In this document: piece by piece, positions 1-64,000 of the stretch
Layout of the letters: each line of letters starts with the position of its first letter
Numbering within the stretch: the first letter of the stretch is position 1
DNA from: Membranipora membranacea
Taxonomy: Eukaryota > Bryozoa > Gymnolaemata > Cheilostomatida > Membraniporidae
Direction: 5' to 3'
DNA length: 64,000 bases
NCBI GenBank assembly: GCA_914767715.1
Contig: OU612067.1
Location: 26,262,162-26,326,161 of the forward strand
Made by a program: the position numbers and the translations under genes
The notes under the pieces: generated by a model
What the model saw: the letters and a program-made list of their open reading frames with translations, nothing else
Database searches by the model: none
Told to the model about the DNA's origin: nothing

Positions 1-29
1 ATAATTGTGTCATTATTAGTAGTATAACG

Positions 30-565
30 GTTTTCAATTGCTTGCTTGTTCGGTTATACCAACGAGGAAAGTCCTAAACTCCCTGGTTATACTTGAGCTA
101 CAAAACTAAACAGACCTTTAGAATAATCTTCGCAAGCTACTGAATCTATTGCAACTTTCAAACTCAAAATTCCATCAAAATTGGTTGAGATATAAGCATT
201 TAATCAGGACAAAATTATAGCTTTGAGTCTATGTACGATTTTCAATAGCTTGCTTTTTTGATAATATTTGAGCTACGAAGCTAAATAGACTATCAATATG
301 ATCACAAGAAGCTGCTGAATCTATTGCAATATTCAAACTCAAAATCCCATCCAAATTGATAGGAAAAAAACTTTAAATCAGGGCTGAAACTGCAAAAAAA
401 AGTTATAGCTTTGAGTCTATGTACTGTTTTAAATAGCTTGCTCTTTTGATAATATTTGAGCTATGGAGCTAAACCGACTATCAAAGTGATCACCAGAAGC
501 TGCTGAATCTATTGCAATTTTCAAACTTAAACTCCAACTGAAGCCAGTTGAGTTATCAACATTTA
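30..565. repeat. Tandem repeat, ~175-188 bp unit, about three copies
   Basis: Three consecutive units share anchor strings: TTGAGCTA at 93, 268 and 456, GAATCTATTGCAA near 141, 314 and 505, and a CTTGCT segment just before each anchor. Units differ by substitutions and small indels, so the array is not recent. No coding potential is seen. The first unit carries a short palindromic insertion (52-92) that the other two lack, which makes them a built-in empty-site control. Confidence 0.85.
52..92. mobile_element. Palindromic mini-insertion A (25 bp) with 8-bp target duplication
   Basis: GGTTATAC occurs at 52-59 and again at 85-92, enclosing a 25-bp imperfect palindrome (60-84) that contains GTCCTAAACTCCCT. 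In the neighbouring tandem units the homologous segment between CTTGCT and TTGAGCTA has exactly the length expected without the insert and one repeat. The gain of sequence is therefore directly visible. Confidence 0.8.
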
Positions 566-639
566 ACCCGAGCTGGGAACGGTAAATCAATGTTAGCTAT
601 GAGTAAAAATCACTGTTTCTACACCCTCCAGTGACGTCG

Positions 640-1909
640 CGTAACCATAATTATGTGCCTCACTGCCTCAATGCTAATGCTCCATACAGTGTCCTGTCTA
701 GGTTTATTATTAAGTCTATGGGCACGACCGAAGCTATCCTACAACTCCTAGATGATTGTACCTCTGACCTTGATATTGTGAATAACAAATATTAGCCTGT
801 CTTGACAAAGCTTGTCAAGACAGGCTAAACAAATATGTGCAATTGGACTTTTTAGATTTTTCGAAAGCTACAACCTAGTATTGTTATAGATAAGATGCGT
901 AAATGTGGTATTAATGAGAGTTTATTAGATATTTTGTGCAATTTTTTAGAGCAAAGGAAACAGTGCGTGAAAGTCAATCAAAGTTTTTCTGATTATATAG
1001 ACATATCTGTAGGTGCACCTCAGGGCACTAAGCTAGGCCCCCTACTATGGCTTTTTTATGTTAATGACCTAAGTCTAGGCGGCTACAATATGGTACAATA
1101 CGCAGATGATACAACATTTTACAAAACATTTAGCAATCAAGGAGAAAGCGTAGCTGAGGCTGTCAACCATACTATGAAATGGGCCATAGCTAATATGATG
1201 CTTTTGAATGCTAACAAGACGGTCATTATGAATGTTTATTTTAATGGTCGTACTAATTATGATGAGACTATTTTTGTTGATGATTCAGTAAGTGTTCAAC
1301 CTTCGACCGACCGATACCAAGTTTTTAGGCATACACATTGACAAACATCTAACTTTTAGTAATAATGTTGACAGCATTGTTTCAAGTTGCAATTCAAGGC
1401 TTTTTCTATTACGCCAACTGAAAGTCCTTGGTATGAATAGAGAAGGACTTAAACGATACTACTGTGCCAACATCCGATCCCTAATCACGTATGCCTCTCC
1501 TGCTTGGTTTTTTATGTTACATGATCAAGACAGGGATAGATTAGAAAGAATAAAGCGGTCACCTAGCAGGATCATTTTACCTGATCTTAGTTATAGTGAG
1601 AGATTACAAGTTTTAGCTTTGCCCACCGTATATGATTTTATTTTTGAACTCTCAAAGTGCCATTTTTTACGAATAGCTGATGATTCGACCCATCCACTTT
1701 ATAATCGTATACCAAGAAATTTTAGTAGGGTTTCCTCTCGCAATAATACCATTTTTAGACCTAAGAAATGTAGAACACAAAAGCGTGCCAAATCGTTTTT
1801 TCCTTTTTTTATGACATATTTCAACAATCACCGCTCTAAGTATTTTTTTTACGCATTGTACACATTCCACACTATCATCATTGATAACGAATGTATCAAT
1901 AAAATCTAG
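640..1909 (+). pseudogene. Broken non-LTR retrotransposon reverse transcriptase (CR1/L2/Jockey-like)
   Basis: Reverse transcriptase for target-primed retrotransposition. Recognisable blocks: FLDFSKA near 850 after a mini-insertion, GAPQGTKLGPLLWLFYVNDL at about 1012-1071, and the catalytic YADDT at about 1099-1113. Downstream are FLGIHID and the C-terminal segment ending around PKKCRTQKRAKSFFPFF. The frame shifts between the first piece (895-1341) and the second (1292-1909) near 1310, and a stop lies between FLDFSKA and the 895 piece. The 5' end, with any endonuclease, is missing or beyond recognition. Closely similar C-terminal sequence recurs on the minus strand at 6831-7085, so this is a family with several dead copies here. 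The exact clade is uncertain. Confidence 0.85.
784..836. mobile_element. Palindromic mini-insertion B (35 bp) with 9-bp target duplication
   Basis: AACAAATAT at 784-792 and 828-836 flank a perfect hairpin, 793-827. Its arms are TAGCCTGTCTTGACAA and the exact reverse complement, with a 3-base loop. It interrupts the retrotransposon frame just before FLDFSKA. Ignoring the insert and one repeat makes the frame contiguous through that motif. Confidence 0.8.
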
Positions 1910-2035
1910 TCTAATCATTATTCTCTCAAAGTCATATCACACTGATCATTGGATGATAATTTACAATGTGCTAGGTGTAGTTATCTTATCATGAAACAAG
2001 TGAGGACAACTTGGCAATAGTAAATGTTGTTATCA

Positions 2036-2072
2036 TTCCATCCAGGGAGTTTGGGTACTCCCTGTACCATCC
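2036..2072. mobile_element. Palindromic mini-insertion C (21 bp), 8-bp flanking repeats with one mismatch
   Basis: TTCCATCC (2036-2043) and TACCATCC (2065-2072) flank a hairpin with arms AGGGAGT/ACTCCCT. The arm sequence matches the CAAACTCCCTGG motif of insertions A and D. Confidence 0.55.
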
Positions 2073-2109
2073 ATTTATGCAATGTTAATAAGATACAAAG
2101 CTACAAAAA

Positions 2110-2277
2110 GGGCGTAATCAAAAAAAAAAAAAAAATAAAGTATGAAAAGATATAGATAGGCCCAAGGAAACGGTGGCTGGAATAATCGACCAGTGGGACT
2201 TGAACCCAGGACTCCTGAAGCACAAGTCACCTGGCAGTGAAAAGCAAGCGCACTAACGGATTGTGCCACCTCCGTCT
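2110..2277 (-). repeat. tRNA-derived SINE or decayed tRNA-like Pol III unit
   Basis: Read on the minus strand from 2277, the sequence has an A-box-like TGGCACAATCC...TTAGTGC, a D-stem GCAC/GTGC, and a good B box GGTTCAAGTCC near 2200. No 3' strand pairs with the GACGGAG acceptor start, so it is not a functional tRNA. About 60 bases past the B box there is a long T-run on this strand, a plausible Pol III terminator. Open frames across it are incidental. Confidence 0.7.
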
Positions 2278-2428
2278 CAACGTCACCCCATCAAGATATA
2301 TCATCATTCGATTTATTTTCATGTTTACAACAGTAACTTATCCTAATTATAAGGCAGAAATATTTTTTATGTAATTTTCAAAGTAATATGAATAAAACGT
2401 TTTAGAGCCATCTGATTTTTATTGTTTA

Positions 2429-2470
2429 GTACGATCAAGGAGTTAGATTCACTAACTCCTTGGTATGATC
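2429..2470. mobile_element. Palindromic mini-insertion D (26 bp), 8-bp flanking repeats with one mismatch
   Basis: GTACGATC (2429-2436) and GTATGATC (2463-2470) flank a hairpin at 2437-2462 with arms AAGGAGTTAG/CTAACTCCTT. The AACTCCTTG end resembles insertions A and C. Confidence 0.6.
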
Positions 2471-3198
2471 CTTCTCTAAACAACATCACTGAATAACTGT
2501 CATGAGTATCTTATTTGGTTCATAGATGCTCTCAATATTTATCTGATGTAATCCGGATGTGATGCTGCTGCAATACTTCTAGAACATTCTAAAATAATCT
2601 CATTGGTTGGACATCAACAAAAGACGGAATTGGAAATTCCAAATGTTGGGCTTTGTTTGAACTGGTGTCAGTAATTTCTACCTTGTCAGGATAGCCAGCA
2701 TGGGCTCGGCTTAATTATTCCCGATCTCTAACTTGTTCTGATGAACGCATGAGGCGTTACAGCAACCTGCCAGTCGAAAACATCTGTTTAAAACAAGTCT
2801 ACCAGCCAGGCATAAAAATTAGTTTGAATTACTATGATATGATTATATGTTTTGTACTAACTTACTATCTACAACTAACAGAGAAACTGCATATAATTTG
2901 ATTAACACGGTGAAAATAATCGTACAAGCTTGGTTAAGTCCGCTAGCAAATATGAAGTGCCGAAGGGCGGGCTAAAGTGAGGAGTTGTAAAGGCGATGAT
3001 TCATAGGAAGTTAAAAGCAGTTGCAGTACAGCCAAAGCATTTAAATGTTAAATTAAATGCTTATTATAAAAGACAAGACGTAAAAATTGAATGCATGAAT
3101 AGTAACTAAAATAGACTAAATATGAGTCATCTTTGTAAAGAGAAAAAGGAACACGAGTGAAGTACCAAACTCTATACTTATATATTCTATCACTCATT
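2471..3198. other. Intergenic, no gene seen
   Basis: No long frame, RNA gene or clear repeat. This is the 3' flank of the ankyrin/coiled-coil gene on the minus strand and probably includes its 3' UTR. Confidence 0.5.
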
Positions 3199-5966
3199 TT
3201 AATTGATACCATTTGGTATGATTGAAATCACTGCCAAATTGTTCTCAAAGTCTGAATGTTGGGTGCTTATTTGTTCAATTCGATGGCTTTGGTCGGATTG
3301 CTGAGTGTTGAGAAATTCTATTTGACTGCTGTGTCCAGTTACTTGATTGGAGAGCTGATTGATATGTTCAGTGATCTGAGTAACCTGAGTACTTGTCTGA
3401 TCAAGACGACTGTTGTGTGTTGTTAAACGGTTGCTTTGTATAGCTAGCCGAGTGTCGTGTATGGCTAATCGAGTGCGGTGATCAGTTAACTGATTGCTGT
3501 TGTCCACAAGATCACCCAGTCGGACTTTCATCTGATCTATCTGGTTGGTATTCTTGCTTACTTGCTCACCTATATGATTGTTATGGTCCTGTCCTGCTGC
3601 ATATACAAGGGATGATTTACATTCATGAATTCATTCATTCATTCATGAAGCAGATGTTTACATACAAAGGAAGTAGTGATCGTGTGGTTGCAGCATGTAT
3701 ATGCGCCAATAATTATGAAACTTATGCCTAGCAAGGCAGAATTGACATTAAAAAAAACTAACTTTTTGAATCATATGTTCTGCGAGAGGAACCGCTATCA
3801 AGTAAAAGCGTCATTCAGATTTGAATCTCAGAATACAGAACGAGTGATCATCTGTCAGGGAAGACAACTACTGAGTACTGAACTCATTTACTCAATATAT
3901 TCAATCACTTACCATGGTTATCATTGGTCAGCTGTTGTAGATCAGTAGCTTGAGCTCTCAGACTGTTCTCATGATTACTCAGCTGGGTTCTGTTTTGTTC
4001 TGATATCTGACTGGGTCCTGCTGTACTAACTGTCTGCTGGTGAAGCTTCTGTTCACACTGATCAACTCTTGAGGCCAGACCGGCTAACATATTCTTTAGG
4101 TTTGAATTCTCCTCTTCAAGCTTCTTTCTTTTAGTATTTCCCTTTCTTATTTTCTTTTTAAGCATTTTACTCTCTGAATTTCTGTTACTGTTTTCGGTTG
4201 TCAGTCTCTTTACATTGGCTGAGAGAATAGAACAGCGACGCTTGCATCCTCTCTCCTGTTGTTTTACCTTTTGCTGGATGAGGCCGTCAATCTTGTTCTC
4301 CAGGCGGTCAGTAATGAGTCTTGCTTGCTCATCCTGAAAAAGTCTGGCTCTACGATGATGTTCCCCTGCATAATAAACAATGAGACAATGTGTCGAATGA
4401 ATTAGGTAATCTCTACAATAGCCCAGTTTCTAGATTGCTTGCGGGCTGATTGTTGCTAGTTAGACTACCCCCCCCCCCCCCCCCCGTCGTCTGGTCGTCT
4501 GTCAAAGTAACGTAAAGAAATTATGATAACTGAAACGGGCTTAGTTTACTAAAAAGTCAAATTTCTGAACTATCCACAGGCTGATAGATTTTAAATGACA
4601 TATGTTCAATAAATATAAAAATGTCAGAAGATACACCGCACCATAGTATCAACCCTTTGTTTTAATTGTTTTGCAATACAAACAAATAAAATCTGTTACA
4701 AAGCGGAATAAATTTGTAATTATCTAAAAAGGTTAGCGAAGATGGCTAAGCTGACTTTCAATCAGAGTTTTCTGTTCATATGGTACAGTTTAGTTCGGTC
4801 AAAACTGATTGCCGGATCAATTTATTTGAGCATGTGATAAATGTTGAGGATAAATAACACAACAATAATATCTCCGACATCACACATGCCCACTTAAAAA
4901 AGCCATGTAAAGCTCACAATGGATGCTATGCAGAGTTATTCCACCCAGGAGTCAAGATAAGGTAATGGTTAAAATACAAAAGGTCATGTGCACCATCTTA
5001 TATGAACCAAATCAAAACTATATTTAGCTCATATTAAATTATTGACTTGGAAATAGAGAATTGACGCTGGATGTGATTTCACAACTTAAATTGTACTTTA
5101 TCATCTTTCAAAACACTAAAATAGCACAGGACTACCTGCTTTGCCAAAGAAACACTCGATGTAGTGGATGACATTGATGCAGTGAGTAACTTACATTCTG
5201 TCATGTGTCCTTTACTCATCGCAATATCAATAGCAGAGAGACCATGATTGTCCTTCTGGTCGAGAAGATTTTGTAGTTCAGCAGAAGAAACATGCCGAAT
5301 CTTATCCACAACGTTGTATGGATTGGCTAAACTTGCGAATTCATGGAACGCATTTTTACCTATGTCATTTTGTATACTCAGTACCATGATGAGACTATTT
5401 GCTGGTATCAGATTACACCATGTGATGAGACTGCCAGTACCAGCAGCACGATGTAGAGGTGTGTCTCCAATTATTATATCCTGTATCTTGAGTAGCGAAA
5501 CAATCTGATGAGCAGTAAGACAGAGGGACATGTATCGGGCTATTTCCAAGGGGCAACCATAATGTAGGGGAGTACACCCATAACAGTCTTTGATCTGTAA
5601 AAGGTTAATCAGAGCATTATCATCTCTCACATTACCAAGTAACACCTTCAGACACTTGTAACCATCCTCACCATCGTTTATAGTAAGGTGTAGAGGTGTC
5701 AACTGATCATAATCCTGTAACTGTAAAAGTTCTATTAGGTGATCTTCTGTCAGGTGATTACAGATGACTTTAAGGAGACCCAAATGTCTGATGGCAATAT
5801 GGAACAACGGTATATCGACCACGATCCCGAAACGACTGTAGTTTAATGTGATAGTCTTGTGAGCGTTCTTTACCAGTTCCGACTCTACACCTGATATAGC
5901 TCTTTCCAGCTGTATGGCATCGTTTTTATATACAGCTTCTCTCATTTCCAAGTAGAGTTCATCCAT
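3199..5966 (-). CDS. Ankyrin-repeat plus heptad coiled-coil protein, 540 aa, three exons
   Basis: Exons on the minus strand: 5966-5195, 4365-3913, 3596-3199. Donors GAAT|GTAAGT and CATG|GTAAGT and acceptors TTATGCAG and TATATGCAG give consistent phase 1 joins and a 540-residue frame. The start is firm: the in-frame TGA at 5970-5972 lies two codons upstream of ATG. Residues ~45-257 hold five or six degenerate ankyrin repeats (TPLHLTI ~90, TPLHYG ~132, TPLHRAA ~169, NAFHEFA ~205, SAIDIA ~244), each preceded by an LLxIQD-type helix. Exon 2 is a charged coiled coil (LFQDEQARLITDRLENKIDG, later KKLEEENSNLKNML). Exon 3 is almost pure heptads (RLAIHDT, RLAIQSN, RLTTHNS and so on). No signal peptide or membrane segment is seen. 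Such proteins normally act as oligomeric scaffolds. The partner is unknown. The repeat style is reminiscent of large demosponge ankyrin families. Confidence 0.85.
4473..4486. repeat. Poly-C tract
   Basis: An uninterrupted C run of about 14-17 bases in intron 1 of the ankyrin/coiled-coil gene. Similar G or C runs occur near 6653, 7976, 8646 and 57080, and their exact lengths may be affected by sequencing. Confidence 0.7.
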
Positions 5967-6830
5967 TTCTCAGGTCTTGTGTGATCCTCTCTGTTATATC
6001 AGTGTTATAGGTTACTCTGTGTCTAGGTACGAGATAGCTGTGTCAACAATTCTGATGTGAACTTTTGAGAGGAGTGATACCTGAATGATTGAATATAACA
6101 AATATGACAAGGCAATTTTGCTACTAACAGCTTTGGAATTTCCAGTTTCCCATGAGTAATAATAATCCCAACCTATCAGCCTACTGCGTGCTATTTTTTT
6201 CACGATGTTGAAGTAGCCTGTCAGTGTGTGTCACCGTATGAGGAAGACAACCTAATCTTTATCACATTACTCTGTATAAATGATCATTTATTCTAATCCT
6301 CATTAATAATCAAAGATCTACATGACAGTGTCCAATAAAGTGCAGGAATACAAACAAGCAGACTAATTAATTTAAGGTGTTATGACTTTCCGGAAACAAG
6401 GAATTATCTCCCCGCCAAATAAATTGAATACGGCTCATATATCGAGTTTGTCCATATGTCCCAATAGTGCCTTTAATTAGCCTCAGCTCCACCCGACACC
6501 AAACTTGAATTTTCAGTGCTAAAACTCTGCCAGGGTTGATGGTTCATTGTAAACAACCTTCTTATGTTATAGATGGATGCCGCTCCGCCAACCAGGCAGA
6601 GTTTGAGCAGGTAAACTATATCAGAGAGGGGCTATACAGAGCATGTTACAAAAGGGGGGGGGCTTGTTCTTAACAGTGATTATGAGCCTGCATATACAAA
6701 GAGGAAGCTACAGAGGGGAAAATTTCCAGATCACTCGGGATCTCATACCTGAGTCACCTTATACTTGGAGCATTGTGTAATCAAATTTGGTTTTGGTTTT
6801 ATGGTTTGGTTTATTATAATAATCCATGTA

Positions 6831-7320
6831 TCAACAGGCGATAAGTTTGGATTGGTACATGAAAATGAACAATTTAATTTTGTTGAGAGCTGACATGTAG
6901 TGTGGAAAAAAGCGCTTTAAATGCTTTTGTGTCCTGCACTTTGGTGGGCGATAGATGGTATGTAGGCGAGAGGAAACCTTTGCACAATCAAAAACACGAC
7001 TAAAAAGAGGATGGTCTTCATTGGGCGCAATATTGTAAAAAACAGTTTTAGACATCTCAGAAATAAAATCACAGAAAGTAGGCAATTCAGGTAAAGGATG
7101 ACTTATATTGCAAATCCGCGACTTAAAGTTTCAAACATAAAGTTGTATTAACATGACATCATAATCACAGTGTAACCGTACATAATTAACTCTATCTGGG
7201 ACGGGATATTTCTTATGAGTAACCCGCACCATCCTCGACAAAAAATTAAAACTGCTTCAACCCATAATGTCGACTCGATAAGTTATCCCTCCTGGCCGAT
7301 GTCACAATACCGACATAAAA
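6831..7320 (-). pseudogene. Non-LTR retrotransposon C-terminal fragment
   Basis: The minus-strand frame 7085-6831 reads FCDFISEMSK...HPLFSR...RPPKCRTQKHLKRFFPHY. It parallels the C-terminus of the element at 640-1909 (YDFIFELSK...HPLYNR...RPKKCRTQK). Weaker, frame-broken similarity extends upstream to about 7320. Dead fragment. Confidence 0.75.
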
Positions 7321-7549
7321 CTAATAGTATAATAATACATATCAGTGATTGCAGACAAATAAACTCACTAAATATTTATTGATTGATTGATTGATTTGTA
7401 TTCTATCACTATAACTGTAAGAGTTGCGAGAAAAAGGCTGCTGGTACACGTACTCTGCTAAAAAATAATGAAGTTGCCTTGCATGCAAAAATAGTATTAT
7501 TAAAAAGTAGTTAAAAAATTGTATTATTAATATGAATGCAGGATGTGTC

Positions 7550-7852
7550 TTAAAAAGCAGTCTTTGCCCCACGCAGTGCGGTATTTAGAGGGGCACACCG
7601 TTCGAGGTAGTTCTGGATAAAGTGTTCGTCGTCAGTGAATATCTGCATTACACGATTTTTTAAATGAGTGTTTACTAGAGTGTCGAGATCATAATTAAGC
7701 TGTAATCCTAGCGAGGAAGCATCTTTAAATATTTTGCGCATGTCCTTCTTATCTCGTTGATAAATGGCAGGATAGAGGACTGGTAGACAATACTTAATAA
7801 GTGAAACAATAAAACTTTTAAAAAGCATGCATGCTAGTGGCTTGGTACTCAA
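7550..7852 (-). pseudogene. Second non-LTR retrotransposon 3' fragment, different family
   Basis: The frame reads LFKSFIVSLIKYCLPVLYPA, then a K/R-rich helix and HLKNRVMQIFTDDEHFI. This layout is typical of the region after the reverse transcriptase palm in LINE ORF2 proteins. It has no catalytic motif and ends in ordinary AT-rich DNA. The family is not resolved. Confidence 0.6.
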
Positions 7853-10800
7853 ATACAGAAATATATTTAACTCTTGCCTGAGAGGATAAGGTATGCCAAA
7901 ATTTTCACATATGTTAGGTTCTCAGATAAACATTAAACTTGTGCTTAAATACCACCCGCCTCCCCTCCGCCCAACCCCCCCCCCTCCGTTTTAATTCATA
8001 TCAACACTCAAAAGAGCGTCGTATTTGTTGAGTTGTAATTTTTATGACGCATACTGCAAAATTATTGGGAGCTTCATCGAAACAATTCTTTATGACCTTA
8101 GCAATGACACTCCCTATGAAGTAGGTAACAAACCGTTTATTCTCTGCATTATTGACAATGTAGAAGCTGATCAATGAACATCTAAACTTGTCATAAACAT
8201 TTTAAATGCTGTAAAGCCTCTGATGACTCCTTGGCTCGTGTGGCTTTTGGCCTTTTGACATTAAAATTGAGGGGTAATTGAACCTCAATGTATCAAATCT
8301 ATCTCAGCAGCAGCTATGCCTCACATTTCTAATGTAGATCTTACTGCCATGCTATTTGTCAAAAGTTGTTATAGAATTATTGAACAGTCTCATTTTCTCT
8401 TAAATTGAAATAAAAGGATAGTTAGGAGTTGTCTTTAAAACGTCACTGCGGACACAACTCGTCACTCTTAACAATAAATATTGAATGCAGAACACTGACT
8501 GTAACAAGAAGAGAGTGTGCAAGGTTTAAGCTTATAGCAAACGGGCAGTTAAAGAGGACACAAATGGATCCATACCATTAATCTTGGTATTTTTGTTTAC
8601 TGCCTAATCATTTATTTGACTGTTTTCTATGGAACTCGTGATCGCAGGGGGGGGGGGTGGTTGACCATTCTTCTTAGTTAATTTGCTAGTAAAATACTAA
8701 CTCCCAGCAAAAGCCGAAGGCTAGTGATGAATATAGTTGGGCTTGTCTGATCGTTATCATTGTATCCTTCATTTGGGATATATATAATGAAAGTATTATA
8801 TACATATATATAATGTGATAACTATTTCCATTGTAAAAGGGAAAGCGCTGAGGCTTTAACCAGAGATACTCATTTTTGGACATGATCTGAAATGCTCTCA
8901 CACCATGCGTGTTTTCAAGGCGTATATATAACCTAGAGGAATAGAATACTTCGCACATGCTCAAAATAGCTAACTTTAAAGGCTAGCTAACATATTATCA
9001 ATTATTACATCTAATTGCTATTGCTATATGTTCGTATAGAGACAATTTGTATAACTAAAGGTCAGTAATACCAGCGGTATAAACATCACATCAACCAAAC
9101 TGTTTTTCAACAGCTGTCTGAGAGTAGAAGCTGAAAAAAACTTCAACCATATTTGTACTATTCTTCTTTGAACATGAGATGTTCAGAAGCCACTGAATTA
9201 CTATAACTGTGTTTTGTTGAATATTCACACGCCACCATAGAGGGAGGGAACAAACTTGTTCTGGTATTGTGCAGGGCGGATTGGGAATTCCCTTTTTCTG
9301 AATGATGGCACACCTCTTGTTGTGTCGCGAACCAACATCCTGTTCCGCCACAATGACAAAGAGGAAATACTTAGACCCCAACTGTTAGGAGTGGTCTTCT
9401 CACAGCTCAAGAGCAGCCAACTCCGACAGATGACTTGCCTCATTTTCTGCTTATTTTTGAACAATTTGTTGAAGTGATGCAAAGGCATTTATGGGCAGGC
9501 CGGACACAGGATTGTCAACTGTTGGTTCTGTCTTCGAGAGCCTTGCCAGCATTCAAATGACAAGCATCAAAGAGAATGTGGCGCTAAACTTGCAGATGTA
9601 TTGGTGCAAAATCACACTTCAATAACTTTGTTTCGTCAAATAAAAAAAAACATGTATTAATAAATAATTGTACCAGGGCCAAGCGCTGTCCCTCAGCGCC
9701 CACTTGATAACAGCCTTGTCTGAATGTTAAGTTGACTCAGAAGGTTTATATGAAGGGTAGTACATAAGGGACAATTTGGAGGCGAGTAGGCTCAAAATTA
9801 AAACATAATCTAAGGGATCGAGCTTAGTCACCGCACTTCATTTTATTCTTTTCAATCAGGTTTCATTTGCTCGCAGGTTGGAATCATTTCCACCTACGTT
9901 ATAAAAAAAATTAATTCTTAGAATCAATGCAGAAAATGTGTGGAAAAGTAATTTCTGCCTGAATACGCATTTTTCGCATTCAAGTCTGTATATCATGTAG
10001 ATCAATGTTTCCAGCTTTGTTAAATAATTTTATTCAGCTACATCTCATTATTTACAGGCTTGTTTTAACCTCGCTCTGCTGATTCCTCATATTACATTGT
10101 CAGGCATCCTACAACCAAAGTTACTCCGCCTAAGCACAAGCATGCGAGTTGGGTATCCTAAACAAGTGCGACTTTTTTCTTTTGAAAATGCTGCACAACT
10201 TAATTTTCAATTAAGTTTTGCCCCAAGTTTAATACATAAACGTTTATTCGGAAGAGGGTAAGAGTTCCCTCAATCAGTCCAACTCATCATTAAAGTGTTC
10301 ATAGCTTGTTAGTAATTAGGATTTTTGTTAGATAATAAAATAAGCTCTTTTTGATACGCAAAATACTATCACAGAAAAAGGATATATCCTTACTCTGTAA
10401 CGCTATTGCTGGTTTGATCTTACAAATGCAAGACTTACAATATCATATATTCTTTATGATGAGCCCATTCCAAATCGAAAAAACTGTTATTAGATTGATT
10501 TTAGTATTCCATCGAATTTAGCTTGAGCTTTTGTCATGGCTTGTCCGACATTAAAGGGATACCACACTTGTTACTTGATAAGTTTTACAATGTCACAATG
10601 TTCAAAATCGCTCGAAGTTGCCCAGTCACCTGAGTAGTATGGTGAGATGATGAGATCTGGGCAAAAACTCTCTGGTGAGATGACGCAATCAGTTAGCACA
10701 CTTCAGAACGTTTCGGGGATTCTTTTTTTTTCACTAATGGAAGCATCTCGTAATCAAGCATTTCCATTCGCAGTCTTACATGCTCGCATTTTGAAACATC

Positions 10801-11899
10801 AAGTCAGATTGGGTTCGTTTTTGCAAATTGCAACAAAAAACTTGTAGGATTTTCAGAGACCTATGCATGTTGTAACCTACTGGTATAAATAAGTCTTTTG
10901 ATTATGAAGACCAGATAGATATTTCCTTTCCACTCAATTCCTGTAAGTGATCAACCTCTATCAAAATAGGAACAAGGTTATGTGAGGAAGTATTGTAAGA
11001 AAACCTTAAAGGTCTACACTACCGACACAGATGATGCACCCCATGTGTTACCATTAAACTTCTTTCTTATCAAACTGTTCCTCCATAGGCTGTCGAAGAG
11101 TAGAAGTCAAACACACTTTACTTATATCTGTAACTCTTCAGACTTGATATGTGGCAATTTAACTACTTGAACATCAAAGGAGCGCCCGCTTCCGAATGTC
11201 AACAACATCGTTGAAATGTTCAACATTGATTGTCAATCAAATCTGTCACAACATGTGCCCGCAGGCCAGCATTCCCCACTTGAGAAATTTTCAAAAATAA
11301 TTGTTACAGCTTAATTTGCCAAACAACGCAACTTGCTCTTTGCGGTTTCTTTGTTTGATTTTTTGCTCAAATAAAAAGTTTTGAAATTAAAGCTTGAGTT
11401 ATGGTTCGGGAGAGTTAATTAGGCCCAAGGCTACTTGTGCGGCCTTCAATCTCCCTTATTGTGATGACTAGTGCATTATTTTGCCAATTTTTAGGTTGTT
11501 ATGATTTCAATTGTCATAAAAATTATAATTCTACAAGGTGGGTGGCCTCAATATAAAAAGCGTGGTTTTTGTTTTTTGGTGTATCATATTTCCAGTTTAC
11601 TAGCAGTGTACAGATATATTTGTCTGAGATTACAGACAAATATTGTTATGTCCACCCGGCTGCGATCTTATTATGACATTTTCTAAAGTCATAAACCTCG
11701 TTCTGAATATAAAGAGCTCCCCACATCACTGCTTGCTGTGAAGACGAGATACCATATTTTCTAGTATTCTCGATTACCATTATAACAAACTTTTTAGGCC
11801 TAGTGTTATGAATAGGAGTTATATGTATTGTTAGATTTTTCACGGTATAACAAAGACTAAATCATTTGGATTGCTGTTTAAAGGTTGATTAATATCCGA
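7853..11899. other. Intergenic, no gene supported
   Basis: Short frames only. The stretch 9225-9480 is open on both strands and a little richer in GC, but I find no motif or splice support. AT-dinucleotide runs occur near 8775-8815. Nothing else is recognisable. Confidence 0.5.
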
Positions 11900-12126
11900 T
11901 GTCATATCACTCGCCCCATCCCGAGGCATGGCGGCGAAATATTAATGCCTTAATGGCGAGGCCGCAATATCTGCGTCAAATTGCTCTCAGTTTGCAGGCA
12001 TGTCGGAGCACACCTGGGGGCCAACCAATCACCAGTAGAAGATGGACTGCAGTGGGATTCGAACCCACGACCTTCAACACTTGCGTGTTGAAGTCCGGCG
12101 CTCTAACCAACTGAGCCACCTCCGAC
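11900..12126 (-). repeat. tRNA-derived SINE
   Basis: From 12126 on the minus strand there is an A box TGGCTCAGTTGG, then TTAGAGC, and a near-consensus B box GGTTCGAATCC. Where the anticodon arm should be there is a 9-bp perfect hairpin (CTTCAACAC/GTGTTGAAG). The acceptor stem does not close, so this is a SINE head rather than a tRNA. The ~130-bp body toward 11900 is clearly richer in GC than its surroundings. Confidence 0.75.
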
Positions 12127-12587
12127 TGTAGTACAAATATAGAGGTGCACGGGAAGAAATCGTTTTTTCACATATAATATCAACATTTAATGCTATTTTA
12201 TTTTAGTCTGTGATAGATATTGGTTTTCCTATGCCTCTTACTTATTTCTATCTGTCAGTATAAACAACGCAGTTATCATCAATTTACTTTTTGCCATTTG
12301 CCCATCCATTTCCCTACCCTCTGTATCTTGGTATTATGTGGATATTAAAATAATGCTTGTATGATGGTATTCACTTTTATTTCGATGTTGGCATTGAAAT
12401 ATTTGTAACTTCAAAAAATTGAAATAATATCATTGGGAGATTTTATCATGAAAAAATATATTGATCATTACAGTAAAAATTTAGCCAAATAAATTGAATT
12501 ATTTAAATACTATAAATAAAGGTAATTCTGCGGTAGAAAATTATGATCTGCACAAATATTCATTCTTTTGGAATAGATTTAATTTAT

Positions 12588-14055
12588 TTAAACGAGTGGG
12601 GAAAATGGCATATGGATTTGATGCCTTACTGGTGGTAACGAATATGGTTGATATCTTAGTGAGGGCTGACAAAATGGCTTGCTAAGCAGATCCATAGTCT
12701 GTGTTCTACACATATTTGTATTACTTGGTACAGGGGAGCTCAGTAACGGAGCACTGTCTATCGTATTATTGACATGAGATCGCAGGTGAAGCATCAGATC
12801 ATCATAAGAGTAATGCTTCTTGCCACAGTAACCTTCAGCTGTCACCCAGTGACACTCATGCACCTGTGGCTTGGGGAGCTGATGTGTTACTGGCTTCATA
12901 TCGGGGCTAACTGGTGACGGAAAGGGAGATAGAAAGTTTTTTGAGTCAGCGAATATTTTTTTATAATTAAGGAGTGCCTCTGTTGTGGTGTTGATAAGAT
13001 TGCTGCCGATAGACGAAACAGTAGGAGGGGTTGGAAGGGGAGCTGAATGGTTCTGCTGCTGAAGTTTCTGATAGAAAAATGCGGCTAGTTTTGCAAAGTC
13101 AGCCGCGTTCATCGACGAATTCACAGGCGGATGCATGTTTTCAGCGTTGGCAAACATCGGGTTCATAGACGTCATAGAAGGGGCAGACAAGAATGAATTC
13201 ACGAGATTTTGTTGCGATGTGAGATTTGCCAGTTTATCTAGCTCTGCTTGATACATAAACTTCTGATACAGCAGGTGGTATTGGGATGCTGCTGCAAGCT
13301 GGCTAATGTCACTTTGATGTGCACTTGTTGGAGCACTTGCTGGCATTGTCATTGATGGTGAGATCACAGGTGTTGGCAAGCTGATGGCAGGTGGTTGAAA
13401 ACAATCTATGACAGGCGGACAACCTTTCGGCGAATGTCCTGATACTGATTTTAATTTCTCTCTGTGAGTAACTGGTGAAGAATTAGGTGATCGTTTTCTG
13501 TAAGGTGGGGAGCTATAGGGTGACCTTCTGTTGGAGTCTCGTTTCTTTGTGGGCAGGTCGCTTCCAATATTTCTGCATGTTTCTTGTAGTTTGGCCAAAG
13601 GTGACAATCCTGCCTAAAACAGAAATGAAAAAAATATAATGCAACAATATTGTTTTTAATCCACATATTTCCGTAATTTTAGTTTTTTGTGACAATGATG
13701 AATTAATCATATTGCTGCACATCTTAAAACAAGAAATATTCTGGGACACCATTTTGGCCCAAGAAATATTAGCAACTATGTCTCAGGATGTCAACAATTT
13801 TTAGAGTTCAGAACCAAGTCTGTGAAAAAATTGGGAAAATAAAATATACAACCCATCATATTTGTAAATTAAAATGTCTCATCGTTGTTTTAATTAGATA
13901 GTGAGCGCCATTATCACAAAGTCATTGAAAAAAAACCATCAAATTAAAGGAATGATATAAGGAATAAAATATTCAAAAACATTGTAAAAACTTACAGCTG
14001 GAAGTGGAGAGTCTGGAGATATATAATCCCTGTCTATATCTGCTTCTTGTGTCAT
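12588..14055 (-). CDS. NET-family C2H2 zinc-finger transcriptional regulator (Noc/Elbow/ZNF503/ZNF703/TLP-1 type), 361 aa
   Basis: Exons 14055-13996 and 13613-12588, with donor GCT|GTAAGT and acceptor TTTTAG|GCAGG, phase 0. The protein begins with a short DYISPDSPLPA segment, then LSPLAKLQETCRNIG, which matches the SPLALLAxTCSQIG block of the family. A long Ser/Pro-rich linker follows. The single atypical finger reads CHWVTAEGYCGKKHYSYDDL, then MLHLRSH, with the long Cys-Cys spacing of NET proteins. The tail ends HMPFSPLV. Family members are nuclear co-repressors that bind Groucho and act in patterning. I do not see the upstream buttonhead-like box. The ATG at 14055 is the first convincing start after the splice, but the frame stays open upstream to 14226, so an extra 5' exon is possible. 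A large gene-free flank (14-22 kb) fits a developmental regulator. Confidence 0.85.
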
Positions 14056-15434
14056 CCTGATGTGGCAGTAAGGAGTGAGCTTACAGTAAAGAGAGAGCGA
14101 GAGAGAAAGAGCACCTGCTATTACACAACCAGTATCACCAGGAGCTGACAGCTGAATGATTAGATGCTTAGTGTTGTCAGTAAAATGGCAGCCGCTCAGT
14201 ATAATATACCACCAATCATTCAACACTGATGCTTATATGCCACTCACAATAAATCTAATTCAACATCAAAGGGTGCGAAACACTGAACAGTCAATAATAG
14301 CTAGGCCAATGAATTCCGTCAATAGATTCAGCTGCAAGTCTGTGAAAACGATAATATTAATACACCTCCGACTTTAACGCTGCCTCTGTTTATTTGACTG
14401 AGTTCTATTATTTCTCGCTGGCTGCTGATTGAGTCTTGTGTATATATACTGTGTTGATTGTATTGGAGAAGACCACCTTCCCCTTTCACTCCAGTGCAGC
14501 AAGTCGCAAACATCAATCAAATTATTAACAAAGCGCCTTGTCAATCAACGGATCGGTTCTCACACATTAGCCAATAAAAGTTCAACAATCAGTCGTCAGC
14601 CTACAGCACTTCTCATATGTCTAGCCTTAGGGCCACTGAGGTATGCACTGATTAACGTCTGGGTATTAGTCTATGTCTCAAGTTATCCCAGAGGAAATTA
14701 TAGCCTGGCTCTCATGAATTTTTATTGACAATGTTGGTATTATAATCCCCACTCGGCTGTAATGAGATGAGAGTATGTTTGTGAACTAATGTAAATTAAT
14801 ATTTCACACACACAGCGTGAATAATACAATGTACACACATCAAACCTTGTCCATTGTTACCTTTAGAAGGGGAGCACATATTTCTTATATTTACATAGCC
14901 AAATGTGGCCTGCCTTTATACACAGGGGCGGTACACTTCAAAGAGCATAAATGAGTAATTGTGTTTAAGTGCAATCAATAGGCAACAATTACCCTAATAA
15001 TGTCTGACAATTGGGCCGCTGCTCTACACGCTGTCATTCTCAATCACGTCAGCGGCGTAGCATATCAAAGTCGGCAGCGCTCAGTGCCGCTCTCTCATGT
15101 TGATAGACACCACACACCGCTCTAGTCATTACCAGTCAGCCAAGCTGCAGCCAAACGACTTTTGATGTATTGAAATGTTGACAGCACAAATTGGTTAATA
15201 GATCAGCGTTTAAAGGTGTGGCTACATGTCACGATTTTTACCTCGATTTGGGGTCACGAGTGGTTAATCGGTGGATCTGCACGAGTGATTACTCGTGTTA
15301 AGTGGACATCCAACTTGTTGGTCTTTTGCCCGAGTGATCTAGACGATCCTCTATGCTGATTGGTTGTTGATTGCTTGCTTAAATAATTACGCGGTTAAAC
15401 ACGTCATCTATCAAATTGTGACAGGCTATCAAAA

Positions 15435-15596
15435 ATGGAGGAGTTGATAATATCTGTAGTTAAATCACATCCTCCTTTTTATGATAAAAAAGACCATAAC
15501 TACAAAGATAGGAGTGGTGCTGTAGTGAAAATATGGAAGGTAATAGCTGTATCACTTGGAAATGGAAGCTGTCCTGACATGACATCCATAGTATAG
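15435..15596 (+). pseudogene. MADF-domain fragment carried by the Harbinger-like element
   Basis: A 53-codon frame from ATG 15435 to TAG 15596 reads MEELIISVVKSHPPFYDKKD, then HNYKDR, then KIWKVIAVSLG. It is the first two helices of a MADF domain (Leu-Ile-x-x-Val...His-Pro...Leu/Phe-Tyr-Asp, Tyr-Lys-Asp-Arg, Trp, Ile-Ala-x-x-Leu-Gly). Harbinger elements encode such proteins as the DNA-binding partner of the transposase. The third helix is absent and the frame stops after SCPDMTSIV, so it is truncated unless spliced. Confidence 0.8.
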
Positions 15597-15832
15597 CATA
15601 GGAAAATCAATTTTACAGAAGAATGAAATTTTATTTGGTGAAGATTCTAAGTGACAAAGACCCGGATTTAATATGACATATCCGGTCATTTGTTAACACG
15701 CCCATTAAATATCATTGGTCAATCGATTGAACTGAGGGAGTTAATTGGTCAATATAGGCACCTGATTTATTACCCCACTATAACTCACTAAACCATCGAG
15801 TACTAATTCATAGGCCTGTGTAGCAGTGTGAG

Positions 15833-15866
15833 ATCGGCCTAGCATGTCTAGACATGCCATCGGCCT
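15833..15866. mobile_element. Palindromic mini-insertion H (18 bp) nested in the Harbinger element, exact 8-bp duplication
   Basis: ATCGGCCT at 15833-15840 and 15859-15866 encloses AGCATGTCTAGACATGCC, whose core GCATGTCTAGACATGC is a perfect palindrome. It lies about 30 bp inside the right inverted repeat. Confidence 0.7.
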
Positions 15867-18071
15867 GTGATTACATCGTGACATGTAGCCACACCTTAAG
15901 AGTTGAGGAATCACTCAATGTCAAAGTGAACAGCCAGCATGGCTAGACGTATAGCAGTGAGCTGAAGGATATTCGGCATGAGAAACATCAAAATTCAGCC
16001 GAGAATGTGACAAAACACTGACAACTACGAATAAAAACTTAATAAGAGCAATAAAACCACACCTCATCTGAAATTCCATAATTTTTATGATTTTACATGT
16101 GAGAAACTTCTAAATCGCTCGAAAAGATGTGACAAGAAAAAAATTGACTGTCCAATGAGAGGCAGTTCGGTCCAAGTCGCAAGGATGCAGCGCATCAACC
16201 ACCTTGCCGGCAATTAGTTCATCACTGCAGGATCAGAGATGATTAAGTAAAATGTTCTTCCAGCAGGAATGAATAAAGGTAGCTGATACGATATATATGT
16301 TAAATGGAGGAGAGGAGTGGAGGGGAGATAAAAAGGCATAGATAATTTACCAGAAGAAGTTAAGTTTTCTCGAGAATAGACAAATAATCTTTTAATCTAT
16401 CCACTCTGATGTTTTAATGTAGTAGATAATTTCAATTATTCAAAACAATTTATAATCAATCAGTAAAGGAGATAATTTTAGGGTTACTGAAAAGTTTCAA
16501 CTCCTCCCGTCCTGCAAAACTGAAAAGTACATGTAAACTCAGCTGGTATTTTTACTGACTTTTTGTAGGCCCCTGCCTTCGAAAATATTCTTCTGTCACC
16601 TTGGGTAGTATTTTTATGGCCTTGTTTTGCTTCTTTTTACTGATTTGTCACAAAAGAAGTGATAATTTTTTAAACCAGAATATAACCAATATGTCAGAAA
16701 TAATTAAAATTTTGATAATCATCCACTTTGATGTGCTATTTTCGGCAGCAAAACTCATAAAAATAGATTTCATCAGAAATGAATCAAAAATTGATTCAAC
16801 CACACTAGAAGAAAAAAACATGAAAACAAGGTGCTCCAAACTGAAGGGGAAGCCTCACCTGTCAAAATGATTTGAGTAGGCTGTCAGGGTGTACAGGGAA
16901 TAATAAAGAAAGCAGGTCATAAAGGAGATTTTGAATATTTAATTCAATCAATCCTTATAATAAATGGTCCCTCATTCTTAACTGAGTCATATTTATTCTT
17001 ATATTTGATATTTAGTAACAAAAAAATTTAGAGATATACAGATAGGAAAATTATAGCTCCACTGCGATCTGCTAGGCAACTGTTCTTTGATCATAATAAA
17101 CAGTATTCTTGATTGTCCAAAAACAGTGGAAGTCTATCTAAAATCTGCCATAGAAACAAGATAATTGCGGTGAAAATAACACTACTTCTAAGTTCTTGGT
17201 ATTAAATTTAATACATTTCAATATTTAATATTCACAGTTTAGACTTGGCATTCCATCAACAATATTTAGGTGTTTATTTTATGTGCCTGGTTGTGACAAA
17301 GGTTTGGTTTCATAAGATTGACCCTGAATTAATAGAACAACTTTAAAAGCTACATTAGTTTTTTCTGACGTAACAAAATGTTAGTGAAACATACCCAGAG
17401 CAGCGTCAATCAAAACTGCCAATATTATTTCCGACGGCTAACATGAAAGGCTTCGAAGCGTCCATCATAAGTGGTTCACCAGATTTTCATTTCACCCGAT
17501 TTCACTATATTAATTTTGAAAATTCATTTATTGAGTTTGGTTGCATTTCTGATGGTATTGCACTTGTTTCAATTTAATCCCTTCAGGCAGCTAAGCTAGA
17601 TTTTAGCCTGATTGATGTTTAAAAGACGTGTAAATAGGCAAATACCCCTTTTGGTCAGTACAAAAGCATAAGTGATTTAATCCTTAGCTAAATACCACCC
17701 CTTGTGATAGATTGTGTGAGAAGTAAAAAGTATATATATACTGAACCATGGCCATAGATCAGGTGTTTCCTTTCATTGTTTGATATTAATGCTATTTAGA
17801 AAGTAAAGGTTGTGAATAATATGCACATGCTAACGCACGCCATTCTCACTGTATTGAATTCGGCACAACTTCAAAGACATTCGCAAGTAATATGAATTAT
17901 GTGTTAAGTGTTGGTGTTATTGGTTGAGTGCTTGAACTTCTTAATTTCGATCATACCTTACAATAAGCTAAACCAATAAAATCTTCTATTATAGCAGCAC
18001 TAAAAACTAATAACCATAGCTTCTACTGTATAACCACAAATGATTAACCCGCCCACAAACAACATTAGTTC

Positions 18072-18115
18072 ATTGTAACCATAGACTTATAGAGTTATAA
18101 CTCTATGATTGTAAC
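18072..18115. mobile_element. Palindromic mini-insertion E (28 bp), exact 8-bp duplication
   Basis: ATTGTAAC at 18072-18079 and 18108-18115 flanks a 28-bp near-palindrome that begins CATAGAC and ends CTCTATG. Its inner part TAGAGTTATAACTCTA is a perfect palindrome. The end sequence matches insertion F at 61880. Confidence 0.75.
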
Positions 18116-21100
18116 AATTGAAGTCAGAAACACAGCACCAAAACAGCATTAATTTTTTTATAAAAATGAGAAGATCACTTGTGTATTTGTTGTATACTTT
18201 GTGGTGCTGCCGTAATATGTGTTTATCAAACAGTCATCGAAAGAAATTTCCACTTTAAAATGGAAATACCGAATCAGTTACATTCAAAGACCTGAGCATT
18301 TACAGCCTATAATGCCTCTGGGTTTTGTCTGAGATATACAGTAGTAGAAGATAAGAGTTCACTTTGCTCAGAGCTATCCATCTGTCACTCTGAAGAGATA
18401 TTTCTAGAATAAAATGCTGCTCTGAGCTCACACAGGGGCAGACTTGGCGTGACTTCAGATTTCCTCAACAACAGTGCTTGTCAAAATTAGAGCACCACTT
18501 CAGATAATAGAATATTATGTTCAAAGGAAAATTACTCATGCCTTGCCGCTTCTCATCTCCTACAGCAGACAAAATATCTCGCCTCGCTACAGCCACACAG
18601 GTCTGGTGGGGCAGCGCACAAAGACACAAAGAACCAGCGAAAGCGCCGCCAATTTTCTTTCCGAAATAGAATTAATCTCTAGAAAAGTGAAGAAAAATTT
18701 TAGAAAATTGGTGCTGATATGTACAATCATGATCGTAACCCAAGTACCAATTAGCAATCATAAAGCGGAAAGTTCACGATTGTTTCTTGCTGTGAAAACC
18801 CTTTGATCACACAAGATGCCAATCTGATGCCAATCTCGTCTCAGACAGCGTAATAACTTTGTACATACACAACCTTTAACTACACGCCCAGCATTCCAAC
18901 ACATCAATCAAACATCATGTTTTGATAGAATTTTGCTTCACTTCAGTAAAAAACCAGTCTTTTGATGTTATCATCAGGATTTCAATACAAAAACTGTCCG
19001 CTGCCACACTTTAGGTAGATTTTACGGGAAGGTAAATGTACAACCCATACTTTCACTGAAATGTTACGTATTTTCTCAAGCTAATGTCTGCTACCAATTT
19101 CTTTATGCAATTTGTCAATATCTTTTCATGGCATTCTGTTTTGATTACTGCTTGTCAGATCAAAAGACAAGCTAACAAATAACTGATGTCCATGCCAGAA
19201 GCCTGCCAGGTTTGAGGTAATATGAAATTCTCTCATCGAGCCACACTGACTTTAATAAGGACCCCTTTCACAAATCTAAAAAGCAAACGCACAAAAAACG
19301 CACATACTTCACCACAAAAGATTGATGATAACCATCAGGTTAATGCAGTAAACACTTTAAAAGGCCCACCTAACACCCAACACGATCAGTGAGTTAAAAG
19401 TTCAGACTTGGTAGTCGAAAGCTATCTCTAAGCCACTTTTCGTATATCAGGATTTTATCAAATTTTGTTTAAAGAGAGAGGGGAGAGAGATAATATTAGT
19501 GTATTAAATCTATGGACGGTGGCTCATTTGGAGTTATCACTTTTTCAGCATAAAAAAGGAGCAAAGATTCCCACATCCTTCTTCTTTACCCACATATTAC
19601 GAGGCGGCAAGTAGGATAGTCAACTCGTGTCAGCGGCAGAATGTCAGATGTAGGACATAAACATTTCATAACTCAAAATGACAACGACCAAACAGGTGCT
19701 TTACAAAGTCGACTCAGAGGTCACCAGCGTGTTAGAAATACCCGACGCCTCTTTCAAATGGCAAACATGGCTAAGTCTGTGCTCTGTACATGTCAATCTG
19801 TTCTCTGCTATGCTGATTACTATCTTATCACTAACTGCTAAGGCCGTGACGTTATGTCGTCTGTTTGTGATTGCTAGGTATAACTGGTAATTTATCCACA
19901 TTTTCAGTCATGTCGTCTTTATTTTTTTGCATAATTCCATCAGATTAATAATTAGAAATTCCACTCAGAGACTGCACGTCAAAGAAATGTCAATTTAGAC
20001 TCGGAATCTTACTGGACACACAAAGGAGGCAGGGTGCGGAGAACGCCCCCCAGGTGGGCGATTAAAAGGGCACTTGCTCTACTTGTCAGTCAGTTTGTGA
20101 TTAATATGGACATGTGTAATTTTATACCACACAGACACTACGATTGGGTAACATTGTGATGACAGACTGTATAATATAAGATTCGTCTCTAGACACTAAA
20201 ACTTACGAAACTCGTGGGAATATTTCCCTGACTTCGATCAAGAATTGCCTTGTCGCTGGATGAACTGATAAGTATTTCATCGTGCCGATTTCTCTATTTT
20301 TCTTGTCATTGGTCGGCGATGGTTTTTTGATGATTGTGTTATTTATGATGCAATTGAGACTAGGAACTCACATGACAAGGAAAATTGTAAATTGTAGCGT
20401 TTACACAATGCACTCTGGGTACTGTGCCTGCTTCACATCTATTGTCAGTCCATCAAAACACCTTCACACATCCTGGTTAGAAGTTTCTCTATAACATATT
20501 ATCACTCATAACATTGATGCTCCTGTTCAGTGGGTCGAAAAAAAAGGCATTAAAAAGAAAATTTTTGGTAAAATACTTTTTCAAACACAGCTTTAATCCG
20601 AGTCACCTTGAGAAAAATCCCCATAACTTGTTGGGAGAGTTATAATTTTTCCGTTTTCCCTGGTCAGTTGTACCCTAAAACCCCTGACTAGTCATTGTCA
20701 GAAGAATTCCTGTCCAGCCGAGGCAGACAAAGCATCAGATGTCATACAAAGACGAGTCACAAAGTCACTTAGTGTAAAAAAGAAGCCTTATTACGAAAGT
20801 CAGCCAGTCAAAAATGTTAGCGGTGGTCGTCTGTGTTGAGATAGATGACTTTTTGTTTCAATGAGAAAGCGTAAATTCACAATGGCCAGTGGATTGAAGT
20901 GAATATCTATCAATGTCATTGACAATGACAACTTTTGATTTCTCTATGGGATTGGACATGATGCGAATATTGCGAGGTAGGAGGGCAACTTTTATCGATT
21001 TAATCTTGTCAAAATCCTCAGCTTTTATTAGAGATGAAATCAATTTTGACTGTGAACTTGGGACACCCGCCAAACATACCTATAAGAGAGCTATCTTCGG

Positions 21101-22548
21101 ACAGAGTACAGACGCACCATAGGACGTCTTCTCACACCATTCAATTTATTTTCTCAACTGCCAAGCAATTTAAAAAATGTTGTTATAGACATACTTGGTA
21201 CCAAATAATGCGGTGTATTTCCTACTGTTCTACATTCTAGCGATTGGATGATACAAGAATAATTCCAAATTTTGTTTCACAGTTCGATGGTAGTGTTTCT
21301 TAGCGAAGCCGTATGTCTATCAAGCTGCCAGTTAATACATGAGTATGAACTTATTGACTTTCAGCGATGACTTAACAGTGGTGCCTAAACATTCGCAATA
21401 TTATCAGCCTGCATCAGACCCCCACCAACCGAACCACGAATCTGTCGATATAACATGTCTCTAGATAAGGAGAGACTGTCATAATTATGGGATTGTGAGA
21501 TAACGGAGACAAAAATACCGGGTACAGTCCATCCATGGTATCTCTGGTTCTGTTAATGATACACTTCAGAGGTGATAATTTTCACACTTCAACTCGGGGT
21601 GATTACATTTCCTGTTTATTCACAAGTTTCATCGATATAACCAAGGAGTAATAGGGAAGAATGCTGTAACACCTTTCACTTGGCAGTCAAGATGTACCAT
21701 TTTATGGGAGACTTATCCTTTACTTATTTGATAAAAGTATACTGCTGGAATTATTATTAGGGAAAAAGCAATATCACTATCACTAAAAATAGTATGATGG
21801 CTTTGTATAGAAATTCTGAGAAAAAAAAGTGACATCGATGGTTTTTCTAAAGTCTAAATAGTAATGAAGTATCAACTCACAAAAAAATACACTTACATCA
21901 ACATGATGGAACCTGAAAGCTATAATAATTATAAATTCTCAGAATTGGTTGTCAACATTCTCTTTTCATAGGGCAATCTGCTTTGGTAATCAGCTACCAA
22001 GCTGATTTTTGAAACTAACCGATTTGGACAACACAACAACAGTCAAATTTATTTCAAATGCCTTTGACATGCGAGCACCCTTGTCTAAATGCCAATGTTA
22101 TCACCAGGGTTTTGAAGTTTTGCCGACTTGGCAAACTTCAAGCTGCATTAGTGGCCATTGATAGGCACTCATAACCGCCCAAGTAGAATTGTTAGCCTAT
22201 GATGTTGATAAATATTTTGTGTCAATAAGCTACTGGCCCATAGGGTAGCAAGTTTATGCAAATGACTGGGCAGTAAAATTTTTTTAGCACCAACATGGCA
22301 TGGGCCGTCTCATTACCCAAATTATAGCAGACAACATCACCTAGAGAAAAAATTCTATCAGTTACGAGGGGGCCTGTAGCAAGTATAGTGACATACAGGT
22401 TATTTTCTGTGTTTGCTTGAGTTAAGTTTAAACACACAAGGTATACTTTTACTCTAATACCATCTCCAGAAAAAAAAAATCTACAATAGGTCGGCAGTTG
22501 GCACTTAGTTAAGATTCACACCTTTTATCTATGTTCATATTACTACAG

Positions 22549-25500
22549 TCAGTGAGAATCCGAGTTATTATCTAGTTCAGAGTTGTCCGCTCCTTGACTA
22601 CGAGGGCTATTTCTCTGTTTGTTTAATAAATTCTCGCTCTTCTCCCGGAATATCTGTTCTGAGTTCTTTTGTCGATGCAGTAAGATACCTAAAAGAAACA
22701 TCATACCTTGCATGACAGTAATATACCCAAAATATCAAGAAGCATCATTCAATAACTAAGTCCCTTACAACAACTTGTTGACCTAAACAAAAATTTCAAT
22801 TTGGCTTGAGTGGTGCAGGGCGCAATATCAGATCAGGGAACACCTGATCATATATACATTCTGTTTACTTAAACTTTGAAATCAAAGGTTGTATTGCAGA
22901 TCTTTTCTTTGTTTTGATTTCTCTCCTTTTCTAACTGTGGCTTGGTACATTATAGAAAAAGCATCACTAAATAATTGATAAATAATCCAGTAAGACTCTT
23001 TGAGAAAAGTTGAAGCCGTAATCTGGATGAAATTCTATCTAATGCAGACCATTGTGACTTGATGCATGCCATGCCTGAATGCCAACCAAGGCTTCCTTTG
23101 CATTGCGAAATAAGGTGGCTTGGAGGAGATAGAGTCCTCCAAGGTCAAACGGCAGTTTCTGAATCAAGGGAAGGCAATGCACTGCTTTGCATTGGCCGAC
23201 TTGTATCACAGGGGTAAATTTACAGCTTTTAGATCAAAGTGATATCTATTCTCTCGGGAAGTTACATAAAGATACCAATGATCCCTTACATCCCTGCCTC
23301 AGGCCCTCATCCCACCTCTTATCACATGAAAGTATTCATAACAATGGTACCTTATCAAGGGTCAACACATGACTGATCACCAAACATCTCAATTATGTTT
23401 TCTGGCTCTCTACCATTGGTTAACTGACAAGGGAGAAAACTTACTACAAATTAAGCGCTATTTCAAAAGTTTGTTAGCGCCAGAAAAAAAGCTCAAGTTT
23501 GTACAATAAATAATGCGCTTGACATCAACATGTATGTGTGGAATGGAAAAGGAGGTCCTTGCCACAAATACTTAACAGGGATGGTCCTTTTGACCCACGT
23601 GTCCCATATGGAAGCTTGCATGAACAAATGGCCGAGGGCAAGAGTCTCGGCCAGCTCCGACTACAATGAGAACTACGCTGGGGGCTCAAGGTAATATAAT
23701 TATATATCGATATTTGAATTTTATCTAGCTGTGCAATGAAATGTTGATGATTAAGTCTTCTTGACATGTGCATACCTAGAGATTGTACAGAGGCCACCCA
23801 GACAAACACAGTTGGTATCAGAACATTTAGTCTCCAGATATTCACTGTGCCGTAACACAGAGCAGCTACTCCCAGTATTACTGGTGAGAAACTGTTAGCA
23901 TAACTCAAGTACCTGTCAATCAAACATAAAAACATACATATACTAATAAACAAATGCATATGCATGTGTATACATGCAAAAAAACATTTATAAATAAGAT
24001 AGGATGCAACCTTCATAACACTCAATTTGACTCTTTTGATTACAGAGAGTTAAGATTAGAGATAAAGTTTGGTATAAGTTATATAATACAAAGTTCTGGT
24101 CAACTCAAAGTACGCATATATCACACTACTGTAGATAAAGATACCATCAACACATTTTGTACGGATAACTGCTACAGTCTGATTTCATGTACTTGTATGT
24201 TTTGAGAATTATTAACTACTCAATGTTACATGTTGTTAATATGCCAAATTATATTGGGTGCCAATAGCGATAACTTCCCTTGTCCTGAGACCCACTGATA
24301 CCAATGAGCCATGGGATAAGGTTAGACGGAAACACAGTCAAAGAAATCAAAGAGCAGACAACTTCGAATCATTGGGTACATTTATCACGACAGGATTAGG
24401 ACAAACAGTTGACTCACCAGTTTTCGTAGTCTGTATTAAATCGTACAAGCATGAGAGATGTGGCTATAACAATAGATGGATACCTAGAGGGATCCTTGTC
24501 TAATGTTTTGGTGTAGCTGAAAGATTAAAATTGAAGATCTGAAGTAATACATCAATTTTTTCTTTTTACTGCAATCAGCATGCTGATTACATGGCAGAAA
24601 ATTTCTCAAAAGCTTTTTTATAAGTGCAGACCATGATCGATTATTTCTATCTAAGGCTATTCCATTCTCATCACAGGGTGAATGAATTAAGATTTTGAGA
24701 TTTCTATGGAAAGCTGATTTCACTCCTATTCTTGGTCTGTGTCTATGATGACAGTATGAGTGTGAGAGGGCAGACAGAGAACAATATAATTTATTAAATA
24801 AACGTTGAATACTCTCTAAATCACCTAGCCTACAGTAAGACAACACAAGCAAGGAAGTCTATTCATAGGGGGATATCACGAGTTTAGAGAACTTGGGATT
24901 GGACCGTTTGAAAATGACAATTCCACATGAAGGCTATAAGTTAATAGGGAAATTTAGAAATCACAAGCTAATAGATAAACTGTATTCTATTTGGCATAGC
25001 TCCCTGACGTATTATTACTTACTTGTAATTTTTGATCCAGGTTACAAACTCCGGCAGAGCTAATACAAACATAGAGAATGTAAGTAAGAGTAGAGTATGC
25101 TGTAAGTACCACATGGTATGTCGTCTATCTCCGGATGGGAACGTCACCATACTAGATATGATCTACAAACAAAGCATAGATCATCAAACATGGGTAAATA
25201 ATGATATCCGAGACGCGAACAACAATACAGTATCTTCTATCAATGTTTTTTTTGCATTTTCAATCATTGTAGGACATTCCACATGGGGCACTGGCAATGA
25301 TGCTATATAGTGATACCTTAATTTTCAATAATAATTAGAATTATTAATCAAAGTTGTCCTCTTGCTATGTAAGGGAAGCTAAGTCTTGATCTGTCTTAGA
25401 TTAGGTGCTTACATTTTGTATGAGTCAGTGATAGTGGAACTCACATATCACAATGACGGTATACCACCATCAGATATCGAGCAAAGTTTGAGCACTGAAA

Positions 25501-26961
25501 CTTGATCTGACCACTTTCAGTGTAGCAGCAATAATTGTTTTCTGATCTAACATTCAGACAATGACTTACATCGGCTATAAGGAGAGCGTATGTGACGAGT
25601 AATCCTACGCTGCCAGAGTAATTCCAGCTACTGTATATGCCCAATATAAGAGCTATCCACCATACAATGCTGCCGATTACTGGTATAGTATGGTGTGTAA
25701 ATATTCTACAAGCAATCAAAAACACATAATATATACATAGCTATCGTATAAGATGTCAAAACAACTATATTTTCTTGTCTCTCAGAGTCTGCTTGCTGGA
25801 AGCCAATGCATAGGTCCTTACATTGGTACACATGACTCAATGTGAGGGACATGACAGTTAAGTTATTGAGGTATCTGTTGAGGATAAGTTACCAACCCCC
25901 TTAGGGATCAGCTTATTCACTTGGTATCTAAGTTGACGCTGGACGTTGTAACCTAATATACATTTAAGAAGTTAATTCTAGTAAGAGTCTAGTTTAGGAA
26001 TGACTTAATGTGAGCTAGCGCCAACTTTAACTGACTAAGGTGAGAGTTCATATGAAGAAGGCAGCAGGGTAAACAGAAGTAAGCCATTAACTATACTTTT
26101 CTCAGCCAGTGTGAAATGGCATACCTTCACTCTTGTGTATAAGTTACTCTTCAAGCGTAATAAGTCTTAAGTTAAAGCATTATATAAAGTGTTATCACTT
26201 ACTTGTGGAAAAGAACTCTCATGACAGCTCCTAATGAAGATAGCACCATACGAGTGACTAGAGCATAAACTCTAACTATAACCAGAGCTAGAGTGTACAA
26301 TATCAAGTGTAGCCCTATAATCATAAACCCTTTACTGTCGAGCAGCGCCCCATCCGATAATGGTAAACCATATGTGGTGAGGAGCTCAGCTACAGGCTTT
26401 TGGCTACAAATAGAAGAAAGTTGGGTAGGTATAATGAACAAATATAGGTTATCAGATCCATTTTTGTAGGCACACATAGGTTGACTTTTGTAGGCACACA
26501 TAGGTTAATTTTCAGGCCTGTTCAGTCAGACAGTATTGGGACGAGAAATAAACTGATATAAAATTATTTGTGGAAAAACAAAAAAAGGTTTGTGCCTCTC
26601 ATGGAGCAGGCCTGATATTCTCCCTTTTTACGCAGTATTTAAAAGATCATTGCCGAGGTAAAGATAAGAGCCTTCACAATACTATTACCCTGATGTGCCC
26701 GCTTTTCTTTCTTTGCATAGTTGAAAAACCAAGACATAGTAAACCCTATATAAGACACATATATGATGGATCTTACCACAGAATGAGCTCTATGACAGTT
26801 GTGGCGAGTGCGAGTTTCCACGGCTGACCATAAGTATCCTGAGCTGTGCCGATATCTGGACACGGCATACCACGAGATACCACAAACAGCTGATGACACA
26901 GCACCATAAATAAGTTAGCTACCACAAAGGAGGGCAGAAACTTGTAATAATATCTCGCAAA
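22549..26961 (-). other. PGAP1: PGAP1 C-terminal membrane region, exons 17-22
   Basis: Hydrophobic stretches lie in exon 17 ([20 protein letters not shown]), exon 18 ([19 protein letters not shown]), exon 19 ([18 protein letters not shown] and [13 protein letters not shown]), exon 20 ([20 protein letters not shown]) and exon 21 ([29 protein letters not shown]). Exon 22 encodes a polar, Ser/Asn/Glu-rich tail ending SDSH. Human PGAP1 ends soon after its last helix, so the longer hydrophilic tail is a difference. Confidence 0.85.
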
Positions 26962-29900
26962 CTACAAAAAAAGGAGAACAGTAAATAGTTAAATGGATAT
27001 CATAGAAATTGTAGGTGCTTGGCCTGTGGAGTAACAGGCTGACTTGATACAAAACCATATAGGCCTACATGGTAAACTTTCCTAATTATTTATGGTATTT
27101 GTGATGGACTCTGCATGACCTTCCATGGTGCTGTCTTTTGAAGAATCAGCTATGGTGAGTTGTAAGATGGCAGCACAAACTCTTTTCTGTAAGTTTTCTG
27201 ATTTACACCGCCAATTATGGGGTTTGTAGGCTGAAAACATTATGGGGCAAAACTTATCCTTGCTTGTCAGAAGTATTTAGTGATTGCCCCCTCACACCAT
27301 TGGTAAGTAAACTAACATGCACATAAAAGTAAATCTTCATTATTCATCCTGAAGTAAACATTCATGATGTAAGGTTACCTAGCAAATCTAGTGTGCAGCT
27401 GGGTGCTTAAAATATGAAGTCAACACCCATAAGTGTCCTTTACTAAGGTTCTAGGACTTAACCGAAGTCATTGGCAGCAACTTGTTTATCCGAATTCTAA
27501 AAGCATCATGACACCATATTAAGAGGAGGTGTCAGACACTTTGCCTTATTTCCTGGATCATACGCAGATTAATAGTTTCCCTGTTGACTTTCAATTACCC
27601 CTCAGCTACATGTGGGACATTTCTATTTTGTAATATTGAGATAATATTGGAGTAGAATAAATAGGACTTGTTGGTTCTTTAGTTTCAATGTTGTCACACA
27701 TTTCATAATGCAGTGAATTATACTGTAGACACTTATCTTTGTTCACATAATGGTGTGATAGTGACATAACAAATACTTCAGCCGTGGCTTACGAAGCGAC
27801 ATGATCGTGGAGTGCTCTTGTAGTTTACAGCCACAGGCACTTATATACAGCTGTACATATATTCATCAAGATTATAAAGAGCTAGTCACAGGGAGAGGTA
27901 GGTCTCAAAACTTTAGTCTTACTGCAAAACATCAATTTTTTATATTAATTTTGACATGTATTTTCTAGGTTGTAGGTGGGTTTTGAGGAAACAATCAGGA
28001 TTGTCTTTTACATTAGACGTATATGAATTTATTTACTAGTTACTAAAACAGTTTTTACCAAGTCTTGAAGCATATACAACAGGACAGCGCCATAGATTTT
28101 GGCGGAGATTTAGTATGCATTCAAATTTATTAGTTGTGCCTCAGAGCTTTGGGTGTTGCAATTGTTATATGAGACACCAGGTCTTTAGTTGAGCTATAAA
28201 TGTCAGTAATATATTTGGCTAACACTTGAACAGTACCTTTTCATAGCAAAATGACTCTTGGGAAAACATATTCAAGTCGCTAGATATTGATTGTATTTAG
28301 TATTGTTTTTCTACACGAGTAAATAACACAATGTTATTCGTATCAATTTGCCATGTTTGTTTGATTTTGACAATTTCTATTTGAATGTAGAGGGAAATAG
28401 TGGTAATGACGATAATTTAACACAATATCAAACAATTCTTTCATTGAGAGACATGATTTTTTAACAGTAATTACTTGTAGTAATCATATCCGAGCTAACT
28501 TTATAACTTTATCCATGTTCAAAGCTTTTAAAATTCCTTTTCAAAAGACTGAGGCGAAACTTGTTGCCTAATTTCAACAGGAAATTATCGTTGATAGGTA
28601 AGTGGGAAACATGGGGTGAACTGGGTAAGGAATGCTGCCTCCCTTAATTCAGTGCCAGACCATGGGGCAAACAGGTATCTGTTATCTCAAGTGGTAGCTT
28701 GGAGTCTTAGTTACTCAATCATCGTGTGAGTTGGATAGCTTGTTTATGTTTATGCTTGTCACAATCAAGGCTCTCCACTTTTAGTTCAGACAGCAACAGC
28801 AGAGTCACATCATGCCGGTAAATTCTACATTGAGGAGACCGAAACAGAAGCGTGCAGTATCAGGACACATCAAAGAAAACACCTCCGGCAGCATGATAAC
28901 TTATAACTGCGATGGACAAATATACACGGTGCCAAGGCGTTGCCGATCTTACACAATGAATGGGTCAATACGGCACATGTGGATATCTCCTAGTATCCCA
29001 ACACCCGAAACCGTTAATCAATACCCCAGTGTTTGGGGAGACAAACAGAACAATAACAAAGCCCAGCCAGCCTCAGTGATTGATGATATGGGCAGCGAGG
29101 TGAGGTCAGAGTCAGCAGGCAGCATTGAGAGCGGCAGCAGCAGTCGGCATACAGGCAGTATAAAAAAGAGAACTATCGATAACAAGATGGGAGAGAAAGG
29201 CAAGGATAAGTCTGTATCATCTAGACTATCGCAGGTTGTCACGTAAGTAGAGTACAACTAACGAGTCATTTGGGTGCAGTCTTGTTCAACACATTAGCTG
29301 CAATAACCAAAACAGCCACCCAAAACAAAACTTGTTTACGACTTGATTTTCTTGGAAAGAGAAATGCAAATAATGTGAAAAGGAAATCAAACATTTTTAT
29401 CTAATCTTGTTACTATTCACAACTCGATTCAACAGCTATATTTTGCTGCTAACATTAAACAACAATTAAATTATCAACAACAGACAGCAATGGAAACTAA
29501 CTGATAAAAGAATTTTGCTGGGCCAAAATTAAAATTAATATTCATTTATGACATGAATTTTTTTGTGAACGCTCATTTATGGGAGAAAGTCCAGACCTCA
29601 TTTGAACATGGATCATTCTCCCAAACATTACGTCAAGTAAATGGAACTTTTTTTCCTTTTCAGAAAGCACACAAGAAGTCATACTAGTCATGATCACAGA
29701 TCGAAAGACTCGCCACTACCGACACCTACCAGACCATTCACAGTATTGGGTGCCATTAACAACACCACCACAACGGCAAGCAAGAGTCGCCCTACCTCGA
29801 CCGGGACTACTTCAACCCTAGCCAGCAGTTTATCAAACCCTCTCTACCCAACACCCCTGACGAGGACCAGCCATCGGTCGACAAGCCTTCCCCAAACGCC

Positions 29901-32900
29901 ATCAGATCTGAGCACACAAAAAGAGAGGTACAGGCATTACCTATTAGAGTCAGCGCAGTCAAACACAAGTACAATCGAGCAATTCCTACGTCAAGAGTCT
30001 AGCACAGGTGTACGCAATCTGAGAAGCCGAAAAAAAACTCCGTTCATAACTGAATCTCACAGAGAACAGACACCTTTGGTGAGGCGAGAAAAAACGACGA
30101 CCAGACAAAGGTACGATACACCATGGAGACGAACAGTGAGAGTACAGAAAGGCGACGACGAACTGTACAAAGACATTTACTCCGTGGTACAGGATCTGCC
30201 AGGCGACGACGACGAGATGTCTGACTGTAGTTTCTTAGGTAGAAATGACAGGGCAGGCTTTAACAATGTCGCTGTAGAGAAAGCATTTGATAGGCTGATG
30301 AAGCAGCCTAACAAAATAACTCAGCCTGAGTTAGGTGGGAGAGTGAGGATAGGACTCATAACTAATGATATCACTCCTCGCGTATTTCTACAGGTGAGTC
30401 ATGTGACCAGTCCATTCTCTTATGGAAATAATCAGCATCCATTTTGTTTAGACCCTCTCGTGATACAGTTGACTATGTATTAACATTTGAGACCATGTAC
30501 GCCATCATATATCACAGCCACTCATAACAAACCAAGTGAACCAGAAATGCTGTTTAAATCACTAATGGGAGCAAATCACTAGCCAATGGCAGCGGCATCT
30601 TTTCATGCTTATCTCTTGTTTACTTGTTTACAATAGACATAACCAACGGCAGCTCTACCGAAGCATTTCATAATTGTGTGCTCAGCGCCAATAATCATTT
30701 TTCAGCACACAATTCTATTGTCTTGTCAGATTAATTTTATGGATTATCAGTGGCCCGGCAGAAGTCAATCAATACACTGTTTACAGTAATTTACCCCACC
30801 TGCAGTGCCGCTAATTAAAATCCTCAGCTTAGGTCAAATTAAATTCGGTAAAGTAAAGCAAAAAAAGTTTTCAAAATTCAAAGTTTTTATACGAAGGAAA
30901 TGTAACAATAATATTATGCAACATCATCGATCCTGAAATTTATCGTAGACATTTTCAATTAATGCTTTACTAGATCGACAAGCATGTCGTTTCCTCCTGC
31001 AAACCTGTCAACTTACAACAGAAGATAAGATAAATTTCAATTTCCTCATCCATTTTACAGACAATGTTTGTATTTCTGATAATAATTGGATGTTTTCTTT
31101 ATTTTCACAGCCAAGTGAAGGATCTAAGACTTTTAAGAAGCGTAATGAGAGATTGAGGGAGAAATTAGAAGATATGTATAACTTCAAGTATCCTGAAGAT
31201 ATGGGCTCATTACCTGATGGATCAGAAGTCAACGATAGATTTAGTGTAGATAGTCAGAGTCGGACTGACCCTCTAGTTAACTGTAACGCCAGGTAACCAT
31301 GATATGTCAGACAACACAACACTAGTTTTTCTTAGTAACAGTATTTTGACTGCCTTTTTTTAAATGGATTCACCGATTTTCTGTTTCTAAGCATCTTTTT
31401 ATTGTGCTGATGTAAATACCCATATTGACTGGGTTTTTATTAAAAGCCTCAAATTTGCAATTTGTAATTTGCTCATGGCAGATATAAATAAAAGAATGTC
31501 AGTTCATAAGGAAAACAATATTATATCAATCTATATCAAACTGTAACTTGAGCTGTTCAACGTAAACGGAAGAAAATGTCAGGAGTTGGCCAATATTCCT
31601 AAAGAAAACTAGAGCTGGTGATTGATCGTATTAGTGTATATTGTAGATAAGTTAAACTAGAGCAGGATTAGGTTAAAGTGTTGTTACTTTTGAGGAAAGA
31701 GGAAGACAATTCCTGCTGCTTGAATCTGCTTGCATTTCGGTGGACGCGGGGACTTTAGGATTGTCCTAAACTCCTTGGTGCGAGGGGAGGCGTTTTGTTG
31801 TTATTTATTTGAGAACAATGGATTGCTTATGACTTCCACTGTATATGGATGTAGTTACACATGTTTTTACATCGAGGGGGGATAACCCTCAGAAGGACTG
31901 ACATAACAGACAGATGAATAAGCATACAGTTTTAATATATTATATAAGGACTCCTCGTCTAAGACTAAGAACTTACCTGAGAGAGAACTTTCCTGAAGTC
32001 AATGTTGACACTGACTCGGTACTGACATGTAGGCTGCAGGTATAAATGTAGCTGTGCTGGGTCACTATTCCCTGTGTACGGTACCTGTAACTTCAGACTA
32101 AGATTACCTCCACCTGCTGCTGGTCTAAAAATAAAACACATTAACTTATTTGTGAGTTATACCGGAAAATTTAAGTCACCCCGTCAAACATTATACCAGA
32201 CCGCAGTTAGACTAGGTGCCACAGAATGAATAAACTCAAAACTGTACAATTTGATCAATGATACAAGTTGGAAGACTCAAAACTTATGAAAACTACATTT
32301 AATTTGGTGATTTTGAGCTGTGTAGCTTAAATTACTTTCTTGGTGCCGCTTTCCCTTTATGGTACAGCTATGGTACATCAAAACTTATAAAGTTACCATA
32401 ATCCGGACCTGTTGACAAACTTACTCGATAGTAGAATATGTATCAGCTCCGAAAGCCCAGGGCATGTGAAGCCTCATAAAACCTGTTACAGCTACAAAAA
32501 AAATAACCCAATTAAGAAATTTATACATGACATATGAAAATAAACAATTCAGATATTAGACCGATGATCTCATAAAACAAATGGCATATAACAATGAAAT
32601 ATGTCATAACCCTTAATTTAACAAGGAATACAATCCTCTACAGGCTGCCAACAAGGACGGGCTCATGTCCGAGATCTGACAAGTAGGAAATTTAACTCCT
32701 TCACTGGATGGATTAATCTAGATCACAAGTGAACAGAAAATTATTAGAGAGAGAAAATCATGATGATATTTGATCATTTTTCAAAGTGTCAACGGCAAAA
32801 ATTCAATTTTCTTTAAGCAGGTGTCTATATATTCCCATTAAGATAAATATTATGTCTATCTATGGTGTCCACTGAGAGAGATGTGAGGTCGGAGACACTA

Positions 32901-35900
32901 CTTTGTCGTCCGAAGAAATGAATAATTTCCAGCTCACCTTTCTTAGTTTGACATTGTGTAATCTCTACGTCGACCCTGTAAGCCTGATACAGGCTGGTGA
33001 GACTTGGTAGTGTTATGATCTGATAGGTTAGCTTGGGTTCTGTTCTGTTTATTACCGGGTCTCGATGATGATAAAGAGACCGGGGGAAGTCAAGAGCTAG
33101 GTCTAAGGCTGTTGGAGCTTGATACACCTTTGTGTGTGTCCGAGTATTGAAAATTATGGCATTTAGAAATATCTGTAAATAAAGTAAAGAGTCTTCATGC
33201 CTCATTGTTTATAGCAGACAAAATTAATTTACACCAAATATATGACATTTTTTTAGGTGTGGAGGTCACCCTCATAATAATAAAAGCCAAATGAGGTCCT
33301 TTCAAGCAACTGAGGCACAAATGATAAAAAATATAGAGAAATTTATATGGAGTTGTCTTCTAAATAAATAAATCTCAAGGAGAACATAATCCCAAAATAT
33401 ATAATGCATTTTATTGATAGGTGTGCATATTATGTGCTATGTATTGTTAGCAAGTCAGAGGATATTCTATACTTACAGGAGATGTGACTTTTTTGACATG
33501 TATGAGTATATGTGTGTATTTTTGTAATGTTGCTGTGTTTATGTGCATATAAACTCTAGTAGTCTTTGTAGGAGCAAGACGCTGCAGAGGAGTCAAATCA
33601 ACACCAGATGTGCTAAAATATAAAGAGTGAAATTATGAAAAGGTAGCAAAGCTCAAGACCTCATCCATAGACAAAGTGTGTGCTTAGTGTCTATGACCTC
33701 ATCATTTGTCTGTTTCCATGCTTTATATTTTGTTTTCAAATATCGCAACTTTTTTGTGACAAGAATTTGGTGGAGTATAACATTGTTAAGAGTTTGGCTT
33801 AATAAATTTCAACGGTTTTTAGGCACAGCCGGATGCAAATGAGTGATGGCAGCTCTGCCTCTGACCTATTGAGCACTTCTGATAGTTGTGCACTAGTGAC
33901 ACAAAATTTATTCCCTTGTAAACTTATCCGGCAGCGTTTACAAGTTAATAAAAACAATACTGACTAATGATGTTAACTTACCATGAATCCTGTCCGATAG
34001 TCATAGTACAACCAAACACCCATGACTTCCAGCGATTGTTTGATTCTATGACCATCTCATTATATTTCCCTTTTTCTATCTTCATGGAGAAGTATTTATC
34101 CATAGTTGACTGAAAAATACAAGGCAAGTGAAAAATCGACATTCTAAGGGAATATTGAGGCAGGGGGTTTGGCAACCGGGCGGGTAGGTTATTATGGAAT
34201 TCCCATTACAGTCATAAGATCCAATGTTTGAGCAATTTTTTTTATATTACTTCACATTCAGGACCATTCAATTGGTTGGTTTTCCAATGATAAGCAAGAA
34301 CAGGCCTAACTAAATAACTTAACGTTAGAGAATGTTGCCATATTCTTGCCACTAGTTACAGCGTTATATCTACCCCTGGTTACAGTGTTGCATATCCACC
34401 ACTAGCTTCAGTGTTACATGTCCACCCCTAGTTGCAGCGTTACATATCCACCCCTAGCTCCAGGGTAATATATCTAGACTTACTGTATAATCATGTAGTA
34501 GTAAGTGATCAGTCTCTAAGTTATCATATTCAAACTGATCGCTGAGTTTAATCTCTTCACTACTCGTGTCCGTGTAGCTGTGGTGTCCTGTGTTATTTAT
34601 CATGTGGAATCCAAACGCTTTCCTCACATGGGATAGCTGACTTTTGAGCTGAAATAGAGAAACAAGATTGAGCAAATATGTTTTTGGTAATGTTTCATCA
34701 TCAAAGTATCAAATTCGGTTTTTATACTGCTAGTAGGTTTCTAGTCCATCTGGTATAACATGATAATGTTGTAAATAAAAGAGACAAAAATCTAGACTTT
34801 AAAAAACTCATTAATTACTCTGATATTCACTATGAGGCTTACAGTCAATGTATGTTAAGACTAGGTAACTCACATTACTGGATTTATCCACAGTGAGGTC
34901 ACAGAGTGCTCTGACTAGAGAGAGGACAACCTGACGACACCAGACAGCACAGAGGTGATCTGTGGAGACCCAGCCACGGGGTAACGACTCCGTCTGTCAA
35001 ATATAGAGCGATATATGTTATTGTAAATATAAACAGAGACTTAATATAATAGCAAAAAAAGGGAGTTTGAAACAAACGCACTGCTGTGAACGAAAATCGA
35101 GACTTCGATGTATGGTATGATGAGCAAGTGACCAGAGTTTTTAAATATACAAAATACAGTATACCCGATAGGAGTTTAATTTAGCTAGAGTTTAATTTAG
35201 CTAGAGTTTAATTTCGAACTTGACCTGGTACTAAATTTCGCTCGTAGGCTTACTAGTGAAAATTTTAAAAAAATGTCCAAGACGGGATTTGAACCCAGGA
35301 CATAACCCTCCATCTGATTGCAAGGCAGACACTTAGACCACTACACCGCACTACCCTGCATGCATATGTGAGGTGTATTCCTGTATAATTGTACATTGTT
35401 TATGAAACTATGGTGAGTGAGTTTAATTTAAGATACACTAAATTTCGCTACTTAGGCAATAACGCGAGAAGCGAATCCTAAATGCCGCGAAAACTAAACT
35501 CCTATTAGGGTAAGCGATTTAGCTCTGAGAGCTAAGGAGCCTTTTTTGGAATTCTATGCCATTTGATATCTATTATCAGATATCCAAAAGGGTGATGGAT
35601 ATTTACATGCCATAAGATCTCAGGCAGTAAAATATTGAGCACTCAAATGATGAAACAACAGCATTGGGAATATTGAGAGATCAAAATACTTATTTAACAT
35701 TTCTCCAAACACAAATCTCAATAACACAAGGAGCACACCGGTGAACTTGGCCAGCAGTGCACAGAAAGGATCAATTCTCCATCCCTGAGATTATTGAGTC
35801 CAGTCCATCCATGTGAGATTATTATAACTCACATTAGCAGAGATGGCTCGGTTACTGTTAGTAAGGCCATCTAATCTTGTAGCGTAATAGCTGACAAGAA

Positions 35901-38900
35901 TATCCCTATCCCCTCCGCCCAGTGAGATTAACACGACATTCTTAAGGGAGTTGTCCTTCTCCTTCTGCCAGTATGAGTTAACCTCTTCATAGAAGTCAGG
36001 CAGATAATCATTGTATAACACTACAAGAAAAACCAGATTATCAATAATAGTTTTCATTTATGGTCCAAGGTGCTATTTAACACATACTATACTGCCCTCA
36101 TTTCCTCTTACTTGATCTGCTACATTTTGCGAGAGGAGCATTGAATTCAAGTTTTATTTATTATGTTTTGCAAGCATTATGTACAAATTCAACAACAGCC
36201 AAATTTATATTGAACAATACATTAAACTCGCTTGAATGCATGGCAAACATGTAGCAGTAGAATTTGTCCGAAACTCAATGATTTCAACGCTGCATAAAAT
36301 TATCTTGACATATGGATATATTGTGGGGTATCTACTCAAAAGTGAGCTTTTGACTACAGAGAGCAACCCTAGTGCAAGTTATTGATGACGATTAAAATAG
36401 TAATATGGACTGAAACTACCATTTTTATTTCTTCTACACGTCTATCATGCCCTCAGTTTGTAGAATATGATGTTGAGTTCAAATTGTTGTCTCGTTGTGT
36501 TTGAACTTTTGATACCCTAATGGATGATAGAGTTCACCAGCACATTAGGTCAACAGCTATACATTCAAAATAAAGAAAGTAGACAGCTTCAAACAAATTA
36601 AGAGATGGCACCTTAGTGTACCAGCCTCTCTGGTGTCTCACTTATAATACTTACATGGTTCCTGATGAGGGGTAGATTGAGTGATGATCAGACTAACCAA
36701 ACTCTTATCAAAGTTATCTAAAGTCACCAGTGCTCTGGCTAACAGTCCACCCTGAATAACAAGTAAAACATGTGAGCACAATAACTAGTGAAAACCATGT
36801 TGAGTTATGACAAAGTACTGTACGCGGGGGGTAACAACTCCTTGGCCAATTGACAAGTGTAATAATAGGTTTACCAAATTCAATACCTTAATGTGTAAAT
36901 CATCAATGATCATTCAGTGTTTCATACACATTGTTTACCACCAAAAATAACCAAGTTTAGGAATCTGCTAATAACAACATTGACAAAATCTAAGCACCAC
37001 TATCTCTTTACCAACAATCTTATCAATCTTCTCACAAATCGGTCAACCAGTTAACAAACAAAGCCTGAGGATTACATCTGCTACTAGGGATAGCCTAAAG
37101 AACTCACCATTGAGTGTCCAACTAGTACCACTTGACTAGGCTTTCTATCCGTTTTATAAATAGATAATATGTGATAAATACAATCTCTCACAAACTCTAG
37201 AAAAAAATATTATCACTGTAATAGTATATGCAATTGTGACTGTTACTGCACCAGCATGGATTATATGGCAATCGTCCCTTCCAAATTCTGCTGGGGGATA
37301 ATTGTTGTTTGCATAAATTCAGAGTTTTGCTGCCTTGACTATTGATTTTTTATTTGATTCAGATGGATAATTTTACAGTTATGTTTAATTTAATAATTAC
37401 CTGTTTGTTTGTGCAGATTACCTCCGTAAAATCCGTACAACTCCTGCAAAAATATATAATAATAATTATAGACATTAGACAGTAAGAAGAGAAATAGACA
37501 TCTATGTCGGACAGAGATGATGATGTACTCTCACTTACACTTACAGCTCAGCTAAACTACAACATTTTCTATGTTATTGTGTGATACTTTAGTACCTGAC
37601 AGCCCCACGCACTGATATATATTCATATCAATGTCCCCAAGTATTCACGACTCATGGCACAGTACCTGGTCCTGTATAGTACTTAGCATACATCATTTTA
37701 TCCTTTGAGCAATCTAACACATTTAGATATATATCGAGATGGTACAGCCGGCCTTGAATCCATATGCAGCATATTATCACACAGTGATAATTCTACTCAA
37801 AGTGCTGGGAATAGTTACAATATAAATGGTTTTTATCCCCATGGAATCAGATAGTCTCCATTAACTATAAAACTTCATTATCACTAGGATATACATTCAT
37901 TTATGATGTATGACTGGCTGCTTTTTTATGGGATTACCATGACTTGGCAATAATCTCAAAACAGTTCCTTCTTACTGGTTGTGCTCATTGTCAGGCGCTA
38001 CTGGGACTATTGCGATGATCACTGTATGGTTTATTGACAGATACCCAGCTGGCAAATTTTAGAATATGGGCAACATAAAAACAGCTGTTGGATGTTTTGA
38101 GCTCATGGATATCTTGCTGTGCAGGTGCCTTAGCTACATCTCAATTGCACTTTTTCTGTGAAAGTATCTAGTATCCAATAAATCAATGCTTGCTTAGAGG
38201 GCACTTTCAGTGATCAATGAGTGAGGGCAAAAGTTAAAAACTTGAGTTTTTGATTCAACTCGGCATCAAAACCAAACAAAAACTTAGTGAAATGTGATAG
38301 GCCTACAATTCCAAAGTTTAGCACTAAATATTGGTGTCTCAATCAATACTCAGTTACACAAATACTACATCTCAGGTCTGGCCAATTACTGCTCAAGTCC
38401 GAATCCATACAACTGCTTACCTCATTAAAATCGATGGAGTAGAAATCAAATTGTGTAGTGAGGGAGCGATGGTGTCCCATTCTGTAGGCTACAGATCCCA
38501 TAGAGCGTACTGTAAAATAATCAGATATACGTCATATACAATCTGTAGTGCTATCAAACAACAATAATATGGTGTTTTTATGGTAGAACGTAAGCGCATT
38601 TAAAAATGAATTAAAAAGCATAAAATTTAAAAGTTATTTCACTCTGAGGTTTACCAACTAATCATTATGATTTGAATGATTTTTACTTTTTGACCTTGTA
38701 TAAGTGATCTATACAGTAGAAGTCAACACCATTACAGTTATGTAAAGTACATATGGACCTTAGGGGCAGGTTACAGTCTACAAGAGGATTTTCCTTGATA
38801 TTAGTTATCTGCTTTACTCATTTGACATTGTCGTAACAGTAGATAAAGTTATATCAGTATTTTTCCTTGGCACTTGACAAAAACAGATAAAAAGTGAACA

Positions 38901-41900
38901 AATGACAAGATGACAAGATTATTGGAGGTGACAATTTAATGATAGAATATTTTGTCATATTATATAGATATCAATATATATTATGATGGTGATCATTAAT
39001 TTTGTCAACCCTTTCAGTCAGATGTCAGAGCGCAGTTGACTGCAACTAGACAGCAAGATAATTCATCATGGTTGCCAATTAGAATGAGTTATTGGCCTCA
39101 GCACAGACCTCTTGTCAAAGGAGTAAAATCACCAGAATAGTAGGCCTACCAACTTTATCAATAAATAACCCTGCTCAACAAATACAACAGATCATCATCA
39201 TGGGCTGACATCAGAATTTTGAGCACTTTGGCATAGGGAAGGGAGAATTTCAGTGTGATGTGAGTAACAAAACACTTATTTGATACTACAATAATCAATA
39301 ACTAGGAACATTTAGAGAAGAACACAAATGGTACTCATAAACCTAATGTCACTTCATTTTCACAATGAGTAGGGATCATTCTGATACTCTCATTAATTGT
39401 GAAACAACCCTTTCCTCAACAACATGTCTATAAAAAAGTCACAAAGTTCTCTGAAAAACCTTTGAAAATAACCGAAAGATGACGATAAAGTAACGCGTCT
39501 AACTTGGAGCACCATGTAGTGACTGGCAAATTTCATCATCTGTCTACGATTGCGAGTCGTTTACTACCCATCCTTAAAATCATAGATAGATTGTGACAGC
39601 AAACGAATTTAGATTTTACTGTCACATATACTGCACCGGATTCAAATATACAATATCACGCAATCCAGAAGTATTCTATTGCACAAGAATAGATAGCAGA
39701 GATCACAAACCTTGTTTGTAACTGCCAGCATTTCCTGGTATGAATAAGACTGGTACTCCCATCACAGGGGGGTTAGCCTCTCTATAACAAAATTAGAACA
39801 TCAAATGAGCAACGAGAACTAGATATGTTTTACTGTAAGAGAGTCGGATCTAAATAAGATCCTCAAGGTGAATACTATGAGCTATATCCCCCATAGTGTT
39901 AACTAGCGTAAGCCGGAAGGAAGGGGATGCTGGCTAAGGAAAATGGCTGTCAGTGTGGAGTGGGGGGAGACTTTGGGGGCTCAAGCATAAATTCATGATG
40001 GGTGACCAAGAAATCTCATTTCAAAAACCCGAACATCCACTTAAATTTCCTAGTGTAATAAGTTAGAAATGATGGTTATACCATTGGAACATTGATTACT
40101 TACTTGAATACCATTGCCTGCCCACTACAAAGAAAACAAAAATAGGCCTTCAATAATATTACAGTTTGACTTAGCTGGGCATTTGCTTGAAAGCTCATCT
40201 CACCACTAAGTGACGGATTTACTGTGTTCGATACAATAGAGTTGGCCCTCATATCCCCAAATATCTCACGGACCTAGCGCTAAACTAATTATGGGTTTCG
40301 ATCATGGATGACAACCAAGCATCAACAATGGTTATCTCAAACTATTCCTTCATTTAATGCGCGTGTTTGGCTGATGAGACACGAACCAGTTGAGATAAGT
40401 TTGAGTGAATATTTTAGTAAAAGAATTATCTGTTGCAGAAAATTTAATATTTGAATGATCATTGTCTGACTTACCCTTCACCGTAGGCATAGAGATTGTA
40501 TCTGGGGTATTTTCTTTGAACATCTGATTTCAAGTTCATTTTCTAAAACAAGGCTCATAAAATGTAAACAGAGATAGCTGCAAGTTTTTTCATTGCAGTA
40601 CCGCATGGATATCAACGACGCTGGGGTCCTTTTAGTCCTTGTACTTATTGGTTAATCTGATAAATTGTAAAGAGATTTCAGCGGAGTAGTTATTGCCATG
40701 CAGTGTACCCAGCATTCTCTTAGATATTTTGAGTACTTGTAGTTTCACTATTGGGCTATCTCAAGATTATGCGGTGCCCTCGGCTAATGAGTCCTGTTGA
40801 TTAACACGTTTCCAGAAATATTGTAACTACGGTGCATTTTAAAATTTTTTTTCGATTCGACAGCACTTTGAAGGGAAAATTGCATAATGTACCCTTTTTT
40901 TCAAATGCGATGCATCGGACCATAATGCATCGCAGATCCTTTAGTAAAGAGTAGACAAAGTTGAACATGCTGAGCATCATCCCAGGGGGTCTTTCAATTA
41001 GATAACATTGCTCAAAATTATTGCTCACTCGGTATTCCGATTATACAAGTTCCTTTCCAAATAACTCACTCAGAATGTATTTAGTTTCATCAATTCTTGA
41101 GCGAGCAATTTGTGAGCAAGACCCTCACTCGCTGAATCTCAGAAAGTCAGATTGTGGTATTGGTTGTTATTAGAAGGAAGACCCGACCAGGTGAAGAACT
41201 CGGTCATCATGAAACATCAATACCATTCATCAAGTTGGTGTGGAGTTTTCTAATCTAATGCTAGATTGTGAGGTATGATGAATAAAATCTGTAATTTCCT
41301 TATTCAAAAGGCCTACCTCTAATAAGGCAGTTTGGCATCTATCTCCTTGCTTAATTAATAAATTACTAATTGATTAAGTTAACGTGCCACAAACAACAAA
41401 AGAGAACACAATCATATCTAGGCCTACCCAACTCAAAGTATTAGGCTAGTGTTGACAAGAAAGAGTGGTTCCAAACAGCAACTACTACCTGGAAAAATTG
41501 ACTCATTGCTAGAGTAGAGGGAGTTCATTGCTTGGATGGTCAGTCAGTGGGAAAGTTTGCCAACCAAAGCAGACATTTAAAGTTACTGTTACTAATATAT
41601 ATTATACAAATTCAGAAATCAAAATAATTATACCATTGCCATGCCAAACAGCAATTCTGAAATGGACTCAACTGTCACTCATTGGTAGCGACTGTGGTAT
41701 ACATGAATAAACTATTTAGTAAATTCCAAGTGAAGTAGAAAAATGCATCCATCAATTGATCCTTCCTTGAACCAAGTAGTTAAAGACATAACTGTTAGAA
41801 GTTAAAGTTTAAGCTTGAAGTTAAAGCTTGAACTGATAGTGATACTGATAGTTCAATAGTTGTATGATTTATACAAGCAATACAAGGGTTGATTGATAGA

Positions 41901-42079
41901 ATAATAATAAGACATTAACTTACAATATACTCTGGCATCTCATACATATATGTCATCTCGCACCCATTTGCACCATTGTTTTCCACATACTCATAGATGC
42001 TTGCCAGAAACACAAGAAAGATTGTGCAAAGAGCAAAAATCTTTATCAGCAGGGCCATTTTCTCTGATTTCTTTGACAT
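22549..42079 (-). CDS. PGAP1: PGAP1, GPI inositol-deacylase, complete gene, 22 coding exons, 919 aa
   Basis: ER membrane lipase that removes the acyl chain from inositol of newly attached GPI anchors, allowing export of GPI proteins. Exons (minus): 42079-41924, 40542-40475, 40124-40104, 39781-39711, 38509-38421, 37443-37401, 37196-37108, 36751-36655, 36020-35833, 34993-34874, 34648-34484, 34109-33982, 33612-33477, 33172-32938, 32491-32425, 32124-31977, 26961-26777, 26403-26203, 25705-25570, 25162-25023, 23912-23776, 22688-22549. Every junction is GT-AG and phase-consistent; total 2760 nt, close to the usual vertebrate length of ~922 aa. An N-terminal hydrophobic helix precedes [12 protein letters not shown], then [30 protein letters not shown], the serine-lipase elbow VGHSMGG (Ser ~178), [12 protein letters not shown], and a polytopic C-terminus. 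No obvious lesion. Confidence 0.95.
26461..26506. repeat. 24-bp tandem duplication in a PGAP1 intron
   Basis: TTTTGTAGGCACACATAGGT occurs at 26462 and again at 26486. It is only two copies. Confidence 0.7.
28812..31296 (+). CDS. Three-exon gene of unknown function nested antisense in PGAP1 intron 16, 448 aa
   Basis: Exons 28812-29242, 29664-30393 and 31111-31296, with donors CAC|GTAAGT and CAG|GTGAGT and acceptors CTTTTCAG and TTTCACAG. Phases 2 and 0 join into one 448-codon frame ending AGG TAA. I do not recognise the family. The N-terminus is basic ([10 protein letters not shown]). A short structured-looking piece [20 protein letters not shown] is followed by a long Ser/Thr/Pro-rich, low-complexity middle. 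A conserved-looking C-terminal half has [38 protein letters not shown] and [15 protein letters not shown] (probable helix). No membrane segment or signal peptide is seen. The AGG TAA end overlaps a weak AG|GTAACC donor, so a further exon cannot be excluded. Convergent or divergent transcription through PGAP1 could affect either gene. Confidence 0.75.
31487..31492 (+). promoter_or_regulatory. Candidate polyadenylation signal of the nested gene
   Basis: AATAAA lies 191 bp downstream of the TAA at 31294-31296 and well before the PGAP1 exon on the other strand. Confidence 0.45.
34348..34476. repeat. 26-bp minisatellite, about five copies
   Basis: Diverged units of the form CCCCTAGTTACAGTGTTACA plus TATCCA follow one another with a 26-bp period. 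The array ends within 10 bases of the donor site of PGAP1 exon 11 (34484). Confidence 0.75.
35162..35513. mobile_element. TIR element (~350 bp) with an internal tRNA-like sequence, TA target
   Basis: Left end TACCCGATAGGAGTTTAATT and right end (reverse complement) TACCCTAATAGGAGTTTAGT match over about 20 bases with a small indel. Both ends abut TA, as for Tc1/mariner-type targets. The left end has a 16-bp direct duplication (AGTTTAATTTAGCTAG). The interior holds a tRNA-like segment. No protein is encoded. Confidence 0.65.
35278..35358 (-). repeat. tRNA-like sequence (Ala-TGC-like), decayed
   Basis: On the minus strand: A-box TGTAGTGGTCTAAG, a CTGCC TTGCAAT anticodon arm with TGC in the loop, and a B box GGGTTCAAATCC. 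The acceptor strands pair poorly, so it is unlikely to be a functional tRNA gene. It sits wholly inside the TIR element 35162-35513. Confidence 0.65.
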
Positions 42080-42263
42080 GGTTTCGAATAATATATTCAG
42101 TCATGTAGCCTAAGTACCATCAGGTTTCTTTGCCATATGTTGGGCTTGTTGATACAAGCCAGTTGTTCCTCACATAATATTATCTCAGTCTATGATGTCA
42201 AGAAAGCGCGATAGGGGAAATCTCCAAATAAGAACTTGCAATGAATTTTTATTTGTCTGCTAT

Positions 42264-42304
42264 CTTGAACAGAAGTCATCCTCTCTTTTGTCAGGAGGGG
42301 ATTA
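42264..42304. repeat. Dispersed 41-bp repeat, copy 1
   Basis: Begins CTTGAACAGAAGTCATCC and runs through TCAGGAGGGGATTA. The copy at 45745-45785 differs at one position. It is part of a larger diverged repeat. Confidence 0.7.
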
Positions 42305-43006
42305 CCCCACAGTCTGGTGGATTTTTCTTGTATGTTTTATGCTCGAGTTCGGACTAAACTTTCATAAATGATATCACACTGCTGTTCCTACTGCAATTGA
42401 ATTGGTGGATCAGTGCTAAAATACATGATTGTTAATGTGTGCGAGGTTATGAAGTTATTTTCAATTTACTTTAATTATAAACTTTAAGAAGACCTCAGTC
42501 CTCTACAAAATAATTGTCGCTATTTGCTATGCCATCACATTGGTAGATATGATATGAATCATTTATCAACGTATGCAAATTTTTGTCAGTAAAGGAGCAT
42601 AAAATCTTTCAGCTCGCATTAGATTGATTTAGGACCCGGTAAACAAATTCTAAAATAAAACACGTGTGACATTTTCGATATATCTATGATCCCTATCACC
42701 CCTTTGATATACACGTGTGCATCTCCAATGATCCATAGCACATGCACAGGCGCTACGTAGGAAAGCAAATTGCCAAATGCTTTCAATACTAACAGCAGGA
42801 TGATGGTTGGACACCTTTCATTTTTAGATTTCTACATGTATATATAACTTTTAAGTTCATCTGGGCATTACATCACAAGTCCAGTTCTGTATGGGCATTT
42901 ATGAAAAAAATTCATAGTAGAGGATTTGTTGGTGCAGGCCATGTTGCGTGTAAAAAAATATTTTAGGTACTTAGTATGATTCAATACTCATAGAACGTTT
43001 TGAGAT

Positions 43007-43163
43007 GCGACGGGTGTTGTCAGTCGTGTGGCAGGTGCTGTAAGGGATGGATATGTCTTACAGCACTCATGCGGCCCTAAAGCACCCACAACACTGTGAA
43101 TAGGCTGTAAGAGATGTCCCATACAGTACTTGTACTTGCAATACATCTTACAATACCCGTCGC
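43007..43163. mobile_element. Fold-back / MITE-like element, 157 bp
   Basis: Ends GCGACGGGTGTTGT and its complement ACAATACCCGTCGC form a 14-bp inverted repeat with one mismatch. Two further inverted repeats lie inside: GTGCTGTAAG/CTTACAGCAC (10 bp, perfect) and CTGTAAGAGATG/CATCTTACA. No clear target duplication is seen. Confidence 0.6.
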
Positions 43164-43549
43164 CAGCGCCTGTTTTTAGAGCCCATTCATAACAGCATAA
43201 ATTATTGTTATGGGTGTTTCCTGTCACAACTGTTTTGTTTAGCACTTTTGCTAAATGTCATTACTAAGGTTGGACTAAACTGCAAAATTTTGACATCAAT
43301 CTTATAAAGCGTGGACTGGTTTCTTCACTTGTAAAGGGATTGATTATTCTGCATGGTGGTACTTCTTTTTATTAGCTTTTCTGTCCTCGGCATTCCTTCC
43401 TAAACCCTTTGTTTTCTCCAGAATCACGTCTAACACCTTGCCTTGTCTCTGTGTGTATTTGACTATCTGTCACTGTCTCAACAATGATCTCTGTCTCTGC
43501 CTTCTCTGTTTTTGGGGCTTATTTGCACATCCCTCTTGTTGGGTGGTCT

Positions 43550-43741
43550 TCAAGTTGATCTCGATTCGTTTGCTCTCACAAACAGCTTGTCTATGGTTAA
43601 ATTGGGTCTGAAGGGACTTCCTGTCTTATACCTTAATCGCTCAATGATCTCTGTTCGCTCACTGATCTCTGTTTGCTCCAGATATTTCCATATGTCTGCA
43701 TGCTTGGCCAGAGTTGGGTGGATCTTGGTCAAAATTTGATT
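43550..43741 (-). other. Exon-like frame of unknown, possibly transposon, origin
   Basis: After an acceptor TTGACTGCAG at 43742, a 63-codon frame reads KIHPTLAKHADIWKYLEQTE, then RLRYKTGSPFRPNLTIDKLF, ending at TGA 43550. The composition looks protein-like, and a decayed relative is present near 46025-46085 (TKTHPALVEK, then stops). It is perhaps the C-terminal part of a DNA-transposon protein. No domain is identified. Confidence 0.35.
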
Positions 43742-44455
43742 CTGCAGTCAAAATGTCAAATTAATCCGAGCAGTCTTGACTTCTCAAGTGGAAAAAAAAG
43801 CCAATTCCAGTATCAGTCATAAATGTTTTGGCAGCAATTAATAATTGGCTTTGGTAATTCACTAGCTTGAAATACGGGAATACTCTTTTTTGATCAAGGC
43901 CAGTGCCACCGTAACTACACCGAGGAGATATTTTATATCACAAGACAGAGTGGCAGAATGAATTACTAGCACAATAATTTATTTATGTAACTTGAGGAGG
44001 GAGTTAGCAGTTTACAAATGTTTACAAATGTAACCAGGTAGAAACCTAATATTTACCCATTCACCTGCATTGGGTTGAATATAACTATAGATTGTAAATA
44101 AAAGATAATAGTATGTGTATTTTTAACATAGAGTGGTGGCTGTTACGCTATTGCTAAATTTGGATTGCTCAACAATTTAGGACAAAGACAAGGCCCAGTA
44201 GAACTACTGTGTTGCCTGACCTTGGGCTTTGTGTGTGTGTCAGGAGATGCAGTAGTCCTATGGGTAAGCCAGCCTGACTCACCTTTGTGAAAAATGTATC
44301 GTATGTTTACTTTTGTTTATGATACCTATTGTATTACTTGACCTTACCTTTTATGATCTAATCAGGCCTGGGTACATATAGTTCAATAAATATTTAATGG
44401 GTTCTAACGGCGGATTAAAATATCAAACACAAGATAGTTGTAAAAAAAAAGAGCA

Positions 44456-44463
44456 TATAAATA
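44456..44463 (+). promoter_or_regulatory. TATA box of MGN copy 1
   Basis: TATAAATA 104 bp before the ATG. Equivalent boxes precede copies 2 and 3 at 113 and 119 bp. Confidence 0.65.
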
Positions 44464-44559
44464 GGGCCACAATTATGGCAATGTTTCATAAAGTTCTCAA
44501 CCTGCACCTTGGATCATTTCGGAGATCCTTGCAGCCCTGTCAACTCATACCAATATAGC

Positions 44560-45528
44560 ATGGGAAACAGCTCTAGCTCTACAAACTTCACTTTAAGTGA
44601 GTAACAAATACTATTTCGCCGATTTGGTTTTCCCCATCATTATAATCAATAGACAATTTTTTTATGCAAGTACTTTCAAGGTACTTTGCTGCAGCTTTTT
44701 TCTGTCAGTAATGGTAATATAATTGATCAATCTTTCTTCTTCACAGGTAAAGGTTTTTCTCGTATGTCTTACGGATTAGCGAAGACAAAATGATTATTCC
44801 TGTTCTCGTTTTTTCTAGATGGCTCATATCTGTGGGTATTAAATAGTGACAGCATTCAGATCTGGTCTAGTGCTAACGATTCAAATATAGACATAGATCC
44901 AACTAGGGGTTTCGGCTTCAACCTGCTAGACTTCTCTGAAATCAGTTATGACGGACTGATTGTTTTGATGAAGAAACATATATATTCTAATGGTAGTGAG
45001 GTCACCAGGAGTGTCACCTTGACATGTGAAAACCAGACTGTAGGTTGCTTTGTCTAAATCATTACTCTGCTTGAAATTCTCTAGTTTTCGATCTTGTATT
45101 TTAGTAAAATTGCAACAAACTAGAGTAGATGACTGCTTTCTTTTGATTTACAATTCACGGATCAGGGGAAGATATGAGGCCATGAACAAGTATGGCTATC
45201 GATGTATTTACACTTGTTTTTCTATTTGACTGGTCCGGCAGCTCAAAGATTTAAAATTGCAGCTTGTTAAATGCTAGCCTATATTGTCAAGCTTTGTTTG
45301 AGCAAGAACAAGCCTGAGAGTATGGAGCCTGTGACAAGAATAACTATGTAACGTGAAATCAGCCAGATTATGAGCTAGACTGTATTATGCATTACCTTAC
45401 AAAAGATTTTCTTCTAACGCAAAACAAATTCATATCATTGGTTCTCCCGTTTTCTGTAAAGATGGTTAATGTACTTATGGTGGTTTTTTTTCCAGGTGCT
45501 CCGCGAATTGTTATCTCTAATCCAATAA
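44560..45528 (+). CDS. MGN-family small protein, copy 1, 96 aa, three exons
   Basis: Exons 44560-44596, 44819-45039, 45496-45528. Donors TTTAA|GTGAGT and ACT|GTAGGT and acceptors TTTTCTAG and TTTCCAG give phases 1 and 0. The protein starts MGNSSSSTNF, a strong N-myristoylation context (Gly2, Ser at 5-6). It continues YLWVLNSDSIQIW, then GFGFNLLDFSEISYDG, VTRSVTLTCEN and the short exon-3 helix VLRELLSLIQ. It is the most divergent and shortest of the three copies. No known domain is recognised. The first exon probably directs the protein to the inner face of a membrane. AATAAA overlaps the stop codon, and another lies near 45677. Confidence 0.75.
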
Positions 45529-48122
45529 AACATGAAGAAAGCGCACAAGCATCCGGAGATCAACATGCAAGCTATCTTGACAACTTCACAACGCCGATCA
45601 CAAAAACACCATGTCACTATTATTAATACTTTACCTGATAAAACCATGATGATAATAACTTTTAGACTTTAAGACAATAAATTATTCACAATTATATACC
45701 AAGACTCAAACTCCCTGATGAAATATCATTAAGGCGCTTACTACCTTGAACAGAAGTCATCCACTCTTTTGTCAGGAGGGGATTATCCTATGGTTATATT
45801 GTAATGGATTTTTAACCTCAGTCAAGAACAAGTTGTGCTCAATCATTTTAGATTTTATGGTCCAGAACAGCATCACAATCTTCCAATTGATAGAATTCAC
45901 TGATGAGCGATCAAATCGACAGTAGCCTGTTGTTATATCATTACATTGGTTTACATGATGATAACCGAAACCCGGTACCCAATCACCAATCACCAATCTC
46001 TGCTTGATTATCCCCTGTTTGCTTCAGATGTTTATATATTTTACTTCTCTACCAGAGCTGGGTGGGTCTTGGTCAAAACTGCAGCCTTGGTCATAAATTA
46101 GTCCAATTGTAGTGTTAATTTCTCAATTCGTAAAAAGGTCAAGCACTATCATTCAGAAATGTAATTGCCTTCTTTGATTGACAGCAGCGCCACCATCAAT
46201 ACTCTGGTTTTTATGATTCTTCTCGCTGAACAATTTCTGTAATGCCATTAGTTTTGTCATAAAACATTCTGATCCGTGGTCAAAATACTGAATATTTGAC
46301 TGCATCAGCTAACACTTACCAAATAGAAACATAATGGTACAAGGGTTGGCCAAGAGTTGCTGCTCATAAACTGGGTTATGGAAAAATACATCAATGTGCT
46401 GATATGGTAGCTGCCCACAAGTCGTTTGGTTGGAAACCGAAGGCTGTGTAACCATATGGTAAAACAAGAAAAGCTTTTGCTATTCTGATGCATATGTATT
46501 CATAGCCCATTCCGCTTATTTATCAGTTAAACTATATCACTGTATGCAGTTTGATACCTTCGCCGAAAGCAGGTAATTACAAACAACCTACTCCTCAGTG
46601 TACCAAAAAACCGTTTATCCTCTAAGTTACAAGGATCTAGTCTGCGGTATAATTGACTGACTAACTAGGGAAACTTGGTGTATTGGAAAGAAAATGGTAA
46701 AATTTTTCTCGACTGGTTATCCATAGTTGAATTTCAGGAATTTCCTAAATGAAACCAATGACTCATGATGGCTTTCCTTTTCAGGAAATACACAAATCAA
46801 CATTGTAGAAAACCTATGACCTGATCAAGGAAGAAAACTTGTTGTTGTTACTTAATTAATGAACCAAACTTGAGGAGTGCATCTTTGTAGGTGGCACTAA
46901 ATTCTTAATAACAAGCAGTAAAAGAACAATATTTGTAACAATACAAGGTCTTTTCTCCCAGTCCATACAGCACAAATAATATAATATTGCTGTTGGTCAT
47001 ATGTGACCATGACTGCACCTGCATTGAGAACAACATTTGAAACCGTGCTACATTTAAGCTCAAATGGCAATGAGGAACTTGCATCTTTCACTTTGGCTCA
47101 ATGAAAATAGCTAGAGATATCAGATATCCATTGAAATAACGGTTGATCAATCAGTCCTCAAAAAGCGATCACGCATCAACTACCAATCTGTGTCAGTCAT
47201 TACGTCATTATGGTATTTTGTTGACGCATCTGAACTGAAATGTGATTTTTTACCATATACGAGGGAAGCATTGCCGAAGGTAAAGTTTGCCATTTTTCAG
47301 GCTTGAAATACCGAAATTGATAATTTTTAACGTTACTCAACCTCATACCTTCATTTAAACTCCAATAAAGCTGGTGAATACTGGTAATATATAGGTTACA
47401 TTTAGTCGCCCCAAAACTAGGTTATAATTATTCCACTTGCTGGGTATGTAGATTTACAACGCAATGTTAAAAGTATGTAGAACATCAATTTCAAATCAGA
47501 AGTTTGTGAGAAATAAAGCCGTAAGTTTGAATATTCATTAAATTGTAGAAATACAATAAAAGCACAAAGGTCCGATGGGTAAAAATCATGGCTGCAAGCC
47601 AATCAGAGCAGCTTTGAGTTTTGGAATGCTAACCAACCCCCAACCCCAATTATGGATGGAATAATGCTGTAAAATTGTGCTATTTACAATTCTTCGACTT
47701 TTCAACTGGTGTTGCATCTTGTTTGATATTGGGAGAAAATAAACCAGTTATCATAAAGAAGTAAGTTGAGTACCAGGCGTGTTCTGGTTGACAGAATGAC
47801 AATGAGCAGGAAGAAATGCTTTCATCACTGTCGGCCAGAGATGGCTCTTGCAACAAGTTTTCAAAGTTCTGTATACTTGTCATCCATCCTCACCTGATAG
47901 CGACATTCACCTTGTGACTTTGTACTCAGGCCATATCTTGTTGACTCCTCGTCACTTGGAACTTTAACACTTCATCGGCTAACATTTTCCATTCGCATTT
48001 TTGGACCTTTTAAACCAATCGGCGACCAGCTTGATATCTTGTGATGAGTTAGGTCAGGTTACGTCTCATTTCCTTCATATTATATTGATGATGCAATAGG
48101 GTTGACTCAGCATTTTCTGAGC
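45529..48122. other. Spacer between MGN copies 1 and 2
   Basis: Contains the second copy of the 41-bp repeat (45745-45785) and a decayed relative of the 43550 exon-like frame (~46025-46085). Minus-strand frames 46897-47091 and 47680-47883 lack splice or motif support. Confidence 0.5.
45745..45785. repeat. Dispersed 41-bp repeat, copy 2
   Basis: One mismatch to 42264-42304. Similarity around the two sites is weaker, which suggests an old duplicated or mobile segment. Confidence 0.7.
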
Positions 48123-48128
48123 TATAAA
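48123..48128 (+). promoter_or_regulatory. TATA box of MGN copy 2
   Basis: TATAAA followed by GG, 113 bp upstream of the ATG at 48236. Confidence 0.65.
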
Positions 48129-48235
48129 GGCGTTTGACGAGGCACGTTTGAGTAGCGCTGACAAACCTTAGTCTTAGACTGTACTTTTATCACAGCAGAA
48201 GCAAAACACGGCAATAAACCTTGCTTATATCTGGA

Positions 48236-49477
48236 ATGGGAAATACACACAGCATATTTAAATTAAGTAAGTCTCTTTATTCAATGAATACAAAATCTAC
48301 AAGACAAGTTGTTTATTGCAGCATAAATTCTTGTCAGGAGTTATCTCAGATTACATGGTGCCGATTTTTTGTGTAAAGGCTGCATCGTGCATATGAGATT
48401 GGCTAGTAAATGTACAGTTTTATCCATTCAGTAACTATAAATAAGACCTGTTACGACCACAGCATTAAGCTTTATAAATCGTTGGCCGGGTTTACCAAGG
48501 AGATCTAGTCACATAACAGAATTTCATGATTTAAAAAAAAGTTGTTGTATTTTGAATAACAATTTCTTGAGCCCTGACATTGTTTATTGCAGAAGGCACA
48601 TACTTATGGGTTCTGGATGGCAGCAAAGTCGAAATTATCTCCTCTATGACAAATCATCTCTACCCTAACCTTGAGAACTCTAATGAAAACACCAGACAAG
48701 TTCCTGAGCAAGGAACAGGCTTCAATCTGTCAGACTTTTCAGAGATTGAGTTTGCAGGAGCCAAGGCTGATGGCGGTCGACCAAGTGTTCAACTGAGGAA
48801 ACATCAGCACACTAGTAGCTCACATGTCACAAACACGGTCACATTTCTCTGTGACAACTTAAGTGTGAGTTACCCCCATAGACAACAACCGATAAACAAA
48901 TTTCATGTCATGTATATGGTTTGTCTGTACAGTTGTAATCAAACTCATTTTAGAACCCTTTCACCATCTGTTTGTACCAGCTAATAGTGTCGAATGATGG
49001 TGGAATTGGATTTAGAAATGATCCAAATATGTTACAGAGTTTTTGTGATTGATTGGTATAATTTACTACAAACACTGACACTGACACTGACACTTTGATA
49101 CTAAAAGAAAACCATTGGTCCTATCTTTGGCATCGTTAAATAATAACTTGAGATAGTGAAGCATTAATGGAAATATGGCACTCGTCTGGTAAACAATTGT
49201 TTGCATTATTCCTCATTCATTGATGTACATGGAAACTTTAAGTTTAGATTGAAGTTATTTTTCTTAATACATTTAAATAGTGTGTCATGTTGTTTCTGTG
49301 TACATAATTGGTACTATAGTAATATGTTGTAAATAATAAATGTGTATTACTACCACTTGTTGCTCATTGACTATGTTTTGCTTTAACTTAAAAACATTGC
49401 ATACTATAAAAAAATAATTTTCTTGCATGTTACAGGTGTTTAATGAATTGGTAGATGTGATAAGATCACAGCATTAG
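48236..49477 (+). CDS. MGN-family small protein, copy 2, 114 aa, three exons
   Basis: Exons 48236-48266, 48593-48864, 49436-49477. Donors TTAA|GTAAGT and AGT|GTGAGT and acceptors TTATTGCAG and GTTACAG give phases 1 and 0. It starts MGNTHSIFKL (Gly2, Ser6: predicted N-myristoylation). The core is GTYLWVLDGSKVEIISSM, an acidic/polar loop, GTGFNLSDFSEIEFAG, VQLRKHQHTSSS and VTFLCDN, and it ends VFNELVDVIRSQH. It is small, soluble and probably mostly beta with a C-terminal helix. Copy 3 has nearly the same exon 2, so the pair arose by a recent duplication. Confidence 0.85.
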
Positions 49478-52400
49478 CAGCCAGGACAAGTGCTTCATCA
49501 ATTGGAAACAAGTGCAACAGGATATCTAAACACTCAACCACTACTCAACCAGCGTGTCACGTAATCACCCATCCATGTTTTTGCTAATTATGCATAATGA
49601 CGCAACGCCTAACTGTACTCAACACAACAACTAGTTCTTCTTACAGAATAGCTGAAACAACTATTTGTGTTTTACTCAGACATAGCTTATCATGAAGTGA
49701 TATGTGATATGATTCTTTGAACCACGAGGTACAATAATTTGCTCATCCTCTTTACTTTATATACACTCTTGTCTCAACTAGCTAATACAAGTGCAAGCTA
49801 GCATTAAGTCACCTAAAAAACTGATTATTTAAAAATAGAGATATTAATAAACAGTCCCTCAAAGTCAAACAACGCGGTTTTAAACATTATTATTGTCTTC
49901 CCCTACAATGATGGTGGATAACTCTGAAGTATAAATCAGTACAACGCAAAGACATCATCTAATAAAGAAAGGGAATTTACATGTTTGAAGTCCTTAGTGA
50001 CTGTAAAGCTGCGTTTACATTAGGCCGTCTCCGTCAGCTGGCCACCAACTCAAGACTGAGCAGTCTTTAACCCCAAGTCTGAGCCAGAGTCTGAGACTGG
50101 CATGTGTTGACATAGCACCGGCTTAGCCAATGTCAGTCTCAGAGAATATAAATGTGAGTGATAGAACAAAGGGCAGTATTGTGATCGCTAAATTAGGAAT
50201 TTGTGTTAAGACGGGCAGTCTTGAGACGGCAAAACGAGCACTGCTCGAAATTTCAAGTAAAGAATTGCTACCATTATATTTATTTGTTAAAAGTGGTTTC
50301 CTGTAAAGTTTACAATTAACGGAGATCAGTTAAAAATAACTTGTTGACCTCTACCACGAAAATACAACTGAATACAAAAAAAAGGGATTATGCATAAATA
50401 AATGATGTTCTTTTAAAAAGAACAAAAAGTTTGAAAGGCTGATACAATACAAACATTACAAATTCTATATACTGTACTATAACCTTCAATATGAAAAATT
50501 ATAAAAAACTTGAGTGCAGAAGCGTTAACATCGAAACTCTTATGAAGAAACCTAGCTATCATTATCGTTTATATGTTCTTGATTGTATGTGAAGAAAAAG
50601 ATAACCACAGGGAATGTTAGTGAATTGATAATCACTGACAACATGTTTTGAAATGAGTTGCTAAGATAGATTCAATACACATGGAACCATCTGACATGAG
50701 CCTGGCCTTTGTGTTTCAATGCTTTGGTGTAAATTATATACTATGAACGTCGTAAGAAATTTGATTCAAAACTTCTTGTAGGTAGGTTGTGGATTGTAGA
50801 TTTGACAACAAAGTGTGGTTACTTTGTTGGCCTATAGGGGAAAGTTTTTTATAATTAAATGAAAGGCTGGCTTGAATGATGTTTACCCATTCCAAAGATC
50901 TAATAGTTTGCAGACTTGAAAATAAGATTTTTCATCATGTTAAGGTGATGTAAAAAGGTTTTTTAATAATTAGGCTGGTTTTTGTTTTAAGTGTAGTAGT
51001 TCAAAATAGGTTAAATAAGTAAATTGATCCAAGATTCTGTAGGTAGACTGAAGAGTTGGGTTGAGTTGGAGTTGGAGTTGAAACATACCCAATATTGTGG
51101 ATAGAGATTTATGTTAGTTTTAAAATATCAGTTGTTGCAAATTTTGAGCTTTGATTGCTATGTGAGGAACTGTAAAATTTCTTTCTCCAGTTCCAACACA
51201 TTATTTGGTAAAAAATTGACGAGTTGTGAAGCTGAGTTGTTTTTTTTTTGAACAACTTTGAGGGCGAACATCACTGAGGTATACCCCAGAGCCCTCAATT
51301 TTTGATAATTATTACTGTGTTTAACTTTGTCTTGAGGAGTCTTGTTAATCATCCAAAACTGATTGTTAATAGTGTTATCCATTGTTGGTGGGAAATTTTA
51401 GGCTATAGCTGGATCTCATTGGTAGCTATAAAACTCAAAAAAATTATAAATTTTTGTTATAGTGCTCAGTCTCACTATAATCAAGAGTGTGGTCAAGATT
51501 CAACCTGCCGGCTGTAAATAGAGGTATCCATAATTGGTGGAAAATATTCTTGTTTGCAATGAGAAACTTGCTTATTTTCCTCATTGGCTTGACAGTATCA
51601 TATGACACATCTCATATTGATGGCTCAGACCAATTTTTCATCTGTCATTGTTTTGGCTCATTGTTGAAAGCAGTGGTAATATTGTGCCAAAAAAGATGAT
51701 ATAAACCAATAAATCATTTATTATTGGCAACCTTGATTTATTTTATATTGATGTTAGAAAATGTCAAAAAACTGTTGTACAATTATGAGGCCTCTTATTT
51801 CCAATAGTACATAATATGGATTTTTTTATTTTAAGAACTGGTCTTGACCTAAAACCGTCTGTGAGGTGATCTATATCTCCAAACTGTGGGGCGATGAGAA
51901 AATTGAATGGACACTACAGAAGCTAGAGTACTGACTTACTCTTTCCAAAAAAAAAATGATGCCACGCTATTGACATATCTTTATTCTGGTCTTAACTATT
52001 AGTTTGAGAACAAAGCCGGACGTGAGATTATTACTCCTATCAAGTTAATTAGCCAGACTGGTTTTGCTCACTTGGCGCAGGGAGTTTGGGACATAGGCTC
52101 AAACTTTGTTCTTCGCGTGAGAGAAAAGTTATATAGATTTTTTCTTGGGATGACAGCTACTCTATATTATCTAGATTCTAGATCTATATAATCATGCTAA
52201 CAAAAATCACCTCAACATCAGATGTTCACGGATGAGATTGTTTGTGTCAGGTTACACCAGTACTGTGGGATTTTTTAGTATCGAACTGGTAAGGTCTGCG
52301 GCTGCAACACAAAGAAAAAATTTGTCTACAGACATCACATCATTCCAAAATTATAATGAGGAACTATATTTTCGGTGATTCCCACATAACTCATCTTTGC

Positions 52401-52624
52401 ATTTTGATTATGCATTGTCATGTTGACGACCAAGCACATGACTTATTACGCATAATTTATTTGGCCCTTACACCAGGAAATTTTACACTCCATTGGCTTA
52501 CACTTTCTTCCTGTTGATTTTCAGATAGTAAACCAGTCAGCTAGCAACAGACTTCATGACATGAGTCAGGTTTTCTTCCCTTCCTATTACAATGATGGAT
52601 GGTGCAGTGAACCTAACTCAAGCA
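49478..52624. other. Spacer between MGN copies 2 and 3
   Basis: AT-rich, with no supported gene. An orphan promoter-like block is at 49892-49935. The segment 49990-50240 is GC-richer than its surroundings and may be transposon-derived, but I cannot find paired ends. Frames 51158-51699 on both strands are not supported. Confidence 0.5.
49892..49935 (+). promoter_or_regulatory. Orphan promoter-like block resembling MGN copy 3 promoter
   Basis: TCTTCCCCTACAATGATGG precedes a TATAAA at about 49931. Copy 3 has TCTTCCC...ACAATGATGG upstream of its TATA box (52570-52632), and 59466 has a third version. No MGN exon follows here. Confidence 0.35.
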
Positions 52625-52632
52625 TATAAATA
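52625..52632 (+). promoter_or_regulatory. TATA box of MGN copy 3
   Basis: TATAAATA, 119 bp upstream of the ATG at 52744. A TCTTCCC...ACAATGATGG block lies about 50 bp further upstream. Confidence 0.65.
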
Positions 52633-52743
52633 CACAAGATGTTCAATGGCTTCTTATTCTACCTGTGTAGACTATTCTCAGTGCATCAAACTACGCTTGT
52701 AGTTCAACAGACGGGATACCAACAATAAACAGGAATTTCAGAA

Positions 52744-55700
52744 ATGGGAAACAGACACAGTCACAGCACATTCGAACTTAGTAAGAATTGGAATCATCTG
52801 AAGGCAAAATTTTCAATGAATACTTGTTAATTGCTAGCTAGAAAATTAACCAACATCTGTGCATCCAAATATAGATAACGACATGTGGTAGCGTCAAGAG
52901 AAACTGCGCCATTTCACACATATATTTATATATATATATATAATAGATTTGTGTATACATAAACAAGCAGAGTTGTCTTCATAGCAAATAAATTATTAAG
53001 ACCTTTTCACAGCCCTTCCATTGTTTATTGCAGAAGGAACATACTTATGGGTTCTGGACGGCAGCAAAGTCGAAATTATCTCCTCCATAACAAATCATCT
53101 ACACCCGAACATTGATGAGACCGATGGCAACAACACCAGACAAGTTCCTGAGCAAGGAACAGGCTTCAATCTGTCAGACTTTTCAGAGATTGAGTTTGCA
53201 GGAGCCAAGGCTGATGGCGGTCGACCAATAGTTCAACTGAGAAAACATCAGCACACTAGTAGCTCATATGTCATCAGACAAGTCACGGTTCTATGTGAAG
53301 ACATAAGAGTAAGTACCATACCACCACCTCGACCCTATTCTTCTCGGCCTGTTGGCTAAGATCAAAGTGTCACTGCCAATGGGCGATGAGTGCCTGTTAT
53401 CAGTTTTTGGCAGCTTGATGCACAACTCACGATTAGGAGGTCCCCCATGGCCTCACCTCTAGGATGCATTCTAGTTTACTAGGATCTATCACACTCTCAG
53501 TACGAGGATTTCGGGCAACTTGTGTCCCTATTTAGGGGCAGCCCACCCTCTGTTTTTTCATAAACAGGGCTATTCTTCTTTATCACTCTTGTAAACTCTG
53601 ACTACTAACTTCACACTAAACAATCAATTTAAATTATTTTAAAAATATTGTGCCAACAATAATAGCAAATTTTCAAATTTGCGCCATAGCAGGCCGCTCT
53701 ATTAAATAAATTGGTAAACAACTGTCTGCAATACTCATGTCATTAGACTAACAATAGGCTTTTGACATGGTGAATTGCTACATGAAAGCAATGAACATAC
53801 ACAAAGATAATTTATAATAAATTTTATATCAACTATATATTAAAAAACTGAGACATGCCTTGAAGTCAATGGCCATCTCTCGCAAACCGTTTTTCTAGAG
53901 AGGGGTGTCAGACAAGGATGCCCTCTGTCGGCAACTCTCTATACTATCTTTATCCAATCCTGCATTTCATTTCTGTGTAAAAGCAAGAACCTATAAATGT
54001 ATATCACTGCCCAATAACCAAAGGGCAGTGTGCCCAGCTTACGCTGGCGACCTTCTTTTTTTGTGATAGCATAGCTAATGTTGAGACAATCTTTTTCTTC
54101 CTTTGATAAATGTATCTGGGTACTGGTGGTAAACTTAATGAAACAAAAACTAAGCTCTTGCCAATTGGAGATATGTAACAGTTACAGTAAACAAGCAAAA
54201 CTTAACACAATACATTTAAAAATCCATAGTAGAAAAGAAATTAAAATATTTTAAAAACATCCCATGCTCTATAAGAGGTAAAATCCTTATATTTAATATC
54301 ATCATTTTTCCAATCCTGTACTTTTTGGCTCCTTTTTTACCAAACCAGGAGTTCTCCACACATTTCAAGACCCTCAAAAGCCGATGGGAGGTTTTTAAAC
54401 ATAATACCCTCAAACTAGAAACAGACAAAGGTGACCTCATACATGAAAATAATAGATGGCTCGCTTTTTTCCTTTTCCTCAATTTAATTTAGCCAAGCGG
54501 TGAATCTTTTGAACACCCACGCCTTGCTCTTCATAAGTTATTATTCTCTTTTTGATCTAGAGACATCTATAGTTCAATGTATAAGACCACCGAGCCTCAT
54601 TGTTTTAAAATCATTCGACCATATCAACAGGTTAGAGAATCTCTCAGCACTTTAAAAAAGTCACCAAGACACATTGAAGATCTCTTCCCTGCAATACACC
54701 AACTTTATGAATGGCTGAGAGGAGATAAAGAAGAAGCCACTATTAAATTACCAAATAAAATAAACCATAAAAGATAATTACCTCAACAAATATTCAACAT
54801 TTGGACAGACTCTGTTCTTACTGTCCCACTCATCGATTTTATGTGGCGCCTAGCATTTGAAGAGCTTAAAACAGGTGAATACATTAAAAAGATAAAAAAC
54901 TTCCAGAGGCAAATGTCACGTGCGCCTTTTGTTCAGAGTGTGTGATCGAAAAAATCTTCAACCACCCTGTAAAACTCTTGTCACACATAGAATATTAATA
55001 ATAACACTAAAGAGTGAAATAAGCGTCTACCAGGCTCAAAATCTCAAAAGAGCTGAGCTAATTCTCCTTTTTGCACAGGAGTCATAGAAACCCCAGACCC
55101 TATCCTTCTTAGTCTCACTATGGTCTCACCTCTAGGATGCATTCTAATTTTCTTGTGACGGCACTAAACCACTATGCCACACACTGAGCGGTTTCTAGGG
55201 CGATTTGACGAGACTTTTAATTGCACACCAGCATCTTTATTGCTCTCTCAAACAACACACACCAAACTGAGTAAAAACTATCTCTTATATAGTACTACCA
55301 AAAAGATGTGAAAACAAGACATCATATTGATATCAATGAATTGCAAAAACTAGGTAATAGCAAAGCGATAATTGATTGGCTCACACTCATCAAGACGGCA
55401 AAGCGTAATCACACACACCAGGACACAGCCCATTATTTGGTCATTGTTATTGTAATAAATGTCTATTAAAATGTCATTATTTCTGCCACTGGAAATTAAT
55501 AGGAAATGATTATTATTATGGCATTTCCAGTGACAGCCAGAATGGTCACTGTCATGACCTGATACATGACAGGTGATGGCTGTCACACTAACACTGACCT
55601 GATACTGACCTGACACTGACAATGTCCTAGCACTGACACTGACCTGACACTGACCTGACACTGACCTGACACTGACCTGACACTGACCTGACACTGACCT

Positions 55701-58412
55701 GACACTGACCTGACACTGACCTGACACTGACCTGACACTGACCTGACACTGACCTGACACTGACCTGACACTGACCTGACACTGACCTGACACTGACCTG
55801 ACACTGTCCTGACAAGGTACAAGTAATTTCTTAGGTAGTTCTAGTTATCCTGTCCATCTGCGATCTGCGTTACCCTACTCAAGCCTATGTAAACATGATG
55901 CAAATGTCGTATTAGATAATTTAGATGTTTATGGGCGGAGTGAGCATCAAATTCAGGCCTCTCGGGCCAGTATACCGGAAATCACCAACTCTTCTATGAT
56001 GAAGAAATAGTCAGGTTTGACTTGATAATCAGGCACAATTCCGGATACTAAACCCTGCAGGAAAATTTCAACAAATTCTTATGATGCAGAAATAATTAAG
56101 TTTATCAGTTTGCCTCAGTGAATGGGGTAACATAATATCAGACCATACATCAGTTCTCTCACCTTAATAGTTTCCCCTGCTACTGAAGAAGCTAAAATAA
56201 AGGAGGCAAATGTGTAGACGCAGATCTGTTCGATAAGCTCCATTTTTACACCTGAATATGGTTGTAATTTATATTGTTTGGTTTGAAGTCAGTATCAGTA
56301 AACCTTGCTCCATATGGATTTGGCAGCGATAACGACAGCTTAACTTCTGTGACTGTATTTATACTGATATTCATGTTAAAAGACATTGATTTGTCTAGAT
56401 ACATTGTATCATGGGGAGGGGCCTCTGTACTTATTCCAACCGCTGAAGGATCCATGTGGAAACTCATACTTTCCCACTAATTCCATAAGATATGGCTTTT
56501 TGTTGCACCATGGTGACATTTGTGTGGTTAACATACTGACACCTAGACTTATGATACTTTATACATTGCCAATCCTGATTATTAATAAACTAAACTTATC
56601 TAGCCTATCAATTCCTAGGTAGATACATATGATAAGAATATCAGTCTCTAGAATTATGTGCGGCTCAATATACAAAACACTGTGGAAGATCTACGCAAAC
56701 AAGCCGACATGTTTTTCATTAGCAGCTAGAATATTTTTCCCAGCAAGAGTGAAAAAATAAGGCTATAGCTTTCAGGCATGTCAGGTGCTGTCATCTGAAA
56801 AATAGTTTTGTCAATAAAGACACTGCTGAAAATTATTTATAGTTAGCAATATATTGAAGGCTATAGAGCTGGTGTGTGTACTAAGAATATTTTATCTCCA
56901 TGAGGCATCTTTACTCTGTAGTGAGGTTGATAACATTCTTGCTCGGTCTGAACACACATATTCATATAGTGAATATTTTGTTTCTCCCAAATGAATGCTG
57001 CTGCATTCACCCACTTTTGAAACCTTAAGGCCACAATCATCCTAACCCTAATCATTTTCCATCTGGGGGGCCGTCGGGCGGGGGGGGGGGGCAAGAGCCT
57101 GGTGGCGCAGACTATCTTTGCCTCATAATGATTGCTGAATCTTGAATCAACGTATCTCATTTAACCTAGAATACCAAATCATGAAACAAAGTCATCTTTT
57201 GTTAGAATAGACAGTTTTCTGAGCTCTTATTTATGCCTGAAAGAGGGTTATCTTGAAAACCGCTTATGTGATGATAAAACTGAGTTTTGATTCAGAGTCT
57301 GCACCATTGAAAACCCTGTGAGACAGGGTTTCCAAATCATTGGAGGTTTGTATGTTGATAAATCTTAATTTTAGTGACGAAACTCATGAAAAATTCTGCC
57401 AAATTGTCCGCAAAACAGGCAGAAAATACCATAATTGACTATCCAAATACTAAAATTTTTTCCCATACTATGTCCATATGAGTTTTCAATGCTGCAGATT
57501 CTGAATCAAAAAATCCTTTTATAAGCGGTTATCAAGATAACCCTCTTTACAGCACATTTTTCCTATGCGGCATGGGTTAAAAGTACCAAACTGGAGACAG
57601 GACAACTCCGAATCGAGGCCTTAATCAGAGCTCAGAAAACTGTCTATTTACGTTAGAAAAGAACACAAGGCATTTCGGAAATTGATTAAGTCTAGCAACC
57701 TTAAAAAACAGCTGATGCACAGAAGCAACAACGATTGCACACCAATATACAAACTGCGGGTTTGATGGCATCCAATTCCTAATCCAGAGAGCAAGCTGAG
57801 ACTAAACTAAGGTTGATTGTACTTGGAGATGACAGAGCAAACAATTTAGAATAAGTGGAATAAGTACCATTAGTATTTATCTCCGTGTTGATTCCATTAC
57901 CGAAATTAATTTTTTAAGTTAAGGGTTTATTCTGATCCAACATCGGTGATTTTTTGCTACCTTACAATCACTATGGTTCCATGCTTCGAACGAGTGGTCC
58001 ACTCCCATTTCGAATGATGAATGCTAACGATTTCCATGATGAAAAAACATGAAAAGACATCTGCCAGTCATTGTGTGTAGCCACGCTATCCAATTATCCA
58101 CACCACCTTAAGTGATGATCAAGAATGAAAACAATATATGGTTTCGCATCAAGAAATGACTATCAAGAAATGCCTATCAATATGCGATTGGGCCTAAAAC
58201 TGATGTCATGTCGACGTATGGGACCATAGTGAATAGCTATTTCAGGGCTCCGCAAAATAGCAAACATTTTCCCCCATCAAATATTTTACTCCTTCAGAGT
58301 AATCAAAGCCATATATCACACCTGGTAATTCAAACATTCAATTCTGTATATGAAATCTTTTAACATTTTACAGGTATTTGATGAGTTGGTAGCTGTGATC
58401 AAAGACCAGTAG
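52744..58412 (+). CDS. MGN-family small protein, copy 3, 116 aa, three exons, 5-kb intron 2
   Basis: Exons 52744-52780, 53034-53308, 58374-58412. Donors CTTA|GTAAGA and AGA|GTAAGT and acceptors TTATTGCAG and TTTACAG give phases 1 and 0. It starts MGNRHSHSTF (predicted myristoylation). The core GTYLWVLDGSKVEIISS and GTGFNLSDFSEIEFAG is nearly identical to copy 2. The tail VFDELVAVIKDQ differs more. The intron between exons 2 and 3 has grown to 5 kb and contains a U2-like fragment, a LINE remnant, an 11-bp minisatellite and a MITE. Splicing efficiency may therefore be affected. Confidence 0.8.
52919..52943. repeat. TA-rich microsatellite
   Basis: Runs of (TA)n with one TTT interruption, in intron 1 of MGN copy 3. 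Confidence 0.8.
53341..53410 (+). ncRNA. U2 snRNA-like 5' fragment (retrosequence or SINE head)
   Basis: TTCTCGGCCTGTTGGCTAAG, then ATCAA and GTGT, closely match the 5' end of U2 snRNA (stem I and the branch-site region start). CTGTTATCAGTTT matches the later CTTATCAGTTT block. The middle is diverged, the Sm site and 3' domain are absent, and no snRNA promoter is evident. It is a pseudogene or a chimeric retroposon, not a working U2 gene. Confidence 0.6.
53838..55100 (+). pseudogene. Decayed L1/Tx1-like LINE in intron 2 of MGN copy 3
   Basis: The reverse transcriptase block ERGVRQGCPLSATLYTIF lies at about 53897-53950. GGKLNETKTKLLPIGD follows near 54117-54170, and a late ORF2 block (VPLIDFMWRLAFEELKTGEY) near 54827. 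Frames are broken many times. GCPLSATL is typical of the L1 superfamily. The upstream U2-like fragment is noteworthy, because some Tx1-clade elements insert in U2 genes. Confidence 0.65.
55590..55813. repeat. 11-bp minisatellite (ACTGACCTGAC), about 16-20 units
   Basis: Near-perfect units run from about 55633 to 55807, with degenerate units on both edges. Because 11 is not a multiple of 3 and no stop arises, the minus strand is open in all three frames (SGQCQVSVRSV). These frames are by-products of the repeat. Confidence 0.9.
55953..56243 (-). CDS. Possible two-exon small protein, 60 aa, hypothetical
   Basis: Exon 56243-56163 encodes MELIEQICVYTFASFILASS, then VAGETIK, which is signal-peptide-like. 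It ends at a fair donor (AAG|GTGAGA). After a 108-bp intron with acceptor TTTCCTGCAG, exon 56054-55953 reads GLVSGIVPDYQVKPDYFFII, then EELVISGILAREA and stop. Joins are in phase. It lies antisense within intron 2 of MGN copy 3. The frame just upstream (56467-56246, ending NPYGARFTDTDFKPNN) could be another exon, but I see no good junction. No family is recognised. Confidence 0.3.
57208..57646. mobile_element. MITE with long inverted repeats, TA target duplication, 435 bp
   Basis: Left arm from 57210 (GACAGTTTTCTGAGCTCT...GAGGGTTATCTTGA...AACCGCTTAT...GATTCAG) and right arm ending 57644 are reverse complements over about 100 bp. The right arm carries an extra ~60 bp. Both ends are bordered by TA. 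No coding capacity. Tc1/mariner-type by its target, but not assigned further. Confidence 0.75.
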
Positions 58413-59715
58413 CGTGGTGGGAGAGAAGTTCTTAGTTAATTTGAAGCAAGTTAATCAGCATACCAAAGCACATCACTCACTGCAATGCTCGTAAGGGGTA
58501 TTGAACTACGGACTAACAGTGTAGGGTACATACATTTTACCTATAATATTTTTGAACCAAGTCAACAACGTAATTTTTTGTTTGAACGTAATTATGTATT
58601 ATAATTTTTGGTCAAAATTCACATATATTAGAAGCTGACCATAGATTTTCATTACTGATAGACGAGATATTGTGTTGGATGACCAGGTCCTCATCACTTT
58701 TCATTTTGTGACATACAAATGACTAGTTAGCTTCCCATGGTTATAAAAAAATGATTCTTGAAAGACAGCTTAAAATTTAAAACCTCAAGCAGCAAAATTC
58801 AAATTAACATTAACATTCAACATACTTTTATTTTTTTATTGTTTATGCTATAAATTTAGTTCAATCAAATCAAATAATTTGGCATAATAGTATATAAAGG
58901 AAATAAAGATAGTCCTTTGACTAAAGTGATGGCTGTCCCGGTGGTTACCCATGAAAAGCACTCTCACAATCCGATAAGTCGAAGCACAAGTCAACACAGC
59001 GTCCACTGCTGAGCGTAAACCCAGATGTGCTCAGGATTGCTCCCAGATCGTATCCAGTCTTCCAATAGGTACTGGTTTTACCTACAGTTTCCTCCCATCC
59101 CTGTTGTTGTTAGCTTGAGTTGTTTTAGGGCTTTTGATCTTGTATCATGGTTGTGTTCTAGCAAAAGTTTCAAAATTGTGTTTTTAAAAGAAATTTTAAT
59201 AATCTATATCGAAAAAGCATTTTTGAAGGTAATACTCATAAAATGCAATGGGCTCAATGCAGCTTTTGGTAAATTTTTTATTATGAGTTTGAAATTTGTT
59301 GCATAAGTCTCAGATTCAGAACTCAATGCAATATATAAGATGGGGATAAATAGAATGTATAGTATATCGGTCATTGTAATGTCATCTAAAAATACCCTAC
59401 CTGCTCTCACCATTAGCAGCAGGGAGGGCAGGTTCAAATGAAGCTTTTTAGCCATCCCCCAACTATTGTCTTCCCTTGCAATAATGGAGGATGACTCCTA
59501 AGTGTAGAAGTGCTGTGTCAGCGGTCAATGATATGGATCATATAGTGCAACACACAAAGTGCAACCAATACTGATTCCTGGTTGCATGGTGGTCAACATC
59601 GAATCATAGCATAGGAGACTGGGGTTTATCAAATAATGAGGGGTGAGAGAGACTGCTGCAGGCTCCAAGTGGCTCACGAGTGGCTGTCAATATAATTTCT
59701 CACAATCTTTCAGAC
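58413..59715. other. Interval after MGN copy 3
   Basis: No gene supported. Near 59464 there is TCTTCCCTTGCAATAATGG, resembling the block upstream of the MGN copy 3 TATA box. Frames 59025-59455 on both strands have no support. Confidence 0.45.
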
Positions 59716-62700
59716 ATGTCTTTACTAAAAGATTCAGATAAAATTTCTCGTCTTAGATCTTTAGCACCCTCACTTAATTCTGGGACAATCTCTTTCCGAG
59801 CTGGCTCGAAAATCAGGCTGATGCAAATGGAAGCCAAAGCTAACAAGGCAGCACTCCAAAAGGAACTTGAGGCCTCTCAAACAACCCTAGCGCTGCAGCA
59901 GCAAGCCCAGCAGATCGCAATTACGAGCAGAATCTGATGCTGCTGTTGCTCAGGAAAAAATCATATCGCAAGCAATTGAGGAGGATAAAATTGTTTCACT
60001 TTTCAGCCCACCTTCTCAACATAAACACGATGTCACAAAACCTGTTCCTCAGCAAACCAGTAAATATTCTGATCCTATGCAAATCACATTACCGCAAGTT
60101 GAACCCACTGACCTACCAAATACAAGCGCACCTCCGCCACAGCCAGTAAGACAGCGACCAAATCAAACATCTGCTCCTCAACTTGTGTATCTATCACCAG
60201 ACAATTATAATCACAGCCATGCACAGGGTCCAATCGCAGTCAGTCCATTACAAATTGGCTCCACAACCTCAGAACAGCAAGCATTCGCTACAACATTAGC
60301 CCAAGCTATCCACACTATCAAACTCAAACCTGCCGAGCCCGCCATATTCTATGATGGTCCTCTTGATTATTTAGACTGCAAAGTATCATTTGAAGGCCTT
60401 ATTGAGAGTGGCAGTTATGCCCCTCTACAAAAACTAGCCCTCCTCCAGCAGTATCTGGGTGGTATGGCAAAAAGAGAAGCATAAAAATTATTCCAAATTG
60501 GTACTCAAGAAGCCTTCCAAGCGGCAAAAAGAAAACTAGATAAAAGGTTTGGCAAACCTCACATCCTCACTGAAGCATACCTTTCCAACCTCGAACAGTG
60601 GCCCCTCCTCAAAGAACAAGATGGGGAGGCACTGGAAGGGCTTGTTGATTTTTTAGATTCATGTCAAACCGCTATGACAAAATTACCGGAGTTACGCTGC
60701 CTCAATGAGAGGCTCGAAAATGAAAACATTCTAATGAAGCTACCACTTTCCATAGGAGATCGTTGGGTCATAATAGCAACTGATATCGAGGCTAACACAA
60801 TGAAGTTCTCATCTCTATTTGATTTCACCCATTTCTTGACAAAGGAAGCTGATATAGCTAGTAACAGCCTCAACAAAGCCCTCACTAGAAGAGCAATATC
60901 ATATCACAAATATGATGGGCACAAAGAAATCAAAACCCCTCACCAACCTGAAAAGCGTGTAACCACACTGCTCACATCTGAAAGTCACACATCATTTGAA
61001 CACAATACATCAACAGATAGAAACAAACCAAAACATAAAAGATCTCCATGCATATTTTGTAACATGGACAACCACACCACAGGTAAATGTTTTCAGTTGA
61101 CAAAAGCATCCGATGAAGACAAAGAAAAATTCTTTACTGACGAAAATCTGTGTTTTTCATGCGCAAAGCCATACCACAGCATGAATAAGTGTAAGCATCC
61201 AGACTCATGGCACTCATGCACCAAAAGAGATTGTGGTGACAACTTCTTAGAGTGTTCCATGACTATTACACTCGAGGCAGCGAAAGTAAGACCTCTCCAA
61301 CGACACTTTCATCAAATCCTCCCCAAAACCAACAGCAATGACAATAACGCCTCATATCCCGATCAACAGCAAAGATCAAATAAAATACAAGGCAGCGAAG
61401 ATAAGACCTCAAAATCAAAACCAGCAAACAATAATATACCTGAACCACAAGCAAGCAATCATGCCACTGCTACAGTGCGCAACTGCACATATGCAGACAA
61501 TAAACCCGCTAACCTAGCATCATGGACCATTCCAGTATATGTGTCATCATTAGAAAACCCTGATCAAAAGACTCTTGTTTGTGCTCTACTAGACTCTGGG
61601 TCAAATAGAACCTCATAAGTCAGAATACTCTGCAGAAACTCAAGATATCCTCATGAAACAGAAATGAAAAGTAGCACTCTTACTGATGTTAATGGAACCA
61701 ATATAACAAACAGAAATATATAAATCTACCAACATGCGTAAAGCCAATCACACATCCCATTCAATAGGGAAGATATACCCAACTCAATGTCTGTACAAGA
61801 CTGGCCCATTTACACAATCTTGCAACTAAATTTATTGCAGCAAAACATGGAAATACATTAGAACTTGGACTGCTGATAGGGAATAACCATAGACCTACTA
61901 ATAATATTTATTATTAGTAGGTCTATGGGAATAACTTACCACAGGTGTTTATCTCCAGGCAAGAAGTAAGTAGGGCAGATCATGAGCCTTTCTTCTGGCC
62001 TACTGACCTGGGATGGATTTTGATTGGAAATACAGCAAAGCATTCCCCATTAATCATTCAACTACTATAGTAAACCTAGCAATTTCTCAACCAACCACAA
62101 GAGAACATATTTCTCTCAAAATAGAAGCAGAGAAACCCAATCCTGATAATGATGATAACAATGTCAATCTAGAAACTAAGCCAAACAAAGTTCCCAGTTC
62201 TGACTTCCATTCTAAGCAAGCTGATGAAACTCTTTCCACTGATGATAAAAACTTTCTAAAGACCATGAAAAACCACGTCTATAAAGATGATGATGGTCAT
62301 ACCACAATGCCGCTGCCTATTAAATGCAAGCCAAGTGTACAGAAATCCAAAATCATGACACTAAATCCTTCCAAACTACTACGGAAGAAACTCTCTGATC
62401 CATTGTTTTCCGAACACTATCACAAATTCACATCTCAAGGTGATGCCGATATCATTCCTCCTTATCAGCGAGGGAATGCTGAATCATATTATGGTGTATA
62501 CATCCCTAAAGAACCTGATAAAATCCGCTTTGTTTTATAAAGCGCTGCCAAGGGGGGAGGCAGGATATCAGACAGCTTTCAGTTTAGCTCCTTTCCTAAT
62601 CTTAACCCTTCAACTGGTAGGGTTGTTTTATCCACCAATGCATCTATCTATGACCCTTTCGGTTTCATATCTCCTTACATCCTCCAAAGTAATAACATTC

Positions 62701-62795
62701 TCCAAGACATGTACAGAATAGCTTCCGCTTTGGAGAACCCACTGACTGGTGGCCTCTTATTATGGTGGGAAAGCTGGAAATCATCTATCTGATCT
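59716..62795 (+). pseudogene. BEL/Pao LTR retrotransposon remnant (gag-pol, internally deleted)
   Basis: The gag start is near 59716 and is followed by a frame change at about 59935. The Pao gag core is at about 60340-60480 (FYDGPLDYLDCKVSFEGLIE), ending in a stop at 60481, and continues to 60900. A zinc-knuckle region (CIFCNMDNHTTGKCF, CFSCAKPYHSMNKC) lies near 61050-61200. The protease motif LLDSGSNRTS is at about 61590 and is followed by a stop. A TDLGWILIG block lies near 62005. The frame 62013-62540 leads into the start of the reverse transcriptase and then jumps to YDPFGFISPYILQSNNILQD (~62645), which normally follows the RT/RNase H core. The catalytic core is therefore deleted. Neither LTR was found. 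The copy cannot move. Confidence 0.85.
61880..61935. mobile_element. Palindromic mini-insertion F (40 bp) inside the BEL/Pao remnant, exact 8-bp duplication
   Basis: GGAATAAC at 61880-61887 and 61928-61935 flanks a 40-bp hairpin whose arms begin CATAGACCTACTAATAA, perfectly paired around a 6-base centre. The insert adds stop codons. Without it the frame runs through LLIGNN into LPQVF, as expected for Pao elements. Confidence 0.8.
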
Positions 62796-63170
62796 TTCTA
62801 ACATTGACATCAAATAGATACTTACAGTGCTTGTCTGATAAACTGAATCAGCAGAAATTTGTATAGATGTCTAGAAAATGATAATTGAAAAAATTATCCA
62901 GATATCTCTGATCAGTTGGAAAGTGTAGTCAATTCAATCCAATTATATCCTCTTTTGAATGGAGTGAATTGACTTAACGCTTTGCAATGCTGACGGTATT
63001 GCTTGTAAGTGTTGTAAATTCTAAGTGTTTCGCTGTTTTAAAATGGCTCTACATTAACAGAAATCCAAGCTGAACATTACCATTTATGACTATTACTCAT
63101 TTTCAGACACACTTAACCTGTGTTTTATTACTTATAAAATTATTTAGATTTTTTTCTCTCTTTGTAACAG

Positions 63171-63304
63171 ATGATTCTCAACGGTACATGTATGATGTGT
63201 TAGGCACCAAGGAATTTTTGCTCACCCTGAATATGAAGAGCCTTTCAAAATTACCAAATCTACGCAAACGACTCATCTCACACACAATCAACACAAACAC
63301 ATAA
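63171..63304 (+). other. Orphan terminal exon-like frame
   Basis: After a good acceptor (TTTGTAACAG at 63170) a phase-1 frame reads DDSQRYMYDVLGTKEFLLTL, then SLSKLPNLRKRL, and stops at 63304. Y-M-Y-x-x-x-G-T-K-x-x-L-L aligns loosely with Y-L-W-x-x-x-G-S-K-x-x-I-I of MGN exon 2, and the entry phase is the same. It could be a diverged fourth copy or an unrelated exon. No upstream exon was found. Confidence 0.35.
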
Positions 63305-63322
63305 GACATAACCAGTTCCATT

Positions 63323-63702
63323 GTCAGTCTTTATCTTCCATATTTCTTTGTTATTTATTTATTCCAGATTTACATGGATGACAGATGGTTTATCCAGAGT
63401 GTGAGTGGTTTTTGGAAATTGTCTAATGCTATTGTGTTTGGGACAATGGCAAACATAGTGAATATGGTCATCCTGGTTCGCACCACAACCAGGACATGAG
63501 GGCTCATCGGCTTATCTTGATTTAGTCAGGTGATACCTGAACTGTTCATGGCCCGTAATTTAAAAAAAAAATTTTTTAACGTTTATTGACAAGCAATCTC
63601 CATCATTAAAATGATGTTCTTCCTATTTTGCCAAGATAAAACAAAAATAAATAAATCTGGAATAAATAAATAACGAAGAAATATGGAAGATAAAGACTAA
63701 CA
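63323..63702. mobile_element. Pair of inverted LINE 3' ends (50-bp arms, 48/50 identical)
   Basis: 63323-63372 and 63653-63702 are reverse complements with two mismatches. Between them, on the minus strand, lies the zinc-ribbon tail of a LINE protein (CPGCGANQDDHIHYVCHCPK, near 63500-63445), which runs into the left arm and stops there. The right arm has the same 3' end in the opposite direction. So two LINE tails face outward. Confidence 0.65.
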
Positions 63703-64000
63703 GTGTTATTATTAAAATTTCCTAAATTTAGTTCGCTAACTTGCTTACTGTCACCTTGCAGCCAATCTAATCATAGCCACGCGCATAACCACAGAGCAAA
63801 TCACCTCTGTTATCGTGGTAGAAACATGACTAAAGGTCACAGGTTATAGTTCTAAGTTACTGTAAGAACTGCTAATTGTGATGGCAATGAATAGTCTGTT
63901 TATTCTTCTGATAATAAATGATGATCTCTAACCAAGAAATCTAAACATCTTCAAGATGGTTGACAATAATAATTGGTATCAAGTTGGGCTGCTGTAATAA
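63703..64000. other. Window edge, nothing recognised
   Basis: No frame, RNA gene or repeat is supported in the last 300 bases. Confidence 0.4.

What the first reader, a model, noticed from the sequence alone, without database searches (positions are those of the whole stretch)
52..61935. A recurrent class of ultra-short palindromic insertions with 8-bp target duplications
Seven sites share one architecture: an 18-40-bp palindrome between two direct repeats of 8 bp (9 in one). Exact repeats: 52-92, 784-836, 15833-15866, 18072-18115, 61880-61935. One mismatch: 2036-2072, 2429-2470. Ends fall into at least two groups: CAAGGAGTT/AACTCCYTG-like (52, 2036, 2429) and CATAGAC/GTCTATG-like (18072, 61880). 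Eight-bp duplications are known for hAT transposases, and several ends fit the loose hAT terminal pattern YARNG. A plausible reading is that elements collapsed to fused terminal repeats are still mobilised by a full-length hAT elsewhere. Alternatives are abnormal excision repair or hairpin-capped DNA capture. Elements this small are, to my knowledge, hardly described because repeat finders ignore them.
Basis: partly seen in the sequence, partly recalled or inferred. Interest (0 to 1): 0.9.

Follow-up and report, generated by a model that had tools for sequence, protein, structure and literature searches.

The report
Scars of departed P-type jumping genes
In the genome of a sea mat (a bryozoan), tiny palindromes sit between identical 7- or 8-letter repeats; they are likely scars left where P-type jumping genes were cut out, and one of them carries at both ends the first 19 letters of such an element that is still present in the genome.

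Summary
One end type alone (CAAGGAGTT..AACTCCTTG, 18-48 bp) occurs 1103 times genome-wide against 1 for the reversed control. Of 40 of these fetched without looking at flanks, 27 have exact 7-bp repeats and 35 at most one mismatch; identity at other repeat lengths is 0.20-0.32. So CAAGGAG/CAATGAA sites have 7-bp duplications; CATAGAC sites have 8.

hAT mobilisation is not supported. Best explanation: excision scars of P-superfamily transposons, i.e. both target duplications plus a stub of each terminal repeat, joined by error-prone repair. Window palindrome 61888-61927 is the first 19 nt of a resident P element's 35-bp terminal repeat, once from each end; the four copies whose ends I read have four different perfect 8-bp duplications, and the one read whole encodes all five P-transposase domains. 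Laboratory P scars in Drosophila have this architecture (PMC2895639).

Weak points: no parent found for the 7-bp class; identical palindromes recur at unrelated sites, so movement of the palindromes themselves is not excluded.

The parts
53..92 (.). 7-bp-class site: GTTATAC (53-59), insert 60-85 CAACGAGGAAAGTCCTAAACTCCCTG, GTTATAC (86-92); lies inside the P-like element that ends at 720
2036..2071 (.). 7-bp-class site: TTCCATC, insert 2043-2064 CAGGGAGTTTGGGTACTCCCTG, TACCATC (one mismatch)
2429..2469 (.). 7-bp-class site: GTACGAT, insert 2436-2462 CAAGGAGTTAGATTCACTAACTCCTTG, GTATGAT (one mismatch)
18072..18115 (.). 8-bp-class site: ATTGTAAC, insert 18080-18107 CATAGACTTATAGAGTTATAACTCTATG, ATTGTAAC; first 10 nt equal the start of the terminal repeat of the element ending at 720
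33658..33703 (.).
61880..61935 (.). 8-bp-class site with known parent: GGAATAAC, insert 61888-61927 = first 19 nt of the P-element terminal repeat + TT + the same 19 nt inverted, GGAATAAC
1..720 (-). right part of a 1208-bp element (L069:9513 to window 720), presumably non-autonomous, with perfect 30-bp terminal repeats CATAGACTTAATAATAAACCTAGACAGGAC akin to those of the P element, and 8-bp duplication GGCACGGC/GGCACGAC
784..836 (.). separate group, 9-bp repeats: AACAAATAT, insert 793-827 TAGCCTGTCTTGACAAAGCTTGTCAAGACAGGCTA, AACAAATAT; interrupts a reverse-transcriptase reading frame
15833..15866 (.). unassigned site: ATCGGCCT, insert 15841-15858 AGCATGTCTAGACATGCC, ATCGGCCT

Best explanation
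These palindromes are most likely excision scars of P-superfamily DNA transposons: an element inserted and duplicated 7 or 8 bp of target, was later cut out, and the break was joined leaving both duplications and a short stub of each inverted terminal repeat. Shown here: the duplications and their exact lengths; a palindromic target consensus in the 7-bp class (T..RTnnnAY..A); one empty paralogous site with a single target copy; a resident P-type element whose terminal repeat begins with the same 19 nt as both arms of the window palindrome 61888-61927. Known from flies (Drosophila P): transposase cuts at the outer boundary on one strand and 17 nt inside the element on the other, leaving 17-nt non-complementary 3' tails on the donor ends; alternative end joining, partly by DNA polymerase theta, fuses them at 1-3-nt microhomologies or with templated filler, giving TSD + CATGATGAAATAAC(AT)GTTATTTCATCATG + TSD. 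Inferred: that the same cut and the same joining made the scars in this bryozoan, in the germ line, and that the CAAGGAG and CAATGAA scars come from P-superfamily elements with a 7-bp duplication, as Galileo has.
For: Parent found: L081:422-5354, 4933 bp, perfect 8-bp duplication GTTAGATC, first 35 nt of both ends identical (35 of the first 36), open frames with THAP, PF12017 HTH, PF21787 RNaseH-N, PF21788 GTP-binding insertion and PF21789 RNaseH-C; 555-aa frame matches the solved Drosophila P transposase 6p5a at E 6.7e-13. Three further copies with the same ends have duplications GATCAGCA, GTTCAGGC and GAAATACC on both sides (only ends and the PF21787 place were seen). At least 134 PF21787 matches in the genome, 150 of 211 candidates scored. 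All 3 CATAGAC..GTCTATG palindromes of up to 82 bp in the sequence I held, picked without looking at flanks, have 8-bp repeats with at most one mismatch. Inserts are short and varied: 34 distinct among 50 listed of 1103, 18-39 bp, many sharing a 13-15-nt start (CAAGGAGTTARAGAC) followed by different bases. No excess of longer elements with CAAGGAG or CAATGAA ends plus 7-bp duplication in 288 kb. Target consensus in 35 sites: T at -3 in 23, T at position 2 in 25, A at position 6 in 29, A at +3 in 24, symmetrical as for Galileo (7-bp GTANTAC/GTATTAC; passages of PMC4168063). Single-copy target in the paralogue of L028:5592-5612 (28-bp gap = 21 + 7). Two inserts in tandem sharing three copies of GTTGTAT (L004:929-999) and one insert nested in another (L080:5891-5959), as expected of repeated visits. 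Same architecture in Table 1 of PMC2895639 (passages), where one microhomology join was recovered 14 times; 17-nt cut in PMC7776569 section 7.
Against: Parent identified for one palindrome only; none for the more numerous 7-bp class: 6 P loci plus L080 and L082 lack those ends as a pair. The 61888 stubs match the terminal repeat over 19 nt, more than the 17 nt of Drosophila; the last two could be filler, but that is not shown. Identical palindromes recur at unrelated sites with exact duplications (CAAGGAGTTAACTCCTTG 6 of 50; CAAGGAGTTTGAAAACTCCCTG at 5 sites; CAATGAACTCCCTCTTCATTG at 3 sites), which microhomology joins allow but a mobile micro-element would also give. An empty site with one target copy fits scars and mobile micro-elements alike. 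The whole-genome measurement of where scar arms leave the known terminal repeat did not complete. The 9-bp TAGCC sites have a stub of about 24 nt (L028:7991, compare L069) and do not fit; 15841 is unassigned.
Confidence: 0.7

Rival explanations
1. The palindromes are themselves mobile: collapsed elements of 18-40 bp, only fused terminal repeats, still moved in trans by a full-length transposase (P-type rather than hAT).
For: Identical short palindromes at unrelated sites with exact duplications; more than a thousand perfect-arm copies of one end type; no longer element with those ends found in 288 kb.
Against: 34 distinct forms among 50 and continuous lengths are not what amplification of a few masters gives. 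P transposase also needs internal 10-bp binding sites (PMC7776569 section 7), which an 18-bp unit lacks, and two ends cannot be synapsed on 18 bp (inference).
Confidence: 0.18
2. The palindromes are internal-deletion remnants from interrupted gap repair (synthesis-dependent strand annealing) after excision, so transposon ends of any length are kept and no special cut is needed.
For: Known for P elements (the P{wa} assay of PMC2895639, passages); would also explain the longer stub of the TAGCC sites.
Against: Predicts a wide size spread with many longer remnants; searches for longer elements with CAAGGAG or CAATGAA ends and a 7-bp duplication gave no excess over the reversed-end control, and CA..TG inserts above 45 bp at k=7 were at the simulated level (6 vs 3-8, one of the 6 being the tandem pair of scars in L004).
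Confidence: 0.08
3. hAT mini-elements.
For: 8-bp class has 8-bp duplications; CAAGG and CAATG fit YARNG (pattern recalled); hAT transposase matches are present (150).
Against: 7-bp duplications in the commoner class; CATAG does not fit YARNG; the CATAGAC parent is a P element.
Confidence: 0.03

Closest known systems
Drosophila P-element excision junctions (PMC2895639, Tables 1-3; passages seen)
   Same: Target duplication on both sides, CA..TG ends, stubs of both terminal repeats fused at 1-3-nt self-complementary microhomologies or with templated filler, recurrent identical joins.
   Different: Made in the laboratory at one locus with 8-bp duplications and 17-nt tails; here dispersed through an unmanipulated assembly, several families, a 7-bp class, apparent stubs of about 15 nt (7-bp class) and 19 nt (61888).
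P superfamily: P, 1360, Galileo (PMC4168063, passages; PMC7776569, section 7 and passages)
   Same: THAP-HTH-RNaseH-GBD transposase, 8-bp duplications in L081; 7-bp duplications with a palindromic target consensus in the CAAGGAG/CAATGAA class, as in Galileo.
   Different: The 7-bp-class parent was not found; bryozoan host; 35-bp terminal repeats (31 bp in Drosophila P).
P-derived MITEs of Anopheles gambiae (PMC1562414, passages)
   Same: Short non-autonomous P relatives with terminal repeats and 8-bp duplications, like the 483-bp L009:6261-6743 and the 1208-bp element ending at window 720.
   Different: Those named in the passages are roughly 200-700 bp; the palindromes here are 16-41 bp with nothing but fused ends.
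hAT MITEs
   Same: 8-bp duplication in the CATAGAC class.
   Different: 7-bp duplications in the other class, P-type parent, and hAT excision is recalled to leave no terminal-repeat stubs.

Membership tests
P superfamily (element L081:422-5354) | THAP domain, P-type HTH, RNase H with GTP-binding insertion | tested here: met
   PF05485, PF12017, PF21787, PF21788 in one 555-aa frame, PF21789 in a second frame; 6p5a match E 6.7e-13
P superfamily (element L081:422-5354) | Terminal inverted repeats of about 30 bp and 7- or 8-bp target duplication | tested here: met
   35-bp identical ends; four copies with perfect 8-bp duplications
P superfamily (element L081:422-5354) | Active transposase | not testable with these tools
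   splicing and activity unknown
P-element excision scar | Both target duplications kept around fused stubs | tested here: met
   27 of 40 exact and 35 of 40 with at most one mismatch at 7 bp; 12 and 22 of 38; 3 of 3 with at most one mismatch at 8 bp for CATAGAC
P-element excision scar | Stubs equal to the outer end of a resident element's terminal repeat | tested here: met
   61888-61927 only: 19 nt from each end
P-element excision scar | Same, for the CAAGGAG and CAATGAA classes | tested here: inconclusive
   no parent found in the P loci looked at
P-element excision scar | Stub length capped at the cut (17 nt in Drosophila) | tested here: inconclusive
   apparent 15 nt in the CAAGGAGTTARAGAC forms, 19 nt at 61888; genome-wide search not answered
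hAT MITE | 8-bp target duplication | tested here: not met
   7 bp for CAAGGAG and for the CAATGAA sites seen; met for CATAGAC
hAT MITE | Full-length hAT with the same ends | tested here: inconclusive
   4 of 150 hAT matches looked at, none with paired ends

The most novel reading that the evidence does not exclude
The palindromes are the smallest mobile DNA known: units of 18-27 bp consisting only of fused P-type terminal repeats that are cut and re-inserted in trans, some forms (CAAGGAGTTAACTCCTTG and others) having amplified as such across a bryozoan genome.
Probability: 0.15. Interest if true: 0.92.

Novelty: new variant of a known kind. Interest (0 to 1): 0.66.

Why it matters
If scars: the genome keeps a countable record of transposon departures, site by site, for elements that are mostly gone, together with thousands of natural end-joining junctions (extrapolated: 7 CA..TG sites in the 200-kb grid would mean roughly 12,000 in 339 Mb; a small count). 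That makes excision rate, excision-to-survival ratio and the footprint of alternative end joining measurable in a wild animal, without an assay. Repeat annotation is unlikely to list insertions of 25-50 bp. It would also extend P-type cut-and-paste scars beyond flies to a lophotrochozoan and to a 7-bp-duplication class.

Tried and rejected
hAT origin (rejected for the CATAGAC class by its P parent; unlikely for the rest by the 7-bp duplication). Chance (rejected). Larger MITEs with the CAAGGAG or CAATGAA ends: none above control in 288 kb. L015:2380-4103 was considered as a 7-bp-duplication parent: CA..TG ends, GCACGAC, 18-nt subterminal inverted repeat, no long frame; left undecided. L080 was considered as the CAAGGAG parent because CAAGGAG motifs flank its P frame; they are separate palindromes with no shared duplication. 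Rfam found nothing. Literature: listings showed no title on natural genome-wide P excision scars or on P elements of bryozoans; only listings and passages of five papers plus one section of PMC7776569 were seen, and subscription journals are not held.
Full report
What the window is. The window is C3:26262162-26326161 of G000, 339,339,785 bases in 18 contigs. The lengths of C1-C11 equal the 11 chromosome sizes given for Membranipora membranacea in PMC10290214 (passages; that paper counts 21 scaffolds). A zinc-finger-like window protein has its only named relative in another bryozoan, Watersipora subatra.

Check of the observation. The seven sites exist. A scan that asks only for inverted ends abutted by exact direct repeats finds an excess at repeat lengths 7-9 in 20 evenly placed 10-kb stretches and in the window. 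The ends are not random: CA..TG leads with 9 of 22 at 7 bp and 3 of 5 at 8 bp. With CA..TG ends and inserts of at most 45 bp there are 7 sites at 7 bp and 3 at 8 bp, against none in five simulations. One further site lies at 33658-33703.

Two main classes. Class A ends in CAAGGAGTT or CAATGAAC and has 7-bp duplications; class B ends in CATAGAC and has 8-bp duplications. For class A the test is free of flank selection: sites were chosen by their palindrome only. Of 38 such 22-bp palindromes 12 had exact 7-bp repeats and 22 at most one mismatch, mean identity 0.737 at 7 and 0.21-0.28 at every other length from 4 to 12. Of 40 palindromes of 18-39 bp, 27 were exact and 35 had at most one mismatch, 0.911 against 0.20-0.32. 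Copies of one duplicated region are among them (L048-L051; L035 and L046; L089, L093 and L100). The 35 best have a symmetrical target consensus: T at -3 (23), G or A at 1 (29), T at 2 (25), A at 6 (29), C or T at 7 (27), A at +3 (24). Genome-wide, perfect-arm palindromes CAAGGAGTT N0-30 AACTCCTTG number 1103 against 1 for the reversed pattern. For class B, the 3 CATAGAC..GTCTATG palindromes in the sequence I held all have 8-bp repeats with at most one mismatch.

These are insertions. A paralogue of the repeat that holds L028:5592-5612 lacks exactly 28 bp, the 21-bp palindrome plus one 7-bp copy. At window 784-836, taking out the insert and one 9-bp copy leaves an open stretch of 37 residues of a reverse transcriptase, where the occupied site has a stop.

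The parent of class B. Of three P-transposase loci fetched in full, L081 holds an element from 422 to 5354 with duplication GTTAGATC and 35 identical bases at both ends, CATAGACCTACTAATAATAAACCTAGACAGGTGAC. It carries THAP, HTH, RNaseH-N, GTP-binding and RNaseH-C domains in two open frames and matches the solved Drosophila P transposase 6p5a. Three further copies have the same ends (one base different in one of the six) and duplications GATCAGCA, GTTCAGGC and GAAATACC. The window palindrome 61888-61927 is CATAGACCTACTAATAATA, TT, and the same 19 bases inverted. The genome has at least 134 places with this P-type domain and at least 150 with the hAT dimerisation domain. The window's first 720 bases are the end of a 1208-bp relative (30-bp perfect ends CATAGACTTAATAATAAACCTAGACAGGAC, duplication GGCACGGC/GGCACGAC), and the class A site at 53-92 lies inside it.

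Mechanism. Drosophila P transposase cuts 17 bp inside the element on one strand (PMC7776569 section 7), leaving 17-nt non-complementary 3' tails on the donor ends (PMC2895639, passages). Table 1 of that paper lists junctions such as acccagac CATGATGAAATAAC(AT)GTTATTTCATCATG acccagac (14 isolates), others with fillers of 1-15 nt, and also joins that lost the stubs. The bryozoan sites look the same: duplications on both sides, CA..TG ends, palindromes of 16-41 bp, variable centres (34 distinct of 50), forms that share 15 nt (CAAGGAGTTARAGAC) and then differ, fillers that look copied from the terminal repeat (L083, L104), recurrent identical joins. Two inserts in tandem between three copies of GTTGTAT (L004) and one insert nested in another (L080:5891-5959) fit repeated insertion and excision at one target. 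That the same enzyme geometry and repair made them here is inference.

What does not fit or is open. No parent was found for class A. Identical palindromes at unrelated sites with exact duplications could also mean that some palindromes move as units. The 19-nt stub of 61888 exceeds 17. The TAGCC sites (window 793-827; L028:7991-8018) have 9-bp repeats and, by comparison with an approximately 75-bp element in L069, a stub of about 24 nt: another group, superfamily unknown. 15841-15858 is unassigned. The search that would measure the cut position was asked and not answered.

Verdict.

Noticed in passing
window 59891-62540: Open frames with a zinc-knuckle-like stretch and a DSG protease-like motif (read by eye), suggesting an LTR-type retroelement; the 61888 palindrome lies between two of its frames.
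   Followed up: no
L069:9142-9600 and window 856-1909: Two parts of a non-LTR-like reverse-transcriptase gene, interrupted by the 1208-bp P-like element and by the 9-bp-repeat palindrome at 793-827.
   Followed up: partly
L015:2380-4103: 1724-bp candidate element: duplication GCACGAC (7 bp), CA..TG ends, 18-nt subterminal inverted repeat; could be a non-autonomous relative with 7-bp duplication.
   Followed up: partly
L002:1717-1848, L004:1715-1846, L003:1711-1820: 110-132-bp palindromic element CACAGGCCTTCTGTAGTTGG.. with duplication ATGCAAAC inside a longer repeat that also holds CAAGGAGTTACTGAACTCC.
   Followed up: no
L069:8790-8890, L028:7991-8018, L023:880-960: TAGCCAATGTGTTGGCTCTGATTG-ended short elements (9-bp duplication at L028), superfamily unknown.
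   Followed up: partly
window 55591-55814: Tandem array of about 20 copies of an 11-bp unit ACACTGACCTG, open in one frame.
   Followed up: no
G000:C6:8105097-8371334 (L048-L051): Four copies of one CAAGGAG palindrome with shared flanks over 270 kb: a duplicated region whose copies date the scar relative to the duplication.
   Followed up: no
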